DNA of 64,000 nucleotides from Pseudotabrizicola formosa. Lineage in GTDB: Bacteria > Pseudomonadota > Alphaproteobacteria > Rhodobacterales > Rhodobacteraceae. The position numbers were made by a program, and so were the translations under genes. The DNA is taken from the NCBI RefSeq assembly GCF_002900965.1, contig NZ_PJOM01000007.1:1-64000 (forward strand), given 5' to 3'. Numbering within the stretch: position 1 is the first letter of the stretch; each line of letters begins with the position of its first letter. The notes under the pieces are model-generated. The model was not told where the DNA came from and did no database searches. It was given only the letters and a program-made list of their open reading frames with translations. Below are positions 1-64,000 of the stretch, in pieces.

Positions 1-206
1 GAGATGACAAAGGTCGCCCCCACCGCGATGATTGCGATAAAGGCGGACCGGGTGACCACATTGGCAATATTGGTGCCGCTGAGAAAGCTGGAGTTGAGCA
101 TCACACCGGCCAGGATCACGATGGCCAGCGCAAGGAACGGGCCCATGTCGGCCCAGCGAAAGCGGCGGGGAGCGGCGGCGGCTTCGGTCAGAACACTTGT
201 GGTCAT
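1..206 (-). CDS. Sugar ABC transporter permease, N-terminal part (cut by window edge)
   Basis: This is the first ~68 residues of a membrane protein that continues beyond base 1. After a short polar N-terminus (MTTSVLTEAAAAPRR) comes a hydrophobic segment (FLALAIVILAGVMLNSSFL), then a second (AFIAIIAVGATFVIS). That layout, plus the immediate ATPase partner upstream, fits the RbsC/BPD_transp_2 family of ribose-type importer permeases. The ATG overlaps the ATPase stop as ATGA, so the two genes are translationally coupled. The substrate cannot be read from this fragment. Confidence 0.8.
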   Translation of the reverse strand, partial: MTTSVLTEAAAAPRRFRWADMGPFLALAIVILAGVMLNSSFLSGTNIANVVTRSAFIAIIAVGATFVI

Positions 207-1768
207 GCTGTTTTCCTTCCGGCCTGCGCCGATCCGCTGGTGGCGGCGTAAACCACATTCTGTTCCGTCACCTGATCGCCCGAAAGCTCCGCCACGATGC
301 GGCCTGCGCGCATCACCAGCACCCGGTCAGACAGGCCGACCAGTTCAGGCAATTCGGATGAAATCACGATGCAGGCCTTGCCCGCGCGCACCAGTTGGTT
401 GATGAAGTCGTAGATCTGGCTCTTGTTGCCGATGTCGATGCCGCGTGTGGGCTCGTCGATGATCACCACCGAAGGATCGGTCATCATCACCTTGGCAAGC
501 AACAGCTTTTGCTGATTGCCGCCCGAAAGCTGGCCGGCATCCAGATGCACCGATCGCACGCGGATGTCATAGGTTGCGACGGCCTGTTCCAGCGCCGTCG
601 ATTCCTTGCGGCGGTCCAGCGTCAGGCGGCCGTGCACGATGTCCATGGCCTGCAGCGTGAGGTTCGGGGCCAGCGGTTCATCCAGCAGCAGGCCCTTGCC
701 CTTGCGGTCTTCGGTCAGGTAGACCAGCCCCGCGGTCTGCCACGCGCTGACCGAACGATGCGCAACTTCCTTCCCGTTCAATATGTAGCGGCCCTGCGCC
801 GGGCGCAGGCCCAGCAAGCCTTCGAACAATTCCGTGCGTCCAGATCCGATCATTCCGCCGATACCCAGCACTTCGCCGGGGTGAACCGCAAAGCTGCCCT
901 CAACAGCCCCATGATCGACCACAAGGTTGCTGACCTGCAGCACCGGGACAGCTGACGGAGCTGGCCGCTTGGGCGGGTAGAGCATGTCCAGCTTGCGACC
1001 GACCATCAGCTCGGCCATGTCGCGCTGCGACAGACCGGCGGCGGGCCAGGTGCCGATCATGCGGCCATCGCGCAGTACGGTGATACGGTCAGCCAAGGCT
1101 TCGACCTCATCCAGCCGGTGCGAGATATAGAGCACCGCGACGCCCTGCTCGCGCAGGCCACGCACCACGGCCAGCAGGGCGGCCACCTCGTCATTTGCCA
1201 AAACGGCGGTAGGTTCGTCAAAGATCACGACTTTGCGCTGTTCCAAGAGCGCGCGGGCAATCTGCACCAGCTGCCGCTGCGCCAGCGGCAGGCTGCCGAC
1301 CCGGTCGGACGGGTGGCAATGCGCGCCTATGGCCGACAGAATCCGAGCCGAACGCCGGTTCATTTCGCGGTCGTCGACCACCCATCTCCGGGTCAGCTCC
1401 CGGCCCAGAAACAGGTTCTGCGCGACCGACAGATCACCCGCCAGAAGAATTTCCTGATGCACCAGCACCACACCGGCCGCCTCGGCCGCCGCGGCATCTG
1501 CAAAGCCGACCCGATGGCCAGCCATTTCCAGATGCCCGGCTGACGGCTGGACATGGCCTGACAGCAGTTTCATCAAGGTTGATTTTCCAGCACCATTTTC
1601 GCCGATGATCGCGTGAATCTCTCCAGCACGGACATCCAGCCCCACCTCTGACAGAACCGTGATCGGACCGTAGGCCTTGCCCAAGGCCACCGTGCGCAGG
1701 GCCGGTGCCGCCGCTGTCGGCAGAGCGGCAGCAGAGCCGGGTATGGGCAGGGTCTGAGCCATCGTCAT
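203..1768 (-). CDS. Sugar-type ABC importer ATPase with two fused nucleotide-binding domains (RbsA/MglA family)
   Basis: The 521-residue cytoplasmic protein has two tandem ABC domains, the usual length and layout for RbsA/MglA/XylG proteins. The first carries a Walker A (GENGAGKST, about residue 57), the signature SLPLAQRQLVQIARAL and the Walker B VVIFDEPTA. The second has the degenerate P-loop typical of this family (GIGGMIGSGRTELFEGLLGL), then LSGGNQQKLLLAK and VVIIDEPTRGID. It would energise uptake of a sugar or sugar-like compound with the following permease. The start overlaps the stop of the upstream GntR gene as ATGA; a second ATG six bases in is an alternative start. No substrate-binding protein is in view; it may lie beyond the left edge. 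Confidence 0.93.
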   Translation of the reverse strand: MTMAQTLPIPGSAAALPTAAAPALRTVALGKAYGPITVLSEVGLDVRAGEIHAIIGENGAGKSTLMKLLSGHVQPSAGHLEMAGHRVGFADAAAAEAAGVVLVHQEILLAGDLSVAQNLFLGRELTRRWVVDDREMNRRSARILSAIGAHCHPSDRVGSLPLAQRQLVQIARALLEQRKVVIFDEPTAVLANDEVAALLAVVRGLREQGVAVLYISHRLDEVEALADRITVLRDGRMIGTWPAAGLSQRDMAELMVGRKLDMLYPPKRPAPSAVPVLQVSNLVVDHGAVEGSFAVHPGEVLGIGGMIGSGRTELFEGLLGLRPAQGRYILNGKEVAHRSVSAWQTAGLVYLTEDRKGKGLLLDEPLAPNLTLQAMDIVHGRLTLDRRKESTALEQAVATYDIRVRSVHLDAGQLSGGNQQKLLLAKVMMTDPSVVIIDEPTRGIDIGNKSQIYDFINQLVRAGKACIVISSELPELVGLSDRVLVMRAGRIVAELSGDQVTEQNVVYAATSGSAQAGRKTA

Positions 1769-2454
1769 TCAAACGCAGAGAGCAGGCGGTCACGCGACCG
1801 CAGAATGTGTTCGCGCATGGCGGCCTCGGCGGCAGGCGGGTCGCCCGCGCGGAAGGCGGCAAGCAGGCTTTCATGTTCGCCCAACGCCTCTTGGGTGACG
1901 CGGGTGTGAAACATCAGGCGGAAGATGTGCAGATGCACATGCTGATTGAACAAGGTGAAGCGGATCACATCATTCCCGGCAATTTTCAGGATGGCATCGT
2001 GAAAATAGGCGTCGGCGCGGGCAAAGCGGGAATAGCGGCTGGTGCGGTCCACCGGGGGTTCTCCGTGGCCCATGTCTGCCGCCGCATCCTCCAGCAGTTT
2101 CAGTGAGTCAGGCGTCATGTTCAGCGCAGCCAGCCGTGCACCCTCGGGCTCCAAAAGAAGCCGGAAGGTGTACAGATCATCAAACTGTTTGCGGGTCAGC
2201 TGCGGTGCTGCCGAATAACCGATCAGATGTTCCTTGCGCACCAGCCCTTCACGTTCCAGCCGCGACAATGCCTCCCGCACCGGTGTCTGCGACACGTTCA
2301 GATCGCGGGCGATGACATCAATCGGAATGCGCGCACGCGGCGCAATTTCGAGCGACATCAGCCGTTCGTAGATGTTGTCGTAAACACCATCGACCACACT
2401 CGCCGGGCGTATGGTTGCTGCCCTGTCCTTCGTCCGGTCCGCTGCGACTGCCAT
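1765..2454 (-). CDS. GntR-family regulator with FCD ligand-binding domain
   Basis: The 229-residue protein has an N-terminal winged helix (VDGVYDNIYERLMSLEI then VIARDLNVSQTPVREALSRL, the GntR recognition helix) and an all-helical FCD domain from about residue 95, with Asp/His positions typical of metal-binding FCD sensors (RADAYFHDAI, NQHVHLHIF, EHESLLAAF). The ATG at 2454 is preferred to an upstream ATG at 2502 because AAGGGTGAG precedes it at good spacing. The gene heads the minus-strand transporter operon and is divergent from the dehydrogenase operon, so it probably represses both, with the transported compound or a metabolite as inducer. Confidence 0.9.
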   Translation of the reverse strand: MAVAADRTKDRAATIRPASVVDGVYDNIYERLMSLEIAPRARIPIDVIARDLNVSQTPVREALSRLEREGLVRKEHLIGYSAAPQLTRKQFDDLYTFRLLLEPEGARLAALNMTPDSLKLLEDAAADMGHGEPPVDRTSRYSRFARADAYFHDAILKIAGNDVIRFTLFNQHVHLHIFRLMFHTRVTQEALGEHESLLAAFRAGDPPAAEAAMREHILRSRDRLLSAFE

Positions 2455-2502
2455 CTGCTCACCCTTTTGATTTGCGGCTTGATGCGTCGCAATGAGTCGC
2501 AA

Positions 2503-2547
2503 ATATGATATCGAATGTCAAACACAATATCATATACGATCTGATAT
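2503..2547. promoter_or_regulatory. Overlapping inverted repeats in the divergent GntR/dehydrogenase promoter region
   Basis: ATATGATAT (2503-2511) and ATATCATAT (2527-2535) form a perfect inverted repeat with 15 bases between. The second arm also pairs as ATATCA (2527-2532) with TGATAT (2542-2547). The AT-rich block sits between divergent operons and contrasts with the GC-rich surroundings. It is a candidate operator for the adjacent GntR regulator; binding is inferred from position only. Confidence 0.5.
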
Positions 2548-2651
2548 AGGATTATGGACCAAGATGTATTACACCCGGTCACATGGGTCGTCGCACCACA
2601 GGTTTGCGGGCACTGTACAATGCCTGCCCCAAACGGGAGGAAACGGAAAAC

Positions 2652-3857
2652 ATGGAATATTTCGGTACAATCAGGGCGCCGCGAGAGATTCTGTTCGGCT
2701 TTGGCCAACGCCGTGCACTTGGCGCCATCGCGCGTCGTTTGGGGCGGCGCGCCTTGGTGGTCACGGACACGCGGCTGGCCGCTGATGCAGACTTCCGTGC
2801 CATGATCGCGGACCTGGAGAGTGCGGGGATCGTGGTGCGCATCGAAGCGGGCACCTTGCCGGATGTTCCGGTTGAGTCCGCCGTTGCCGCGGCTGCGGCG
2901 GCGCGTCCTTTCGACCCCGATCTGGTCATTGCGGTTGGCGGTGGTTCTTGCCTCGACATGGCCAAATGTGTCGCCCTCCTTCTGTCGCATGGCGGCAAGC
3001 CGCAGGACTACTATGGCGAGTTGAAAGTGCCCGGCCCGGTTTTGCCGCTCATCGCCATACCGACAACTGCAGGAACCGGGTCGGAGGTGACACCGGTCGC
3101 GGTGCTGTCCGATGCCGAGCGCAGTCTGAAAGTCGGGATTTCCAGCCCATATCTGATCCCCGACATCGCGATATGCGACCCGGACCTGACCCTGACCTGC
3201 CCACCGGGCCTGACGGCAATAGCGGGGGCCGATGCTTTGACCCATGCGATCGAGGCGTTTACCGCGGCCCGGCGCCCGGTCACTGATGGGTTGACCCAGG
3301 AACGTGTCTTCATCGGCAAGAACGCCATTTCAGATCAGTTCGCGTTGCGGGCAATCGCCTTGCTGTGGGAGGGGCTGGAAGCGGCCTGCGCCGTGAGCAC
3401 GGACCTGACGGCCCGCGCGCAGGTGATGCAGGGTGCCACATTCGCCGGACTGGCCTTTGGCGTCGCGGGCACCGGGGCGGCGCATGCGATCCAATATCCG
3501 GTGGGTGCGCTTACCCATACTGCGCATGGGCAGGGCGTGGCCTGTCTGATGCCCTGGGTGATGGATTGGAACCGCCCAGTGATCGGCCGTGAACTGGGAC
3601 AGATTGCCACTGCCATCGGGCTGGCAAGCGGAGATGACGTCATCCCCGCGGTTTCCGCCCTGTTCCGGCGCATTGGAATTCCGCCAACCCTTTCAGACCT
3701 TGGCCTTGCACAGAACCGTCTTGCCTGGGTCGCCGAACAGGCCTGCAGCATTGAACGCCTGATCCAGAACAATGCACGCCCCATTGCCCGCGCCGACATG
3801 CTGCGCCTGTTGAGCTCTGCCTTTACGGGCAATCGCAGCTTGATGGCCACAGCCTGA
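2652..3857 (+). CDS. Iron-containing alcohol dehydrogenase family protein
   Basis: The 401-residue protein is a group III metal-dependent alcohol dehydrogenase: a Rossmann-like N-terminal half with the NAD(P) motif AVGGGSCLDMAK (about residue 97), the family block PTTAGTGSEVTPVAVL, and a helical metal-binding half (ADALTHAIEAF, then GALTHTAHGQGVACLMPWVM) supplying Asp/His ligands. The ATG at 2652 follows GGGAGGAAAC and matches the usual start (MEYFGTIRAPREILFG). It probably interconverts an alcohol and an aldehyde that the next gene oxidises to an acid. Relatives include 4-hydroxybutyrate, lactaldehyde and 1,3-propanediol dehydrogenases and maleylacetate reductase; the exact substrate is not evident. 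Confidence 0.88.
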   Translation: MEYFGTIRAPREILFGFGQRRALGAIARRLGRRALVVTDTRLAADADFRAMIADLESAGIVVRIEAGTLPDVPVESAVAAAAAARPFDPDLVIAVGGGSCLDMAKCVALLLSHGGKPQDYYGELKVPGPVLPLIAIPTTAGTGSEVTPVAVLSDAERSLKVGISSPYLIPDIAICDPDLTLTCPPGLTAIAGADALTHAIEAFTAARRPVTDGLTQERVFIGKNAISDQFALRAIALLWEGLEAACAVSTDLTARAQVMQGATFAGLAFGVAGTGAAHAIQYPVGALTHTAHGQGVACLMPWVMDWNRPVIGRELGQIATAIGLASGDDVIPAVSALFRRIGIPPTLSDLGLAQNRLAWVAEQACSIERLIQNNARPIARADMLRLLSSAFTGNRSLMATA

Positions 3858-3879
3858 CCCATCTCTTCAAGGATAGATC

Positions 3880-5346
3880 ATGCCACTCGAATCTCTCACC
3901 CAAATCGCGTTTTCAGATCCCGCTCTGCATGCCAAAGGTCTTTTTATCGGAGGGGAATGGCTGCCCGGACGCGGCATCCCTGTCATCAACCCGTCAACTG
4001 CAGAACAACTGGCCGAGGTGGCGGACGCCTCGGTTGCCGATGCGATGAATGCGGTCGCTTCCGCCCAGACCGCTGCGGCAGGCTGGCGGGCGACGCCACC
4101 CCGCCAGCGTGCAGAGGTTCTGCGCCGCTGGTTCGGGCTGATGACCGACCATGCCGAAGATCTGGCCATGCTGATCTCGCTCGAGAATGGCAAATCCCTG
4201 ACCGATGCCCGGGGCGAGGTCGCCTATGCCGCTGAGTTTTTCCGCTGGTATGCCGAAGAAGCTGTCCGCATCGCGGGCGAATTTCGGCAGGCCCCTTCCG
4301 GAGCGAATCATATTCTTGTCGATCACGACCCGATCGGCATAGCGGTCCTGATCACACCGTGGAACTTTCCGGCCGCAATGGCGACCCGCAAGATAGGCCC
4401 TGCGCTTGCGGCCGGCTGTACCGTTATCCTGAAACCGGCCTCTGAAACGCCACTGACCGCCTACGCCATGGCACGTCTGGGCGCGATGGCGGGCGTTCCT
4501 GCCGGTGTGGTCAACGTGATCACCACCAGCCAGCCGGGCCCCGTGGTCAATGCCATGCTGGCAGATCCACGCGTGCGCAAGCTGTCCTTTACCGGATCCA
4601 CCGGGGTGGGCCGGGTGTTGATCGCCGAGGCAGCAAGGACCGTGGTATCTTGCTCCATGGAACTGGGCGGCAATGCGCCGTTCCTTGTCTTTGATGATGC
4701 GGATTTGGACGCCGCTCTCGATGGCGCCATGATCGCCAAAATGCGCAACGCAGGTGAAGCCTGCACGGCAGCCAACCGCTTTTACGTGCAGGCCGGGATT
4801 CATGATGCCTTTGTCGCGGGCCTGACCAAACGCATGGCTGCGCTGAAGGTGGGGCCGGGAACAGACCCGGCCACACAGGTTGGCCCGATGATCACCACAA
4901 AGGCGGTCGCAAAGATCGACCGGCTGGTGCGTGACGCAGTAGCGGGCGGGGCCAATGTGACCACGGGCGGCATGCCCCTGCCCGGGTCAGGATATTACTA
5001 CCCACCAACGGTTATCGAGAATGTCAGCGCAAACGCCGAAATCGCGCGGGAAGAGATTTTCGGGCCGGTGGCACCCGTCTACCGCTTCGACAGCGAGGCG
5101 CAGGCGATCACGCTCGCCAATGCCACCGAATACGGGCTTGCGGCCTATGTCTATTCGCGCGACCTTTCGCGTGCGCTGCGGGTGGGCAAAGGCATAGAAA
5201 CCGGCATGGTCGCCATCAATCGCGGCCTGATGTCGGACCCGGCCGCCCCCTTTGGCGGGGCCAAGCAAAGCGGGCTGGGGCGTGAAGGCGGGGTTACCGG
5301 GATCATGGAATATCTGGAACCGAAGTATTTCGCTGTAAATTTCTAA
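3880..5346 (+). CDS. NAD(P)-dependent aldehyde dehydrogenase (succinate-semialdehyde dehydrogenase-like)
   Basis: The 488-residue protein is a full-length class I/II aldehyde dehydrogenase. It has the cofactor-binding TPWNFP and FTGSTGVGR blocks, the general-base Glu in SMELGGNAP and the catalytic Cys in GEACTAANRF, followed by EEIFGPVAP. The sequence is closest by eye to GabD-type enzymes. It lies 22 bases after the alcohol dehydrogenase, so the pair would convert an alcohol through its aldehyde to a carboxylic acid. A 4-hydroxybutyrate to succinate route is one possibility, but this is inferred from family alone. Confidence 0.92.
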   Translation: MPLESLTQIAFSDPALHAKGLFIGGEWLPGRGIPVINPSTAEQLAEVADASVADAMNAVASAQTAAAGWRATPPRQRAEVLRRWFGLMTDHAEDLAMLISLENGKSLTDARGEVAYAAEFFRWYAEEAVRIAGEFRQAPSGANHILVDHDPIGIAVLITPWNFPAAMATRKIGPALAAGCTVILKPASETPLTAYAMARLGAMAGVPAGVVNVITTSQPGPVVNAMLADPRVRKLSFTGSTGVGRVLIAEAARTVVSCSMELGGNAPFLVFDDADLDAALDGAMIAKMRNAGEACTAANRFYVQAGIHDAFVAGLTKRMAALKVGPGTDPATQVGPMITTKAVAKIDRLVRDAVAGGANVTTGGMPLPGSGYYYPPTVIENVSANAEIAREEIFGPVAPVYRFDSEAQAITLANATEYGLAAYVYSRDLSRALRVGKGIETGMVAINRGLMSDPAAPFGGAKQSGLGREGGVTGIMEYLEPKYFAVNF

Positions 5347-5354
5347 GAGGGCCG

Positions 5355-6194
5355 ATGACACAGGATCTGTACCGCAACCGAGATTTCATTCCGGATTTCG
5401 ATGCGCTGATGGCGGAAATTGCGGCAAGGTCAGCCGAGCTTGCCGCCAGGGTGACCGTGCAGGCCGATGTCCCCTATGGCCCGGACCCAAGGGCCCGGAT
5501 GGATATTCTGTTTCCCCCAGGCGTGAAGAATGGGGCCCCCGTGCACATGTTTGTCCACGGGGGATATTGGCGGTCCGGCAGCAAGGCTGATCACCACCTT
5601 GTCGCGGCCCCGGTTCATGCTGCAGGGGGCATTGCTGTCATCACCGGCTATGGTCTGATGCCCTCGACCCGGTTGGGGGCAATCGTGGCCCAGATCCGCA
5701 GCGCGGCCCGACATATACTTGCGCTGGCCCCCACCCTTGGGGCTGATCCTGCGCGCTTTACCGTCAGCGGTCATTCTGCGGGTGCCCATCTGGTAAGCTA
5801 TCTTGCCGCCCGAGGCCTGAAAGAACGCCCCGCGCCCGACCTTCCTGACATTCGGGGCATTCTCATGGTCAGCGGAATTTACGATCTGTCCGGCATTCCG
5901 ACCAGTTTTCTCAGGGATGAAACTGCAATGACTACAGAGGAAGCCCGTGCCTGGTCGCCTCTGAGTGCCGCTCATCGGCCGGGCGTTTCGAGAGTCCTCA
6001 CCCGGGGCACCCTTGAAACCGCACCATTTCAGGATCAGGCGCGTGCTTTCGCGGCCCTTCTTGATCACCATGGTCGGCCTAGCACCTTGCGCGAAGAGGC
6101 CGGCCTGAACCACCTGAGCATTGTTCTGGCCCTCTCCAACCCATCCAGCGCGCTTGGCGGTGTTCTGTCAGCGATGACAGCGGGTGAAGCCTAA
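5355..6194 (+). CDS. Alpha/beta hydrolase, arylformamidase/BD-FAE-like
   Basis: The 279-residue hydrolase has the oxyanion-hole motif HGGYWRSG (about residue 60), the nucleophile elbow GHSAGAHLVS and a C-terminal catalytic His in LNHLSIV. HGGYW plus GHSAGAHL is characteristic of kynurenine formamidase-like esterases. It begins eight bases after the aldehyde dehydrogenase and ends the operon. In this setting it could open a lactone or cleave an ester or amide to make the dehydrogenase substrates. A paralogous family member occurs at 36664-37509 in the aromatic island. Confidence 0.85.
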   Translation: MTQDLYRNRDFIPDFDALMAEIAARSAELAARVTVQADVPYGPDPRARMDILFPPGVKNGAPVHMFVHGGYWRSGSKADHHLVAAPVHAAGGIAVITGYGLMPSTRLGAIVAQIRSAARHILALAPTLGADPARFTVSGHSAGAHLVSYLAARGLKERPAPDLPDIRGILMVSGIYDLSGIPTSFLRDETAMTTEEARAWSPLSAAHRPGVSRVLTRGTLETAPFQDQARAFAALLDHHGRPSTLREEAGLNHLSIVLALSNPSSALGGVLSAMTAGEA

Positions 6195-6294
6195 TCCGTC
6201 ATCTGCCCATAGCAGTTCCAAACAAAGGTTCCTCATCGCGCTTTCTCGTTAATTTTCACCACATAAGCGCCGCGCTTGCGGAGATGCAGGTATG

Positions 6295-6317
6295 TCCGAT
6301 AATCTTGCATTATCGGA
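6295..6317. repeat. Perfect 9-bp inverted repeat, possible recombination site
   Basis: TCCGATAAT (6295-6303) and ATTATCGGA (6309-6317) are perfect inverted arms separated by CTTGC. The site lies between the dehydrogenase operon and the toxin-antitoxin pair, where the metabolic genes meet the replicon backbone. It lacks a T tract, so it is not a convincing terminator. AT-rich inverted arms around a short core resemble a tyrosine-recombinase crossover site, but no integrase gene is nearby and the 5-base core is short. Confidence 0.4.
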
Positions 6318-6402
6318 TCCAGAGGTAAGACGCTTGAAAATGCCAGTGGCCAAGCATGGAAGCCGCCTTCCACCCCTGCCCTGCCTGCGGCATGCACTTT
6401 GG

Positions 6403-6804
6403 CTAAAATGGGTTCTCCAGCATCACACCGGTTGGCACGAAGTCACTGACATTCCCGGTCACGACCGTGGCACCGCGACGGAGCGCCGATGCCGCGATCA
6501 TGAGATCGGCCCCGTTGTGACCGATCTCTGCAGTCAGCCGACCCCAGATCCGCGCATCCTCGGCCTCAAAAAACAAAATGCGGTCTGAGAACAGGAGCAC
6601 GGTTCGATCAAGCCAAGCCTTCAAATCACGCGCGAAGTCTGGATCTCTTGCCTGTTGTTGACGAATGCCGCGCTCAATTTCGCCAAGTGTTATGACGCTC
6701 AGATACAGGTCTTGTTCCGCCCTCCCCCGCAGCCATGCCGCGACTTTTGGTGCGCGGTCCGGACGGCGAACCGCAGAAATGACATTGGTGTCGAGGATGT
6801 ACAT
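6403..6804 (-). CDS. vapC: PIN-domain ribonuclease toxin (VapC family)
   Basis: The 133-residue protein starts with the PIN motif MYILDTNVIS (Asp5) and has a conserved acidic residue in SVITLGEIERGI and the C-terminal pair in DLMIAASALRRGATVVTGN. These acidic residues build the Mg2+ site of VapC RNases, which usually cleave tRNA or rRNA. Its ATG shares one base with the antitoxin stop (TGATG), the standard coupled arrangement. It lies beside the replication genes, consistent with post-segregational stabilisation of the replicon. Confidence 0.93.
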   Translation of the reverse strand: MYILDTNVISAVRRPDRAPKVAAWLRGRAEQDLYLSVITLGEIERGIRQQQARDPDFARDLKAWLDRTVLLFSDRILFFEAEDARIWGRLTAEIGHNGADLMIAASALRRGATVVTGNVSDFVPTGVMLENPF

Positions 6805-7052
6805 CAGAAAGACACATCGCGTGGCTTTGCTTCGAGGCGGGCAAACTCCCCTCCTGGGAAGGCCATCAGATGATCGGCAAAACTCATCCGCGCGCTGACC
6901 GCACCCTCAAGCAGCCGATGGTATTCATCAGCCGACAGGATCACCACTGCGGGCTTGCCCCGTCGCGTCACTTCTTGCGGCGTTCCGGCGAGCGCCGCGT
7001 CGACGACCGCGCTGAACTTGTTCTTTGCATCCTGAACCGTCCACATTGCCAT
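6804..7052 (-). CDS. Antitoxin, Phd/YefM type
   Basis: The 82-residue protein has the Phd/YefM DNA-binding fold signature (VQDAKNKFSAVVDAALAG, then VTRRGKPAVVILSADEYHRL) and a C-terminal tail that would cap the PIN toxin. It precedes the toxin, and the genes overlap by one base. It probably represses its own promoter through the repeats at 7060-7081. An in-frame ATG two codons in (7046) has somewhat better spacing from AGG and may be the true start. Confidence 0.92.
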   Translation of the reverse strand: MAMWTVQDAKNKFSAVVDAALAGTPQEVTRRGKPAVVILSADEYHRLLEGAVSARMSFADHLMAFPGGEFARLEAKPRDVSF

Positions 7053-7059
7053 TTACCTG

Positions 7060-7081
7060 TCTAGCTGGATGTCTAGCTAGA
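7060..7081. promoter_or_regulatory. Candidate toxin-antitoxin operator
   Basis: TCTAGCTGGA (7060-7069) and TCTAGCTAGA (7072-7081) are near-identical tandem repeats 12 bases apart; the second is a perfect 10-bp palindrome. They begin eight bases upstream of the antitoxin start, where Phd-type antitoxins bind to autoregulate. Confidence 0.6.
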
Positions 7082-7434
7082 TATCGTGCAGCGTGATGCG
7101 GTTGTCAAGACAAGCTGTCCCGTATCGCTGTTTGAACGGTTGGTGATGAAACTTACTCCCCATCAAATCTGGCGCTGCGCGATTCATGCTTTAGCCTGAC
7201 GAAGCCTGATCAACATCCGCACGCACGGGATAATGTTTCCATCAGACCGCGCTGGTGTGGCGGAAGGGTTCATCCTCCAAGAGCACCTCACCCCTGCCCC
7301 AAGCCCGGACTTGATGCACATGATTGCGTTCACCCAGAAGGTCTTCTGCTGCTCCGGCGACATTACGGCGCAGATCTCATTCAGGGCAGAGGCCACTTCG
7401 GTCTTTTTCGCGGCCTTCGCATCGGGTGGGGCGA
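7082..7434. other. Intergenic stretch between toxin-antitoxin pair and parS sites
   Basis: About 350 bases lie between the antitoxin promoter and the first parS-like site. A minus-strand open frame (about 7184-7434) reads like protein for a short stretch (KTEVASALNEICAVMSPEQQ) but has no good start or recognisable family. It may be a gene remnant. No RNA gene or repeat is visible. Confidence 0.3.
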
Positions 7435-7450
7435 CTTAACAGCTGTTAAG
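7435..7450. other. parS-like partition site 1
   Basis: CTTAACAGCTGTTAAG is a perfect 16-bp palindrome. It fits the repABC centromere pattern GTTnnnnGCnnnnAAC apart from the outermost pair. A second copy is 48 bases away at the repC end. RepB (ParB) is expected to bind here for plasmid segregation. Confidence 0.75.
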
Positions 7451-7482
7451 TCATGCGAGGAATGCCCACGTACATTTGATGC

Positions 7483-7498
7483 ATTAACAGCTGTTAAG
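7483..7498. other. parS-like partition site 2, overlapping the repC stop codon
   Basis: TTAACAGCTGTTAA (7484-7497) is a perfect palindrome identical to the core of the copy at 7435. The repC stop codon (minus strand, 7496-7494) lies inside it, so the last codon and stop of repC double as part of the centromere. Two identical copies next to repABC make chance unlikely. Confidence 0.75.
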
Positions 7499-8717
7499 CC
7501 GCATTGCGTCTGGACATCAGCGCCATGACCATTGGCCCGCAAGAGAACTCGCCCGCAGCGGCCTTGTTCGTCAGAGCGCGCAGATATCCCCCCGGCGATT
7601 TGATCTCAGCAAAGCGCTCCAGCATCGCGACAACAACTATCGACGCCTGTTCTGGGCCCATGCAGCGCTGTGCTTCGTCCCAAGCGGAGGCGCTGATCCC
7701 CATTGCCGGGCGCACTTGGCTGGCCGCGGCGAAAAGCTGATGCCAGTGTCGGATTTCGCCTGGATAAAAGGTCTTGAGGGACGGACAGCCCGCAATCACC
7801 AAATGGAGCGGGATCTTGGGTATCCGTCTGGTGTCTGGCGCTTCACTGTCAGCCTCAGCCTCGACAAGGACCGCTTCAGGCTCATCGATATCCGCCTTGC
7901 CGTTTTCCAAGGCATGTTCAAAATCTATAGAGTCTTTATTTGAATTATGATGGTGATGCTCAAAACGGGCATCATTGGTGACCATATTCTCTGTTTCAGC
8001 GCCATCGATACGGTTGCGCGCCTGGTCGAGCAGCGTCTCGAGAGAGGTCCGGTAAGTCTTCAGATCGTCAAGAGATAGCTTGCGCCGAAGAGCGCGCGCT
8101 ATGAGGGCCGCCGTGTCGTTCAGCTGGTCCCAGAGGCCAAGACCGGGAAGCATCTCTTCGCCGAACTCTGCCAAGGCCGCCACGTCGCGCCGCATGAGGC
8201 TCACAATCTCCCTGAGCCGGCGCACACGGTCTTCAGCTTCACGCACAGCCTCTGCAGCGCGTGCAATCTCTTCTGCCCGGCAATAGAGCGGAGAAAGGTC
8301 GAAGCCGAAGGCCACGCGCTCGTCACCATGCTTGCGGATGTAGCGCTTCCCGTTGGGACTGTCGCGCCGCATGAGCAGCCCAGCCCCAACCAGACGGCTG
8401 AGGTGGCGCCGCATCGTCGAGCAGGGCATGCCGTTCAGTCGTTCGCAGATCGTTTTGTTGGACGGGAAAACGACCATTTCAGCATCGCCCCCAAGTGCAT
8501 CATTGGGAAAGAAGCTGAGCAGCCCTTGCAGAACGGTCAGATCACGCTCAGAGACCCCAAAGGCAGCCTGCGCCTTGGACAGTTCGCGAAGAAGCGTCCA
8601 CTTGTTTACGGGCTTGCCGGGCACAGAAGCTACTGGACGCTCGATCACACGCAGATGCGCATACGAGATCGGCCGCTTGAACGGCGAAATCGGTGTATAC
8701 TCCATGATGTCATTCAC
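7494..8717 (-). CDS. repC: Replication initiator RepC of a repABC replicon
   Basis: The 407-residue protein has the RepC N-terminal winged-helix domain (TVLQGLLSFFPNDAL, FPSNKTICERLNGMPCST, MRRHLSRLVGAGLLMRRDSP) and the C-terminal RepC domain (EIRHWHQLFAAASQVRPAMG, then ASIVVVAMLERFAEIKSPGG). RepC binds an origin inside its own gene. Between the domains (about residues 240-290) is an unusual linker with four consecutive His, encoded by AT-rich DNA. The start used is a GTG at 8717; the ATG four codons later (8705, MEYTPISPFK) is at least as plausible. Expression should be limited by the antisense RNA encoded upstream. Confidence 0.96.
   Translation of the reverse strand: MNDIMEYTPISPFKRPISYAHLRVIERPVASVPGKPVNKWTLLRELSKAQAAFGVSERDLTVLQGLLSFFPNDALGGDAEMVVFPSNKTICERLNGMPCSTMRRHLSRLVGAGLLMRRDSPNGKRYIRKHGDERVAFGFDLSPLYCRAEEIARAAEAVREAEDRVRRLREIVSLMRRDVAALAEFGEEMLPGLGLWDQLNDTAALIARALRRKLSLDDLKTYRTSLETLLDQARNRIDGAETENMVTNDARFEHHHHNSNKDSIDFEHALENGKADIDEPEAVLVEAEADSEAPDTRRIPKIPLHLVIAGCPSLKTFYPGEIRHWHQLFAAASQVRPAMGISASAWDEAQRCMGPEQASIVVVAMLERFAEIKSPGGYLRALTNKAAAGEFSCGPMVMALMSRRNAA
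7910..7995. other. AT-rich block within repC, candidate oriV
   Basis: In repABC plasmids the replication origin lies in an AT-rich stretch in the middle of repC. Here the only conspicuously AT-rich part of the gene encodes the His/Asn/Asp-rich linker between the two RepC domains (e.g. TCTTTATTTGAATTATGATG around 7930). Position and composition are seen; origin function is inferred from the family. Confidence 0.5.
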
Positions 8718-8755
8718 GAAGGCAAAATTTCCCTGGCCCGCGAATCGCTTTACGC

Positions 8756-8784
8756 TTGCGGGAAAAGGGCCAGATCGCTACAGT
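8756..8784 (+). promoter_or_regulatory. Promoter of the counter-transcribed RNA
   Basis: TTGCGG (8756-8761) and TACAGT (8779-8784) are spaced by exactly 17 bases on the strand opposite repC, just upstream of the repC start. This is where repABC plasmids place the promoter of their small antisense RNA. The hexamers are near but not equal to the sigma70 consensus. Confidence 0.5.
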
Positions 8785-8790
8785 CAGAGG

Positions 8791-8880
8791 TGCGAAAACT
8801 GAGTTTTGTAGCGGGCTGGTCCCATACGAAACCTAAGAAAGGTCTCGTGAAGCATGCTTCTCGGGGCCTTTTTCTTTTCT
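8791..8880 (+). ncRNA. Counter-transcribed (incompatibility) RNA antisense to the repB-repC spacer
   Basis: A ~90-nt RNA is predicted on the plus strand between repB and repC, from a TTGCGG-17-TACAGT promoter to a strong intrinsic terminator at 8838-8880. RepABC replicons carry such an RNA in this interval. It pairs with the repABC messenger leader, promotes a structure that blocks or terminates repC expression, and sets copy number and incompatibility. The 5-prime end is estimated from the promoter; the 3-prime end is better defined. Confidence 0.75.
8838..8880 (+). terminator. Intrinsic terminator of the counter-transcribed RNA
   Basis: A 15-bp stem pairs AAAGGTCTCGTGAAG (8838-8852) with CTTCTCGGGGCCTTTT (8857-8872), with two G-U wobbles and one T-T mismatch, around a CATG loop. 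A run TTTTTCTTTTCT follows. Read from the other strand the same hairpin would sit in the repC messenger leader. Confidence 0.8.
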
Positions 8881-8918
8881 GCCTGTCTCGTGCCTCCTTT
8901 TTTTGGTGTTGCTCTTCC

Positions 8919-9851
8919 TCAGTCTTCCGAACGCTTCCAGCGCTCGTGAAGTTCGGCAATCAGCTGCGGGGCCTTGCCCTCAAGCCAGCTGACAAAACCC
9001 GGGTCATCAGCCTTCAGGTCAAGCTTGAGCTGCCTGCCGCGACGTGCGGTAATGACCACCGCAGCACCGACACCTGGAATGACCACACACGGCTCATTTC
9101 GGGGCTGCGATACGGGGGAGGGGCGCTTGGCCTTAGCCGCTGCCGCCAACACTGCTAAAAATGCTGCATCAGAGGCCTCCTCCACACCTCGAGAATGGGA
9201 GGACTTGGCTCCGGTCGCCACTGCCGCGAGGTGTTGACGGTCGATCTGCGCATCGCTCATCGCCTTCTTCAGATCTTCCCATCGGGGCCGCCCGATGCCG
9301 GGCGCCGCTCCAATCGCAAGGATAAGATCTTCGCCGACAGTGCGCACGACGCCCAACAGCTGCGAAACACCAGCTTCGGTGAGATTGAGAACCTCTGCCA
9401 CACCCTTGTTGGTGCGTTCAGTCTCGCCGAGGTGATCTCCATTCAGCAAAGCGGATGCCACCAAGGCGCGTTCGATGAAACTCAGGTCCCGCCGCTCCTG
9501 GTTCTCCACCAGCTGATCCCGGAGCGCCTGATCCCCGTCCATTTCTGTGACGATGGCACGGACCCTGAGTCCAAGCTCCCGGCACGCCTCCAGCCGGCGC
9601 CGACCATAGATGAGGCTGTAGCGATCCCCGTCAAGCGGGCGCACCAAGATGGGCACCCGCTGTCCGCTTCTCGAAATCGAGGCTTTCAGGCCATCAATCT
9701 CGATCTGCAAGCGGTCGTCCAGCCTGCCGGTGGTCTCTATCGTGTCTGGATCAATCTCGAATACGCCGCCCCGAAGTCGGCGCCCCTCAAGGGCGTCTGG
9801 CGCGTTGCGCAAGGTCTGCAGCGGCAGTCCCAGTTTAGGCCTTCTTGCCAT
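8919..9851 (-). CDS. repB: Plasmid partition protein RepB (ParB family)
   Basis: The 310-residue protein has the ParB N-terminal nuclease-like fold (VPILVRPLDGDRYSLIYGRR, then LRDQLVENQERRDLSF, the ParB box) and a helix-turn-helix (TNKGVAEVLNLTEAGVSQLL), then a C-terminal dimerisation region. RepB binds parS and is segregated by RepA. The ATG at 9851 (MARRPKLG) overlaps the repA end by 17 bases and matches typical RepB starts better than the longer frame from 9875. The likely targets are the palindromes at 7435 and 7483. Confidence 0.95.
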   Translation of the reverse strand: MARRPKLGLPLQTLRNAPDALEGRRLRGGVFEIDPDTIETTGRLDDRLQIEIDGLKASISRSGQRVPILVRPLDGDRYSLIYGRRRLEACRELGLRVRAIVTEMDGDQALRDQLVENQERRDLSFIERALVASALLNGDHLGETERTNKGVAEVLNLTEAGVSQLLGVVRTVGEDLILAIGAAPGIGRPRWEDLKKAMSDAQIDRQHLAAVATGAKSSHSRGVEEASDAAFLAVLAAAAKAKRPSPVSQPRNEPCVVIPGVGAAVVITARRGRQLKLDLKADDPGFVSWLEGKAPQLIAELHERWKRSED

Positions 9852-11028
9852 TGCGTCCCCACGTGCTTTGAACAATCGCAGCGATCTCGTCGTTGACGGC
9901 GTTCATAGACTCGATTGCGCGGTCAAACGTCTGGCGCGTGAAGTCCTTCTTGTCTGCTTCGTAAAGGGTCTGCTTGGTCAGCCCGGCATCCGAGATCGCC
10001 GTCGACTCGACCATATGGTTGGTCAAGACCGACCGGCCAAAAAGTCCCCGAATGAAGGCAATGACCTCCGTCTGAGGCGCATCACCCACCTTGTATCGGG
10101 TGGGCAGAAAGCGCAGCCAGTCAAAGCGCAGATTGGCGCCTGCATCACGGATCACACCGAGCAAGTCTGCCGTCATGCGCAAAAACTGCGACATGGACAT
10201 GAGGTCGAGCATTTGAGGATGCACGGTGACCAGCACACCAGAAGAGGCAGACAGCGCAGACATGGTCAGAAAGCCGAGTTGCGGCGGGCAGTCGATCACG
10301 ACCACATCGTAGTTGCTCTCGACACTGGCGAGCGCGTCCCGAACTCTTGCAAAAAAAGCGCGCGCGCCGCCGCGCTGGATCGCAGCCGGTGTCTCGTGCT
10401 CAAACTCCATCAGCTCAAGGTTGCCCGGAATAAGGTCAAGGCCGCGGATGTAAGTCTTTCTGATCACGTCGGAAATAGGAACGGGGTCGTCGTATCGAAC
10501 CGCGTCGTAAAGTGTCCCGCCTTCCATCAGATCAAGTTCGGGCTGGATACCATGCAGCGCAGACATGGAAGCCTGAGGATCAAGGTCGATCGCCAGAACG
10601 CGATACCCCTTGAACGCCAGTCGCTGCGCAAGATGCGCCGATGTGGTCGTCTTGCCGCTTCCGCCCTTGAAGTTCACGACAGAAATCACTTGCAGCTCAT
10701 CACCAGCGCGTCGCCCTGGCACATATGTTCCAGGCCTCTTAGCATTTGCCTCCAGGCTATGCCGAATCTCCCAGATATCATCGAGCGTGTAGCGTCTGTG
10801 GCTGCCCGCCGTGGTCTCCACATCCGAGATCTTTCCTTCGCGGTGCAGCTTGCGAAGGTAGGTGTGATCGACCCCAAGGAGTTCTGCGGCCTCGCCACTG
10901 CTGAGGCTGCGCATAACCTTCTTGGCATCTGGCGGAAAGTGAGCCGTGCGCTGCGCACGCAAATTGGAAGCAAGGAGCTCCGCAAAATGGCCAATAGCGA
11001 TGTCGAGGTCTTGTTCTACTGCGCTCAT
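9835..11028 (-). CDS. repA: Plasmid partition ATPase RepA (ParA family)
   Basis: The 397-residue protein has an N-terminal MerR-like helix-turn-helix (SLSSGEAAELLGVDHTYLRK, about residues 40-90) and a ParA/MinD ATPase core with the deviant Walker A VNFKGGSGKTTTSAHLA (about residue 120), DLDPQASMSALHG and VVIDCPPQLGFLT. In repABC systems it drives segregation and, with RepB, represses the operon promoter. AGCAGGG precedes the ATG at 11028. It is the first gene of the operon repA-repB-repC. Confidence 0.97.
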   Translation of the reverse strand: MSAVEQDLDIAIGHFAELLASNLRAQRTAHFPPDAKKVMRSLSSGEAAELLGVDHTYLRKLHREGKISDVETTAGSHRRYTLDDIWEIRHSLEANAKRPGTYVPGRRAGDELQVISVVNFKGGSGKTTTSAHLAQRLAFKGYRVLAIDLDPQASMSALHGIQPELDLMEGGTLYDAVRYDDPVPISDVIRKTYIRGLDLIPGNLELMEFEHETPAAIQRGGARAFFARVRDALASVESNYDVVVIDCPPQLGFLTMSALSASSGVLVTVHPQMLDLMSMSQFLRMTADLLGVIRDAGANLRFDWLRFLPTRYKVGDAPQTEVIAFIRGLFGRSVLTNHMVESTAISDAGLTKQTLYEADKKDFTRQTFDRAIESMNAVNDEIAAIVQSTWGRNGKKA

Positions 11029-11085
11029 ACCCTGCTCGATCCGTGGGCGCGGTTTTTATGTGTCCGCGCGGTATTTTTCGAGACT

Positions 11086-11099
11086 ATTGCCCGAGCAAT
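11086..11099. promoter_or_regulatory. Inverted repeat in the repABC promoter region
   Basis: ATTGC (11086-11090) and GCAAT (11095-11099) flank CCGA about 60 bases upstream of repA. On the minus strand TTGCTC and AATACC, 17 bases apart, form a possible but weak promoter overlapping the repeat. RepA/RepB autoregulatory operators occur in this position. The remaining ~170 bases up to the next gene show no ORF. Confidence 0.35.
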
Positions 11100-11266
11100 C
11101 AGATTCGCGCAAGCTCTTTCTAGATCTGGTGCGGTAGCGTACAACACCCACAAGGATCACGGGACCCCAAAGTCAGACCTGTACAGTCACCAGGTGCCGC
11201 GAGAAGTTTGCGTCATAAGGGTTCGCAAAGGCGGGCGGGGCAGGGGGCTTTTGCCGATGTGCGGAA

Positions 11267-12808
11267 TCACATCAGCCATTCGACCGGCAGCCAGCCGACG
11301 ACCCTCACGGCAAGGCGCTTCAAGGCGGTAGAGCCTGGCTCGTCAGTCACTACAATCTGACGCGCCGTATCGGTCCAGATCACCTGGCCATGCCGGAGAC
11401 CAACCTGCCAGGCGGCCCCTGACAGCCCCATGTCAAACACAGCATGAAGCGCCCCCGCAAGCCGCGGACTTTCGATCAGGATGCCCATCTCGGTGTTCAG
11501 CGTGGTCGACCGGGGGTCAAAATTGAACGAGCCGACGAACAGCCGCGCGTCATCAACGGCAAAGGTCTTTGCATGCAGACTGGCCTTTGACAGGCCCATG
11601 CGTCGACGCTTTCTGCCCGGGCGGTCAGGCGCCGCACCGGCATGCAGTTCGAAAAGCCCAAGGCCGGCGCGTAGCATCGCACGACGACGCTTTACATAGC
11701 CTGCATGTACGGCGACCACATCGGTTGCCTCAAGACTGTTGGTCAACGCGCGCACCGCCACACCGCGCGATGTCAAGGTGGTAAAGGCGTCTAGCCCCGC
11801 CTTGCCCGGCACCAGATAGGGAGACACCAGATCGATCCTTCGCTCGATCCGACCGACAGCCTGCATCAGGCGCGTGGCCAAAAGATCTTCTAGCGGCACC
11901 GCACCCAATCCTTTGACCGGATCATCGCTGACAAGCACCGCATGCGTCCATTCCAGCTCCAGACGACCGTTGTTGATTTCGGCACAGAGTTGGGCGCTGT
12001 TCAGGCCTGCAAGGTGATCACCAAAATGCGGGCTGTCACGAAACCGTGCCAGCCCATGTGCGATCGGGCTGCCCCCGGTCGCCGTTCCGATGATGGGACC
12101 GGCCGGATGCGCCGAAAGGCAAGCCCAGTAGCGGTCAAAATCCTCGGACACCGCAGGCACGATGGCACCCGTCGCCAGCACATCCAGATCGACGAACAGC
12201 GCATCGTCGCCAGTGTCAAAATACCTGTCGCCCACATTGCGCCCGCCCAGGATCGTCACAACACCATCGACCGTGAAGGACTTGTTGTGCATGCGCCGGT
12301 TCAATCGAAAGAAGTCGAAGGCATAGCAAAGGGCCTTGGCCCGACGCAGAGGAAAAGGGTTGTAAAGTCGCACCTCAACATTCGGATGCGCTTCAAGCTC
12401 TGCCAGTTCCGGATCAATCCCCGCAGTGCCGAGGTCATCCAAAAGCAGGCGCACCCGCACACCGCGATCGGCTGCACGCCGAAGGGCGTCCAGCAACATG
12501 TATCCGGTGAGATCGGCGTACCAAATGTAGTATTGGGCATCGATTGACGATACCGCCGCATCGGCAAGGGTGATGCGTGCCGCAAAAGCCTCGGTCCCGG
12601 TCGACAAGGGCCGGACGCCGGTCAACCTGCCCGGCGCCTCCGCGCTATGCCCGATGGCGCGGGCGATGGCGCCGGTGCCAATCGGGGGCAGGGCGGTGCT
12701 GTTGACACGGCCGGAGAGGGGCGGTGTCCGGAACGTCCTGCGGGCCAGAACCACGCAAACAATGGCAAACGCCAGTCCGACCAGCAGATATGCGGCCGCG
12801 CCGGTCAT
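11267..12808 (-). CDS. Phospholipase D/cardiolipin synthase-like protein
   Basis: The 513-residue protein has one N-terminal membrane segment (YLLVGLAFAIVCVVLARR) and two HKD catalytic motifs: HNKSFTVDGVVTILGGRNVG (about residue 180) and HAKTFAVDDARLFVGSFNFD (about residue 420). Two HKD motifs form one phosphatidyltransferase/phospholipase active site facing the periplasm or membrane surface. It resembles the ClsC/YmdC group. It overlaps the preceding EEP-family gene by four bases (ATGA), so the pair acts together, plausibly in phospholipid remodelling. It lies downstream of the aromatic genes on the same strand, 115 bases further on. Confidence 0.88.
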   Translation of the reverse strand: MTGAAAYLLVGLAFAIVCVVLARRTFRTPPLSGRVNSTALPPIGTGAIARAIGHSAEAPGRLTGVRPLSTGTEAFAARITLADAAVSSIDAQYYIWYADLTGYMLLDALRRAADRGVRVRLLLDDLGTAGIDPELAELEAHPNVEVRLYNPFPLRRAKALCYAFDFFRLNRRMHNKSFTVDGVVTILGGRNVGDRYFDTGDDALFVDLDVLATGAIVPAVSEDFDRYWACLSAHPAGPIIGTATGGSPIAHGLARFRDSPHFGDHLAGLNSAQLCAEINNGRLELEWTHAVLVSDDPVKGLGAVPLEDLLATRLMQAVGRIERRIDLVSPYLVPGKAGLDAFTTLTSRGVAVRALTNSLEATDVVAVHAGYVKRRRAMLRAGLGLFELHAGAAPDRPGRKRRRMGLSKASLHAKTFAVDDARLFVGSFNFDPRSTTLNTEMGILIESPRLAGALHAVFDMGLSGAAWQVGLRHGQVIWTDTARQIVVTDEPGSTALKRLAVRVVGWLPVEWLM

Positions 12809-13533
12809 TCCGCGCCGGCCATTTGCGCCAGGCTGGCATGCGCCAGATGCCGGAAGCGCGCGATAATCGGGCGATGATCCGACGCGATGATCGCCTGCGG
12901 CTCGACAACAACGCTGCTGCTCAGCAATTCCAGATCGCGGCTATAGGCGATGCGGTCAAGGTTGAGAAAGGGGCGGCCCGAGGGAAAGGTGGGTCCGGGG
13001 CTGTGCAAGCGCAGCCAGTCGGGCAGCGTTTCAAATCCGCGCCGGTCGCGCCATTCGTTGAAATCGCCGGCGATGACCGTTGGCCTTGGGTCAAGCTCGG
13101 CGAGCCGCGCGGCGATGAAGCCAAGCTGCTTGCGGCGATTGCCGCGCAGAAGGCCCAAATGCACCCCGACAACGCGCACCGCATGATCACGCACCTTCAG
13201 ATCGGCGATGACCACACCACGCGGCTCCAGTGCCGGCAAGTCATGCAGATAGATCTTGTCGACCTCGATCCCGGGTCGCTTCAGCATGGCGATGCCATGC
13301 CATCCCAATCCGACCGCTGTCGGGGTCAGATCGATCACCTCAAAGGGCCCGATCCTGCCATGAAGGCGCGGCAGGGCGGCAGGACGGGGGTGCATGCGAA
13401 AATCGGCTTCCTGCAACAGCACGACATCGGCGTCAAAGCCAACGATGGCGTCAATCGTCCGCGCCGGACGGCGACGAAAATCGCGGCCAAGCCCGGCGCG
13501 AATGTTCCAGCTGGCCACCGTAAGCTGGGTCAT
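12805..13533 (-). CDS. Endonuclease/exonuclease/phosphatase-family hydrolase
   Basis: The 242-residue protein shows the EEP fold signatures in order: VASWNIRAGLG (metal-binding Asn), VVLLQEADF (catalytic Glu), VVGVHLGLL, VIAGDFNEW (Asp/Asn) and ASDHRPIIA (terminal Asp-His). The family includes Mg2+-dependent nucleases and phosphodiesterases, including sphingomyelinase-like lipid phosphodiesterases. No signal peptide is visible. Coupling to a phospholipase-D-like gene suggests a lipid or phosphodiester substrate rather than DNA, but that is inference. Confidence 0.85.
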   Translation of the reverse strand: MTQLTVASWNIRAGLGRDFRRRPARTIDAIVGFDADVVLLQEADFRMHPRPAALPRLHGRIGPFEVIDLTPTAVGLGWHGIAMLKRPGIEVDKIYLHDLPALEPRGVVIADLKVRDHAVRVVGVHLGLLRGNRRKQLGFIAARLAELDPRPTVIAGDFNEWRDRRGFETLPDWLRLHSPGPTFPSGRPFLNLDRIAYSRDLELLSSSVVVEPQAIIASDHRPIIARFRHLAHASLAQMAGAE

Positions 13534-13648
13534 GACTGCAGATCCATTTCGGGCTGGGGCTGGCTGTGTAGCGGGGTCATGGGCGAAACCTACGCATCTT
13601 TCGCCCGCTTTCCAAGGGCCAGGTCAGGCTGCGCCTTGCCCTGTCGGA

Positions 13649-14275
13649 TCAGCCGGTCTCGCCGCCCGTCCAGACCGGGCGCTTGAGCAAAAACGTATCG
13701 CGGCTGCGCACCCAGTCTGACCCGTATGAGCGGGCGACCAGATCGAGCGCCGGGGTGTCGATATGCGCCTGATCCGGATTGAGAATGAAGCGATCCTCAA
13801 TGTGAACCGCGATCACCCGGCCAATCACCACAAGCTGCGCCGGTCCGGTTTCAACAATCGTATGCGTGCGGCATTCGAAGGCCACCGGACTGTCCGCGAT
13901 GCGGGGCGGGGCCACATGGGTGCTGGGCGTGGTGGCCAGACCGGCAAGGGCCAGTTCATCCACACCGTGCGGTGCGTCAATGGCGGTAAGATTCGCCGCC
14001 GCTGCCAGCCGTTCCGGCACAAGGCACACCACGAATTCACCACTGTCGAGGATGTTGCGCGGGCTGTCCTTCAGCCCGCGTGCCGGATCGGCCAGCATGC
14101 CAAGCGCGATGGTGGGCGGGGCAGACCCCATGACGTTGAAAAAGGAATAGGGCGCGGCATTGATGCTCCCCGTGCTGTCTTGGGTCACCACCCAGGCGAT
14201 GGGCCGCGGCATCACCGTTGCCGCCAGCAGCTTGTAGGCGATCGCGGGCGCGACCTGATCAAGATCCCAGCGCAT
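13649..14275 (-). CDS. Flavin reductase-like FMN-binding split-barrel protein
   Basis: The 208-residue protein belongs to the flavin_reduct family (PRPIAWVVTQDSTGSINAAP and YSFFNVMGSAPPTIALGM line the FMN site; DSGEFVVCLV is a core strand). Members reduce free flavin for two-component monooxygenases or bind FMN for other reductions. Its start shares one base with the nitrilase stop (TGATG). It closes the minus-strand aromatic cluster. No stand-alone two-component oxygenase is nearby; the cluster monooxygenase carries its own reductase domain, so its role is unclear. Confidence 0.82.
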   Translation of the reverse strand: MRWDLDQVAPAIAYKLLAATVMPRPIAWVVTQDSTGSINAAPYSFFNVMGSAPPTIALGMLADPARGLKDSPRNILDSGEFVVCLVPERLAAAANLTAIDAPHGVDELALAGLATTPSTHVAPPRIADSPVAFECRTHTIVETGPAQLVVIGRVIAVHIEDRFILNPDQAHIDTPALDLVARSYGSDWVRSRDTFLLKRPVWTGGETG

Positions 14276-15201
14276 CAGACCTCGCGCACCGCATGTTTGG
14301 CCCGGGTGTCGACGGTAAGCTGGAACACGTCCGGGCGGGCGTAATGGCCGGTCACGTCGAAATCATATTTGGCCCGCATCACGTCTGCCGGGTCGATCTG
14401 CGCATAAAGGATCGTCTCGCCCGAGAAATCCGGGCCAGCCAGAACCTGTCCCAGAGGCCCGATGATCGCCGAGCCGCCGCGCATCATTACCGTGTCGGGG
14501 TCATCCCCCAGCGCGCTTTCGTGCGCGGCGCCATAGGCGGCACGGGTGATGTGCTGACAGGCGGTGAGAACGAATGTGCGCCCCTCCATCGCAATATGTT
14601 GCATGGTCGGCAGCCAGGTGTCGCGATCATCGGCCGTGGGCGCGCAATAAAGGCTGACGCCCTGGTGATACATGTGCATCCGAAGCGCGGGCATGTAGTT
14701 TTCCCAGCAGATCACCGCGCCGATCGTTCCCAGCCCGGTCTTGAACACCGGCAGGGTCGAGCCATCGCCAAAGCCCCAGATCAACCGTTCGGCGGCGGTG
14801 GGCATCAGTTTGCGATGCTTGCCCACCAACCCCTTGTCACCGTCGAAGTAGAGCACGGTACAATAGACGGTCGCCCCGTCCCGCTCGATCACCCCGACCA
14901 CGGCAAAAGCGCCGGTCTCCGCGCAGGCCTCGGCCAGCAGCGCGACTTCTGGCCCGTCAAGATCAATGGCCGCCGCATGATAGCGGGCAAAGGCCGCCCG
15001 GCCTTCGGGTTTGCGCATGCCGATGGGCGCGCCGAAGCTGGCCCCCTTGGGATAGCCGCCGATCAGCGCCTCGGGAAAGACCACCAGCCGCGCCCCCTTG
15101 GCCGCCGCCTCACGCAGGCGGGCGACGGCGGTCTGGGCGGTGGCCAGCGGATCATCGGGGCATGAGGCCATCTGGACGACGGCGGCGGTAAAGGGGGTCA
15201 T
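14275..15201 (-). CDS. Nitrilase (carbon-nitrogen hydrolase, branch 1-like)
   Basis: The 308-residue enzyme has the full catalytic triad: Glu in VVFPEALIGGYPKG, Lys in GKHRKLMPT and Cys in GAVICWENYMP, followed by LYCAPTADDRDTW. CWENYMP plus the last block is typical of true nitrilases, which convert R-CN to R-COOH and ammonia, rather than amidases. The ATG at 15201 is used because homology begins at TPFTAAVVQMAS and it sits four bases after the FAH stop; an upstream in-frame extension looks non-coding. In a cluster for ortho-substituted benzoates it could supply the acid from a nitrile. Confidence 0.9.
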   Translation of the reverse strand: MTPFTAAVVQMASCPDDPLATAQTAVARLREAAAKGARLVVFPEALIGGYPKGASFGAPIGMRKPEGRAAFARYHAAAIDLDGPEVALLAEACAETGAFAVVGVIERDGATVYCTVLYFDGDKGLVGKHRKLMPTAAERLIWGFGDGSTLPVFKTGLGTIGAVICWENYMPALRMHMYHQGVSLYCAPTADDRDTWLPTMQHIAMEGRTFVLTACQHITRAAYGAAHESALGDDPDTVMMRGGSAIIGPLGQVLAGPDFSGETILYAQIDPADVMRAKYDFDVTGHYARPDVFQLTVDTRAKHAVREV

Positions 15202-15205
15202 GGGG

Positions 15206-16126
15206 TCACTCCGGTGTGGCGTCAATGATGGCGTGGCGCAGTGTGCCGATGCCTTCGACGCAAGCCACCAGCCTGTCGCCCGGCCACATCCACTCCTGCG
15301 GGCTGCGTCCCGCGCCCACGCCCGCCGGCGTGCCGCTGGCAATGATGTCGCCCGGCTCCAGCGTGATGCCCTGGCTGATATCGGCGATCAACTCATCGAC
15401 CTTGAACAACATGTGCGAGGTATTGGACCGCTGCTTTTCCTCGCCGTTCAGCGTCAGCCACAGATCAAGCACCTGCGGGTCCGGAATCTCATCCGCCGTC
15501 ACGATGCAGGGACCCATCGGGCAGAAGGTGTCCTGTCCCTTGGAATAGATCCACTGGCCGGCGCGCCGGCAATCGCGGGCAGAGATGTCGATCAGGACCG
15601 TATAGCCGAACACATGCGCCAGCGCCGCCTCACGCGCCACGCGCCGCGCGGTGGAGCCAATGATCACGCCAAGCTCTACCTCCCAGTCCAGTTGTTGGGT
15701 TATCTTCTTGTTGTGGTGGATCGGGCCATCCGGCCCGATCACCGATGTCGGTGGTTTGGAAAAGATCACCGGCTGTTTTGGCAGCGCAGCGTCGGTGTCC
15801 AGCGCCGCCGCGCTTTCTGCGACATGATCGAGATAGTTCAGCCCGATGCCGAACACGTTCTTGCGTGGCCGTGGGATGGGGGCAAGCAGCGTGACATTGG
15901 TCAGTGCCGTCGCGGTGCCGATCGGCGGCACGCTGCCTGCCCGTGCCAGCAGGGCTGACAGGGCGGCAAGGCCGGCGCGGCCCGAGTCGATCAGCCCCAG
16001 CATCGTGTCGGGCATCGCCTCGCCGAACGCCGCGCCAAGATCGGCCACATCCAGAACCAGATCTTCCGAGATCACCCCCAGGCGGGCGGCAGCTTCCACG
16101 CCAGTTCGATAGGTCACAAGCTTCAT
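15206..16126 (-). CDS. Fumarylacetoacetate hydrolase-family protein (acylpyruvate hydrolase type)
   Basis: The 306-residue protein has the FAH-fold markers: FGIGLNYLDHVAES, VIFSKPPTSVIGPDGPI, the metal-binding LDWEVELGVIIG (Glu) and SKGQDTFCPMGPCIV, and the C-terminal LEPGDIIASGTPAGVGAG. Members hydrolyse acylpyruvates to pyruvate plus an acid. Following a gentisate-type dioxygenase, it would cleave maleylpyruvate or fumarylpyruvate. No maleylpyruvate isomerase is seen in the window, so direct maleylpyruvate hydrolysis is possible. The start overlaps the dioxygenase stop as ATGA. Confidence 0.9.
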   Translation of the reverse strand: MKLVTYRTGVEAAARLGVISEDLVLDVADLGAAFGEAMPDTMLGLIDSGRAGLAALSALLARAGSVPPIGTATALTNVTLLAPIPRPRKNVFGIGLNYLDHVAESAAALDTDAALPKQPVIFSKPPTSVIGPDGPIHHNKKITQQLDWEVELGVIIGSTARRVAREAALAHVFGYTVLIDISARDCRRAGQWIYSKGQDTFCPMGPCIVTADEIPDPQVLDLWLTLNGEEKQRSNTSHMLFKVDELIADISQGITLEPGDIIASGTPAGVGAGRSPQEWMWPGDRLVACVEGIGTLRHAIIDATPE

Positions 16127-17250
16127 GGTTTATCCTTTAGGGGCTGATGGCCGTTGGTGTCAGTGAACGCCTGTTCACGATAAAGGCCAAGCGCGCGCAT
16201 GACCGGCAGATCAGACAGGCAGAACAGGACGGCGTCTTCAGTGGCAGAGGCATTGGCATGTTCGTGCCAGGTCCAGGACGGCACACAGAAGATGTCGCGC
16301 TCTGACCAGTCATAGCGCTTGCCGTCGATGATCGAAAAGCCCGCCCCCTTGGCGCAGTGATACAGATAGCTGCCGGTGTGCCGGTGCGCGCGCGTCTGCT
16401 GGCCGGGGGCAAGGCGCTGCATCGACGCGCCCATGGTCGGCATCACCGGGCCATTGGTCGCGGGGTTGACGTATTCCAGCAGATGGCCATCGAAGGCCGA
16501 GCCCTCACTGGCCTCGGCATATTTCAGCAATGCCTCATAGGTCGGGGCCCATTCATACTTGAACATCGGGCTGTAAGGCTTTGACCAGTCAGCACTTGGC
16601 CGCAGACCCGGATTGCCCCAGGTCTTGGTCATGTCATCGACCGGAAAGGCGACGGGTTCGGTCCCCTGCGGGTGCACCTCATAGAAGTTCGCCTCCATCG
16701 CGTTGACAAAGGGAATGTCCAGCCCGTCCTGCCAGATGCAAGGCGTGCCGGAGGGGTCAACGGCGTGTTCGTGCCAGGTGCCGTTTGGGGTCAACACAAA
16801 ATCATTGCGGCCCAACGTCATCTTGTGGCCGTCCACCACGGTATAGGCGCCCTCGCCCTCCATGATGAAGCGGATGGCGCTTGCCGAATGGCGGTGCGCG
16901 CCCGCCTTCTCGCCGGGGTTCATCACCTGCAGGCCGGCATAGAGCCAGCCCACTGCCGCCGAGACATCGTGACGCCCGGGATTGGCCAGATAGATCACCC
17001 GCCGACCGGCCTTTTCCGGTGTCACCAGTTCGACCGAGCGCAGCACATGGTCGCGCAGATCTTTGTAGCGCCAGACAACCGGCACAGATTGCGACTTGGG
17101 CTGCCAGGGCTCGATCTTGTTGGCGACCGTCCAGAGCGCGCCCGCATCAAAACGGGCCAGTTCGTCGTAATAGGCCAGCAGCTCTGGCGTATCCTCGACA
17201 TTGGCGCGGCCCGCGACATCCTCGCGGTGGTTTTCATGCGGTCTGGCCAT
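16123..17250 (-). CDS. Gentisate 1,2-dioxygenase-family ring-cleaving bicupin
   Basis: The 375-residue protein has two cupin domains. The N-terminal one holds the Fe(II) ligands in AGAHRHSASAIRFIMEGEG and NGTWHEHAV (His-x-His plus a later His); the second has RAHRHTGSYLYHCAKG and SWTWHEHAN. Length and layout fit gentisate 1,2-dioxygenase. The same family includes salicylate 1,2-dioxygenase and 1-hydroxy-2-naphthoate dioxygenase, so salicylate or 5-aminosalicylate remain possible substrates. It opens the ring between the carboxyl-bearing and hydroxyl-bearing carbons; the next gene cleaves the product. Confidence 0.9.
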   Translation of the reverse strand: MARPHENHREDVAGRANVEDTPELLAYYDELARFDAGALWTVANKIEPWQPKSQSVPVVWRYKDLRDHVLRSVELVTPEKAGRRVIYLANPGRHDVSAAVGWLYAGLQVMNPGEKAGAHRHSASAIRFIMEGEGAYTVVDGHKMTLGRNDFVLTPNGTWHEHAVDPSGTPCIWQDGLDIPFVNAMEANFYEVHPQGTEPVAFPVDDMTKTWGNPGLRPSADWSKPYSPMFKYEWAPTYEALLKYAEASEGSAFDGHLLEYVNPATNGPVMPTMGASMQRLAPGQQTRAHRHTGSYLYHCAKGAGFSIIDGKRYDWSERDIFCVPSWTWHEHANASATEDAVLFCLSDLPVMRALGLYREQAFTDTNGHQPLKDKP

Positions 17251-17304
17251 GGCGGTCTCCTTTCGGTTGCGGTCAGGATGGCGGCGTGGGTGGCATCCGG
17301 CAAG

Positions 17305-18924
17305 TCAGACTTTGGCGCGCAGATGAAAGCGCTGGATCTTGCCGGTCTGGGTCTTGGGCAGAGCGGTGGTAAAGACCACGCTGCGCGGGTATTTGAAGGG
17401 GGCAATCACCTGTTTGACATGGTCTTGCAATTGCTTGACCATCAAAGCATCGCCCTGATGGCCGGCAGCAAGCACCACATGTGCCTCGACGATCTGCCCG
17501 CGCTCGGAGTCGGGGGCGCCCACAACGGCACATTCGGCTACCGCCGCGTGTGACAGAAGCGCCGCCTCCACCTCCGGCCCGGCGATGTTGTAACCCGCCG
17601 ACAAGATCATGTCGTCAGTACGGGCGGAAAAGTGGAAATAGCCTTCCTCGTCTTGCCAGAAGGCATCGCCAGTCAGATTCCAGCCGTCGCGGACATAGGC
17701 CGCCTGCCGCGGATCATCCAGATAGCGGCACCCGGTCGGCCCGCGCAGGGCAAGCCGGCCGATTTCCCCGCGGGGGACCTCATTCATCGCGTCGTCGACC
17801 ACTTTGGCCTCATATCCGGTAACCGGTTTGCCGGTGCAGCCGGGGCGGTGATCGTCAAAGCGGTTGCTGATGAAAATGTGCAGCAGTTCGGTGGCCCCGA
17901 TCCCATCCAGCATCGGCTTACCGGTGCGCTGTTGCCATTCCTCGTATACCGGAGCGGGCAGGGTTTCACCGGCACTGACAGCGGCGCGCAGGCTCGAAAG
18001 ATCGGCCCCCTCTGCCATTGCCTTGAGCATCACGCGGTAGGCGGTGGGGGCGGTAAAGCAGACGGTGGCGCGGTGTTCCTCGATCATGCTGATCATGTTG
18101 GTGGGGCTGGCCTGTTCCAGCAGCGCCGCCGTGGCCCCAAACCGCAGGGGAAACACCGCCAAGCCGCCAAGGCCAAAGGTGAACGCCAGCGGCGGGCTGC
18201 CGATGAACACATCCTGTGGCGTGACGTTCAACACTTCTTTGGCATAGCCGTCAGCGATGATCAGCAGATCCCGGTGGAAATGCATCGTGGCTTTGGCTTC
18301 ACCCGTCGTGCCCGAGGTAAAGCCCAGCAGCGCCACATCGTCGCGCCCGGTGCGCGCCGCCTCAAACCGCACCGGCTTTTTCAATGCGGCGCGGTCGAGT
18401 TCGGCATCATGATTGGCGGTACCGTCAAAGCCGATCACGGTTTTCAAGAATGCGCTGTCACGCGCGCACAGCGCCAGCTCGTCCATCAGCCGGGTGTCGC
18501 ACAGCGCAAGGGTGATCTCGGCCTTGTCGACGATCTTTTTCAGCTCGCCCGCCCGCAACATCGGCATGGTATTGACCACCACCGCCCCCGCCTTGGTTGC
18601 CGCCAGCCAACAGGCCACCATCGCCGGGTTGTTGGCAGACCGGATCAAGACACGGTTGCCGGGTCGGACGCCATAATCGTCAACCAGGGCGGCCGCAATG
18701 CGGTTGGTCCAGTCGGCCAGTTCCTTGTAGGTGCGGCTGCGCCCGTTGCCGATCAGCGCGGTATGGTCGCCAAAGCCACGCTCCACCATCCGGTCGGTCA
18801 GCTCCACCCCGATATTCAACCAATCGGGGTAATCGAAACCCGCCAGATGCAGCACCGGCCAGCCCTCCGGCGCAGGCAAACGGTCGCGGGTGAAGGTGTC
18901 GGTGTGCCCTGTCGGACCCAGCAT
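17305..18924 (-). CDS. Aryl-CoA ligase (2-aminobenzoate/salicylate-CoA ligase type)
   Basis: The 539-residue AMP-forming acyl-CoA synthetase has the P-loop signature LLGFTSGTTGEAKATMHFHR (about residue 200), the A5 motif LDGIGATELLHIF, RDGWNLTGDAFW and the C-terminal catalytic Lys in LPKTQTGKIQR. Overall sequence resembles benzoate-CoA-ligase-family enzymes for 2-aminobenzoate. It would activate the aromatic acid with ATP and CoA, making the substrate of the fused monooxygenase at 22970-25258. It is separated by 55 bases from the RidA-like gene and by 54 from the dioxygenase, within the same presumed transcript. Confidence 0.9.
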   Translation of the reverse strand: MLGPTGHTDTFTRDRLPAPEGWPVLHLAGFDYPDWLNIGVELTDRMVERGFGDHTALIGNGRSRTYKELADWTNRIAAALVDDYGVRPGNRVLIRSANNPAMVACWLAATKAGAVVVNTMPMLRAGELKKIVDKAEITLALCDTRLMDELALCARDSAFLKTVIGFDGTANHDAELDRAALKKPVRFEAARTGRDDVALLGFTSGTTGEAKATMHFHRDLLIIADGYAKEVLNVTPQDVFIGSPPLAFTFGLGGLAVFPLRFGATAALLEQASPTNMISMIEEHRATVCFTAPTAYRVMLKAMAEGADLSSLRAAVSAGETLPAPVYEEWQQRTGKPMLDGIGATELLHIFISNRFDDHRPGCTGKPVTGYEAKVVDDAMNEVPRGEIGRLALRGPTGCRYLDDPRQAAYVRDGWNLTGDAFWQDEEGYFHFSARTDDMILSAGYNIAGPEVEAALLSHAAVAECAVVGAPDSERGQIVEAHVVLAAGHQGDALMVKQLQDHVKQVIAPFKYPRSVVFTTALPKTQTGKIQRFHLRAKV

Positions 18925-18979
18925 GTCGGTAACTCCCGGTTGGCCCCTGCCGTCTGACGCGGCGTTGCGGGGGTGGATG

Positions 18980-19378
18980 TCAGTCTGGAATGATGGCGGT
19001 GGCCTCGATCTCCACCTTGGCGCGGTCCTCCATCAGGGCGGTCACCTGCACCACGGCCATCGCCGGATAGTGCGGGCCGATGATGGCCTTGTAGACGCGG
19101 CCAAGACCCTTGAGGTCGGCATGGTATTCGTCCTTGCTGGTGATGTACCAGGTCAGTCGCACCAGATGCTCGGGCCGGGCCCCGGCGCAGGCCAGTACGG
19201 CGACAATATTGTGCAGGGTCTGTTCGACCTGGCCCACGAAGTCATCGGTTTCCCAGACACAGTCGGCGTTCCAGCCGACCAGCCCACCGGTGAACACCAT
19301 GCGGCCCCGCGCTGCCATGCCATTGGCATAGCCCCGTGCCGGCTTCCAGCCTTCGGGATGCAGGATCTGTGCGGTCAT
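18980..19378 (-). CDS. RidA/YjgF-family protein lacking the canonical catalytic Arg
   Basis: The 132-residue protein has the chorismate-mutase-like Rid fold (GRMVFTGGLVGWNAD, QVEQTLHNIVAVLACAGA, LVRLTWYITSKDEY, KVEIEATAIIPD). Archetypal RidA has an Arg before the LPKD-type loop; the equivalent here reads TALMED, so generic 2-imine deaminase activity is doubtful. Rid-family genes accompany 2-aminobenzoyl-CoA clusters, and 2-aminomuconate deaminase is a Rid-family member, so a role in ammonia release from an amino-substituted intermediate is plausible. It overlaps the thioesterase gene as ATGA. Confidence 0.85.
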   Translation of the reverse strand: MTAQILHPEGWKPARGYANGMAARGRMVFTGGLVGWNADCVWETDDFVGQVEQTLHNIVAVLACAGARPEHLVRLTWYITSKDEYHADLKGLGRVYKAIIGPHYPAMAVVQVTALMEDRAKVEIEATAIIPD

Positions 19379-19782
19379 GTCGCCTCCATGAATGAACGGA
19401 TCGCCAGACGCATCGCGTCGGTCCAGGGTTGCGGGCGGCCAGCCGACCCGACGAAGACCAGCGTCAGCGCGGCCGTGATGCGCAGTCCGTCCGGCCCATG
19501 CGCCTCCATCCGCAGGTTCAACGACGAGGCACCCAGACGCAGGATCTCCATCCGCCAGTCCAGAAGATCACCCAACCTCGACGGTTTGTGGAAGGTGGTT
19601 TCCAGCTTTGCAGTGGGCACGCCTTCACGGCGGTCCATCATCGCCTCATAGGGCTCCTGCACCACGTCGCGGAAGAAATTTTCGGCGACCGAATTGGTCA
19701 TCTCGAAATAGCGCGGATAAAACATGATGCCCGCAGGGTCGCAGTGGTTGAACTCGACTCTGATCTTGCGTGAATAGATCAT
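19375..19782 (-). CDS. Acyl-CoA thioesterase, 4-hydroxybenzoyl-CoA thioesterase (hotdog) family
   Basis: The 135-residue hotdog-fold protein starts with the family signature [20 protein letters not shown], containing the Asp of 4-hydroxybenzoyl-CoA thioesterases. It would hydrolyse an aryl- or acyl-CoA. If the pathway makes gentisyl-CoA, this enzyme would release gentisate for the dioxygenase at 16123-17250. It overlaps the genes on either side by four bases (ATGA), so it is tightly embedded in the operon. Confidence 0.9.
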
Positions 19783-20915
19783 GACGACGCCCCCAGAACT
19801 GACCGGGCGATCACGATGCGCTGCACATCACTTGCGCCTTCATAGATGCGCAGCGCGCGGATCTCGCGGTAGAGGCTTTCGACCGCAAAGCCCCTGCGCA
19901 CACCGTCGCCACCATGAAGTTGCAAGGCGGTGTCAATCACACGCTGTGCGGCTTCGGTGGCGTAAAGCTTTGCCATCGCCGCCTCACGCGTGATCCGCGC
20001 CGCGCCAGTGTCCTTGGTCCAGGCCGCGCGGTAGATCAGCAGCGCCGCAGCATCGATCTGCACCGCCATATCGGCGATGTGGCCTTGGACCATCTGATGC
20101 TCGGACAGGCTGCCTCCGCCGGCGCGAACCCGCGCCACCCGCGCCAAGGCCTCGTCCAGGGCGCGGCGGGCAAAGCCAAGGGCCGCCGCGCCGACCGTCG
20201 AGCGGAACACGTCAAGCACCGACATGGCAATCTTGAACCCGTCGCCGCTGCGCCCGATCAGCGCCGATCTTGGCAGGGTCACATCTGTCAGCCGCAGATG
20301 CGCCAGCGGGTGGGGGGCCATCACGTCGATCCGTTCCACCACCTCCAGCCCCGGCGCATCTGCGGGCAGAAGGAAGGCCGACAGGCCACGCGCGCCGGGT
20401 GCCTCGCCGGTGCGGGCGATGATGACATAGACATCGGCAATCCCGCCGTTCGAAATATAGGTCTTCTCTCCGGTCAGCCGGTAGCCGCCCTGGACCGCCT
20501 CGGCCACCGTCGCGGTCTGCGCCACATCCGACCCCGATCCCGGTTCGGTCAGCGCGAAACCCGCAATTGCAGTCCCGGCCCGCGTCCTGTCGAGCCATTG
20601 GCGCTGTTCCGGCGAGCCAAACAAGGACACCGCCCCCATGCCAAGCCCCTGCATGGCAAAGGCGAAATCGGCCAGCCCATCATGTCGCGCCAAAATCTCC
20701 CGTGTCAGGCACAGGCTGCGCACGTCCAACGCGTCGCCTGCGGTGTGCTGCAACAGCCCCTTTTGCCCCAAAGCCGCGACCAGCCCGCGACAGGCCGCAT
20801 CCACGTCGGAATGATCGACCGGCAAATGCGCTGCCGCCCAGTCCTCGATGACCGCCGCCAACTCCCGGTGGCGCGGCTCGAAAAAAGGCCAGTTGAGGAA
20901 TGTCACATCACTCAT
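19779..20915 (-). CDS. Acyl-CoA dehydrogenase
   Basis: The 378-residue flavoprotein shows the ACAD order: helical N-domain, middle beta domain with [20 protein letters not shown] and [18 protein letters not shown], and C-domain ending [17 protein letters not shown] and [17 protein letters not shown] (the catalytic-base region). It introduces a double bond into an acyl-CoA. In 2-aminobenzoyl-CoA clusters such enzymes act on the reduced alicyclic ring or on the dicarboxylic acyl-CoA produced. It is not needed for a simple gentisate route, so it argues for a beta-oxidation-like branch. Confidence 0.93.
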
Positions 20916-20948
20916 GTCATTACCTGTTCACAAATATCCTCTGGGGGT

Positions 20949-20970
20949 CCGGGGGGCGAAGCGCCCCCGG
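20949..20970. repeat. GC-rich hairpin element inside the operon
   Basis: CCGGGGG and CCCCCGG arms flank a GCGAAGCG loop in the 62-base gap between the acyl-CoA dehydrogenase and enoyl-CoA hydratase genes, preceded by AATATCCTCTGGGGG. This wording is typical of a repeated extragenic element in Rhodobacteraceae genomes (from memory, unchecked). There is no T tract, so it is more likely a messenger-stability or attenuating hairpin than a full terminator. Confidence 0.55.
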
Positions 20971-20977
20971 TTCGCCC

Positions 20978-21790
20978 TCAGTCCCCTTGAAACACCGGTT
21001 TCTCTTTCGCGACAAACGCATGATAGGCGCGCTCGAAGTCGCGGGTCTGCATGCAGATCGCCTGGGCCTGGGCCTCGGCCTCGATCGCCTGTTCCAAGCC
21101 CATATTCCATTCCTGGTTCAGCTGGGTCTTGGTGATGCCATGTGCGAATGTCGGACCCGCCGCCAGCCGGTCCGCCAGCGCCAACGCCGCCGCCTCCAGT
21201 GCCTCGGGCGCGTGCAGACTGTTCCAGAAGCCCCAGGCGTGGCCCTCCTCGGCCGAAAGGCTGCGCCCGGTATAGAGCAGCTCTGCAGCCCGGCCCTGTC
21301 CGATGATCCGGGGCAGCATCGCACAGGCCCCCATGTCGCAGCCCGCCAGCCCGACGCGGGTGAACAGGAACGCGCATTGTGCATCGGGCGTCGCCAGCCG
21401 AAGATCGCTTGCCATGGCGATGATCGCCCCGGCACCCACACAGATGCCGTCCACCGCCGCGATGATCGGCTTGCCGCATGCGATCATCGCCTTGACCAGA
21501 TCGCCCGTCATCCGGGTGAAGGCCAGAAGCGCCTTCATGTCCATCCCCACCAGCGGCCCGATGATGTCATGCACATCACCGCCCGAGCAGAAATTGCCGC
21601 CGTTCGAGGCAAAGACGACAACATCCACATCGGTTGCATAGGCCAATGCGCGAAAGGTGTCGCGCAGCTCGGCATAGCTGTCAAAGGTCAGTGGGTTCTT
21701 GCGGTCGGGACGGTTCAGCCGGATCACGGCAACCCTGCCGGCGATCTCCCACAAAAAGTGCTGCGGTTGCAGCCCGGCAAGCTCTGTCAT
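20978..21790 (-). CDS. Enoyl-CoA hydratase/isomerase-family protein
   Basis: The 270-residue crotonase-fold protein has the CoA-binding/oxyanion blocks [20 protein letters not shown] and [20 protein letters not shown]. The second catalytic-Glu region reads [20 protein letters not shown] rather than the usual PE..LGL..GGG, so the active site is not that of a standard hydratase. Such variants occur in aromatic-CoA clusters as ring-hydrating or ring-opening enzymes; the exact reaction is open. Its ATG overlaps the MarR stop (ATGA). Confidence 0.88.
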
Positions 21791-22224
21791 TGTGATCCTC
21801 TGGCGCGTTTCAGGATATCGGTCATCAGGTCAACCTCTTCTTCGGTCAGCGCGCCAAAGATACGGTTTACCTCTGCCTCGTGTTCCGCGGCATAGCGGTC
21901 AAAACGCGCCAGACCCTCGGGCGTGAGCGCGACATAGATTGTTCGGCGGTCAGCATCGGAGGGCGTCCGCCGGACCAGCCCGTCCTTTTCCAGCCGGTCG
22001 ACCACCGCCGTCGCATTGCCGTTTGACACCAACAGCATGCGCGACAGGTCGCTCATGCTGATTCCATCGCGGCGACGCCACAGCGCAGCCAGCACATCAA
22101 AGCGGGGCAGGGTGGTGTCATGCCTGACCCGCAGGAATTCGCGCAGCTCGCCCTCGGCCGAGCGGGTGACACCCAGAAGGCGCACCCAGAGTTTCAGCCG
22201 GCGCTTGGACAGCGGATCGCTCAC
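21787..22224 (-). CDS. MarR-family transcriptional regulator
   Basis: The 145-residue protein is a typical MarR winged helix: [20 protein letters not shown], then [19 protein letters not shown] and the wing [24 protein letters not shown] start at 22224 is chosen because it overlaps the SDR stop as GTGA and gives normal MarR length. MarR proteins in aromatic-CoA clusters usually sense the aryl-CoA and derepress the operon. Targets may be the shared motif at 25295-25320 and 31238-31263. It is embedded in the middle of the operon, implying autoregulation. Confidence 0.9.
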
Positions 22225-22973
22225 AGCTCGCCCCCGGCAATCGCAATGGCCTGACCATTGATAGACTCGGACCCCGGCGCGCAAAGCCAGAGCGCGGCTG
22301 CGGTGACCTCGGCGGGCCGGATCAGGCGCTTTTGCGGATTGGTCGCAGCAAGGGCGGTGCGGGCCTCTTCGGCTGTTTTGCCGGTCTTTTCCGTAATGGT
22401 CGCGATGGACCGGTCGGTCATCTCGGTGTCAAGAAATCCGGGGCAAAGCGCGTTGACGGTGACCGGCTTGCGCGCCACTTCCAGCGCCAGTGAGCGGACA
22501 AGGCCAACCGTCCCGTGCTTGGCCGCCGCATAGGGTGCGGCATAGGCATAGCCCTTGAGCCCTGCCGTAGAGGCAATGGCAATAAGCCGCCCCCAGCCCG
22601 GCAGCTGGGCAAGCCCTGCCTGAAAGGTCAGGAACACGCCGGTCAGGTTGGTGGCGATCATCGCGTTCCAATGCTCTGCCGTGACCTTGCCAAAAGGCGC
22701 GCTGTCGGCGGCTCCGGCATTGGCGATGACGATGTCGCACGGCCCGGCTTCGGCAAAGGCGCGGGTCAGGTCGGGGACCGAGGTCACATCGGCCAGCACG
22801 TGACGCGCGCCCGTCGCTTCGGCCACCGCGCGCAAGGGCGCCTCGCGTCGGCCGCAGATCACCACCTCGGCTCCCGCTTCGGCAAAGCCGTGCGCAAGAT
22901 CGGCCCCCACGCCGCTGCCGCCCCCGGTGATGAAGGCACGTTTGCCGGTCAAAGGGGCGCCCGCCAGCGTCAT
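22221..22973 (-). CDS. Short-chain dehydrogenase/reductase
   Basis: The 250-residue SDR has the cofactor motif TGGGSGVGADLAHGFAE, the Asn of VIANAGAAD, the catalytic Ser in LIAIASTAGLKGYAYAAPY and YAAAKHGTVGL (Tyr-x3-Lys). In this cluster it likely oxidises a 3-hydroxyacyl-CoA or alicyclic alcohol in the beta-oxidation branch. The ATG overlaps the preceding fusion-gene stop (ATGA). The exact substrate is unknown. Confidence 0.9.
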   Translation of the reverse strand: MTLAGAPLTGKRAFITGGGSGVGADLAHGFAEAGAEVVICGRREAPLRAVAEATGARHVLADVTSVPDLTRAFAEAGPCDIVIANAGAADSAPFGKVTAEHWNAMIATNLTGVFLTFQAGLAQLPGWGRLIAIASTAGLKGYAYAAPYAAAKHGTVGLVRSLALEVARKPVTVNALCPGFLDTEMTDRSIATITEKTGKTAEEARTALAATNPQKRLIRPAEVTAAALWLCAPGSESINGQAIAIAGGEL

Positions 22974-25258
22974 GCCCGGATCGTCTCTTGCTGACGCTGG
23001 CGCAATCGGAAGGCCAGATCGCGCCCGCCCTTGTAAGGGGCTGGCCAGTCGCTGGCGGTGTCGCCCTGTTCGGCGGCGGCATGCAGAGTCCAGTACGGAT
23101 CGGCCAGATGCGCGCGTGCAAGGCAGACCAGATCGGCGCGCCCGGCCATCAGGATGCCGTTCACCTGATCCCAGTCGGTGATATTGCCCACCGCCATGGT
23201 CGGGATGCCCGCCTCGTTGCGGATGCGGTCGCTGAACGGGGTCTGGAACATGCGGCCATAGACCGGTTGTTCCGCCGGGTCGGTCTGGCCAGAGGATACG
23301 TCGATGATATCGGCCCCCGCAGCGCGAAATGCGCGGGCAATCTCCACCGCCTCCGACGGGGTCACGCCGCCCTCAATCCAGTCATGCGCCGAGATGCGCA
23401 CCGACATCGGCTTCGCTTCGGGCCAGACGGCGCGCATGGCGGTGAACACCTCCAGCGGATAGCGCAGGCGGTTTTCCAGACTGCCACCATAGGCATCGGT
23501 CCGGGTGTTGGTCACCGGGCTGAGGAAAGACGCCAGCAGATAACCATGTGCCGCATGCATCTCGATCATGTCGGCGCCAATGCGTTCGGCCATCCGGGTG
23601 GAGGCCACGAACTGCGCCGTCACTTCGGCCATGTCCGTTTCGGTCATCGCGCGGGGGGCTGCATTTTCCGGCTTGTAAGGAATGGCAGAGGCCGAAAGGG
23701 TTTCCCAGTTTCCGCTGGTCAGAGGCAGATCCATGCCTTCCCAAGCCACGCGGGTCGAGCCCTTGCGGCCCGAATGTCCGATCTGCAGGCAGAATTTCGC
23801 GGTGGTCTCGGCATGGATGAAATCGGCAAGCGTTTTCCACGCCGCCTCGTGCTCGGGCGCATACAGTCCCGGACAGCCCGGTGTGATGCGCCCCTGCGCC
23901 GAAACGCAGGTCATCTCGGAATAGATCAGCGCTGCCCCGCCCTTGGCGCGTTCGGCGTAATGCGCGAAATGCCAGCCGGTCGGACAGCCATCCACCGCCT
24001 TGTACTGCGCCATCGGCGACAGCACGATACGGTTTTTCAGCTCCATTCCCCGCAGACGATAGGGCGCAAACATCGGGTGGCGCCCGGGCTGGCCGCCCGC
24101 CTGGCTCTGAAACCAATCCTCAGCCTGCCCCAGCCAGTCCGGATCTCGCAGGCGCAGGTTTTCATGGCTGATCCGCTGCGACCGGGTCAGCAGGGAATAG
24201 GTGAATTGCACCGGGTCCATATCGAGGTAGCGTTCCACCTCCTCGAACCACTCAAGGCTGTTGCGCGCCGCCGATTGCAGCCGCAGCACCTCGATCCGCC
24301 GCTCGTCCTGATAACGCGCAAAGGCAGCCTGCATGTCGGGTTCCGCGTGCAGATACTCGGCAAGCGCAATCGCACTGTCAAAGGCCAGCCGCGTGCCTGA
24401 CCCGATCGAGAAATGCGACGTTGCCGCCGCATCGCCCATCAGCACCACATTTTCGTGATACCATCGGTCGCAAATCACCCGCGGAAACTGCATCCACACC
24501 GCAGACCCGCGCAGATGGGCCGCGTTCGAGATCAACGCATGCCCGTCGAGATGCGCAGCAAAGATCGCACGGCAGGCCTCGACCGTCTCTTCCTTGGTCA
24601 TGTCTGGAAAGCCCAGCTTTTCCCAGGTCTCGGGCATGGTTTCGACGATGAAGGTCGCGGTATTGTCGTCGAACTGGTAGACATGGGCCCAGACCCAGCC
24701 ATGCGCGGTCTTCTCGAAGATAAAGGTGAAAGCCCCGTCGAATTTCTGATGCGTGCCCAGCCACACGAATTTGCAGGTGCGGGTGTCGATGTCGGGGCGG
24801 AACACGCTCTCGTATTCGCGCCGGACCACGCTGTTCAATCCGTCGCTGGCGACCACCAGATCGTAGTCCTGCCGGTACTCCTCGGCCGATTTGAACTCTG
24901 ACTGGAATTGCAGGTCGATCTGCAACTCCCGCGCCCGCTCCTGCAAGAGGATCAGCATCTGCTTGCGCCCGATCCCGGCAAACCCATGTCCGCCGGACAC
25001 TGACCGCACCCCGTCATGGATCACGGCCAGATCGTCCCAATACTTGAAGTGGCTGCGGATCGCGTCCGTGCTGACAGGATCGTTCTTCTGCATCCGGCCA
25101 AGGGCCTCGTCCGACAGAACGACACCCCAGCCAAAGGTATCGTTGGCCTTGTTGCGTTCAAGCACGGTGATCTGATGCGACGCATCGCGCAGCTTCATGG
25201 AGATCGCAAAGTAAAGACCCGCAGGACCGCCGCCAAGGCACAGAACCTTCATCGCCAA
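22970..25258 (-). CDS. Fused flavin monooxygenase/Old-Yellow-Enzyme: 2-aminobenzoyl-CoA monooxygenase/reductase or salicylyl-CoA 5-hydroxylase
   Basis: The 762-residue protein joins two flavoenzymes. Residues 1 to ~375 are a class A FAD monooxygenase with [37 protein letters not shown] and [20 protein letters not shown]. Residues ~395-750 are an OYE-type reductase ([64 protein letters not shown]). This architecture is known for 2-aminobenzoyl-CoA monooxygenase/reductase, which hydroxylates the CoA-activated ring at C5 and then reduces it; relatives are annotated as salicylyl-CoA 5-hydroxylases. It heads the minus-strand operon, 102 bases from the divergent enoyl-CoA hydratase gene. Confidence 0.92.
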
Positions 25259-25294
25259 CTCTCCCTTGCTTTGGCTTCAAGGTTGCACCGGCCC

Positions 25295-25329
25295 AAAATA
25301 ATTTCAAGCCTAAAATATTCGAGCTTGAA
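25295..25329. promoter_or_regulatory. Candidate operator between the divergent catabolic operons
   Basis: TTCAAGC (25303-25309) and GCTTGAA (25323-25329) form an inverted repeat. The minus strand of 25295-25320 carries a 26-base motif also found before the importer genes (31238-31263), with an identical 15-base core TTTTAGGCTTGAAAT and three mismatches overall. TTGAAA within it could serve as a -35 hexamer. The MarR protein is the natural candidate to bind. Confidence 0.65.
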
Positions 25330-25360
25330 GCAAGCCGGACTTCGTGCCTTTCTTGGGGGC

Positions 25361-26116
25361 ATGGAGCATCTTTTGATAACCACGATGGGCGGCTGGACCC
25401 GTCTGACCCTGAACCGCCCGCATGTGCGCAATGCACTGAACACCGGGTTGCTGGCCGATATTGCGGACGCGCTGGCAGTAGCGGCGGCCGATCCGGCCTG
25501 TCGCGCGGTGCTGATCGGTGGGGCAGGCGGCGATTTTGCCGCAGGGGCCGATGTAGACGAGATTGCCACCAAGACCTCTGCCGAAGGCGCGGTCGATCCG
25601 CGCAAGGGGCATTGGGCGTCAATCCGCGGTTTCGGCAAGCCGCTGGTGGCCGCGGTCGATGGCTTTGCCCTTGGCGGCGGGCTGGAACTGGCGCTGATGG
25701 CCGACCTGCTTGTGGTGGGACCAAAGGCAAAGCTGGGGCTGCCCGAAACCAGTCTGGGCCTGATTCCCGGCGCGGGCGGCGGGCAAAGGGTGCTGGCGCG
25801 GGTCGGGCCCGCGCGCGCCGCACGGCTGGTGCTGCTGGGCGAGATCATCGACGGGCCCACCGCGCAGGACTGGGGCCTTGCGTCTCATCTGGCCGAAGAC
25901 CCGCTGGCCGAGGCCGAGGCGCTGTGCGCCCGCGTTGCCCGGCGCGCACCGCTGGCCTTGCAGGCCGCCAAGGCCGCGCTGATTGCCGGGGCCGAAACTG
26001 CGCTGGCCCTGCAAGCCGAACGCGCAGGCTTCGAGGCGCTGCTCGACACCTCTGACAAGACCGAAGGCATCCGCGCCCTGAAAGACAAGCGCAAACCGGA
26101 GTTTCGCGGATCATGA
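25361..26116 (+). CDS. Enoyl-CoA hydratase
   Basis: The 251-residue protein is a standard crotonase: VLIGGAGGDFAAGADVDEI (oxyanion hole), KPLVAAVDGFALGGGLELAL with the first catalytic Glu, and LPETSLGLIPGAGGGQRVLA with the second. The ATG at 25361 is used because homology starts at the fifth residue and upstream sequence is the promoter region. It would hydrate the enoyl-CoA formed after ring opening. The next gene overlaps it by four bases. Confidence 0.92.
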   Translation: MEHLLITTMGGWTRLTLNRPHVRNALNTGLLADIADALAVAAADPACRAVLIGGAGGDFAAGADVDEIATKTSAEGAVDPRKGHWASIRGFGKPLVAAVDGFALGGGLELALMADLLVVGPKAKLGLPETSLGLIPGAGGGQRVLARVGPARAARLVLLGEIIDGPTAQDWGLASHLAEDPLAEAEALCARVARRAPLALQAAKAALIAGAETALALQAERAGFEALLDTSDKTEGIRALKDKRKPEFRGS

Positions 26117-27216
26117 CCACCATTGCCGTTGCAGGTCTGGGCACCATGGGCCTTGGCATCGTGCAGACCTATGCAGCTGCCGGGTTTCACGTGCTGGCGA
26201 CTGACAGCTTTGCCACCGTGCGCGACAGCGCGCCGGACCGGTTGCGCAATGGCCTTGCGCCGCGGGTGGCGGCGGGCAAGCTGGCCCAGACCGAACTGGA
26301 CGCGTTGCTGGCGCGCATCCAGATCGTGTCGGGCCCAAAGGCGATGGGAGCGGCACAGTTGGTGATCGAGGCAGTGGTGGAACAGCTTCCGGTAAAACAG
26401 GCGCTGTTCGCGGCACTGGAAGACGTGGTTGCCCACAATGCGGTGCTGGCGACCAACACCTCATCGCTGCGGGTCGCCGCGCTGGCAGAAGGCATGGCCC
26501 ATCCCGCGCGGCTGCTGGGCCTGCATTTCTTCAATCCGGCCCCGGTCATGAAACTGGTCGAACTGGTTGCGCATCCGGGCACCTCTGACGCTGCTCTGGC
26601 AACCGCCCGCACGCTGACCGAAGCGGCGGGCAAGACCGTGATTGCCTGCCCCGACCGACCCGGCTTCATCGTCAACCGCTGTGCGCGCCCGTTTTATGGC
26701 GAGGCCCTTGCCTTGCTGGAAGAAGGGCGCAGCGCGGCCGAGATCGACGCGGCGATGATGGCGGCGGGCTACCGGCTGGGGCCCTTTGCGCTGATCGACC
26801 TGATCGGGGCCGACATCAATCTGGCCGCCACCCAAGGGCTGTCAGCGGCAATGGATGGGCATCCGCGCTATCACGTGTTCGATGCCCTGAAGCAGCAGGT
26901 TGCCTCAGGTCATCTGGGGCGCAAGACCGGGCAGGGGTTTGTTTATCCCTCTGCCGCGCAGAACGCACCCGCGGATGCCGCCGCCATCGCCGCCCGGATC
27001 GAAGCCGCACTGGCAAACGAGGCGGCCTGGCTTCTGGCCGAAGGCGGCACAAAACCATCGGGCATCGACACGGCCATGATGCTGGGGCTGAACTTTCCAC
27101 GCGGGCCATTCCAGATTCTCACATCTCGGCCGGGACTGCGGGCTGATCTTGCAGCGCTGGAGGCCGCGGCTCCCCCGTACCTCAAGGGCCGCTACAAACC
27201 TGCCCCGCTCATTTAG
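26113..27216 (+). CDS. 3-hydroxyacyl-CoA dehydrogenase (PaaH/FadB-like, stand-alone)
   Basis: The 367-residue enzyme has the NAD-binding VAGLGTMGLGIVQTYAAAGF near the N-terminus, NTSSLRVAAL and HFFNPAPVMKLVELV (active-site His and neighbours), and a C-terminal dimerisation domain (CPDRPGFIVNRCARPFYGEA, GHLGRKTGQGFVYPS). It oxidises 3-hydroxyacyl-CoA to 3-ketoacyl-CoA. The ATGA overlap with the hydratase makes the two a coupled beta-oxidation pair. No thiolase is visible here; that step must come from elsewhere. Confidence 0.93.
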   Translation: MTTIAVAGLGTMGLGIVQTYAAAGFHVLATDSFATVRDSAPDRLRNGLAPRVAAGKLAQTELDALLARIQIVSGPKAMGAAQLVIEAVVEQLPVKQALFAALEDVVAHNAVLATNTSSLRVAALAEGMAHPARLLGLHFFNPAPVMKLVELVAHPGTSDAALATARTLTEAAGKTVIACPDRPGFIVNRCARPFYGEALALLEEGRSAAEIDAAMMAAGYRLGPFALIDLIGADINLAATQGLSAAMDGHPRYHVFDALKQQVASGHLGRKTGQGFVYPSAAQNAPADAAAIAARIEAALANEAAWLLAEGGTKPSGIDTAMMLGLNFPRGPFQILTSRPGLRADLAALEAAAPPYLKGRYKPAPLI

Positions 27217-27221
27217 CGGGG

Positions 27222-28148
27222 CTATCCGCCTTCCGCCGTTCGGGCCGACTGGCGAAGGGCCGCGATCATCGTCTCGGCGGCAGGCGACAGGCGCGCGCCG
27301 GCGCGGGTCGAAATGCCGATGGGGCGCTGCGTTGTCGGCAAGGGAATGTCCAGCACCTGCACCCGGCCCGACCGCGCCTCGAACCGTGCAAGCTGAACCG
27401 GCCAGACCACCAGATAATCCGCCTGCAACACCAACGCGAGGTTGGTCAGGATTGACACAGACTCCACGCTGTGCGGCGGTGCCGGCAACCCCGCCGCGCG
27501 AAAGCCTTCGTCAATCTGTCGGCGCAGGCTGGTTTCCTGCGGCGGCAGGATCCAGGGCTGATCCATCAGATCCGCCAGCCTGAGCCCAGGCCGCAACACC
27601 GGATGCCCGTGCCGCACCACGATCTGCGCGAAATCTTCGGCCAGTTTCTCTTCAGCCACCCCGCTGCCGCTGGCGAAAGCGGGCAGACGGCCGATGACAA
27701 GATCGATCTCTCCGGCCCTCAGCAGTGGCATCAGAACGTCATTTGTGCCCTCGATCACCTTGACGGCCAGATTGGGGCGCGCCTTGCGGACGGCAGCGAT
27801 GGCATCAGGCAGGATCGACACCGCCGCCGAGACCAGCACCCCCACGGCCACCCGACCGCCAGAGCCGGTGCGCAGATCCTCCAGTTCTTGCCCCGCATGG
27901 CGCAACTGGGTCAGCACCAGCCGGGCATGGGCCACCAACACCGCCCCCGCCGCCGTTTCGCGCACGCCGCGGTTGGTGCGGTCAAACAGCCGGGCGCCAA
28001 GCACGGCCTCGGCCTCTTGCAGCGCCTTGGTCACCGAGGGCTGCGTCAGGTTCAACGCCTGCGAGGCACCCAGCAGCGTGCCTTCGCGGGCGATGGCATC
28101 GATCAGCATCAGGTGGCGCAGCGACAGATGGGTCTCAAGCCGGGCCAA
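27222..28148 (-). CDS. LysR-family transcriptional regulator
   Basis: The 308-residue protein has the LysR winged helix (SLRHLMLIDAIAREGTLLGA, then LNLTQPSVTKALQEAEAVLG) and a periplasmic-binding-like effector domain. It is convergent with the 3-hydroxyacyl-CoA dehydrogenase gene (five bases apart) and divergent from the aldehyde dehydrogenase operon at 28248. The 99-base divergent gap is where it should bind to control that operon, most likely activating it with a pathway intermediate. I saw no strong T-N11-A box. Confidence 0.92.
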   Translation of the reverse strand: MARLETHLSLRHLMLIDAIAREGTLLGASQALNLTQPSVTKALQEAEAVLGARLFDRTNRGVRETAAGAVLVAHARLVLTQLRHAGQELEDLRTGSGGRVAVGVLVSAAVSILPDAIAAVRKARPNLAVKVIEGTNDVLMPLLRAGEIDLVIGRLPAFASGSGVAEEKLAEDFAQIVVRHGHPVLRPGLRLADLMDQPWILPPQETSLRRQIDEGFRAAGLPAPPHSVESVSILTNLALVLQADYLVVWPVQLARFEARSGRVQVLDIPLPTTQRPIGISTRAGARLSPAAETMIAALRQSARTAEGG

Positions 28149-28247
28149 ATTTGATATTCCTTTTGCGACTATCCAGCTTCGATTACTTCATTTGCTTTTA
28201 TAGAGCCACTGCGGATTGATGGAGCAAGGCAACCGACAGGCTTTCCT

Positions 28248-29710
28248 ATGACCGACTATCCCGATCTGCAGCTTTTCATCGACGACCGCTGGCGCAATAC
28301 CGCTGACACGCTGCCGGTGCTGAATCCGGCGACCGAGGCCGAGATCGGGCGTCTGCCCGTAGCGCGCCAATCCGATCTTGACGATGCACTGGACGCGGCC
28401 GAGCGCGGCTTCCGGGTCTGGTCCCGCACGGCGCCACGCGTCCGCGCGCAGATCATCCTGCGGGCGGCCAGCCTGTTGCGAGACCGGGGGCCGCAGATCG
28501 CGCCTGCCATCACGATGGAAAACGGCAAACCACTGGTTCAGGCGCGGATGGAGGTGATCCGGGGGGCCGAGTTTCTCGAATGGGACGCGGGCGAAGCGCA
28601 GCGGCTTTATGGTCATGTGGTGCCATCGGCTCCGGGTATCCGCTACAGCGTGCTGCGTGAACCGGCAGGCGTGGTGGCCGGGTTTTCGCCATGGAACTTT
28701 CCGCTCAGCCAGCCAGCCCGCAAGATCGCGGGCGCTTTGGCGGCGGGCTGCGCCATCATCCTCAAGGCGGCAGAGGAAACCCCGGCAGGGGCCATTCATC
28801 TGGTGCGGGCCTTTCAGGATGCGGGGTTGCCGCCTGGCGTGCTCAACCTTGTCTTTGGCCACCCGGCCGAGATTTCCAGCTATCTGATTCCGCAGGACCG
28901 GGTGCGGGTGGTGGCCTTTACCGGATCAACCGCCGTGGGCATCAGCCTGACGGAACTGGCGGCACGCAGCATGACGCCGGTTCTGATGGAACTGGGCGGC
29001 CATGCGCCAGTGATCGTCTGCGATGATGTCGATCCACAGGCGGCGGGCGTGATGTCCGCTGTCCGCAAGGCGCGGAACTCGGGGCAGGTCTGCACCTCGC
29101 CCACGCGGTTTTTCGTCGCCGAAAGGTCATTCCACAGCTTTGCCACCGCTTTTGCGGACCGCGCGGGCCAGGTGCGCATCGGCAACGGGCTGGACGCGGG
29201 CACCGAGATGGGACCTGTCGCCAATGCGCGCCGGATCGCGGCCATGGAAGCGCTGGTCGAAGATGCGCGCGGCAAGGGCGCGCGCGTGCTCTGCGGGGGG
29301 GTGCGTCCGAAGGGGCCGGGCTATTTCTTCCCGGTCACCGTATTGGCTGATGTGCCACAGGACGCAAGGGTGATGCGCGAGGAACCCTTTGGTCCGATCG
29401 CGGTGATCAATCCGGTTTCGGATCTGGACGACGCCATCACCCGCGCCAATGCGCTGCCCTTCGGCCTTGCGGCCTATGCCTTCACCCATTCCGCCGCCAA
29501 TGTCGACCGGCTGACGGCGGACATCGAGGTAGGCAACCTGTCGATCAACACACTCGAGGCCTCGGTGGCAGAAGTGCCCTTTGGCGGGGTGAAATACTCG
29601 GGACATGGGCGCGAGGGCGGGGCAGAGGGGCTGCATCATTACACCGTTACCAAGACCATCTCGCACCGGATGGAATTGGAAGCCGAGCCAAGCGTTGCAG
29701 GGGGAAAGCC

Positions 29711-29714
<4 letters not shown>
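28248..29714 (+). CDS. Aldehyde dehydrogenase (semialdehyde type)
   Basis: The 488-residue enzyme has the aldehyde-dehydrogenase signatures FSPWNFPLSQPARKIAGAL, FTGSTAVGISL, LMELGGHAPVIV (catalytic Glu) and NSGQVCTSPTRFFV (catalytic Cys), then MREEPFGPIA. It begins the LysR-divergent operon that includes 3-hydroxyanthranilate dioxygenase, so it is a candidate 2-aminomuconate semialdehyde dehydrogenase or a related meta-cleavage semialdehyde dehydrogenase. Sequence alone cannot distinguish it from a succinate-semialdehyde type. It overlaps the next gene by four bases. Confidence 0.9.
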
Positions 29715-31237
<1,523 letters not shown>

Positions 31238-31239
<2 letters not shown>

Positions 31240-31265
31240 ATGTTTTAGGCTTGAAATAAATTTCA
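31238..31265 (+). promoter_or_regulatory. Shared operator/promoter motif upstream of the ABC importer genes
   Basis: Starting at the dioxygenase stop codon, 31238-31263 repeats the motif on the minus strand at 25320-25295: GAAT, one variable base, then TTTTAGGCTTGAAAT, with 23 of 26 bases matching. TGAAAT-AA-ATTTCA (31252-31265) is also a perfect palindrome. It lies in the only sizeable gap (84 bases) before the importer genes, so an internal regulated promoter is likely. Confidence 0.65.
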
Positions 31266-31323
31266 TCCCTGACAGTATGAAGAAAAGAAAAAACAAGATC
31301 ACACCAACAACCGGGAGACTGAG

Positions 31324-32466
31324 ATGAAGAAACTGCTGACTTCCACCGGCATGCTGCTCGCCCTGATGGCCCCCGCCTATGCCGAAGCGACGAAAATCGG
31401 CGTCATCACCACGCTGACCGGGCCTGCCGGCTATTTGGGCGAACAGATCCGCAACGGGCTGACACTGGGGCTGCAAGCGACGGGCGTCGAATTTGAGCTT
31501 GTGGTCGAGGATGATGCGCGCGACCCGAATACAGGCGTGCAGGCTGCTGACAGAATGCTGAATGAGGAAGACATCAAGATCCTGACCGGGATCGTGTTTT
31601 CCAATGTCTCGGGCACCGTGGTGCCGGAAACGGTCGATTCCGGCGCGATCTATGTCAGCCCGAATGCGGCACCGTCCAGCCTTGCAGGCGCCGAATGTCA
31701 CCCGAATTACTTCGTGGTCAGCTGGCAGAACGACACGCTGCACGAGGCATCGGGCGCAGCGGCAAAATCGCTTGGCTATACCACCGCCGTGGCGCTTGCC
31801 CCGAACTATCAGGCCGGGATCGACGCCATCGCCGGATTCAAGCGCGAATTCGGTGGCGAGGTGACCGAGATCTTCACCGGGGTGGAACAGTCGGACTTCG
31901 CCGGTGAGATGGCGCAGATCCGCAATGCCGCGCCACAGGTCGTGTTCCAGTTCCATCCGGGCGGGCAGGGCATTTCCTTCCTCAAGCAATATCAGCAATC
32001 AGGCCTGTTGGGCTCGGTGCCGATGGTGCTGTCGGAACCATCCTATGATGGCGTGATCCTGCAGGCCGTCGGCCCTGCCGCCGTGGGCTTGACCGGCACG
32101 ACGCATTGGAACGCCGATTTTGACAATGAGGCGTCAAAGGCCATGGTTGCCGCATGGGCGGAAGCACATCCGACAACTCCCCTGACCACCTATGGCCAGC
32201 AGGCCTATGACACCGGGCTGTTGATCGGGACCGCGCTGAACGCCGTGGGCGGCGACGGCGATGTAGAGGCGCTGCGTGACGCCATCGCCTCGGCCGAATT
32301 TGCCTCGACCCGTGGCAACTTTGCCTTTGGCCCGAACCAGCACCCGATCCAGGACTGGTACATGACTGCAATCGAAGCGGATGCAGATGGCAATCCGGTG
32401 ATTGTGACCAAGGACAAGATCCTTGAGGCGCGTGGCGACGTCTATTCCGCCGATTGCCAGATGTGA
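31324..32466 (+). CDS. Periplasmic substrate-binding protein, branched-chain amino acid/aromatic acid type
   Basis: The 380-residue protein begins with a signal peptide (MKKLLTSTGMLLALMAPAYA) and is a type I periplasmic-binding fold of the LivK/Leu-Ile-Val family (IGVITTLTGPAGYLGEQIRN, then FQFHPGGQGISFLKQYQQSG). GGGAGACTGAG precedes the ATG. Relatives capture branched-chain amino acids, amides and aromatic acids. Placement after 3-hydroxyanthranilate dioxygenase and the motif shared with the CoA operon suggest an aromatic carboxylate ligand. Confidence 0.92.
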   Translation: MKKLLTSTGMLLALMAPAYAEATKIGVITTLTGPAGYLGEQIRNGLTLGLQATGVEFELVVEDDARDPNTGVQAADRMLNEEDIKILTGIVFSNVSGTVVPETVDSGAIYVSPNAAPSSLAGAECHPNYFVVSWQNDTLHEASGAAAKSLGYTTAVALAPNYQAGIDAIAGFKREFGGEVTEIFTGVEQSDFAGEMAQIRNAAPQVVFQFHPGGQGISFLKQYQQSGLLGSVPMVLSEPSYDGVILQAVGPAAVGLTGTTHWNADFDNEASKAMVAAWAEAHPTTPLTTYGQQAYDTGLLIGTALNAVGGDGDVEALRDAIASAEFASTRGNFAFGPNQHPIQDWYMTAIEADADGNPVIVTKDKILEARGDVYSADCQM

Positions 32467-32475
32467 TCCGGCATG

Positions 32476-32515
32476 GCTCCGGGGGCATCGGCTCCCGGAG
32501 CATCCCGCCCCCCCT
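32476..32515 (+). terminator. Hairpin with T tract between binding protein and permease (attenuator)
   Basis: GCTCCGGG (32476-32483) pairs with CCCGGAGC (32494-32501), and a C-rich tract ending in CCCTTTTTCC follows. A partial terminator after the binding-protein gene is common in ABC operons and gives more binding protein than membrane components. Confidence 0.65.
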
Positions 32516-32550
32516 TTTTCCGCTGACGGCCTGACCAAGGAGGCAAGCAG

Positions 32551-33465
32551 ATGATCCTGCTCTTCGAGCAGCTTTTGAACGGGCTGCAATATGGCGTCAC
32601 CTTGTTCTTGCTGGCCGCCGGTCTGACGCTGATCTTTGGCATCATGGGGGTGATCAACCTCGCCCACGGAGCGCTGTACATGGTCGGTGCCTTCGCCGGG
32701 GCATGGGTTTCGATCCAGACCGGATCGTTCTGGGCAGGTCTGGTCTCGGGGCTGGCCGCTTCGGCGGTCGCAGGCATTCTGGTAGAGCTTGGCATCATGC
32801 GCCGGCTTTATGCGCGCGACCATCTGGATCAGGTGCTGGCGACTTTTGCGCTGATCCTGATCTTCAACCAGTCCACGATCCTGATCTTTGGCCGTCAGCC
32901 CCTGTTCACCTCGTTGCCGCCGGTGTTTTCGGGGTCGGTCGAGATCCTGCCGGGGCTACCTTATCCGACCTACCGGCTGTTCGTGATCGCGGTGGGACTT
33001 GCGGTTGCGGTGGGGCTCTACCTTCTGATCAACAAGACCCGCGTCGGCATGCTGGTGCGGGCCGGAGCCACGCACCGACAGATGGTGCGGGCTCTTGGCG
33101 TCAATATAAAGGGCCTCTACACAGCCGTTTTCGGGCTGGGCGCGCTGCTGGCCGGGCTGGCGGGGGTGATGGCCTCACCCATCCTTGCGGTGCAGGTCGG
33201 CATGGGGGACGAGATCATCCTGGCCACCTTTGTCGTCGTGGTGATCGGCGGGGTCGGCTCGGTCAAGGGAGCCTTTGTCGCGGGCCTCTTTCTGGGGATG
33301 ACCGATACCATGCTGCGCGCCTTTCTGCCGACACTGTTGCAACAGGTCATGCCGGGGCCAGAGGCACAGGCGCTGGGGGTCGGCATTTCTTCAATGGGGA
33401 TCTATCTGATGATGGCAATCGTGCTGCTGTTCCGCCCACGCGGCCTGTTCGCGGCGCAGGGTTAA
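32551..33465 (+). CDS. livH: Branched-chain-type ABC importer permease (LivH family)
   Basis: The 304-residue membrane protein has the LivH opening FEQLLNGLQYGVTLFLLAAG and GIMGVINLAHGALYMVGAFA, and the EAA-like cytoplasmic loop around RAGATHRQMVRALGVNIKGL. About eight hydrophobic segments are visible. It pairs with LivM to form the channel. A purine-rich GGAGG (in AAGGAGGCAAGCAG) precedes the ATG. Confidence 0.93.
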   Translation: MILLFEQLLNGLQYGVTLFLLAAGLTLIFGIMGVINLAHGALYMVGAFAGAWVSIQTGSFWAGLVSGLAASAVAGILVELGIMRRLYARDHLDQVLATFALILIFNQSTILIFGRQPLFTSLPPVFSGSVEILPGLPYPTYRLFVIAVGLAVAVGLYLLINKTRVGMLVRAGATHRQMVRALGVNIKGLYTAVFGLGALLAGLAGVMASPILAVQVGMGDEIILATFVVVVIGGVGSVKGAFVAGLFLGMTDTMLRAFLPTLLQQVMPGPEAQALGVGISSMGIYLMMAIVLLFRPRGLFAAQG

Positions 33466-33469
33466 GCCA

Positions 33470-34444
33470 ATGAAACGCGAATACCTCGGGATGATCGCCG
33501 TTTTCATCGCCCTTGCCCTTGTGCCCTTTGCCGCTGAATGGACGGGGCAATCGAGCTGGGTCAGGCTGGTCGGTCAGGCGTTGATCTTCGGAATGGCGGC
33601 GGCAAGCCTGAACTTCATCCTGGGCTATGGCGGGATGATCAGCTTTGGCCATGCCGCCTATTTCGGGATCGGCGGCTATGTGGTGGGCATCCTGTTTCAC
33701 CACCACGCGGCGGGCACCGCGTTTCTGGGCCTGATCCCCGGCACCGACCAGATGCTGATCACCCTCCCGGCGGCCATTGTGGTCAGCGGGATGGCGGCGG
33801 CGCTGGTCGGGGCTCTGTCGCTGCGCACAGGGGGCGTGCAGTTCATCATGATCACACTGGCCTTTGCCCAGATGTTTTTCTTTCTGTTCGTCTCGCTGAA
33901 AACCTATGGCGGCGAAGATGGCATCATGGTGCGCCGCACCAATTCCCTGCCCGGGCTCGACATGCGCGACCGCGCCACGCTGTACTGGGTCGTGCTAGTC
34001 TGTGCTGCCGCCTATTACCTGTTCCTGCGCCGCCTGGTGCAATCGTCGTTCGGCCAGATCATCGCGGGCATCCGGCAGAACGAACGGCGAATGGCGGCGC
34101 TTGGCATCTCGACCTATCGCTACAAGCTGTATGCCTTTGTCCTGTCAGGCATGGGCGCGGGGCTGGCCGGGGCGCTGATGGTCAATTTCCTTCGCTTTGC
34201 CTCACCTGACATGATGCATTGGTCGCGCTCGGGCGAGTTCATGATCATGGTTATCCTGGGCGGCGTCGGCACCTTGGCCGGACCGTTCATTGGCGCGGGC
34301 GTCCTGTTTTCGGTCGAAGTCACGCTGGCCAAATATACCGAACATTGGATGCTGCCGGTCGGAATTCTGCTTTTGCTGGTGGTGCTGACCGCGCGGGGCG
34401 GACTGATGTCGCTGATCCGCCGGGTGACGGGGGGCGGGAAATGA
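33470..34444 (+). CDS. livM: Branched-chain-type ABC importer permease (LivM family)
   Basis: The 324-residue membrane protein carries LivM hallmarks: FGMAAASLNFILGYGGMISF, GHAAYFGIGGYVVGI and the cytoplasmic loop IIAGIRQNERRMAALGISTY, ending VILGGVGTLAGPFIGAGVLF. It follows livH after four bases and overlaps livG by four (ATGA). It forms the heterodimeric channel with LivH. Confidence 0.93.
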   Translation: MKREYLGMIAVFIALALVPFAAEWTGQSSWVRLVGQALIFGMAAASLNFILGYGGMISFGHAAYFGIGGYVVGILFHHHAAGTAFLGLIPGTDQMLITLPAAIVVSGMAAALVGALSLRTGGVQFIMITLAFAQMFFFLFVSLKTYGGEDGIMVRRTNSLPGLDMRDRATLYWVVLVCAAAYYLFLRRLVQSSFGQIIAGIRQNERRMAALGISTYRYKLYAFVLSGMGAGLAGALMVNFLRFASPDMMHWSRSGEFMIMVILGGVGTLAGPFIGAGVLFSVEVTLAKYTEHWMLPVGILLLLVVLTARGGLMSLIRRVTGGGK

Positions 34445-35190
34445 GCCATGTGCTTGACATCCAGGGTCTGACCAAAACCTTCGGTGGGCTGACCGCCACC
34501 GACAACGTCAGCCTGACGGTGAACAGCGGTGAAATTCACGCGCTGATCGGGCCAAACGGGGCCGGCAAATCGACCCTGATCAATCAGATCTGCGGCGAGA
34601 TCCTGCCCAATGCCGGGCGCATCACGCTTGGCGGGCGCGATATCACCGCACTGGCCCCCGCCGACCGGGTGGCACTGGGGCTTGGCCGGACGTTCCAGAT
34701 CACATCACTGCTGGATGATATGACCGTGCGCGCCAATCTTGGCATGGCGGTGCAGGCGCGCGCGGGTGGCAATTTCCGCATCTTCGACCGTGCCGCCAGC
34801 CGCGCCGCCGTCTGGGATGAAGTGGATCAAAGCCTGTCGGGGTCTGCGCTGGCCGTTCGCGCCGATGTGCCTGTGGCAGACCTCGCCCATGGCGAAAAAA
34901 AGCAGCTCGAACTGCTGATGGCCCTGTCACAACGGCCGCGGCTTTTGTTGCTGGACGAGCCGATGGCCGGTCTGGGCCATGTGGAAAGCCAGCAGATGAT
35001 CGACGCCTTGCGCGCCGCGCGCAAGGATTGCGCGATCCTCCTGGTGGAACATGACATGGAGGCGGTCTTTGCGCTGGCCGACCGGATCACGGTGCTGGTC
35101 TATGGCCGGGTGATTGCGGCGGGGTCTGCCGAGGACATCCGCGCCAACCCGGACGTACGCGAAGCCTATCTGGGAGAGGAGGACGCCTGA
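34441..35190 (+). CDS. livG: Branched-chain-type ABC importer ATPase (LivG family)
   Basis: The 249-residue ATPase has GPNGAGKSTLINQICGE (Walker A), GLGRTFQITSLLDDMTV (the TFQ block typical of LivG), VADLAHGEKKQLELLMALSQ (a signature with AHGEKK replacing LSGG, common in this family) and LLLLDEPMAGLG. The ATG at 34441 overlaps the LivM stop; a longer in-frame extension is only a shadow of livM. Confidence 0.93.
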   Translation: MSHVLDIQGLTKTFGGLTATDNVSLTVNSGEIHALIGPNGAGKSTLINQICGEILPNAGRITLGGRDITALAPADRVALGLGRTFQITSLLDDMTVRANLGMAVQARAGGNFRIFDRAASRAAVWDEVDQSLSGSALAVRADVPVADLAHGEKKQLELLMALSQRPRLLLLDEPMAGLGHVESQQMIDALRAARKDCAILLVEHDMEAVFALADRITVLVYGRVIAAGSAEDIRANPDVREAYLGEEDA

Positions 35191-35891
35191 TGCTTTCCGT
35201 ACAGAATCTTCAGGCCGGTTACGGTGCGTCACAGGTGCTGTTCGACATTTCGCTGAGCATCAAGGAAGGTGAAGTTGTTACCCTGATGGGCCGCAACGGC
35301 ATGGGCAAGACCACCACCGTGCGCACCATCATGGGCCTTCTGCCGCCGCGCGGCGGGGCGGTCGAATACGACGGCCAGGCCATCGGCGGCCTTGCGCCGG
35401 AAAAGGTGGCGCGGCTGGGGTTTGGTCTGGTGCCCGAGGGGCGACAGGTGTTTCCCACGCTGACGGTTCGTGAAAATCTTGTGGCCACGGCCGCCAACCG
35501 GCTCGGAGCCAAATCGCCCTGGACGCTGGCGCGGATCTATGACCTGTTTCCGCGCCTTGGCGAGCGGGCCGGGCAGATGGCGAGTACGCTCTCGGGCGGC
35601 GAACAGCAGATGCTGGCCGTGGGCCGCGCATTGATGACCAACCCGCGCCTTCTGATCCTGGATGAGGCGACCGAGGGGCTGGCCCCGGTGATCCGGTCGG
35701 AAATCTGGCAGGTGGTTGAAAGGCTGAAGCGCGATGGCCAGTCGATCTTGCTGATCGACAAGACATTCTCGGTGCTGAAGCGGCTGGCTGACCGGCATTT
35801 CATCCTGGAAAAGGGCACGACCGTCTGGACCGGCACCAGTGACGAGCTGACCCGCGATCAGGCGCGGGTGCAAGCCTGGGTCGGCATCTGA
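35190..35891 (+). CDS. livF: Branched-chain-type ABC importer ATPase (LivF family)
   Basis: The 233-residue ATPase has GRNGMGKTTTVRTIMGL (Walker A), GLVPEGRQVFPTLTVRENL (diagnostic for LivF), STLSGGEQQMLAVGRALM and LLILDEATEGLAPVI. It overlaps livG and the next gene by one base each (TGATG). It completes the five-part importer encoded from 31324. Confidence 0.94.
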   Translation: MLSVQNLQAGYGASQVLFDISLSIKEGEVVTLMGRNGMGKTTTVRTIMGLLPPRGGAVEYDGQAIGGLAPEKVARLGFGLVPEGRQVFPTLTVRENLVATAANRLGAKSPWTLARIYDLFPRLGERAGQMASTLSGGEQQMLAVGRALMTNPRLLILDEATEGLAPVIRSEIWQVVERLKRDGQSILLIDKTFSVLKRLADRHFILEKGTTVWTGTSDELTRDQARVQAWVGI

Positions 35892-36664
35892 TGCGGCTGG
35901 TGCTCATCGGTTGGGGGGCGATCGGGCGCGAGGTATCGCGGCTTTTGGTTGCACGTGGCGCGGCGGTGTCCCTTGTCGCACTGGGCCTGCGTGAGGCGCG
36001 CGCGCTGCCCTATCCGGTGATCACCGACCCTGGCGCACTTGCCGCCCAAGCGCCAGATCTGGTGGTAGAGGTCGCAGGGCGCGCCGCCGTGCTGCCCTGG
36101 GGCCGTGCTGCGCTGATGGCAGGAGCGGATTTCGTGCCGGCCTCGACATCTGCCTTTGCCGAGGCGGGCGTGCTGGAGCAGTTGGTCGATTGTGCCCGCA
36201 GGGCCGGCCGTCAGGTGTTGATCCCGCCCGGTGCCCTTGGCGGGATAGACGCACTGTCGGCGGCGGCGCGAATGCCGCTTGCGCGGGTGGTGCATGAGGT
36301 GACCAAACCCCCCCGCGCCTGGACCGGTACGCAGGCCGAAACGCTGTGTGCGCTTGGCAGTCTGACCGCTCCGTACTGCTTTTTCGAGGGCACGGCAGTC
36401 GAGGCGGCCCAGCACTTTCCGCAAAATGCCAATGTGGCCATGATCACGGCACTGGCCGGACTCGGGCCAGCGACCGTGCTGCGCATGATCGCCGACCCCG
36501 CAGCATCCACAAACCGCCACCGCGTTGTGGCAGAGGGCGACTTTGGCCGGATGGAGGTGGTGCTGGAAAATGCCGCCCTCGCCCAGAACCCAAAATCTTC
36601 CGCCCTCACCGCGCTGTCGCTGGTGCGGTTGATAGAGAACCGCGTAAACCCTCTGGTGATCTGA
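35891..36664 (+). CDS. Aspartate dehydrogenase-like protein (NadX/DUF108 family)
   Basis: The 257-residue protein has an N-terminal Rossmann motif (RLVLIGWGAIGREVSRLL) and the aspartate-dehydrogenase domain (DFVPASTSAFAEAGVLEQL, IPPGALGGIDALSAAA, TGTQAETLCALGSL, NANVAMITALAGLGPATVLR, plus an active-site His within NRHRVVAEGDFG). Known members oxidise L-aspartate to iminoaspartate. It is fused into a catabolic operon by 1-base overlaps on both sides, far from NAD-biosynthesis genes. It may instead act on an amino- or imino-acid ring-fission intermediate; that substrate is inferred, not shown. Confidence 0.88.
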   Translation: MRLVLIGWGAIGREVSRLLVARGAAVSLVALGLREARALPYPVITDPGALAAQAPDLVVEVAGRAAVLPWGRAALMAGADFVPASTSAFAEAGVLEQLVDCARRAGRQVLIPPGALGGIDALSAAARMPLARVVHEVTKPPRAWTGTQAETLCALGSLTAPYCFFEGTAVEAAQHFPQNANVAMITALAGLGPATVLRMIADPAASTNRHRVVAEGDFGRMEVVLENAALAQNPKSSALTALSLVRLIENRVNPLVI

Positions 36665-37509
36665 TGCTTGATGCTGACCTGCCCCGTGCTCGGCTCGATG
36701 CCGATTACACCGCCCGCGCCACCGTGACAGAAGCGGAGTTCGCCCGCATTCTTGGAGCGTATCAGACCTTGTCCGATGCGGCGCATGACCTGCCCGGCAC
36801 CCGCGCAGGGCTGACATTCTGTGAAGAGACGAGGTTGCAACTGGACTTGTTCGGCACGGCACCGGGAGAGCTGCGCCCCTTGGTGATCTTCATTCACGGT
36901 GGGTATTGGCGGGCGCTGTCGCGGGCACAATCGGCCTTTGCCGCGCCGATGCTGGCAGAACAGGGCATTGCACTGGCAGTGCCGGATTATCGTCTGGCTC
37001 CGGCGGCCAGCATGACCGAGATCATCACCGACTGTCGCCGCGCGCTGGCTTGGTTGTGGCACAATGCCGAAGATCTGGGCGTCGATCGCAGCCGCATCAC
37101 GGTGACCGGATCATCCGCCGGTGGCCATCTGGCGGCAGCGATGGCCCAGCCCGGATGGCAGGCGGCGATGGGCCTGCCCGACCAGCCGCTGCACGCCTGT
37201 CTGCCGGTGTCGGGCCTGTTCGATCTTGCGCCGCTGGCGGCCAGCCATGTGCAGGACTGGATGCGTTTCACTCCGGATGAAACTGCCCAAAGCCCGTTGA
37301 ACCACCCGGCCATCGGGTTGCGCGGCGCGCTCGCCCTTGCCGCGGACAGCGGGGAATCCGCAGGCTTTCACCGCCAGACCGAGGCCTATGCGGCAGTCAG
37401 CGGCTGGCCCGTAGACCGGATCGCCGGACGCAACCATTTCGATGTGATCCTCGACCTGACCGATCCGGAAAGCACCCTGTCGCGCCGCCTGCTGGAGCTT
37501 GCGCGCTGA
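36664..37509 (+). CDS. Alpha/beta hydrolase, kynurenine formamidase-like
   Basis: The 281-residue hydrolase has the arylformamidase signatures IFIHGGYWRALSRAQSAFAA and the nucleophile elbow VTGSSAGGHLAAAM, with the catalytic His in AGRNHFDVILDL. The ATG at 36664 overlaps the previous stop by one base (TGATG) and fits the family length; a longer frame is a shadow of the upstream gene. With 3-hydroxyanthranilate dioxygenase in the operon, hydrolysis of N-formylkynurenine or a related amide is a sensible guess. It is the last gene of the importer operon. Confidence 0.88.
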   Translation: MLDADLPRARLDADYTARATVTEAEFARILGAYQTLSDAAHDLPGTRAGLTFCEETRLQLDLFGTAPGELRPLVIFIHGGYWRALSRAQSAFAAPMLAEQGIALAVPDYRLAPAASMTEIITDCRRALAWLWHNAEDLGVDRSRITVTGSSAGGHLAAAMAQPGWQAAMGLPDQPLHACLPVSGLFDLAPLAASHVQDWMRFTPDETAQSPLNHPAIGLRGALALAADSGESAGFHRQTEAYAAVSGWPVDRIAGRNHFDVILDLTDPESTLSRRLLELAR

Positions 37510-37687
37510 AGGTCTGTCGCGGAACCGGAAAGTGGCCGTGGAAAACGCCGCCCGCAGACCGCGAAGAGGCCATGGATCAATCTCTGCTTGAGAAGGCAGG
37601 TAAAGAGGCCAACGCTCATGGATGCGCCGCCACCGGCGCTTCAGCCTTTTGCGTGGTGACAGAGCCAGCATTGCACCGCTGATTTCA
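37510..37687. other. Gap after the aromatic island
   Basis: Between the hydrolase stop and the treZ promoter I see no convincing gene. GGTCTG (37512-37517) and CAGACC (37545-37550) could form a weak hairpin. The rest of the 359-base gap (to 37868) holds the stress-type promoter and the treZ leader. Confidence 0.4.
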
Positions 37688-37713
37688 GGAACCTTTGCCG
37701 TCTTGGACGGGTT
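37688..37713 (+). promoter_or_regulatory. EcfG-type promoter candidate upstream of treZ
   Basis: GGAAC (37688-37692) and GGTT (37710-37713) are 17 bases apart. Alphaproteobacterial EcfG promoters read GGAAC-N16/17-CGTT, so spacing is allowed and one -10 base differs. It is weaker than the N16 sites at 44648 and 62821. Confidence 0.45.
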
Positions 37714-37868
37714 GATTTTGCATCATCAAGCCTGTGACCAAGCCGAAAGGGATGATCTGTGTCCATCCGCCTGCCAACCAAGCGACCTATCAAAACCGGT
37801 CAAGTTTCGCCCAAGCCAATACCCGCCGACGGATCAGACGTCGAAGATCCGGGCAGGTCGGCGCAGCT

Positions 37869-39644
37869 ATGACGGGGGCACAACGCGCATACCGCAAAAG
37901 CTGGGGTGCGGAACTGGTTGAGGGCGGGGTCTCCTTTCGTCTCTGGGCCCCGTCACAAAGCCGGTTGACGCTGCGATGTGACGGGCAGGACCACCCGATG
38001 ACGCCAGAAGGCGACGGCTGGTTTGTGCTGACCGTTCCCGGCATCGGTGCGGGGGCGCAATATGGGTTCGTTCTGGAAGACGGGCGCATGGTGCCCGATC
38101 CTGCCGCCCGCGCGCAGGCAGGTGACGTACATGGCCCGTCTGTGGTGACAGATCCACGCGCCTTTGCGTGGTCGCCTTGGCAGGGCCGCCGCTGGCACGA
38201 GGCCGTGATCCTGGAGCTGCACGTCGGAACCTTCACGGCGGAGGGCACCTTTCGTGCCGCGATCGAAAAGCTGCCACATCTGGTCGAAACCGGCATTACC
38301 GCCATTGAGATTATGCCAGTGGCGCAATTCGCCGGTAACCGGGGCTGGGGCTATGATGGGGTTTTGCCCTATGCGCCCCACACCGCCTACGGCAGCCCCG
38401 ATGATCTGAAAGCGTTGATCGATGCCTGTCACCAGCATGGTCTGATGGTGCTGCTGGACGTGGTTTATAACCATTTCGGACCGGAAGGCAGCTATCTGTC
38501 CACCTACGCACCCGACTTTTTCAATGCCGGCCGCCACACGCCCTGGGGCGATGCCATAGCCTTTACCCGCGACCCGGTACGTCAGTTCTTCATAGAAAAC
38601 GCCCTGTACTGGATGGAAGAATTCCACCTGGACGGGCTGCGTCTGGACGCGGTGGATCACCTGTACGACACGTCGGACCCCGAGATACTGGTCGACATTG
38701 CACAAGCGGTGCGCGCGCGGTTTCCCCATGCTCATCTGACCACCGAGGACAACCGTAACATCACCCATCTGCACCAGCGGGACGGCGAAGGCCGACCACA
38801 GCTTTATACGGCAGAATGGAATGACGACTTTCACAACGTTGCCCATGTCATCGCAACCCACGAGAGCGAGGGGTACTATACGGATTTCGTCGAGGATCGC
38901 TGGACCCTGTTTGCCCGCGCGCTGGCGCAGGGCTTTGCCTGGCAGGGTGAGGTGATGCCAAGCAGCGGCGTGGCGCACGGAGAGCCTTCGGCCCATCTGC
39001 CCCCGTTGGCCTTCGTTGATTTTCTTCAAAACCATGACCAGATCGGCAATCGCGCCTATGGCGAGCGGCTGCTGGCACTGTCGTCGTCGGACATGGTGCG
39101 GGCGTTGATGACGATCCACCTGCTGTCGCCCCATGTGCCTTTGCTGTTTATGGGAGAAGAATTTGGCGCGACCCAGCCCTTTGCCTTTTTCACCGATTTT
39201 CACGGTGATCAGGCAGAGGCGGTGCGAGGGGGGCGGCGGGAGGAGTTTGCCAGCTTTGCTGCCTTCAGGAAGAAGGAGATGCGGCGTACCATTCCTGACC
39301 CGAACGATCCGGCCACCTTTGCCGCCTCGCGTATCGACTGGAACCAGGCCGCATCGCACGCAGGGCGCGACTGGCTGGCCTTTACGCGTGGGTTACTGAA
39401 CCTGCGACGGATTTGGGTCATGCCGCATCTGGCGGGGGCAAAGGGGCACGCGGGGCAGGTTCTGATGGCAGAGGATGGGCTGGTCGCGGTGGACTGGCAG
39501 CTGGACGGGATGCGCCTGCAATTGCGGGCCAACCTTTCCAACGACTCCGCAGATCTGCCACCGGCAACAGGCACCTGTTTCATAGGACAACCCGGGGCGC
39601 TTGCGGCCCTGCATGTCGCCGTCTGGGCGGAGCCTTCTTCATGA
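37869..39644 (+). CDS. treZ: Malto-oligosyltrehalose trehalohydrolase
   Basis: The 591-residue GH13 enzyme has an N-terminal carbohydrate-binding domain (GGVSFRLWAPSQSRLTLRCD) and the catalytic barrel with MPVAQFAGNRGWGYDGVLPY, LLDVVYNHFGPEGSYL, GLRLDAVDHLYDT (nucleophile Asp), HLTTEDNRN (acid Glu) and FLQNHDQIGNRAYGERL. It releases trehalose from maltooligosyl-trehalose made by TreY. Neither treY nor glgX is in the window. The ATG at 37869 gives the usual N-terminus; a GTG at 37734 would add 45 basic residues of unlikely coding character. It is probably stress-induced, given the promoter above. Confidence 0.93.
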   Translation: MTGAQRAYRKSWGAELVEGGVSFRLWAPSQSRLTLRCDGQDHPMTPEGDGWFVLTVPGIGAGAQYGFVLEDGRMVPDPAARAQAGDVHGPSVVTDPRAFAWSPWQGRRWHEAVILELHVGTFTAEGTFRAAIEKLPHLVETGITAIEIMPVAQFAGNRGWGYDGVLPYAPHTAYGSPDDLKALIDACHQHGLMVLLDVVYNHFGPEGSYLSTYAPDFFNAGRHTPWGDAIAFTRDPVRQFFIENALYWMEEFHLDGLRLDAVDHLYDTSDPEILVDIAQAVRARFPHAHLTTEDNRNITHLHQRDGEGRPQLYTAEWNDDFHNVAHVIATHESEGYYTDFVEDRWTLFARALAQGFAWQGEVMPSSGVAHGEPSAHLPPLAFVDFLQNHDQIGNRAYGERLLALSSSDMVRALMTIHLLSPHVPLLFMGEEFGATQPFAFFTDFHGDQAEAVRGGRREEFASFAAFRKKEMRRTIPDPNDPATFAASRIDWNQAASHAGRDWLAFTRGLLNLRRIWVMPHLAGAKGHAGQVLMAEDGLVAVDWQLDGMRLQLRANLSNDSADLPPATGTCFIGQPGALAALHVAVWAEPSS

Positions 39645-39831
39645 GTCCAAGCGCGTACCCGACCCTATGACATTCAGTCTGTACTAAGGAGCCTGATGCA
39701 GGCAGCAGCGGCAGACAGCTGTGCACGGGCGACAGACTGGACAGAGCGAGCGCACAGATCTGAAGCGGCGGATCGAGGATGGCATAGGCCCAATCGGGCC
39801 AAAACAATTCACCTCTACCTGAACAGGGCGG

Positions 39832-39966
39832 TCACTCTGTCACCGCATAGGGCGGTGTCTGTGGGCCACTGTCCTCCCCCTGAGCGTCCTGACGTGTGCC
39901 TGCGATCATGTACAAAAGCAGAGCAGCCAGAACCACGAGGAGAATGACAGAAGGTGCGAGGCGCAT
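39832..39966 (-). CDS. Small single-span membrane protein (44 aa) downstream of the PQQ dehydrogenase
   Basis: An overlooked 44-residue ORF starts MRLAPSVILLVVLAALLLYM and continues with a polar tail rich in Gln, Asp, Glu and Pro (47 residues if the ATG at 39975 is used). AAAGGA lies about nine bases before the ATG at 39966, which favours that start. It reads as one N-in transmembrane helix with a periplasmic tail. It is 40 bases downstream of the PQQ dehydrogenase stop, on the same strand, so likely co-transcribed and possibly an accessory subunit. The rest of the 370-base gap (39645-39831) shows only the short hairpin GGCCC-AATC-GGGCC at 39787-39800. Confidence 0.6.
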   Translation of the reverse strand: MRLAPSVILLVVLAALLLYMIAGTRQDAQGEDSGPQTPPYAVTE

Positions 39967-40015
39967 GGGACTCATCCTTTGTGTTCATGTTTGCGGGACT
40001 GACCCTGCATATGGA

Positions 40016-42373
40016 CTATTCGGGCAGAGCATAGGCCAATATGTAATCACCCGGGTCGGTCCCGACCGATCCGTGCCCGCCAGCGACCATCACCAGATAT
40101 TGGCGACCGTCCTGTTCATAGGTCATTGGCGTTGACTGACCGCCCGCAGGCAGCCGGGCGCGCCAGATTTCATCGCCAGTGGTCAGGTCGTAACCGCGCA
40201 GGTAATTGTCAACCGTTGCACCCAGAAAGGCCATTCCGCCGCCGGTGATGATCGGACCACCGATGCCTGGCACCCCCAGCTCGAACGGCAGTGGCAGCGG
40301 GGTCATGTCGCGCACTGTGCCATTCTTGTGCTGCCATAGGGTTTCGCCGGTGCGCAGGTCCACCCCTGCGACATATCCCCATGGCGGTGCCGCGCACGGC
40401 ACCTGCAGCGGCCCCAGAAACGGACCCATGACCACACCATAGGGCGCACCCTCATTGCGGTTCAGACCCTGTTCGCTGGCGGTTTCGCCCTCCACCGGGT
40501 CTGGAATCTGATCGCGCGGCACAAGGCGTACGGTAAAGGGCAGATAGGTTGGCATGCCAAACACCACCTGCCGTACCGGGTCCACCGCGACCGACCCCCA
40601 GTTGAACACCCCGAAGTTACCAGGATGAACGATGGTTCCATTCAGCGACGGCGGGGTATAGCGGCCCTCGTAGTTCAATCGGTGGAGTTGGATACGGCAG
40701 GCCAGCTGATCCAGCATCGTGATGCCCCACATATCCGCGCCGGTCAGCGGATCGGGCATGAAGGTCAGCGCCGAAACCGGCTGTGTCGGGGCGGTGAAAT
40801 CCTCGGGGATCGCGCCGCCCGGCGCGGGAACCTCGGTCACATCTATCAGTGGCGTGCCGGTGCGGCGATCAAGAACATAGATGTCACCCTGTTTGGTGGG
40901 CTGGACCAGCGCCGGAATGTCAGTGCCATCGGATTGCGTCAGATCAACCAGCACCGGCTGCGCGGGCACGTCCATATCCCAAAGATCATGGTGTACGGTC
41001 TGGAACACCCATTCGCGCTGCCCGGTGGCGACATCCAGCGCGACCACCGACGAAGAATGCTCTTCAACCGCGGGGCTGCGGCCCATCCCCAGTTGATCGG
41101 GTACCTGATTGCCGAGCGGAATATAGACCAGCCCCAGCGCCTCATCGACGGAAAAGATCGACCAGCTGTTGGGCGAGTTCGCGCTGTAGGTTTCGCCCCC
41201 GGCTATGTCGATCGGCTCGGTCTGATCCGGGTTGCCGGCATCCCAGTTCCAGATCAGTTCGCCGGTATCAATGTCGAAGGCGCGGATCACGCCCGATTGC
41301 GAATAGATCGAGAAATTGTCATTCACCGCCCCGCCGATGATGATCCGGCCGTCAACGGCGACGGGTGGCGAGGTGGAATAGTAATAGCCTGCCGGATTGT
41401 AGGGCATCCCGGCTTCCAGAGGCAGTTCACCGTCATCCGCGAAAAACGTGCAGCGCGCGCCGGTGTCTGCGTCCAATGCGATCAGCCGGGCGTCTGCCGT
41501 CGGCATATAGACCCGCCGCGCGCAAAGCCCGTCATCCGTCGCGCCGGCCGGGCTTTCCCAATAGGTCACGCCCCGGCAGGTCTGATGCTGGCGGTCCGGG
41601 TTCATCCCGGAATTGGCGTCATAACGCCAGCGCTCTTGCCCCGTCGCCGCATCAAGTGAAATGGCGATGTTGTGGGGGGTGCAGACATACAGGCTGTCGC
41701 CAACCTTGAGCGGCGTCACCTGATAGGTGGTTTCGGTCACATCTTCGGGCAACTTTACATCGCCTGTCTGATAGGTCCATTCCAGTTCCAAAGCGTTCAC
41801 ATTGGCCGGGGTAATCTGGTCGAGCGGCGAATAGCGCTGGCCGTACTGGGTGCGCCCGTACTGGTGCCATTCGCCATCCGGGAAATCTGCACCCATCGCG
41901 GGATCGGCGTTTACAACCTGATCGGGCAGTCGTCCGGCCAGATCATGCGGGTCCTGAAACATCGCGTAAACCGCCACGCCAACGCAGACCAGAGAGGAGA
42001 CCGCAACCGGCAGGGCGGGCGGCCCGCTGCGGATAGGGGCCGGGCTGTTCGGGGCGAAGCCACGCCGGTCTGCCCCCCGCGCCGTTGGCACCAGCAGCAA
42101 AAGACCCAAAATGACGATGATGCCGCCGCGTGGGGCCAGCTGCCACCAGTCAAAGCCAACCTCCCACAGGGCCCAGCCCAGCGTGCCGACCATCAGCGCC
42201 GCGTAGACCCATGTTGCCAGCGGGTTGCGCGTCCGGATCAGCCAGGCAGTCATCAGCAGGACCAGCCCTGCGATGAGATAGTACCAGCTGCCCCCTAAAA
42301 CAGCCAACCACCCCCCTGCTGCCGCCAGCACACCCCCTAACAAGGCAAACACAATCACCGTCAGTAGTTTCAT
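40016..42373 (-). CDS. gcd: Membrane-bound PQQ-dependent dehydrogenase, glucose/quinate/shikimate family
   Basis: The 785-residue protein has about five N-terminal membrane helices (residues 1-130, starting MKLLTVIVFALLGGVLAAAG) and a periplasmic eight-bladed PQQ propeller with the usual blocks (EWHQYGRTQYGQRYSPLDQI, WRYDANSGMNPDRQHQTCRG, NSWSIFSVDEALGLVYIPLG, YVLDRRTGTPLIDVTEVPAP). Such enzymes oxidise sugars or cyclic polyols in the periplasm and pass electrons to ubiquinone. The ATG at 42373 gives the standard membrane N-terminus. Glucose versus quinate specificity cannot be read. An EcfG-like promoter lies 44 bases upstream, implying stress control. Confidence 0.93.
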   Translation of the reverse strand: MKLLTVIVFALLGGVLAAAGGWLAVLGGSWYYLIAGLVLLMTAWLIRTRNPLATWVYAALMVGTLGWALWEVGFDWWQLAPRGGIIVILGLLLLVPTARGADRRGFAPNSPAPIRSGPPALPVAVSSLVCVGVAVYAMFQDPHDLAGRLPDQVVNADPAMGADFPDGEWHQYGRTQYGQRYSPLDQITPANVNALELEWTYQTGDVKLPEDVTETTYQVTPLKVGDSLYVCTPHNIAISLDAATGQERWRYDANSGMNPDRQHQTCRGVTYWESPAGATDDGLCARRVYMPTADARLIALDADTGARCTFFADDGELPLEAGMPYNPAGYYYSTSPPVAVDGRIIIGGAVNDNFSIYSQSGVIRAFDIDTGELIWNWDAGNPDQTEPIDIAGGETYSANSPNSWSIFSVDEALGLVYIPLGNQVPDQLGMGRSPAVEEHSSSVVALDVATGQREWVFQTVHHDLWDMDVPAQPVLVDLTQSDGTDIPALVQPTKQGDIYVLDRRTGTPLIDVTEVPAPGGAIPEDFTAPTQPVSALTFMPDPLTGADMWGITMLDQLACRIQLHRLNYEGRYTPPSLNGTIVHPGNFGVFNWGSVAVDPVRQVVFGMPTYLPFTVRLVPRDQIPDPVEGETASEQGLNRNEGAPYGVVMGPFLGPLQVPCAAPPWGYVAGVDLRTGETLWQHKNGTVRDMTPLPLPFELGVPGIGGPIITGGGMAFLGATVDNYLRGYDLTTGDEIWRARLPAGGQSTPMTYEQDGRQYLVMVAGGHGSVGTDPGDYILAYALPE

Positions 42374-42416
42374 TGTGGAACGTCCCCCGTGCCGCTTCTG
42401 AAATCCCTGCATTGTG

Positions 42417-42441
42417 AACCGTTCGGGCGAGAGAATGTTCC
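42417..42441 (-). promoter_or_regulatory. EcfG-type promoter candidate for the PQQ dehydrogenase
   Basis: On the minus strand GGAAC (42441-42437) is followed after 16 bases by GGTT (42420-42417), about 44 bases before the start codon. This matches the general-stress promoter GGAAC-N16/17-CGTT with one mismatch. Confidence 0.6.
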
Positions 42442-42544
42442 CTGACAATCAATGCGGCCGCAATATGTCGGGTGACACCGCAGAGATCATGGTAGCACAG
42501 CGTCAGAGTAACGCCTGAGCCGGACAGAAACGGCATCCACGAGA

Positions 42545-42574
42545 AAGGCGCGCAGCGGTCAAGCTGCGCGCCTT
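42545..42574. repeat. Perfect 12-bp hairpin
   Basis: AAGGCGCGCAGC (42545-42556) pairs perfectly with GCTGCGCGCCTT (42563-42574) around GGTCAA. It lies between the dehydrogenase promoter and the broken secreted-protein gene. No run of T follows on either strand beyond TTTCTCG on the minus strand. It may be a terminator or a recombination scar. Confidence 0.55.
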
Positions 42575-42600
42575 GCCCTGTAAGATCGGCGGGTTTTGCA

Positions 42601-42867
42601 TTTCCGCTGATCATCGCCCTTGGCACCAGCACCGCCGTTTTTGCGCAGGACGCCACGAGCGGAACAGGTACCGGCATGGGTGCCACCGGCACGCCACTTG
42701 ATAGGAGCGACACCATCGATGGAGCCGCCGGAACGGAAACGACCGCCGATGGGACGGGTACGATCACGGGCTCCGGTACAGATGGCACGGCATCCGGAAC
42801 CAGCGATGCGATGCTGAGCGCTTCGGCAAACGTCAGCCAGATCTGCGCTGTCGTTTCAGATCTCTGA
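42601..42867 (+). pseudogene. Remnant of a small secreted Gly/Thr/Ser-rich protein lacking a start codon
   Basis: The frame reads FPLIIALGTSTAVFAQ, the core and cleavage region of a signal peptide, then about 70 low-complexity residues (ATSGTGTGMGATGTPLD, GTETTADGTGTITGSG) and ends SQICAVVSDL at a TGA. Upstream in frame there is no ATG, GTG or TTG before a stop at 42493, so the N-terminus seems lost; a rare start or an assembly error is possible. A good terminator follows at 42902-42936, suggesting it was once a transcribed gene. No family recognised. Confidence 0.45.
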
Positions 42868-42901
42868 CACCAGACCGAGACTGGCAAATCAGAAACCGGC
42901 A

Positions 42902-42936
42902 GCCGGGGCAGGACCGCATCATGCCCCGGCCTTTTC
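42902..42936 (+). terminator. Intrinsic terminator
   Basis: GCCGGGGCA (42902-42910) pairs with TGCCCCGGC (42922-42930), followed by CTTTTCTGG. It ends whatever transcript covers the secreted-protein remnant and insulates the next gene. Confidence 0.75.
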
Positions 42937-42990
42937 TGGCGAACGGCACCGTATCGCTGAACAATGATCATCTGACGGCAGGAGCATCCG

Positions 42991-43299
42991 ATGCCACAAG
43001 GGGACAAATCCAAATATACGGACAAACAAAAACGCAAGGCCGAACATATTGCGGACAGCTACGAAGAGCGGGGCGTCGATAAGGAAGAGGCGGAACAGCG
43101 TGCCTGGGCCACTGTCAACAAGGACGACGGCGGCGGCAACAAAAGTTGCTCCGGACGCGGAACCCACACTGGAAACCCGGCCGCAAAAAAGGGCGGCGAA
43201 AAGGGTGGTGAGGCCTCTGCTGCACGGCCGGCCGAAGAACGCTCCAAATCCGCGCAAAAAGCGGCTGAAACGCGAAAGAGGAATGAAAGCGGCGGCTGA
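42991..43299 (+). CDS. Plasmid stabilization-like small basic protein
   Basis: The 102-residue, highly charged protein (KSKYTDKQKRKAEHIADSYE, then GVDKEEAEQRAWATVNKDDG, and a Lys/Ala/Gly-rich tail) matches proteins often annotated as plasmid stabilization protein. The function is not established; N-terminal helix pairs and a disordered tail are what can be seen. ACGGCAGGAGCATCC gives a ribosome site. It stands alone between a terminator and the convergent topoisomerase gene. A short stretch after it (43300-43474) has no gene I can support. Confidence 0.75.
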   Translation: MPQGDKSKYTDKQKRKAEHIADSYEERGVDKEEAEQRAWATVNKDDGGGNKSCSGRGTHTGNPAAKKGGEKGGEASAARPAEERSKSAQKAAETRKRNESGG

Positions 43300-43474
43300 C
43301 TCCGCATGTACTGATAAATGGCAGTGCGGTCAGACGCTAGTCTGTCCGTGTTCCCCGCCCCGCTGATCGAGGACCAGAGCACCATCGGGTGAGATCAGGG
43401 GTACCGGCCATTGCCCGCCCACCGACGTGGTCAGATCCTTCGCCGCCAGCAAGCATTTTGGGCTGGCAAAGCTC

Positions 43475-44488
43475 TCAGCTTTTTTGCTGCGTACTGTCCC
43501 ATATCTCCAGAAACGACAGCAGACGCTGCTCGTCCGCGTGCAATCCTGACATCTTTGTCGCTGTCGATGCAGGAAAGGACTGCTGCCGTTCCCTTGGTTC
43601 AAGCGTCGCCAGCTCCAGCACTGCCGGATGAATATAGGAGCTGCGGCAGATGGCCGGTGTATTGTACAGCACCTCTGACGCCGCCTGTGCCATGCCCTTC
43701 ACCGTCAGGCGACCCTCCGGTGGCAAGGCTTGCGCATAGGCAAAGGCGGCCAACGTCCCGCCCCATGTGCGGAAGGTCTTTGCGGTCACACCTTCGCCCA
43801 TCACATGGGCAAGCCAGCCATTGACCTCGCCCGATGTCACGGCCCGCGGTCCGCCATCTGCATCAACATAGGTGAACAGCTGCCGCCCCGGCAGATCACC
43901 CACCGCCTGCAAGACCCGGTGCAGCTTGCGGTCGCGCAAGACTTTGCGAAGCCTTTTGCCGCCCTTCGATGTGAAATTCAGCCGCACGCCATCCTTGCCG
44001 ATCCGTACATGCCGCCGCAGCAAGGTGGTGGCTCCAAAAGACGCATTCTGCGCTGCATATTCCGGATTGCCGATCCGCAGAAAGCTGCGGTCGAGAAGCA
44101 GGACCAAGGCCGCCAGCGTGAAATCAAGCCCGCCGGGGGCGTGGCGCAAAGCACGATCCAGCCGCGCCCGCAAGGCAGGCAGTGCCCTGCAAAAGGCCAC
44201 CAGTCCAGCATATTTGGTGCTGGCTTGCGCCATCTGCCAGTCAGGGTGATAGCGGTACTGTTTACGCCCCCGCGCATCGCGCCCGGTGGCCTGCAAATGG
44301 CCGTCTCCCCGTGGGCAGATCCAGACATCGGTATACGCAGGCGGCACCCCCAGCTTTTCAACGCGACGCCGCTCTGCCCCGGTCAGAATACTGCCATCCG
44401 GGGCGGTATAGCTGAACCCCCGGCCTGCCCGCTTGCGGCGGATGCCAGGCTCGTGATCCGAGACATAGACAAGGGACTTTCCCATCAT
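43475..44488 (-). CDS. DNA topoisomerase IB (poxvirus-like)
   Basis: The 337-residue enzyme has the N-terminal topo-IB domain (GRGFSYTAPDGSILTGAERR, AYTDVWICPRGDGHLQATGR) and catalytic domain with RKQYRYHPDWQ, the Arg/Lys region SFGATTLLRRHVRIGKDGVR, KTFRTWGGTLAAFAYA and the nucleophile Tyr in ICRSSYIHPAVLEL. It relaxes supercoils through a 3-prime phosphotyrosine. Two adjacent ATGs (44488, 44485) begin the conserved MGKSLVYVSDHEPG. A weak EcfG-like promoter lies upstream. Bacterial topo IB genes are accessory and often linked to stress functions. Confidence 0.93.
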   Translation of the reverse strand: MMGKSLVYVSDHEPGIRRKRAGRGFSYTAPDGSILTGAERRRVEKLGVPPAYTDVWICPRGDGHLQATGRDARGRKQYRYHPDWQMAQASTKYAGLVAFCRALPALRARLDRALRHAPGGLDFTLAALVLLLDRSFLRIGNPEYAAQNASFGATTLLRRHVRIGKDGVRLNFTSKGGKRLRKVLRDRKLHRVLQAVGDLPGRQLFTYVDADGGPRAVTSGEVNGWLAHVMGEGVTAKTFRTWGGTLAAFAYAQALPPEGRLTVKGMAQAASEVLYNTPAICRSSYIHPAVLELATLEPRERQQSFPASTATKMSGLHADEQRLLSFLEIWDSTQQKS

Positions 44489-44520
44489 CGCTCCGTAGGC
44501 GCAGGCTGCGCCGGAGGGCA

Positions 44521-44546
44521 ACACCGCGGCGCAGTGCCCGGTTCCG
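44521..44546 (-). promoter_or_regulatory. Weak EcfG-type promoter candidate for topoisomerase IB
   Basis: On the minus strand GGAAC (44546-44542) precedes TGTT (44524-44521) by 17 bases. The -10 has one mismatch to CGTT and the spacing is at the upper limit, so this is the weakest of the set. Confidence 0.3.
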
Positions 44547-44647
44547 GCGCGACGCAAACAACGGCTTCAGGCCGGGCATATTGCGGCACGGTGGACAGCA
44601 CCAAAGGTCGCGCGATCGTCCGCCTGCGGCACAAACCGCTGCAGCAG

Positions 44648-44672
44648 GGAACATGCGGCCCGGCACGGCGTT
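44648..44672 (+). promoter_or_regulatory. EcfG-type promoter for the MscS-family channel
   Basis: GGAAC (44648-44652) and CGTT (44669-44672), exactly 16 bases apart, are a perfect match to the alphaproteobacterial general-stress promoter. They lie 30 bases before the mscS start codon. Confidence 0.7.
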
Positions 44673-44701
44673 TGCTTTGCATGATGAACCGGAAGTCCCC
44701 C

Positions 44702-46606
44702 ATGCGCCTGCTTGCTGCTTGCCTTGCCCTGCTTTTGCCGCCCTGTCAGGCCATGGCCTTTGAGTTGACGGATATTCCCCAAGCGATAAGACGCGGCGGC
44801 AACCGCTTGCTTCAGGCCCTGCCCGATCAGTCAGTGTGGACCGGCTGGGCGGATCTTATGGCCCAGGTGATGTGGGTCTGGTTGGCGGCTCTGGCCGTGC
44901 TGGTCCTCGGCCGGGCCGTGATGCTCGGGCGGCGGAAAACACAGGCCATTGCGGCGCGAGCGGCGCTGAGCGGTGCCGGGCGGTGGACAGCGCTTGGCCG
45001 CTACGCCTTGGCCGTGCTGGGGCCGGTGTTGTTGGCTGGCCTTGTGCTCATTTTGTGGGCTGTGCTTGCCGCACCGTCTTCCGGCCGGATCAGAATCATG
45101 GTGGTGCTAACCTTTCCTGTTCTCGCGGGAGCTTTCGCCGCGGCACTCGCCAATTGCGGCTTCACTCTGCTGGCCGCCCATGGCCGCCAGACCGACCGCG
45201 ACATCACCCGGCAGCTGCCGCCCCAAGCCGGGCTGATTGCAGGCCTGATCGGTTTTGCCGCCGTTGTGCGCAGCATTGGTTTGAGCCCCGATCCGTTTCT
45301 GTCAGATTTCATCGCCACACTGGCCGAAACGATTGCGGCGCTGATCGCCTGGCGTGCCACCAGTCAGCAACGCCTGACGCTGCGCCACCTTTTGCGCGGC
45401 GAAAGTCAGACGCCCGATGCCGATCCTCCCACCTTGCCCGAACGGCTGACAGCTGCAATTGCCGACCACTGGCACATCCTGAGTTATCTGTTCATCACGC
45501 TGAACCTGCTGGCTCGATACGGGGTTTTCGGTGCTGATCGCCGCTTTGGGATGTTCGGTGATCTGACCGGCAGCCTTGCCCTGCTGACCGCTGCCGGAGT
45601 CGGGGTGCTGCTTGCCGAATGGCTGCATGGCCGGATTCTCGCCAGATTGCAGGTAAGGGCCGACTCCGGCCTGCGCGAACGCCTTGCGCTACGACTGGGG
45701 CGGGTGCTGCGCACGGGGCTTCAGATCGCTATCTCGCTCTGGGCAGGTGCTGCATTGCTGACCCTGTGGGAGCCAGAGCTCATTCTGCGGCTGACCAGCA
45801 CTGCACTGTTCGGGGCAGTGACGACCACATTGATGGCGCTGTATTCGCTGTGGTTCATCTGGACATTGGTGGATGCCGTTCTGGACTGGTCCGCCGCGCA
45901 AAGCGTCGGGCGCGGTACGCGGATGCGCACGCTGTTGCCGTTTTTGCGGAACTTTGCCTTTGTGGTGGTGGCAACTCTGGCGGGAATATCAGTTCTGTCG
46001 AACCTTGGGGTCAACGTCGCTCCGTTGCTCGCGGGCGCAGGTGTGGTCGGGATCGCCATCGGCATCGGTGCGCAGAAACTGGTCAGTGATGTGATCACCG
46101 GCATCTTCATCATCTTTGAAGACAGCATTGCCATCGGAGAGGTGATAGAGGCCGCCGATAAAACCGGCGTGGTTGAAGGTCTGACAATCCGCACCCTGCG
46201 GCTGCGCGATGGTGACGGTGCACTGTTCTCGATTCCGTTTTCGTCGATCACTACATTGAAAAATGCCTCGCGCGGCTATGGCACTTACACCATTACCGTC
46301 ACCCTGCTTAATCCCGAAGACACCAATCGCGCCATGGCAGAAGTGGCGCGTATCGGGCGTGAAGTGTCCGAAGATGCGTCATGGGCCCCATTGGTTATTA
46401 CACCTTTCTCGCTTTGGGGGGTTGATCAGGTTTCGCCTGGGGGCGTTGTCATCAAGGGCAATATCCAGTCGCGCCCAAATGCCCAATGGGCAATAGGGCG
46501 CGAAATCAACAGACGCATCGCACTGCGCTTTGCCGAACTGGGGATCGCACAGGTTCATCCGGTGATGCACTGGGGCGGACCGGGGCCAGGAAAGCTGCCG
46601 GAGTGA
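44702..46606 (+). CDS. Mechanosensitive ion channel, MscS family, large form
   Basis: The 634-residue protein has a signal peptide (MRLLAACLALLLPPCQAMA), about ten hydrophobic segments, and a C-terminal MscS unit. That unit has the pore helix region VNVAPLLAGAGVVGIAIGIG, AQKLVSDVITGIFIIFEDSI and the beta domain GVVEGLTIRTLRLRDGDGAL, from about residue 430. It opens under membrane tension to release solutes after hypo-osmotic shock. The ATG at 44702 is chosen because GGAAG lies six bases upstream and it creates a signal peptide; ATGs at 44681 and 44684 are alternatives. It fits a stress/osmotic theme with treZ and the ots remnants. Confidence 0.92.
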   Translation: MRLLAACLALLLPPCQAMAFELTDIPQAIRRGGNRLLQALPDQSVWTGWADLMAQVMWVWLAALAVLVLGRAVMLGRRKTQAIAARAALSGAGRWTALGRYALAVLGPVLLAGLVLILWAVLAAPSSGRIRIMVVLTFPVLAGAFAAALANCGFTLLAAHGRQTDRDITRQLPPQAGLIAGLIGFAAVVRSIGLSPDPFLSDFIATLAETIAALIAWRATSQQRLTLRHLLRGESQTPDADPPTLPERLTAAIADHWHILSYLFITLNLLARYGVFGADRRFGMFGDLTGSLALLTAAGVGVLLAEWLHGRILARLQVRADSGLRERLALRLGRVLRTGLQIAISLWAGAALLTLWEPELILRLTSTALFGAVTTTLMALYSLWFIWTLVDAVLDWSAAQSVGRGTRMRTLLPFLRNFAFVVVATLAGISVLSNLGVNVAPLLAGAGVVGIAIGIGAQKLVSDVITGIFIIFEDSIAIGEVIEAADKTGVVEGLTIRTLRLRDGDGALFSIPFSSITTLKNASRGYGTYTITVTLLNPEDTNRAMAEVARIGREVSEDASWAPLVITPFSLWGVDQVSPGGVVIKGNIQSRPNAQWAIGREINRRIALRFAELGIAQVHPVMHWGGPGPGKLPE

Positions 46607-46634
46607 ATTTGCCTTCACCGCGCCCCCGGCGAGC

Positions 46635-47171
46635 CTATTCAATCACCGCGCAGGCAAGACGCTCACCCGCGTCACCGCTGGGCTGAGTGCGGTAATCATC
46701 CGGTTGGGCATGCACCATCAGCGCCCGCCCCCGCGCAAGATTATCGCCTTCGGTCAGCACGATAAAGGGGTTGAAAACCTGTGCCTTGGCGACACCTGAC
46801 GCATCCACCCAAAGATTGGGCATATCTCCGGCATGTGGCCCGAGCTCTGCAAAATAGCCGTGCTCGGTCTGGGACGGGTTGAAATGCTCCCCCGCCGAGT
46901 CATGCCCAGTGGCAGGATCGCAGCTGCCGGTCTCATGGATGTGGAAGGCCACCCAACTTTCAGGCGGCAGACCGGACACCTCTACCTCGATCAGCACACC
47001 ATTTGGCGCGGCACTCAGGATCGCCGAGCCCGCAGGCTGACCCATATTGTCTATGAACTCTGCCGTGGTGTTGTGTTGCGCAGCGAGCGGGGCAGATGCC
47101 AATGCAGCCAAGCCAAGGCACAGAACGATGAATTCATAAGGGATGGACTTGGGGGCAAAGAGACGGTGCAT
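46635..47171 (-). CDS. sodC: Periplasmic Cu/Zn superoxide dismutase
   Basis: The 178-residue protein has a signal peptide ending ASAPLAAQ and all SodC metal sites: WVAFHIHETGSCD (His-x-His, disulfide Cys), HDSAGEHFNPSQTEHGYFAE, LGPHAGDMPN and ALMVHAQPDDY, with the second Cys in GERLACAVIE. It converts periplasmic superoxide to peroxide and oxygen. The ATG at 47171 is favoured because AAAGGAAA precedes it; an ATG at 47186 would add five residues. It is convergent with the mscS gene. An EcfG-like promoter lies about 50 bases upstream. Confidence 0.95.
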   Translation of the reverse strand: MHRLFAPKSIPYEFIVLCLGLAALASAPLAAQHNTTAEFIDNMGQPAGSAILSAAPNGVLIEVEVSGLPPESWVAFHIHETGSCDPATGHDSAGEHFNPSQTEHGYFAELGPHAGDMPNLWVDASGVAKAQVFNPFIVLTEGDNLARGRALMVHAQPDDYRTQPSGDAGERLACAVIE

Positions 47172-47220
47172 CAGATTTCCTTTCATGGACCATTTTCCAT
47201 TTTGGGGCCGTACCCGTCGC

Positions 47221-47245
47221 AACTGGCAGCGCCGCCGATTGTTCC
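47221..47245 (-). promoter_or_regulatory. EcfG-type promoter candidate for sodC
   Basis: On the minus strand GGAAC (47245-47241) is followed after 16 bases by AGTT (47224-47221), about 50 bases before the sodC start. One base of the -10 differs from CGTT. Confidence 0.55.
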
Positions 47246-47397
47246 CTCCGTCAGAGGTCGGCCGGCTCTTCCCTGACAAAAAGCGCCGCCCGTTTCTCAT
47301 CCGCCGCACGAAAATCCGCCCCAAATTCATAGCGCAAGACAGACTGGCGTCGCTTCCGGGAGGATCGCGCTGCCGTGCGACTGCTCAGGATTTTCTC

Positions 47398-48621
47398 GGA
47401 ACGCAATCCGCCCTTCAGGGCTTCTTCTGTGCAGAGGAGGAGGCCGCACCCGGCAAGATCCTGCACGAAATCCGTGGCGGAGAGATGGCCCGCATGGGCG
47501 AAGTGCCGTTCGGGCGGTCTTACGGCGGTGTCGACACAACCCCCTTGTTCGTGCATCTGACGGCAGAATACGCCCGTCGTACCGCTGATGACGCTTTTAT
47601 CGACTCGATCTGGCCAGCGTTGAAAAAGGCGGTGTCATGGATCGAAACCATCCGTGCGCAGGATAGCAACGGTTTGGTGTCTTATGCCCGCAAGCGCGGC
47701 ACCGGACTGCGCAATCACGGCTGGAAAGACAGCGCCGATGCGGTGTTCCACGCAGACGGCTCATTGGCAGATGGTCCGGTCAGTCTGGTCGAAGTGCAGG
47801 GCTACGCCTATCTGGCGCTGACCGGCATGGCGGCAATGGCAGCCCGACGCGGTGAAGACGCCTAAACCGAAACCTTGCTGACCAGCGCCCGGCAATTGCG
47901 CGAGACCGTCGAAGACCGGTTCTGGATGCCAGAGGCGCAATTCTACGCCCTCGCGCTCGACGGAGCGTCGCGGCGATGCGCTGTCCGCACAAGCAACGCG
48001 GGGCACCTGTTGTACTCTGGCCTGCCCTCTCAGGTCCGGGGGCAAGCCGTTGCCCGCGCCCTGCTGAAGCCGGATTTCATGTCGGACTGGGGCTTGCGCA
48101 CCGTGGCCATCGGTGAGGCGCGTTTCAACCCGCTGTCCTATCACAACGGCTCGGTCTGGCCGCATGACACCGCAATCTGCAGTGCCGGCATCCAGCACTA
48201 TGCGCAACCGGAAACAGCCGCGCGTGCCCTTGCCCGTCTGTTCGAGGCGTCCTTTCATTTCGGCAAAAGGGTGCCCGAGCTGTTTTGCGGTTTTGCGCGG
48301 GTGCCGGGCGAAGGGCCGGTCGGCTATCCTGTCGCCTGCGTGCCACAGGCTTGGGCGGCGGCATCTGCCTTTCTGCTGCTTAAAACCACGCTTGGCCTTC
48401 AGCTTGATGCGTATGCGCGGGAGGTCAGGGTAATAGATCCCCGCCTCCCCGCAGGGATCGATCAGCTCAGCCTGCGGAATATTGATGTGGCCGGGACAAA
48501 AGTCGGGGTCGAATTTCAGCGGAAAGGCGATCAGGTCACATGTACCGCCAACAGGTCCGGCAGCGCCTCTGTTCCTGCAAAGGTAGCCGAAATCATGACG
48601 GCCCCGCGATCAGTGCGCTAG
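47398..48621 (+). pseudogene. Glycogen debranching enzyme (amylo-alpha-1,6-glucosidase) remnant
   Basis: Recognisable sequence starts within FLGTQSALQGFFC and includes APGKILHEIRGGEMARMGEV, SYGGVDTTPLFVHLTAEYAR and GLRNHGWKDSADAVFHADGS, the (alpha/alpha)6 barrel of GDE_C. An in-frame TAA at 47863-47865 interrupts it, and the same frame resumes (RETVEDRFWMPEAQFYALAL, SYHNGSVWPHDTAICSAGIQ) to a stop at 48621. About half of a normal enzyme, the whole N-terminal part, is missing. It is therefore truncated and carries a nonsense codon. The sequence just upstream (47187-47397) is not recognisable coding DNA. It belongs to a run of damaged trehalose/glycogen genes. Confidence 0.85.
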
Positions 48622-48683
48622 GCCTTTTGCGCTCCCTCCCACCGAGCGCTCTGATGACACCGAGGAGCATTGCAAGCCAAGAT

Positions 48684-49800
48684 GAGCGCGCAGGACAACA
48701 ATTCTGCACGTGATCCTGCGCCGTCAGCGATGCTTGCCACTCATCCGGGCAAGTTGAACCGGCTTCGCAGCTACTTCAATCCGGAACGGTTGACCTCTGC
48801 CGCTGCCCACGCCTTGGCAAGGGCGAAGACCGCAACGTTCGACCGGCTGAAGGCTTCTGGGCTCAGCACAATACAGTCCCCGCCCTTCCCCTGCCCCGAA
48901 CCCCAACGACTGGGATCTGACGCGCCTGCGCGCCATGATCAAACACGAACTGGCCAGAACCGACGTGATCATCGTGTCAAACCGGGAACCCTATGTTCAC
49001 TCCGCCGGGCCCGATGGACCGCGCTGTTCGGTGCCTGCCGGTGGCCTCGTTTCGGCGCTTGAACCCATTGCGCGTGGATGCGGCGGCACATGGATTGCCC
49101 ATGGCAGCGGATCGGCCGACCGTGAGACGGTCGACGCGCAGGACCGGATTCAGGTGCCCCCCGGCAACCCCAGTTATACCCTGCGCCGGGTCTGGCTAAG
49201 CCCCGAAGAGGAGAGGGGTGGCGCTGTTCCGCATCAATTTCATCGACTGCATAGACCGCACACTGGAAAGCCGCATAAATCACGAAACCTGGTCTGTGCG
49301 CTATGGCGGCAAGGTCTCGCGCGTCCGCACCTACCCGATTTCCATAGCCTGGCCGGACCGTCCCCCGCAGCCGCCCCACACACCTTTTGCACGCGAAGCG
49401 CTTGGCATGAAGTCGGCCGCAAAGCTGATCCTCGCCGTCGGCAGGCTCGATTATACAAAAGGCATCCCCGAATTCATGCAGGCGTTTGAAGATCTGCTGA
49501 CACGGCATCTTGAACTCCGCGGCAATGTGCATCTGTATCATGTCGCAGCCCCCAGCCGCAGCGAAGTAGCCTCTTACCGCAGCCTTCATCACAATTGCCT
49601 GCGGATCAGCCAGGCGATCAACGACCGTTTTGGCACCGAAGATTACACGCCGCTGCTGTTCGTCGACCGCCATTTCGACCGCGAGGAGCAAGAACATCTA
49701 TCGCTGGGCAGGACGGATGCTGGAAGATGCGGCGCAGGTGCGCAGCCGCAATCAGATGCTCCGCCGCAGCGGCAGCGCAGCGGATCGTCCGGCGCGTGGC
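48684..49800 (+). pseudogene. otsA: Trehalose-6-phosphate synthase (otsA, long form) remnant
   Basis: Fragments of a glycosyltransferase family 20 enzyme occur in order but in different frames: an N-terminal stretch (LRSYFNPERLTSAAAHALAR), then NDWDLTRLRAMIKHELARTD, VIIVSNREPYVHSA and GTWIAHGSGSADRETVDAQD, then LFRINFIDCIDRTLESRINH, ILAVGRLDYTKGIPEF and HVAAPSRSEVASYRS, and finally NIYRWAGRMLEDAAQV near 49693. At least two blocks are deleted: one after LSPEEE near 49212, and a large one near 49690 that removes most of the C-terminal Rossmann domain. Frameshifts separate the pieces. No functional enzyme can be made. Confidence 0.85.
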
Positions 49801-49849
49801 GATGTGCTCGGCCCGTCAGACACTTCTTTTCAGGCGACAGGAAAACCCG

Positions 49850-50580
49850 ATGCAAAAGCCCCCCGTCCCTAACCTGTCCGAAACCGCCCTGTTTCTCGAC
49901 ATCGACGGTACACTTGTTGAACATGCGGCACATCCAGAGGGCGTGCGTGTCGCGCCGGATTTGCCGGATATTCTGGGAAAGCTGAACCTGAAGCTGGAGG
50001 GTGCCATCGCCTTTGTGACCGGGCGAACCTGACCATGGTGGAGAAGCTCTTCGGACAGCTCGGGCTTGCGGCCGCGGGCACCTTCGGGATCGAACTGATG
50101 CACGGTGACGCGCTTGAAACCGGCGGTGAGGCTGCGGCCCTCGTCGCGCCGGTGTTTGACGCATTGGAAAATTCATTTTCAGGCACCGATGGCGTCTATT
50201 TTGAACACAAGGGCGCGGTCCTTGCCATTCACACCCGCGCCGCGCCCGAGGCATTGACGACAGTCATCGCGCGCTGCCGCGAAACCTTGCTGCTGCCCGA
50301 TGGGTACCGCCTTGTCGAGGGCCACGCGGGCGTCGAATTTCTGCCAGAGGGGGCGACAAAAAGCGCTGCCATCGCGTGGTTCATGACCCGCCCACCCTTT
50401 CGCAACCGGGTGCCGGTCTTTCTGGGCGACGATACTTCCGATGAAATCGGCTTTGAATGGACCAATCATAACGACGGCATTTCTGTGCGCGTCGGCGCAC
50501 CAAAGCCGACAGCAGCGAAACATGCGCTGGAGACCGTGCCAGAGGTGCATGACTGGCTAAAGAAACTTGCGCGCCAGTAG
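49850..50580 (+). pseudogene. otsB: Trehalose-6-phosphate phosphatase (otsB) split by a single-base frameshift
   Basis: The first part starts at ATG 49850 behind CAGGAAAACCCG and holds the HAD motif ALFLDIDGTLVEHAAH. It ends at TGA 50030-50032 just after IAFVTGRT. A new frame starts at ATG 50035 and carries the rest (FGIELMHGDALETGGE, GYRLVEGHAGVEFLPEGATK, FLGDDTSDEIGFEW). Inserting one base before 50030 would fuse the halves into a normal ~240-residue enzyme, so a 1-base deletion is the simplest explanation. The second half could be translated by re-initiation but lacks the catalytic Asp pair. A sequencing error cannot be excluded. Confidence 0.85.
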
Positions 50581-50600
50581 CCCCACCCAATCACATAGAA

Positions 50601-50792
50601 CTAGCCCGTTTCGGGCAGGTCTTTCGCCTCGTTGCCCTCTCGGGCCTGCCGATCCAGCGCGACCTGGAGCTGTTGTGCCATGTCAACCAAGTGTTGGGGC
50701 ACGGGTTCTGCGGCGATGCCCTTCATAAGATCTGCAGCCATACCCACAAGATCATCGGCGGAAGGGTGTGCCTCATTCTGGCTGGCCGGCAT
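50601..50792 (-). CDS. nepR: NepR-like anti-sigma factor
   Basis: The 63-residue protein has the NepR core: a first helix (ADDLVGMAADLMKGIAA), the conserved EPVP turn, then a second helix (QHLVDMAQQLQVALDRQA), with disordered tails. NepR sequesters EcfG until phosphorylated PhyR binds it during stress. AGGGA lies about five bases before the ATG at 50792. It is divergent from a broken ecfG-like gene, the usual nepR/ecfG neighbourhood. PhyR is not in the window. Confidence 0.6.
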   Translation of the reverse strand: MPASQNEAHPSADDLVGMAADLMKGIAAEPVPQHLVDMAQQLQVALDRQAREGNEAKDLPETG

Positions 50793-50885
50793 GCTAGTCC
50801 CTAAATTCTTGGCGTTACATTTCATATAATGCGCCCCAGAAACTTAGCCAACATCAATGCGTTTTCACATCACACGCTCGTGTCT

Positions 50886-51113
50886 TTGAAAACAATCGTG
50901 AACAGCATGGCAGATCAGGCTTTGCGCCTACGGACGCCATGCCGCGTCCCCACCGATGCCGACGATCTGCCGCAGCAGACGCTGACAAAAGCGCTCGCCA
51001 ATATCGATAAATTCACGCCGGGTACTTGATTGCGGACCTGGCTTTTTACCATCATGCCAAACATCTTTCACACCAATACCGTTCTGCGGTCCCGGAAAAC
51101 CACAGGTGGCCGA
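50886..51113 (+). pseudogene. EcfG-like ECF sigma factor remnant
   Basis: Read on the plus strand, ALRLRTPCRVPTDADDLPQQ and TLTKALANIDKFTPGT match sigma region 2 of EcfG (normally DADDLVQETLLKALANIDKF). An in-frame TGA (51027-51029) replaces the usual Asn codon, and LRTWLFTIMPNIFHTNTVLR continues the same frame, matching the following LRAWLFTILRN block. Region 4 is absent. So it is a truncated pseudogene with a nonsense codon, beside nepR. Confidence 0.7.
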
Positions 51114-51219
51114 GCAGCTCGCCCGCAGCACCGCCATCATTGCGCTGAATTTACAGAAAATGCCCTTACAAAAGAACGCCTGACATGCTATTTTCGCATA
51201 TCCCGTCAATAATTGTGCC

Positions 51220-51777
51220 ATGAACTCCGACCAACACTCTTACTCTGGTGCGCCGGACAGCGCAGACTCGGAACCCTCCCCTGCCGGAGAGGGTGACAGT
51301 ACCGACGGCAGCGACCGACGAAGCAGCGCGCCTTTGCGCGCTCACCGGCAGACCCTTTCTCAAGCTCTTAGCGCCATCGCGGCAGACCCGGTCCGAGAGG
51401 CCATCGCGGACAACGACCAGATCACCTTGCTGGGTGGGCGGGGTCGCGCCGGGCTGATCCTGCGTTTTGCCTTGCCGAATGTGCTTCCTGCCCCGCCGGA
51501 CATGCCCCACTGGTCCTGGTTGGTCAACCATAGGGCAGAGGGCGTGATCGGAGCCTTTTGCTTGGTGCTGGCCGCTGTCCTCGTGCTGCCGATCCCCTTT
51601 GGGAACATGCTCCCGGCCTTTGCGATCTCGCTGATCGCCTTAGGGGTTCTGGAGCTTGACGGCCTTTGGGTCATGATCGGCACAATGACCGGGCTTGTCT
51701 CGCTCTTCATCGTTGCGGGCGTGGTCTCTGCGCTGGTCGGGTCAACGATTCTCCTTCTCTCCCACGCCTTCGGCTGA
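51220..51777 (+). CDS. Exopolysaccharide synthesis ExoD-family membrane protein, internally shortened
   Basis: The 185-residue protein has the ExoD start (ALPNVLPAPPDMP) and end (LPIPFGNMLPAFAISLIALG, VLELDGLWVMIG). In ExoD proteins about 50-60 residues with another membrane segment and a basic loop lie between these blocks; here LPAPPDMP runs straight into HWSWLVNHRAEGVIGAFCLV. The frame is kept, so an in-frame internal deletion is likely. Function of the shortened form is uncertain. No clear ribosome site precedes the ATG. Confidence 0.7.
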   Translation: MNSDQHSYSGAPDSADSEPSPAGEGDSTDGSDRRSSAPLRAHRQTLSQALSAIAADPVREAIADNDQITLLGGRGRAGLILRFALPNVLPAPPDMPHWSWLVNHRAEGVIGAFCLVLAAVLVLPIPFGNMLPAFAISLIALGVLELDGLWVMIGTMTGLVSLFIVAGVVSALVGSTILLLSHAFG

Positions 51778-51815
51778 TCCAGCCGGATATCTCAATTCAA
51801 ACGGAACGCACCGCC

Positions 51816-53099
51816 ATGTGGCTCGAAATCCTTCTCGTCTTTACCCTGACACTTGTGAATGGCGTGCTGGCCATGTCCGAACTGGCCATCGTCTCATCCC
51901 GCACGGCGCGGTTGAAGGTGATGGCCGACAATGGCAGCCGGGGGGCTGTCACCGCCATGCGGCTGGCGGCTGACCCTGGGAGGTTCCTGTCCAGCGTACA
52001 GATCGGCATTACGCTGGTGGGTGTGTTGTCGGGGGCGTTTTCGGGGGCGACGTTGGGTGTGCGTCTGGCAGGAAGCCTTACTGACCTTGGCATGAGCCCG
52101 GCGCTGGCGCAGACGCTTGGCGTCGGCGGCGTGGTCGTCGCCATCACTTATCTATCGCTGATCTTTGGCGAACTGGTCCCAAAGCAGATCGCCCTGCGCG
52201 CGCCCGAAGCCGCCGCTGTGCGGATCGCGCCGCTTTTGAACCTGATCGCCATCGTGGCGGCCCCGATTGTCTGGGTGCTGAACGGCTCGGGCAAGATGGT
52301 GCTGACACTCCTTGGCCAGTCGGGCGACGCGGACCGCAACATGACCGACGAAGAGGTGAAGATGGTTCTGGCCGAAGCGCACTCCTCTGGCGTGATGGAC
52401 AAGGCCGAGACCGACATGATCGCCGGGGTGATGCGCATTGCAGACCGCACGGCCAAAGGCCTTATGGTCCCGCGCCACGAGGTCGAGACGGTCGAGGCAA
52501 CCGACAGCCCCGCAGCCGTCATTCGCAAGTTTCGCGACACCGGCCATTCGCGGCTTTTGGTGCGCGAAGGTGATGCCGACAATATCATCGGCGTGCTGAA
52601 ATCGCGGGACTTTCTGGATGTCGGGAAATCGGGCGTCCCGCATGATCTGCGCGGCCTGTTGATCGAAACTCCGGTGGTGCGCGACGGAATGAACGCGCTT
52701 GACGTGCTGGAAACCCTGCGCAAGGCCCCGGCGCATATGGTGTTGGTCTATGACGAATACGGCCATTTCGAAGGCATCATCACCCCGATGGACGTGCTTC
52801 AGGCCATCGCAGGCGATTTTGTCGAGGGGGAGGAAACCGAGGCCAAGATCGCGATACGCGAGGATGGCAGTCTGCTTGTCGCCGGTTGGATGCCTGCGGA
52901 TGAATTCTCCGAGCGCGTCGGCATCACACTGGACGAGGACCGCGATTACGAGACCGTCGCGGGTCTGGTGATCGAGAAAATGGGCAGCCTGCCAAAACTA
53001 GGCGAGCATGTCGAAGTGTCCGGCTGGAGGATCGAGGTGGTCGACCTTGACGGTCGCCGGATCGATAAACTGCTGGTCGAAAAGATCACCGATCGCTGA
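51816..53099 (+). CDS. CNNM/CorC-family (hemolysin-like) transporter with CBS domains
   Basis: The 427-residue protein has an N-terminal DUF21/CNNM membrane domain (LEILLVFTLTLVNGVLAMSE, VGVLSGAFSGATLGVRLAGS), a paired CBS module (GLMVPRHEVETVEATDSPAA, HMVLVYDEYGHFEGIITPMD) and a C-terminal CorC_HlyC domain (YETVAGLVIEKMGSLPKLGE). Members are implicated in Mg2+/Co2+ homeostasis. The ATG at 51816 is the start consistent with the family; the longer frame overlaps exoD. It is convergent with tctA, with a hairpin between. Confidence 0.92.
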   Translation: MWLEILLVFTLTLVNGVLAMSELAIVSSRTARLKVMADNGSRGAVTAMRLAADPGRFLSSVQIGITLVGVLSGAFSGATLGVRLAGSLTDLGMSPALAQTLGVGGVVVAITYLSLIFGELVPKQIALRAPEAAAVRIAPLLNLIAIVAAPIVWVLNGSGKMVLTLLGQSGDADRNMTDEEVKMVLAEAHSSGVMDKAETDMIAGVMRIADRTAKGLMVPRHEVETVEATDSPAAVIRKFRDTGHSRLLVREGDADNIIGVLKSRDFLDVGKSGVPHDLRGLLIETPVVRDGMNALDVLETLRKAPAHMVLVYDEYGHFEGIITPMDVLQAIAGDFVEGEETEAKIAIREDGSLLVAGWMPADEFSERVGITLDEDRDYETVAGLVIEKMGSLPKLGEHVEVSGWRIEVVDLDGRRIDKLLVEKITDR

Positions 53100-53175
53100 G
53101 GACACCCCGACAGCGCCAAAATCCGGTGCGCGCTCGCCTCAGTCCCGACGTTTTGCGCCGCCGGTATCTGGCGTC

Positions 53176-53202
53176 GGAGCAGGGCCGCAGTGGCCCTGCT
53201 CC
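53176..53202. terminator. Perfect 11-bp hairpin between convergent genes
   Basis: GGAGCAGGGCC (53176-53186) pairs perfectly with GGCCCTGCTCC (53192-53202) around GCAGT. It lies between the stops of the CNNM gene and tctA, so it can act on both transcripts, although neither side has a T tract. Confidence 0.55.
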
Positions 53203-53310
53203 GCAATCGGTCTGGTCAGATGCTCCTGGCACGCGGCAAGGTGCTGCGCACACAAGGGCGGCAAAACCGATTTACGGAAGATGCCCCTTGAGCGCGCAAG
53301 ATCCGGCTGC

Positions 53311-54828
53311 TCAGTCTTCGTCGCCTGCGATCTGCGCCAGAACGGCACCTTTGCCGCGCCAGCGCAGCAATGGCGGCACCACCAGAGCCAGCAGCGCCAC
53401 ACCGAAAAGCGCTGCGGCAAGGGGCGTGCTGACAAGCGTCGTCCAGTCACCCTGTGCAATCGACAAGGCGCGGCGCAACTGTTGCTCTGCCATCGGCCCG
53501 AGGATCAGACCGACAATCACCGGCGCAATCGGATAGCCGTAAAGTCGCATCAGATATCCCAATACGCCAAAAAGCATCAGCATGAACAATTCCACTGGCG
53601 AGGGATTCAGGCCGATCGTGCCCAGAGTCGCAAACAACAGAATGCCCGCATAAAGCCAGGGGCGCGGAATGGTGAGCAACTTCACCCAAAACCTGATCAG
53701 CGGCAGGTTCAGCACCAGAAGCATGATATTGGCGATCAGAAGGCTGGCAATCAGACCCCAGACAAGTTGTGGCGATGTGGCAAACAGCAGGGGACCCGGT
53801 TGCAGACCGAATTGCTGAAACCCTGCCAGCATGATCGCGGCCGTTGCCGTTGTGGGCAGGCCCAGTGTCAGCAAAGGCACCAATGTACCGGCGGCGGCGG
53901 CATTGTTCGCGGCCTCCGGGCCTGCAACGCCTTCGATAGCACCATGGCCAAATTCCTCAGGGTGTTTTGCACAACGCTTCTCAGTCCCATAGGACAGGAA
54001 GCTGGCAATGTCCGCCCCGCCGGCAGGCATGGCACCGATCGGAAAGCCAATCGCTGTGCCACGGAGCCAAGGCTTCCATGACCTTGACCAATCGGCGCGG
54101 GTCATGGCGACAGAGCCTTTGATCGCATGCACTTTTTCTTGCATCGCAGGCCCTTGGGCCGCCACGAACAAGGCTTCGCCAAGCGCGAACATGGCAACGG
54201 CGAGCGTGGTCACCTCGATCCCGTCCAGCAGCTGCGGCACACCGAATGACAGCCGGGCCTGCCCGGTCAGCCCGTCGATCCCGACAATGGCAAGGGCAAG
54301 ACCAACGAACAGCGATGTCAGCCCCTTCATGGTGCTTTCGCCAAAGGCCGCCGAAACGGTGACGAAGGCAAGGACCATCAGCGCAAAATATTCCCGCGGG
54401 CCGAAGACCAGCGCCAGTTTCACGATATGCGGGGCCAAAAAGGCCAATGCCAGCGTGGCCAGCAGCCCCGCCACGAAAGACCCGATAGCAGCGGTGGCAA
54501 GCGCAGGTCCGCCCCGTCCGGCGCGGGCCATCTTGTTGCCCTCCAGCGCGGTAACGATGGATGCGCTTTCGCCCGGCGTGTTGAGCAGGATCGACGTGGT
54601 CGATCCCCCATACATTCCGCCGTAATAAATGCCCGCAAACATGATCAGGGACCCCGCAGGATCAAGCCCGTAGGTGACGGGCAGCAGCAGCGCTACGGTC
54701 AGTGCCGGCCCAATGCCGGGCAAGACGCCGACAGCGGTCCCAAGAGTGACGCCGATCAGCGCGTAAAGCAGGATCATCGGGTCAAGCGCGGTGGCAAAAC
54801 CCTGCATCAGGAAATCAAACGTGCTCAT
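53311..54828 (-). CDS. tctA: Tripartite tricarboxylate transporter large membrane subunit
   Basis: The 505-residue protein has the TctA signatures [60 protein letters not shown] and [20 protein letters not shown], with about 10-12 membrane helices. TctA with TctB forms a cation-driven importer for citrate-like acids captured by TctC. It begins one base after the tctB stop. It is the last gene of tctCBA. Confidence 0.96.
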
Positions 54829-54829
54829 A

Positions 54830-55321
54830 TCAGCTCCCGAAGATCAGGGTTTCGAGGAAACCCGCTGGCAGGTTCAGCTTCAGCAGCTGGTCGAAGACGC
54901 CATAGATCGCCAGGGCAAAGCCAATTCCGACCGGCAGGCTGAGCGCAAAATTGCGCCGACCAAAGGCTGCGGCGGTACAGGCGAAGAGCAGCCCCGAAGC
55001 GATGGAAAAGCCCAGCGGATGCAGCAGGATCATCTGCAGGGCCAGACCCCCGATGATGAACAGCACAGGCACCGGCTGCTGGCGCGGAAACCGCGTCCCG
55101 CCGTGGCGCAACCCCTTCCAGACATGGGTCAGCGCCAGAAGCCAGAGACAGCCGCCGATAAAAACCGGCACGTCACCCGAGCCGATGCCCGCATATCCGC
55201 CCTTGTCGGGGATGATCATGCCTTGCCAGATCAGCAGGCTGCCCAGGCCCGCCAGCAGGGCCGCGATGATGAACGCCGCCCCGTCGGGGCGGCGTTCGAA
55301 TGCGATATCAGATCCGTTCAT
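54830..55321 (-). CDS. tctB: Tripartite tricarboxylate transporter small membrane subunit
   Basis: The 163-residue protein has four hydrophobic segments ([55 protein letters not shown] and [20 protein letters not shown]), as in TctB proteins, which pair with TctA. Its ATG overlaps the tctC stop (ATGA). Confidence 0.92.
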
Positions 55322-56262
55322 TGAACCAGACCGATGTCGGTCAGGATCGCGGTGGTGGCTTCGATGTCCTCGGCCAGTTGCGCGTCAAACTCCGGGCCGG
55401 ACAGGTAGGTGTCAGCCCAGCCCTTGGTCTCCAGCATGGCCTTCCAACCGGCCGACGTTGCCAGCTTGTCAATGTCGGCGGTCACGGCGGCCTTCTGTTC
55501 ATCCGACAGGCCCGGTGCGGCAGCGACCATGCGCCAGTTCTGTACGTTCACATCATAGCCCGACTCCATAAGGGTCGGTGCATCCGTTCCCACCCATCTT
55601 TCCTCGGTTGAAACGGCCAGCATCCTCAGGGTTCCGGCCTCGACCTGCGGCAGGAATTCACCCACCCCGGAAATGCCCACCGTCACCTGGTTGCCCAGTA
55701 TGGCTGCCAGTGCCTCGCCACCGCCCGAGAAGGCGATATAGTTGATGCTGGTCGGATCAACGCCTGCCGCTTTGGCCAGCAGGCCCACGGTGATGTGATC
55801 CACGCCACCCGCGGAACCGCCCGCCCAGGATACCGCGCCCGGATCAGCCTTCATCATCTCGACCAGTTCGGTGATGTTCTGGATCGGCGACGAGGCCGAC
55901 ACCGCGATCCCGACCGCTTCGCCGGTCAGACGGGCAATCGGGGTGACATCGGCCAGCGACACGGGCGAGTCATTTGTCAGGATCGCCCCGACCATGACAT
56001 ACCCCCCGACGATCAGCTGGCTTGCATCGCCCGCAGCGGATGACGCAAACTGCGCCAGACCCACGGTGCCACCGGCGCCGGGGACGTTCTGCACCTGCAC
56101 TGAACCAGAGATGCCCTCGGCCTGCATGACTTCCTGCATGGCGCGCGCCGTGCCATCCCAACCGCCACCGGGGGCCGCCGGGGCGATGATGACATAATCT
56201 TCTGCAAAAGCCGGCATGGCCAAAGCTGCCGCAAAAGAAACGCTCAGAAGCGTGTGTTTCAT
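55318..56262 (-). CDS. tctC: Tripartite tricarboxylate transporter substrate-binding protein
   Basis: The 314-residue protein starts with a signal peptide (MKHTLLSVSFAAALAMPAFA) and has the TctC features PAAPGGGWDGTARAMQEVMQ, NVPGAGGTVGLAQF, GAVSWAGGSAGGVDHI and LRMLAVSTEERWVG. GGGAGGAGAATATT precedes the ATG at 56262; an upstream frame extension is not coding. It captures a carboxylate in the periplasm for TctAB and is probably induced by TctDE. Confidence 0.95.
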   Translation of the reverse strand: MKHTLLSVSFAAALAMPAFAEDYVIIAPAAPGGGWDGTARAMQEVMQAEGISGSVQVQNVPGAGGTVGLAQFASSAAGDASQLIVGGYVMVGAILTNDSPVSLADVTPIARLTGEAVGIAVSASSPIQNITELVEMMKADPGAVSWAGGSAGGVDHITVGLLAKAAGVDPTSINYIAFSGGGEALAAILGNQVTVGISGVGEFLPQVEAGTLRMLAVSTEERWVGTDAPTLMESGYDVNVQNWRMVAAAPGLSDEQKAAVTADIDKLATSAGWKAMLETKGWADTYLSGPEFDAQLAEDIEATTAILTDIGLVQ

Positions 56263-56308
56263 AATATTCTCCTCCCAAAGCACGTTTTTCGTGCCAATTG
56301 CCCTCAGG

Positions 56309-56326
56309 TGGCACCTCCTCGTGCCA
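56309..56326. promoter_or_regulatory. Inverted repeat upstream of tctC
   Basis: TGGCAC (56309-56314) and GTGCCA (56321-56326) flank CTCCTC about 50 bases before tctC; GCACG-TTTTT-CGTGC lies closer to the gene (56279-56293). These are candidate sites for TctD, inferred from position only. Confidence 0.4.
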
Positions 56327-56374
56327 GCCCTGGCGCAGATCTCAGCACAAATTCCTGTCAAAAAGCTGACAAAC

Positions 56375-57436
56375 CTATTCCAGGGCCAATGCCTTTTGCC
56401 AACGGCGCAAAAACAGCTGTCGCTTGGCCTGATCCAGATAGGCCAGAACTCCGGGACTGACGGGAATGGGCCGCAGCTGATCGCCCCAAGCACGCTGCAT
56501 CGCAACGCCGCTGCCCTCTCCCACGACCTCCGGACTGACCGAGGGCAGCCGCAGCTTTTCGGACAGCAGGGTCTGGCCTTCCACGCTCATGAGAAAGGCC
56601 AGAAAGGCGCGGCCAAGATCCGGCCTTGCCGCGGCCCGCGGCACCATGGCGATGCGCGACACAACCACGGTATAGTCGCGCAGCAAGACAAAGCCGATGT
56701 CGGGCATCAACCGGGCCTGTTCGGCAGCGTAAGACCCAAGGATGTTGTACCCCAGCACAAGGCGGCCGTCAGCAACCAGGTCGAGAATGCCTTGCGAGGT
56801 TGAAAAGGTCTGAAGCCCGGCCCTGCTCATCGCCCGCAGCAAAGACCAGATATCGGGAAAATGCTCGGCATCACGGGCGATGAACAGGTAGCCCACGGCC
56901 GAGCTTTCGATGTCATAGGTGCCGATCCGTCGCGTCAGGCTGTCGGGTGCCTTTGCCAGCCAATCCAGCAATTCCAGCCGCGACCGGGGCGGGCCGTCCG
57001 GAAAGCTGGGTATGTGATAGGCAAGCACGGCCGGTTCAAACGTCAGCGCAAAGGCGGTGTCCTGCCACTTGGTCCAAGCTGGCCAATTGGTGGCACTCTC
57101 CACCTCGACCTGTTGCCCATAACCGTCATTGGCCAGCTTCAGCTGCAGATCCATTGCAGAGGAAAAGACAAAATCCGCCGATGCCAGCCCCGCATCCGTT
57201 TCGGCAATCACACGGGCCGCAATATCACTGGCCAGAAGGTCTTCATAGCGCACCGCGACATCTGGACGGGTCGCCTGAAAGGCCGTGATGAGGATCGAAG
57301 CGACGCGGTTGTCGAGCGTCGAATAAATCACCAGGTCCTGCGGGCTGTCACCGCGCGCAGGGTAATGGGTGACCTCTGCCATTGCCTGGCTTGCCAGCGT
57401 GGCCACAGCGAAAAGGGGTACAAATGACAGGCGCAT
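56375..57436 (-). CDS. Periplasmic binding/sensor-like protein linked to TctDE
   Basis: The 353-residue protein has a signal peptide (MRLSFVPLFAVATLASQAMA) and a type II periplasmic-binding fold of the iron/polyamine-like SBP superfamily (DLVIYSTLDNRVASILITAF, DFVFSSAMDLQLKLANDGYG, LVLGYNILGSYAAEQARLMP, FLAFLMSVEGQTLLSE). It is divergent from tctD and upstream of tctC on the same strand. Such proteins often act as periplasmic partners that present a ligand to a TctE-type kinase. No iron-transport genes are nearby, so a sensory role is more likely than transport. Confidence 0.8.
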   Translation of the reverse strand: MRLSFVPLFAVATLASQAMAEVTHYPARGDSPQDLVIYSTLDNRVASILITAFQATRPDVAVRYEDLLASDIAARVIAETDAGLASADFVFSSAMDLQLKLANDGYGQQVEVESATNWPAWTKWQDTAFALTFEPAVLAYHIPSFPDGPPRSRLELLDWLAKAPDSLTRRIGTYDIESSAVGYLFIARDAEHFPDIWSLLRAMSRAGLQTFSTSQGILDLVADGRLVLGYNILGSYAAEQARLMPDIGFVLLRDYTVVVSRIAMVPRAAARPDLGRAFLAFLMSVEGQTLLSEKLRLPSVSPEVVGEGSGVAMQRAWGDQLRPIPVSPGVLAYLDQAKRQLFLRRWQKALALE

Positions 57437-57511
57437 GCTGCAAATCCTGCCCCAGAAACAGGCGGTTCACAACAGCGCAGCGAGCGCCTAATCTGGGGTG
57501 ACGGGGGCTTC

Positions 57512-58189
57512 ATGCGTTTGCTGTTGGTTGAAGACGATCTGCCACTTGCCGAGGCGCTGGTGTCGCTTCTGGTCTCGTCCGGGTATGCCGTAGACTGTGT
57601 GCATGACGGTGAGTCGGCCAGGGCCCTGGTTGCCGCAGAGACCTTTGACCTGATGATCCTTGATCTGAACTTGCCGGAGCTTGACGGGCTGTCGGTGCTG
57701 CGGGCCATGCGGGCCCAAGGCAACCGGGCAGCCGTCATGATCCTGACCGCGCGCGGCACCGCCGAAGACCGGGTCCGCGGCCTTGATCTGGGGGCAGATG
57801 ATTACATGGCCAAACCCTTTGATGTGCGCGAGTTCGAGGCGCGGGTGCGGTCTTTGCTGCGCCGTCAGGCGGGGTTGCGGTCGTCGACGCTGAGTCTTGG
57901 TCCCTTGTCGCTGGATCTGACCAGCCGGCAATTCCTTGCCCATGGCCAGATCATCGATCTGCCGCCGCGCGAGCGCGCAATTCTTGAACTTCTGGTCACC
58001 CGTGCGGGCAAGGTTGTGGCAAAAGAGGCAATCGTGCAATCGGTCACCTCGCTGGAGGATATCTTGTCCGACAATGCAATCGAGCAATATATCTCGCGCC
58101 TGCGCCGTCGTCTGCATCCGCTTGGGCTTGTCTTGCGGACGATCCGCGGCATTGGGTATCTGCTCGAAAAACCAAGCGAATTGGCATGA
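57512..58189 (+). CDS. tctD: Two-component response regulator TctD (OmpR family)
   Basis: The 225-residue protein has a receiver domain (MRLLLVEDDLPLAEALVSLL, phospho-acceptor Asp in LMILDLNLPELDG, MILTARG, DDYMAKPFD) and an OmpR winged helix (LPPRERAILELLVTRAGKVV, LRRRLHPLGLVLRTIRGIGY). It would activate tctCBA when its kinase senses a tricarboxylate. It overlaps tctE as ATGA. Confidence 0.95.
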   Translation: MRLLLVEDDLPLAEALVSLLVSSGYAVDCVHDGESARALVAAETFDLMILDLNLPELDGLSVLRAMRAQGNRAAVMILTARGTAEDRVRGLDLGADDYMAKPFDVREFEARVRSLLRRQAGLRSSTLSLGPLSLDLTSRQFLAHGQIIDLPPRERAILELLVTRAGKVVAKEAIVQSVTSLEDILSDNAIEQYISRLRRRLHPLGLVLRTIRGIGYLLEKPSELA

Positions 58190-59580
58190 GGCTCTATTCG
58201 CTTCGCCGCCGGCTTCTGCTTTGGCTCTTGTTGGCGACGCTGGCACTGGGGCTGATCGCCCTGATGGACACCTGGCGCGAGGCCTTGCGGACGGCGCAAA
58301 GCGTGTCAGACCGGGTGCTGGTGGGCTCGGCGCTTGCGATTGCCGAACGGGTGACATTGGATGAGGCCGGGGGGCTTGAGGTAGACATTCCGTTTTCCTC
58401 GCTCGAGATGCTGACATCGACCGCACAGGACAAGGTGTTCTACCGCGTGGACGGTCCCGTCGGCCACTTTTTGACAGGCTACAAAGACCTTGTCGTGGTT
58501 GAGGCCCCCGTTGGCGGGGTGGGGTTTGCAGACGGGTTTTACGGCGATGTGGGCATCCGCAGCGCAACCCTGATGCGCGAGGTTTCAACCGGCGCGGCTT
58601 CAATTCCCTTTTCGGTGACTGTGGCGGAATCGACTCTTGCCCGTTCGGCACTGGCGCAGGCCATTCTGGTCCGGTCTGCCCTGCGGCTCGCCGTGCTGAT
58701 GCTGGGGGTTGCCATCCTTGTCTGGGTTGCGGTCACCGTCGCCTTGCGCCCGTTGACCCGGCTTGGCGATGCGATCGCCGAACGTTCGCCGGGAGATCTG
58801 CGGCCCATCACTGCAAACACACCCGAAGAGGTCGAACCCTTGGTGGTCGCGATCAACCTGTTCATGGACCGGTTGCAGACCGCGCTGGACGCCCTGCGCA
58901 ACTTTACCGGCAATGCCAGTCACCAGCTGCGCACGCCTCTGGCCGTCGTGCGCACCCAACTCGCCCTGATTGACCGCAGCATCGTGCCGGATGAAGCCGC
59001 TGCCGCCAGCGGCAAGGCCACATCGGCACTGGAACGGGCAGAGCGCGTGTTGTCCCACCTTCTGGTTCTGGCCCGAGTCGATGCCAGCGCCGGGGCGGCG
59101 ACCTTGGCCCCGGTGGACCTTGTTGGCATTGCCAAGGAGGTGGTGTCTGAATTGGTGCCGGGCGCGCTTTCCCAAGGCATCGATCTTGGGTTTGAAGGGC
59201 CCGATACAGCCAGAGTGGCAGCCGACCCGATCCTGTTGGCGGAACTGCTGCGCAATCTTGTCTCGAACGCGATCACTTATGCCGGGCGCGATGCTGTGGT
59301 GACAGTGCGGGTGCAGGCGATGCCCGACCGAATTATTCTCGAAGTCGAGGACAATGGCCCCGGCCTTTCACAAGACCTGATGGCCGCATTCGTCCAGTCC
59401 AGACGGGGCGTGTCACGGCCATTGCCGCATCTGGACTTTGGACCAGTCAATGGCATGGGGCTTGGTCTGGCCGTGGCGGTCGAGATCTCCGAATTGTTCG
59501 GGGGCAGACTTCACTTGACCAAGGCCCGGTCAGAGACCGGTCTGCTTGCATCGATTGCGTTCGCGCCGGTTGATATATGA
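58186..59580 (+). CDS. tctE: Sensor histidine kinase TctE
   Basis: The 464-residue protein has an N-terminal membrane helix (LLLWLLLATLALGLIALMDT), a ~130-residue periplasmic sensor domain typical of TctE, a second helix near residue 175, then HAMP, the dimerisation helix with the phospho-His in NASHQLRTPLAVVRTQ, and the ATPase domain (LLRNLVSNAITYAGRD, LEVEDNGPGLS, GMGLGLAVAVEISELFGG). A short CCCCAG-GTCT-CTGGGG hairpin follows the stop (59586-59601). Confidence 0.95.
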   Translation: MRLYSLRRRLLLWLLLATLALGLIALMDTWREALRTAQSVSDRVLVGSALAIAERVTLDEAGGLEVDIPFSSLEMLTSTAQDKVFYRVDGPVGHFLTGYKDLVVVEAPVGGVGFADGFYGDVGIRSATLMREVSTGAASIPFSVTVAESTLARSALAQAILVRSALRLAVLMLGVAILVWVAVTVALRPLTRLGDAIAERSPGDLRPITANTPEEVEPLVVAINLFMDRLQTALDALRNFTGNASHQLRTPLAVVRTQLALIDRSIVPDEAAAASGKATSALERAERVLSHLLVLARVDASAGAATLAPVDLVGIAKEVVSELVPGALSQGIDLGFEGPDTARVAADPILLAELLRNLVSNAITYAGRDAVVTVRVQAMPDRIILEVEDNGPGLSQDLMAAFVQSRRGVSRPLPHLDFGPVNGMGLGLAVAVEISELFGGRLHLTKARSETGLLASIAFAPVDI

Positions 59581-59748
59581 TCGCGCCCCAGGTCTCTGGG
59601 GTGCCGAACGCATCGAAACGTGCCCTATGATCTTTACCCGCACCGAGCCTTGGATCAGCCGGGTGCAAGTCAGCTGTCGGCCGTCCGGCCCGCGCCTGAC
59701 TTGCCATGACCGATGCGCCGCAAGACAGGCCGCATCACGGCGCAACCA

Positions 59749-59841
59749 CTATCCGTTCACGAGAATGGCAAAGCCGAGCGCCATACCGAGGGCAAAGACC
59801 ACAACGGCGGCAGCAAGAACACGGGCGTAGGTTTTTCGCAT
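59749..59841 (-). CDS. 30-residue membrane peptide downstream of the ferric-reductase-like gene
   Basis: A tiny ORF (MRKTYARVLAAAVVVFALGM and ten more residues ending VNG) begins four bases after the ferric-reductase stop on the same strand (TAA-CCTG-ATG), so translational coupling is plausible. It is basic at the start and then one hydrophobic helix. It is too short for automatic callers. Coding is inferred from its clean membrane pattern and spacing; no family is recognised. The rest of the gap to tctE (59602-59748) shows no other gene. Confidence 0.45.
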   Translation of the reverse strand: MRKTYARVLAAAVVVFALGMALGFAILVNG

Positions 59842-59845
59842 CAGG

Positions 59846-61231
59846 TTACACCAGATCAAAGACTTCAAGGTCGATCTGCCGTGCGTGCACCCCCATGCCA
59901 AGCAGGGCGGCGATCACGGCATCGGTCATCGGTGCCGGGCCGCACAGCATATGTGGCCAGTCGCGTGTTGCCGCGGGCAGGTGGCGGCGCAACAGCGCTT
60001 CATCGATACGGCCAGATTCGCCCTGCCAGTCTTCGGGTGGCGTTTCAGGCACATGCACCACGGTCAGGTCAATGTCCCGCGCCATCCGCTCCAATTCTTC
60101 ACGGAACGGCGCGTCCTCCAAAGTGGCATTGGCATAGATCAATATGACGGGGCGCGCATCTTTACGCGATTGCATGGCGTGCAGGTTGGCGATCACCGGC
60201 GTGATGCCAACACCACCTGCGATCATGACAAAGCCATCTGCCGCGCCTTCACGGTCTATGGAAAAGGTTCCGAACGGGCCATCCACATAGGCGATTGTGC
60301 CCGGCTGCGTCTGAGTCAAACGTTGAGAATCGTCTCCCAGAGGTTTGATGGAAAAGGATATCTCAGGGCCACGGTCCGGAGCGGTCGAGATGGTAAAAGG
60401 GTGTTCTTTCATGGACCACGGTGAATGTCCGACCGAGAGCCAGGCAAACTGTCCCGGGCGCCACGCTGTCAGCGCCTGGCCCTCCGGGCGCAGGGTCAGC
60501 GTGTGGACCCCGCCGCGTTCAGCCACGTTTGACACCACGCGCCACGGATTGGCACGTTGCCGCATCGGACGCAGCACCCGGGACCAGAGGATAAAGCCAA
60601 CCCAGACCAGAGTCGCGCCCAGCCAGAGGGCGCGGACATCCTGCATCGCACTGTACTTGCCAACACCCAGCACATGCGCCACCGCCGCTGCAAAGCCGGT
60701 GACAGCCAGCAGCACATGCATGACCCGCCACCAGTGGTAGTCCAGCTTCAGGCGCTTTCGGAGCTCTGACGTCACAATCAAGGCCACGAAGCACAGCAGT
60801 GCAACGCGCCCCGACGTCAGCTCCCAGCGGGCTGTCAGCGGGTTCAACTCTCCGAGCGCGGGCTGGTAGAAGATATAAAGCACGCCGAAATGCACCAGCA
60901 TAAGCGCCACGGTGCCCCAGCTGACAAGGCGATGAAAAACATAGACGATATCTGCGCCAAACGGATTGGTCAGCAGTTTGATCCGCCCCGTCAGCGCGAA
61001 TTGCATGGCGATGAGGGACAGCGCGGCGAAGCCACAGCCCATCGAGAAATCCCACAGGACAGAGGTGGGCGGCGGGCGAAAATCGCCGCCGAGGAGCACG
61101 ATGAACGGCAGCGCGATCAGGCCAAAGCCCACGAAAAGCCAAAAAGCGACGCGCAAGGCAACGAATGCAGGCCTGTCGGCCAGTCGGATGAATTGCTCCG
61201 GTGGGGAGGCGTGGGGGGATGGTCGGTCCAT
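59846..61231 (-). CDS. Ferric reductase-like transmembrane flavoprotein
   Basis: The 461-residue protein has about six membrane helices with a ferric-reductase domain (FHRLVSWGTVALMLVHFGVL, LDYHWWRVMHVLLAVTGFAA, giving haem-ligand His pairs). An FAD domain (WRPGQFAWLSVGHSPWSMKE then HPFTIST) and an NAD-binding domain (VMIAGGVGITPVIANLHAMQ, MLCGPAPMTDAVI) follow. It should move electrons from NAD(P)H across the membrane via FAD and haem to an external acceptor. The ATG at 61231 is preferred to a GTG at 61243. It is followed by a tiny membrane ORF. Confidence 0.88.
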   Translation of the reverse strand: MDRPSPHASPPEQFIRLADRPAFVALRVAFWLFVGFGLIALPFIVLLGGDFRPPPTSVLWDFSMGCGFAALSLIAMQFALTGRIKLLTNPFGADIVYVFHRLVSWGTVALMLVHFGVLYIFYQPALGELNPLTARWELTSGRVALLCFVALIVTSELRKRLKLDYHWWRVMHVLLAVTGFAAAVAHVLGVGKYSAMQDVRALWLGATLVWVGFILWSRVLRPMRQRANPWRVVSNVAERGGVHTLTLRPEGQALTAWRPGQFAWLSVGHSPWSMKEHPFTISTAPDRGPEISFSIKPLGDDSQRLTQTQPGTIAYVDGPFGTFSIDREGAADGFVMIAGGVGITPVIANLHAMQSRKDARPVILIYANATLEDAPFREELERMARDIDLTVVHVPETPPEDWQGESGRIDEALLRRHLPAATRDWPHMLCGPAPMTDAVIAALLGMGVHARQIDLEVFDLV

Positions 61232-61410
61232 CGCTAAGAACACCGAAAGAGAACAAACGGTTCCCTGCGACCGGGGTCAGGGCAGCGCGTGAGGCTGATC
61301 ATGGCTTGCACCTTTCGCGCAGTCAAACACACGGATGACCGCTGCCCTCGCCGTCGCAGCAGTGCAAGAAATTGTAGGGCCAGACTTTCCTGATCGGTCC
61401 CACGACGGCC

Positions 61411-61578
61411 CTAGCGAGAGGACGGGGGCAGTTTTTTCTGCAGCGCCTCAATCAGCCTTTGCAGATGCTCGGGAACCGGAGCTTGAAGATCGGCCTCAAA
61501 GGCGAGGCGCAGGTTGATATCTATCTGCTGCGCCATCTGGTTTTGGTGTTGGGACTTGCAGTCTCCAGGTTTGGTCAC
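61411..61578 (-). CDS. Second NepR-like small protein (orphan)
   Basis: The 55-residue ORF begins at a GTG preceded by AGGAGTATAGGAT. Its core, IDINLRLAFEADLQAPVPEH then LQRLIEALQKKL, matches the NepR layout of two helices around a (E/A)PVP turn, closer to Rhodobacteraceae NepR than the copy at 50601. No sigma factor lies beside it. It may be a second anti-sigma or a partner-swapping variant. An internal ATG at 61536 would give 41 residues. Confidence 0.55.
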   Translation of the reverse strand: MTKPGDCKSQHQNQMAQQIDINLRLAFEADLQAPVPEHLQRLIEALQKKLPPSSR

Positions 61579-61669
61579 ATCCTATACTCCTGCTTACACG
61601 CGCAATTTTCCAGCTTCCGGAGGAAGTGAGTTGCACGTTTTGAAACGCGCCATCGACGCCCGGTTCGGA

Positions 61670-62353
61670 TCACGGCTGCCATGCGCTGGCCTGAGCGGCA
61701 GGGGTCTGGTCAAGAGCGCCGCAAGCCGGACAGGGGGAGAAGTCATGGCGCAACATCCCGCAACCGCAGCAACAATTTTGATCCGTGCCGGGCGGCACAA
61801 CCCCCAGCTGGAGCGGAGGCACAATGGCAAGACCCATGCCGGGATTGGGCGCAGGAAAGGCGGACAACTGACCGGAGGGCTCGATATAGGCATGGCTGAT
61901 CGAGGCAAGGTTCATCACACCTTTGATCCGCAGCATCTCCATCAGCTCATACGCGCCAATCCGATTGATGTTCAGCCCATCGGTGATGATCCGGCCATCG
62001 CGCAGAACTTCGGCTGGCTGGCCGTCGATGATGGCTTTGGCACCTTTCCAGCGCCGGATCGCCCAATCGACCAGTTTGTCGAGGCAGACGATGCACAAGA
62101 CCACCAGCATCGCCTGAAAAAGGGGGACGTCCGGATAGAACAGCGAGTCACCGACTGCCGATCCAAGAGCGATGACCAGAAGAAACTCTGTGAGCGAAAG
62201 TTGCGCAACGCTGCGCCCGCCGATCCAGCGCAGCAGCGCCAGGGTCCAGAGCCAGATGACGGCAATGCGAAACACAATTTCCAGATAGAACAGCGCTGGC
62301 TGATCACCCACAAACATGCGCATCCAGTCAAACGCAACAATGGGCTCTTCCAT
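61670..62353 (-). CDS. DUF421/YetF-family membrane protein with a Cys-rich C-terminal tail
   Basis: The 227-residue protein has three N-terminal membrane helices (LEIVFRIAVIWLWTLALLRW, LSLTEFLLVIALGSAVGDSL, LFQAMLVVLCIVCLDKLVDW) and the DUF421 cytoplasmic domain (AKAIIDGQPAEVLRDGRIIT, NRIGAYELMEMLRIKG). Unusually the tail contains NCCCGCGM followed by FSPCPACGAL, a four-Cys zinc-ribbon-like pair. DUF421 proteins are of uncertain function and linked to stress and sporulation. The ATG at 62353 fits; TTG at 62371 lies within the upstream terminator. Confidence 0.85.
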   Translation of the reverse strand: MEEPIVAFDWMRMFVGDQPALFYLEIVFRIAVIWLWTLALLRWIGGRSVAQLSLTEFLLVIALGSAVGDSLFYPDVPLFQAMLVVLCIVCLDKLVDWAIRRWKGAKAIIDGQPAEVLRDGRIITDGLNINRIGAYELMEMLRIKGVMNLASISHAYIEPSGQLSAFPAPNPGMGLAIVPPLQLGVVPPGTDQNCCCGCGMLRHDFSPCPACGALDQTPAAQASAWQP

Positions 62354-62367
62354 CTTTGTCTCTTTGT

Positions 62368-62415
62368 CCAAAAAACAAACCGTCCGGCGTGCACTGATGT
62401 GAGCGCCGGACGGTT
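62368..62415 (-). terminator. Strong intrinsic terminator of the PRC-barrel gene
   Basis: On the minus strand AACCGTCCGGCG (62415-62404) pairs perfectly with CGCCGGACGGTT (62389-62378) around a 14-base loop, followed by TGTTTTTTGG. It lies seven bases after the PRC-barrel stop, so the DUF421 gene needs its own promoter or read-through. Confidence 0.85.
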
Positions 62416-62421
62416 CTTCGG

Positions 62422-62718
62422 TCAGTGGTGATGTTCGGGCAGCTCTTCAAGCTGTTCCTTGGTCCAGGTCGTCGAGCCATGAACCTTGCCGGCCTCATCC
62501 CGCATCAGGTTCAACTGATCGGCGCTCACCAGGACCTGTCTTGCGCCGATCCCAAGAAAGCCGCCAACATCAAGAACAACCTGCATGCCCGCTCCGCTGC
62601 CATGCACATGCGATACGGTTCCGACCTTTTCATCATTGACGCCATAAACCGGGGCATTTCTTACCAGTGCCTCTGTCAAGTCAGCTGGCGGAATAAGGGT
62701 GTGTTTGCTGTGGTCCAT
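62422..62718 (-). CDS. Small PRC-barrel-domain protein
   Basis: The 98-residue protein has a PRC-barrel-like fold (ALVRNAPVYGVNDEKVGTVS, QVVLDVGGFLGIGARQVLVS) and a His-rich end (EELPEHHH). Small stand-alone PRC-barrel proteins are common general-stress genes in alphaproteobacteria. AGGAGG lies five bases before the ATG at 62718, which settles the start. A perfect EcfG promoter lies upstream and a strong terminator follows, so it is a single-gene stress unit. Confidence 0.88.
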   Translation of the reverse strand: MDHSKHTLIPPADLTEALVRNAPVYGVNDEKVGTVSHVHGSGAGMQVVLDVGGFLGIGARQVLVSADQLNLMRDEAGKVHGSTTWTKEQLEELPEHHH

Positions 62719-62820
62719 CTGGACCTCCTGTTGCTTGCGGTGCGTATCTGACACCTGAGGGCTCTGTGCTTCTGATGGCGACAGCGATGCCGCGGCCAGC
62801 AGAGGCGTTCGGTCAGGGTG

Positions 62821-62845
62821 AACGGCCCGGAGCCGGAAATGTTCC
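62821..62845 (-). promoter_or_regulatory. EcfG-type promoter for the PRC-barrel gene
   Basis: On the minus strand GGAAC (62845-62841) and CGTT (62824-62821), 16 bases apart, match the general-stress consensus perfectly. The messenger leader would be about 95 bases. Confidence 0.7.
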
Positions 62846-62881
62846 GGTGCCTCATGGCTTTCCGCCACTTTGCCGACGCCT

Positions 62882-62906
62882 GGAACATTTGGCCTCGCAA
62901 AGGGTT
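62882..62906 (+). promoter_or_regulatory. EcfG-type promoter for the SDR gene
   Basis: GGAAC (62882-62886) and GGTT (62903-62906) are 16 bases apart, 35 bases before the SDR start. Together with the site at 62821 it makes a divergent pair of stress promoters. Confidence 0.6.
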
Positions 62907-62940
62907 TCTCGGACTGTGCCAACACAGAGGAAGCAGCGCC

Positions 62941-63792
62941 ATGACATCCGACAAACAGCCCGCCCAAGAGCAGGACAGACAGCCCGGTCTGGAATCCGAA
63001 ATGACTACCGCACCGGACTACGCGCCGCGCTTTGCGGCATCGGGGCGGCTCAAGGGCAAGACGGTGCTGATCACCGGCGGTGACAGTGGCATTGGCCGCG
63101 CGTCAGCCGTGCTGTGCGCCCGCGAAGGGGCGAATGTGGCGATCCATTACAAGGATGAACACGCGGATGCAGAGGCGACTGTGGCGTTGATCCGCGAAGA
63201 GGGTGCCGAGGGATTTTCGGTGTCGGGTGACATCGGACAGAAAGACGAAGTTGACCGAGCCGTTCGCGCCGTGATCGAAAAATTCGGCAGGATCAATGTG
63301 CTGGTCAACAATGCCGCCGAACAGCATGTGCAAGACAAGGTGGAAGACATTCCCGAAGCCCAGCTGAAGCGGACATTCCAAACGAATATTTTCGGCCAGT
63401 TCTACATGGTGCAGGCTGTCGTGCCGCAGATGGAAAAAAGCGACGCGATCGTCAACATCACATCGGTGACCGCCTTTCGAGGACAGCCGCAGCTGATTGA
63501 TTATGCCTCGACCAAGGGGGCGATACTGGCCTTTACCCGCGCGCTTTCAGGCAATCTGGCATCAACCGGCATCCGGGTGAATGCTGTGGCTCCCGGCCCG
63601 ATCTGGACCCCGCTGATCCCGGCCTCTTTCCCGGCAGAGAAAGTAGAGACATTCGGCCAGAATGTACCGATGGGACGACCGGGCCAGCCGAATGAAGTGG
63701 CGTCTTGTGTGCTGTTCCTGGCCTGTGACGACAGCAGCTATCTGACCGGACAGACCCTGCACCCCAATGGCGGGGAATTGGTCGGCGGCTAA
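62941..63792 (+). CDS. Short-chain dehydrogenase/reductase, general-stress YghA/GsiB-operon type
   Basis: The 283-residue SDR has an N-terminal Gln/Pro-rich extension, the NAD(P) motif VLITGGDSGIGRASAVLCAR, INVLVNNAAEQHVQD (NNAA), the catalytic Ser in NITSVTAFRGQPQL and DYASTKGAILAFTRAL (Tyr-x3-Lys), and LTGQTLHPNGG at the end. This extended group is typical of stress-induced aldehyde/alcohol oxidoreductases. GAGGAAGCAGCGCC precedes the ATG at 62941. Control by the EcfG-like promoter is likely. Confidence 0.92.
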   Translation: MTSDKQPAQEQDRQPGLESEMTTAPDYAPRFAASGRLKGKTVLITGGDSGIGRASAVLCAREGANVAIHYKDEHADAEATVALIREEGAEGFSVSGDIGQKDEVDRAVRAVIEKFGRINVLVNNAAEQHVQDKVEDIPEAQLKRTFQTNIFGQFYMVQAVVPQMEKSDAIVNITSVTAFRGQPQLIDYASTKGAILAFTRALSGNLASTGIRVNAVAPGPIWTPLIPASFPAEKVETFGQNVPMGRPGQPNEVASCVLFLACDDSSYLTGQTLHPNGGELVGG

Positions 63793-63840
63793 GGCAGGGC
63801 CGCCGCCAAGCGTATGTTTGAAGCAAGGAAAGGACACGAA

Positions 63841-64000
63841 ATGAACATTGAAATGTTGACCGCTATTGTGGTGTTTGGCCTCCTTCTGGCCATTGCGCTC
63901 GTGGGTCTGACCATGTCCATCCGCGAAACCAACCAAAGAGCAGATACTTTGCGCCCGCGTGACATGCAGGGAGTGCAGGGGGAGTATGGAACGCAAAGCC
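63841..64000 (+). CDS. Small membrane protein, partial (cut by window edge)
   Basis: From an ATG preceded by AAAGGACACGA, an open frame runs to the window end: MNIEMLTAIVVFGLLLAIAL then VGLTMSIRETNQRADTLRP and more polar residues. It reads as one membrane helix followed by a cytoplasmic tail. The end is not seen. It follows the SDR by 48 bases and may share its stress transcript. Confidence 0.6.
   Translation, partial: MNIEMLTAIVVFGLLLAIALVGLTMSIRETNQRADTLRPRDMQGVQGEYGTQS

Follow-up and report, generated by a model that had tools for sequence, protein, structure and literature searches.

Predicted promoters and genes on the plasmid

The window, the 64,000-nt stretch of Pseudotabrizicola formosa DNA that was analysed, belongs to a contig that is a circular repABC plasmid of 82.8 kb. 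Its contig ends are identical over 13,445 bases, and RepC is accompanied by ParA and ParB partners. In the lists, positions without a prefix are those of the window, and the prefix C12 marks positions on the contig. N16 and N17 denote spacers of 16 and 17 nt between GGAAC and the -10 box.

7494-11028, minus: replication and partition block encoding RepC (NF040974, over the cut-off), ParB-like and ParA-like proteins (ParB and ParA domains)
37688-37713, plus: N17 site of the treZ-like gene, 156 nt from the preferred start
40016-42373, minus: membrane-bound PQQ dehydrogenase of the glucose/quinate/shikimate family (TIGR03074, 1117.8 bits, cut-off 832.65)
42417-42441, minus: N16 site, GGAAC-N16-GGTT, 44 nt upstream of the chosen PQQ dehydrogenase start (42373)
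43475-44491, minus: bacterial DNA topoisomerase IB (PF21338 and PF01028)
44520-44545, minus: N17 site, 29 nt upstream of the chosen topoisomerase IB start (44491)
44648-44672, plus: N16 site with CGTT, 30 nt upstream of the chosen MscS start (44702) and 12 nt from an alternative start
44702-46606, plus: MscS-family mechanosensitive channel (PF00924, PF21088)
46635-47171, minus: sodC, Cu/Zn superoxide dismutase (PF00080, Sod_Cu, 129.4 bits)
47221-47245, minus: N16 site with AGTT, 50 nt upstream of the chosen sodC start (47171)
62422-62718, minus: PRC-barrel protein (PF05239, 25.2 bits, cut-off 21.2)
62821-62845, minus: N16 site with CGTT, 103 nt upstream of the chosen PRC-barrel start (62718)
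62882-62906, plus: N16 site with GGTT, 35 nt upstream of the chosen SDR start (62941)
62941-63792, plus: SDR oxidoreductase (PF13561, 198.7 bits)

A pattern search of the window found the five GGAAC-N16-nGTT sites of the original prediction with the letters, places and strands exactly as claimed, and exactly two of them (44648 and 62845) carry CGTT, as had been said. Both of the N17 sites it named are also present. The one before the topoisomerase IB gene is well placed, but the one before the treZ-like gene, a putative name for a gene with matches to alpha-amylase and DUF3459, is doubtful at its distance from the start. All the window sites combine a GGAAC -35 box and a GTT -10 box with a spacer of 16-17 nt, the form of EcfG-type promoters. 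The sequence supports the view that these sites look like EcfG-type promoters and form a true cluster ahead of stress genes. The cluster extends beyond the right edge of the window, to C12:68,601 on the repABC plasmid. When the DNA of positions 40000-64000 was compared with plasmids, 25 records were obtained, none covering 80%, and there was no near-full match.

Sites compared with chance

The number of N16 sites was compared with the numbers at 22 decoy spacings (N6-N29 minus 16 and 17). The five sites in the window stand against a mean of 1.0 for the decoys (Poisson P = 0.004). Since N15 gives five sites and N28 gives six, the window count by itself does not justify the earlier wording, "far above chance"; that wording is safe when the whole plasmid, site position, genome share and recurrence before homologues are considered. 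The whole plasmid of 82,789 bp has nine N16 sites versus a decoy mean of 1.55 (maximum 6; P = 3.5e-5), and all nine are in the sense orientation, 12-103 nt ahead of a start. Between 37.6 and 70 kb, 9/9 N16 sites, 1/4 N17 sites and 1/7 sites at decoy spacings were in sense 10-120 nt ahead of a start, using 26 starts picked by eye, among which the MscS start was shifted (12 to 30 nt) once its site was known. The pattern GGAACAW-N14-NGTT has 18 matches in the 3.70-Mb genome (14 for the reversed control), and seven of the 18 are on the plasmid, which holds 2.2% of the bases (binomial P = 7e-8, with the tested intervals picked after the sites were known).

Consensus patterns alone gave no such signal across the genome. 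The loose pattern GGAAC-N16-CGTT was not enriched genome-wide (40 matches versus 76 for the reversed pattern), nor was GGAACC-N15/16-CGTT (29 versus 36). Neither exact consensus pattern reveals a chromosome-wide regulon of that form. In 17 stretches of chromosome where no ecfG is known, N16 sites were at background (6 in 340 kb).

Sites were also found before homologues of the plasmid genes. An N16 or N17 site precedes 12 of the 14 SDR homologues, our own included, and, at loci of EcfG2 relatives, 21 of 30 PQQ dehydrogenase homologues and 41 of 83 ecfG2 homologues. Among 80 such loci, 35 of 37 DUF892 homologues have a site. Decoy spacing pairs ahead of the PQQ dehydrogenase, DUF892 and ecfG2 homologues gave 0-2. 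For sodC, an N16 site occurs at 7/19 loci and at all five of the closest loci, own included. The topoisomerase IB site recurs in 1/4 homologues, the PRC-barrel site in 0/3 (80 loci), and MscS homologues, present in only 2 of 195 genomes with our own included, are too few for a recurrence count. Sense placement close before genes is thus combined with retention before homologues, the PRC-barrel gene excepted.

A second EcfG and NepR-like ORFs beside the cluster

An EcfG paralogue, ecfG2, was located just outside the window, and further related features lie around it and within the window.

50601-50825, minus: 74-residue NepR-like ORF in divergent orientation to the ecfG remnant
50919-51122, plus: decayed ecfG remnant, interrupted by an in-frame stop and related to the plasmid ecfG2
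61411-61578, minus: 55-residue NepR-like ORF (NepR family PF18557, 24.9 bits, below the curated cut-off of 25.7)
C12:65260-65775: ecfG2, 1.3 kb beyond the right edge of the window (PF22029, 58.1 bits; PF08281, 55.3 bits)
C12:65816-65792: predicted promoter of ecfG2, with CGTT, one of the nine plasmid N16 sites
C12:65861-66073: NepR-like ORF

EcfG2 has the PhyR-like sigma2 domain, the sigma4 domain and the tree position of the EcfG (ECF15) family. It is 44% identical to the host EcfG1 over 149 residues. In a tree of 106 rows, it falls in a Rhodobacterales EcfG2 group (18 rows, 96*), apart from the host EcfG1; the length filter had removed locus L122, and the pattern filter had removed 10 of 29 loci of relatives (L125-L153) as well as the fourth paralogue of the host. 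A canonical EcfG1 shares its locus with phyR and nepR. The genome's only PhyR is on another contig, C7, and ecfG2 is therefore a secondary EcfG. The remnant is 70% identical to EcfG2 over 64 residues and 48% to EcfG1, and its DNA matches the ecfG2 region at 82% over 157 bp.

The ORFs at 50601-50825 and C12:65861-66073 have no Pfam match up to E = 1, below the curated NepR cut-off, and alignment A1, which includes the first of them, matched NepR with 69% probability (E 4.4e-5) in a profile comparison; for these reasons, we term both only NepR-like. A homologue of the ORF at 61411-61578 lies directly behind ecfG2 in a genome of the same genus, G007 (L188:7328-7441, 66%). The pattern for such ORFs matched 4 of 78 scanned loci, two of them (L050, L055) unconvincing, in a scan that searched at least four loci (L082, L088, L097, L117) at the wrong place and identified L045 and L054 by position. 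The divergent NepR-like ORF is therefore established in a few Rhodobacterales only.

The canonical phyR-nepR-ecfG locus of the host is intact on C7. This fits one part of the original prediction, which placed the plasmid genes under host sigma control. As stated, that claim is not supported, since the plasmid has an EcfG paralogue with its own N16 promoter and NepR-like ORFs. Next to the stress genes with their shared start signal, the plasmid encodes a protein related to the sigma factor that recognises signals of this kind, so the plasmid probably supplies part of its own stress control.

Crowding of sites in other genomes

In 80 loci around EcfG2 relatives, 438 N16 and 203 N17 sites were counted, compared with 24-55 at 16 other spacings. 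CGTT was found in 39/42 ecfG2-type promoters versus 113/422 other N16 sites. Across 21 genus-like groups, the CGTT share was higher in the ecfG2 promoter than in the island in 16, the reverse held in three and two were ties; groups that lacked a site at the ecfG2 promoter or had under three island sites were dropped, and some groups are simply the first word of the record title. The contrast is weak on the P. formosa plasmid, where 5/9 N16 sites have CGTT, or 4/8 besides that of ecfG2. It also varies elsewhere: several Rhodobacterales have an ecfG2 promoter without CGTT, and all four sites of an Ensifer locus (L202) have CGTT. Clusters are absent at some ecfG2-type genes, with one N16 site in 20 kb in P. 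alcaliphilus and none in P. denitrificans, and in the close relatives L044, L045, L046 and L048 the sole N16 site is the ecfG2 promoter.

Around secondary ecfG genes, 21 of 141 N16 sites other than ecfG promoters have CGTT, in a comparison that took N16 and N17 sites for the ecfG promoters and N16 sites only for the others, and in which L203 is a canonical locus. The crowding comparison includes four plasmids on which clusters were already known when they were picked. Core nepR/phyR/ecfG loci have GGAAC-N16/17-GTT in common, counting all N16/N17 sites at 16 presumed core loci (that of the host and 15 from relatives; L132, L139, L147 and L148 omitted). The island promoters in relatives are unlike the core-locus promoters.

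Proposed control and alternatives

The reading we favour, and judge reasonably likely, is that the sites would be general stress response (EcfG-type) promoters of a plasmid stress island with its own ecfG2, controlled in the order EcfG1, EcfG2, island. Stress would release the chromosomal EcfG1 via PhyR and NepR, a mechanism known from the literature for which the genes are present. EcfG1, or EcfG2 itself, would then transcribe ecfG2 from its CGTT promoter. Finally, EcfG2, and to some degree EcfG1, would transcribe the island from GGAACA-N15-nGTT promoters; the candidate targets are the genes for PQQ dehydrogenase, MscS, sodC, PRC-barrel, SDR, the ORF at C12:64142-64450, a ferritin-like DUF892 protein and DUF2231. 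The plasmid NepR-like ORFs may, speculatively, restrain EcfG2 or bind PhyR. For the upper step, precedents are described in sigU under SigT (PMC4814048) and rpoE5 under RpoE2 (PMC6180224, PMC3616915).

Another explanation, and the one behind the original prediction, is that the host EcfG1 reads the sites directly and that EcfG2 is at most an amplifier, like Caulobacter SigU, which PMC4814048 describes without a separate regulon. The host's phyR-nepR-ecfG1 locus is intact, and EcfG1 could read island sites because half of those here, leaving out that of ecfG2, have the core-type CGTT. We nevertheless find this rather doubtful, as in many genomes and plasmids the surroundings of secondary ecfG genes are dense in such sites, mostly without CGTT, and N16 sites are at background in chromosomal stretches without a known ecfG.

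The sites could instead serve as promoters for a different ECF sigma factor whose -35 box is similar. Other weak ECF matches exist in the genome, and the -35 box of group ECF26, GGAATA, is described as related (PMC6180224). The crowding, however, accompanies EcfG paralogues across many genera, and the same motif is common to the core nepR/phyR/ecfG loci, which makes this explanation very improbable. Chance matches in a GC-rich plasmid would agree with the N15 and N28 counts in the window and with the genome-wide lack of enrichment of the loose CGTT pattern, but not with the sense placement of all nine sites ahead of starts or their recurrence before homologues and in the 80 loci, and we give chance hardly any credence.

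Comparison with known systems

The two-tier control favoured here resembles several described systems in part. Rhizobium etli EcfG2 (PF00052, plasmid p42f) is likewise a secondary EcfG on a plasmid of a host with a canonical locus on the chromosome, and it belongs to a subgroup that the authors found to be all plasmid-borne (PMC3892343). Unlike here, the text of that study reports no anti-sigma gene nearby, and the study found no EcfG2 motif. In our tree, the protein has a long branch and lies outside the group of P. formosa EcfG2. Around R. etli EcfG2, 45 kb of p42f contains 14 N16 sites (2/14 with CGTT) and 0-4 at other spacings. The R. etli katG gene, reported to be EcfG2-dependent, has no motif within 500 nt with up to one mismatch at N15-N18, in an interval picked after the sites were known; this either speaks against the EcfG2 motif or indicates that control is indirect.

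Sinorhizobium meliloti RpoE5 (pSymB) is also a secondary ECF15 sigma factor on a large plasmid. It is described as a direct target of the core sigma factor RpoE2, with an adjoining ORF similar to the anti-sigmas RsiA1/RsiA2 (PMC6180224, PMC3616915). In contrast to our proposal, its overexpression is reported to yield a single putative target (PMC6180224). A strain related to S. meliloti has five N16 and three N17 sites in 24 kb around its rpoE5 gene, this interval too having been picked with the sites known.

Methylobacterium extorquens, like P. formosa, has several EcfG and NepR copies, and its META2-encoded NepR homologue is described as binding PhyR. Its consensus is given as GAAC-N16,17-C/GGTT (PMC4814048), so a G in the -10 box was already known. 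The text of PMC4814048 differs from our case in containing no account of target crowding around secondary ecfG genes. Two EcfG paralogues in a hierarchy, as proposed here, are described for Sphingopyxis granuli (EcfG1/EcfG2) and Caulobacter (SigT/SigU), with CGTT and variant -10 boxes at the targets (PMC7083833, PMC4814048). S. granuli has nepR2-ecfG1 and ecfG2 in divergent orientation within a single locus (PMC7083833), whereas ecfG2 of P. formosa is plasmid-borne and separate from the core locus on the chromosome. In open-licence texts without supplements, including PMC3892343, PMC4814048, PMC7083833, PMC6180224 and PMC3616915, no report was found of a secondary or plasmid ecfG with its target promoters clustered around it.

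About half of completed alphaproteobacterial genomes are said to have more than one EcfG copy, and the role of these copies is called not satisfactorily explained (PMC3892343). We tentatively propose that secondary EcfGs, many of them plasmid-borne, may form a two-tier system that has a promoter code of its own. Their sigma genes would be transcribed from core-type GGAACC-N15/16-CGTT promoters, and their targets, crowded within tens of kb, from GGAAC(A/T)-N15-GTT preceded often by a base other than C, which the core sigma factor would read poorly. Such a clustered regulon, sometimes including a NepR-like regulator, could be passed among alphaproteobacteria as a unit that needs only the host's PhyR-EcfG1 to start. 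The nGTT sites crowded around a secondary ecfG, usually with CGTT before ecfG itself, provide a candidate motif, define a set of targets and make the hierarchy testable. The pattern suggests that plasmids can carry stress tolerance along with some of the regulation that governs it.

Promoter sites on the plasmid

A pattern scan recovered all five GGAAC-N16-nGTT sites (N16 sites, the EcfG-type promoter pattern) of the original prediction at exactly the positions it gave, with CGTT in two of the five, and both of its N17 sites. Behind the N16 sites lie a membrane-bound PQQ dehydrogenase (scoring above the TIGR03074 cut-off), an MscS-family channel, a Cu/Zn superoxide dismutase (sodC), a PRC-barrel protein and an SDR oxidoreductase; topoisomerase IB lies behind one of the two N17 sites. 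An additional N17 site (61239-61264) is 8 nt before the chosen start of a ferric-reductase-like gene (59846-61231), which is too near unless the true start is further downstream.

The contig carrying the window (C12) has 96,234 bases, of which the first and the last 13,445 are the same. It therefore represents a circle of 82,789 bp, on which a repABC block was found, and the window's first 13.4 kb is present twice in the contig through the end overlap. Near the replication genes, visual inspection suggested a pair of PIN-domain toxin and antitoxin-like genes (6403-7052), with a second copy at C12:89192-89841. Nine N16 sites were found on the plasmid:

42441, minus strand
44648, plus strand
47245, minus strand
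62845, minus strand
62882, plus strand
64505, minus strand
65205, minus strand
65816, minus strand
68601, minus strand

The sites had been described as far above chance. This did not hold for the window count alone: five N16 sites were found against an average of 1.0 for 22 other spacings (P = 0.004), and the decoy spacings N15 and N28 gave five and six matches, so the bare count is only modest evidence. It did hold once the whole plasmid, the genome-wide pattern and recurrence were included. Across the plasmid, nine N16 sites compare with a decoy mean of 1.55 and maximum of 6 (P = 3.5e-5). All nine are oriented in sense with a gene start 12-103 nt downstream, compared to 1/7 decoy sites between 37.6 and 70 kb, with gene starts picked by eye and the MscS start shifted after its site was seen. 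The pattern GGAACAW-N14-NGTT matched 18 times in the 3.70-Mb genome (reversed control, 14): seven on the plasmid (binomial P = 7e-8), three within 3 kb on another host contig, C8, near another ecfG paralogue, and eight elsewhere. Twenty chromosomal stretches of 20 kb were sampled, and the 17 not picked for an ecfG showed no N16 excess, with six sites in total, the level of other spacings.

Recurrence was scored before homologous genes. An N16 or N17 site lies within 300 nt upstream of SDR in 12/14 loci, the window's own among them (N16 in nine, N17 in four, both in one); seven other spacings gave one match, which overlapped a real site. For sodC, N16 sites were found in 7/19 loci, including all five closest (the window's own counted) and 7/9 of the family, while ten other spacings gave 0-2 loci each. 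We also used 80 loci, totalling 1,568,666 bp, around the 80 best of 551 EcfG2 relatives; most were from Rhizobiales. There, a site preceded 21/30 PQQ dehydrogenase, 35/37 DUF892 ferritin-like and 41/83 ecfG2 genes (decoy spacing pairs, 0-2). Recurrence was lower or absent for topoisomerase IB (1/4), homologues of the ORF at C12:64142-64450 (2/7), SDR (1/7) and PRC-barrel (0/3); the single sodC had no site (0/1) and the single treZ had one (1/1). Three genomes of the same genus (L188, L189, L190) also carry, ahead of SDR, the back-to-back site pair that lies between PRC-barrel and SDR; by eye, the pair's other gene appears different there. Together, plasmid counts, genome-wide pattern and recurrence settle the sites against chance, and they are very probably real EcfG-type promoters.

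Sigma factors and NepR-like ORFs

The following regulatory features were identified:

Contig C7: canonical host locus, phyR (minus), nepR (plus), ecfG1 (plus)
C12:65260-65775, minus: plasmid ecfG2, 1.3 kb right of the window
C12:65816-65792: ecfG2 promoter (CGTT), one of the nine N16 sites
C12:65861-66073: putative NepR-like ORF, 70 residues, divergent to the adjoining ecfG2
50601-50825, minus: putative NepR-like ORF, forming with the ecfG remnant a second ORF/ecfG pair, inside the window
50919-51122, plus: ecfG remnant with a stop, 70% identity to ecfG2 over 64 residues
61411-61578: third candidate NepR-like ORF, scoring 24.9 bits (Pfam cut-off, 25.7)
C8:22731-23165: another ecfG paralogue, within C8:14001-34000

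PhyR is single-copy in the host. EcfG2 shares 44% identity with EcfG1 over 149 residues, has a PhyR-like sigma2 domain (58.1 bits) and, in a quick tree with some long branches, groups with Rhodobacterales EcfG2 proteins (18 rows, 96*), separate from the host EcfG1 clade. The remnant matches the ecfG2 region at 82% over 157 bp of DNA. The two divergent small ORFs had no match in Pfam. Similar ones adjoin ecfG2 in R. xinxiangensis, two Falsirhodobacter and LNNU 3342, and nothing convincing was found by the search pattern beside the remaining ecfG2 genes scanned. Profile comparison of an alignment of these small ORFs with one of NepR gave 69% probability (E 4.4e-5), a resemblance that is no more than suggestive. 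A homologue of the third ORF sits directly behind ecfG2 in a same-genus genome (G007). That these ORFs regulate EcfG2 is a tentative proposal, somewhat less probable than its opposite.

The C8 stretch holds four N16 sites in 20 kb, with a large catalase gene close by, and is possibly a second, smaller island of stress genes. Adjoining the decayed remnant, sugar-stress gene pieces (47143-50580) look truncated or split, which fits both decay and an assembly error:

47143-47865 and 47875-48621: MGH1-like glycoside hydrolase, two parts
49218-49985: short GT20 (otsA-like) piece
50035-50580: trehalose-phosphatase ORF

Crowding and two promoter classes

The 80 loci contained 438 N16 and 203 N17 sites, against 24-55 for each of 16 other spacings (N8 to N25). 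Non-C sites (-10 box not CGTT) crowded around ecfG2: of the 28 in R. etli p42f, 12 fell within 30 kb, with 10/16 within 11 kb in a P. marcusii plasmid, 26/35 within 50 kb in a Roseinatronobacter plasmid and 9/16 within 23 kb in a P. liaowanqingii plasmid; P ranged from 2e-6 to 2e-21 for these four whole-searched plasmids, which were picked for known clusters, with intervals set after the sites were seen. Annotated neighbours on such plasmids include ferritin-like, PRC-barrel, SDR, YetF, catalase, SOD, ExoD-like and trehalose genes. The cluster is absent at some ecfG2-type genes (N16 per 20 kb, 1 in P. alcaliphilus and 0 in P. denitrificans), and four close relatives (L044, L045, L046, L048) had no N16 site other than the ecfG2 promoter. 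EcfG2 matches at E 1e-20 or better occurred in 508/72,556 plasmid records, which include canonical EcfG (e.g. Roseobacter ponti) and distant ones to ~37% identity. The R. ponti plasmid p1 (101 kb) carries a whole canonical locus of response regulator, NepR-family anti-sigma, sigma factor and histidine kinase.

The promoters differ in sequence. Sixteen core loci had CGTT in 42/47 sites and C after GGAAC in 35/47. Within the 80 loci, ecfG2-type promoters had CGTT in 39/42 and C after GGAAC in 34/42, compared to CGTT in 113/422 and A after GGAAC in 205/422 for other N16 sites; decoy spacings had C at 70/218. A second set comprised 25 loci (ten shared with the 80, one being the window's plasmid); here CGTT was found in 11/18 ecfG promoters versus 21/141 other N16 sites (Fisher P = 5e-5), and 105/141 of the latter had A after GGAAC. 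PQQ dehydrogenase promoters had CGTT in 1/22 sites. Per genus-like group, the CGTT share of ecfG2 promoters was higher in 16, lower in 3 and tied in 2 (P = 0.004), relatedness being controlled only roughly. The contrast is weak on the window's plasmid, where sites other than the ecfG2 promoter had CGTT in 4/8 and A after GGAAC in 7/8, and an Ensifer locus (L202) had CGTT at 4/4 sites.

Passages of PMC3892343 report that the authors did not find a motif for R. etli EcfG2, and that GGAAC-N16-CGTT preceded only 1/19 units down in the ecfG2 mutant. This fits a different -10 box for EcfG2 and does not prove it. The candidate EcfG2 motif is absent from the 500 nt scanned at R. etli katG, reported as EcfG2-dependent, a result against.

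Proposed regulation

Under stress, PhyR and NepR would release EcfG1, as in the literature mechanism, whose genes are present in the host. The ecfG2 gene would then be transcribed from its CGTT promoter by EcfG1 or EcfG2, and the island by EcfG2, plus EcfG1 to some degree; we consider EcfG2 the probable main reader of the island promoters, with moderate confidence. Precedents for ecfG2 under EcfG1 appear in passages on sigU under SigT (PMC4814048) and pSymB rpoE5 under RpoE2 (PMC6180224, PMC3616915). Either EcfG2 or PhyR could be a binding partner of the NepR-like ORFs. For M. extorquens, passages of PMC4814048 report PhyR binding by a META2-encoded NepR homologue and state that an EcfG partner was not found for it.

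Passages of four papers jointly (PMC3892343, PMC6180224, PMC4814048, PMC7083833) already describe plasmid-borne EcfG copies, hierarchies of EcfG paralogues, a NepR-like ORF adjoining one paralogue and C/G in the -10 box. Our search of the open-licence literature found no published report of site crowding around secondary or plasmid ecfG genes or of the CGTT/non-C split. A bolder reading would be a two-tier promoter code.
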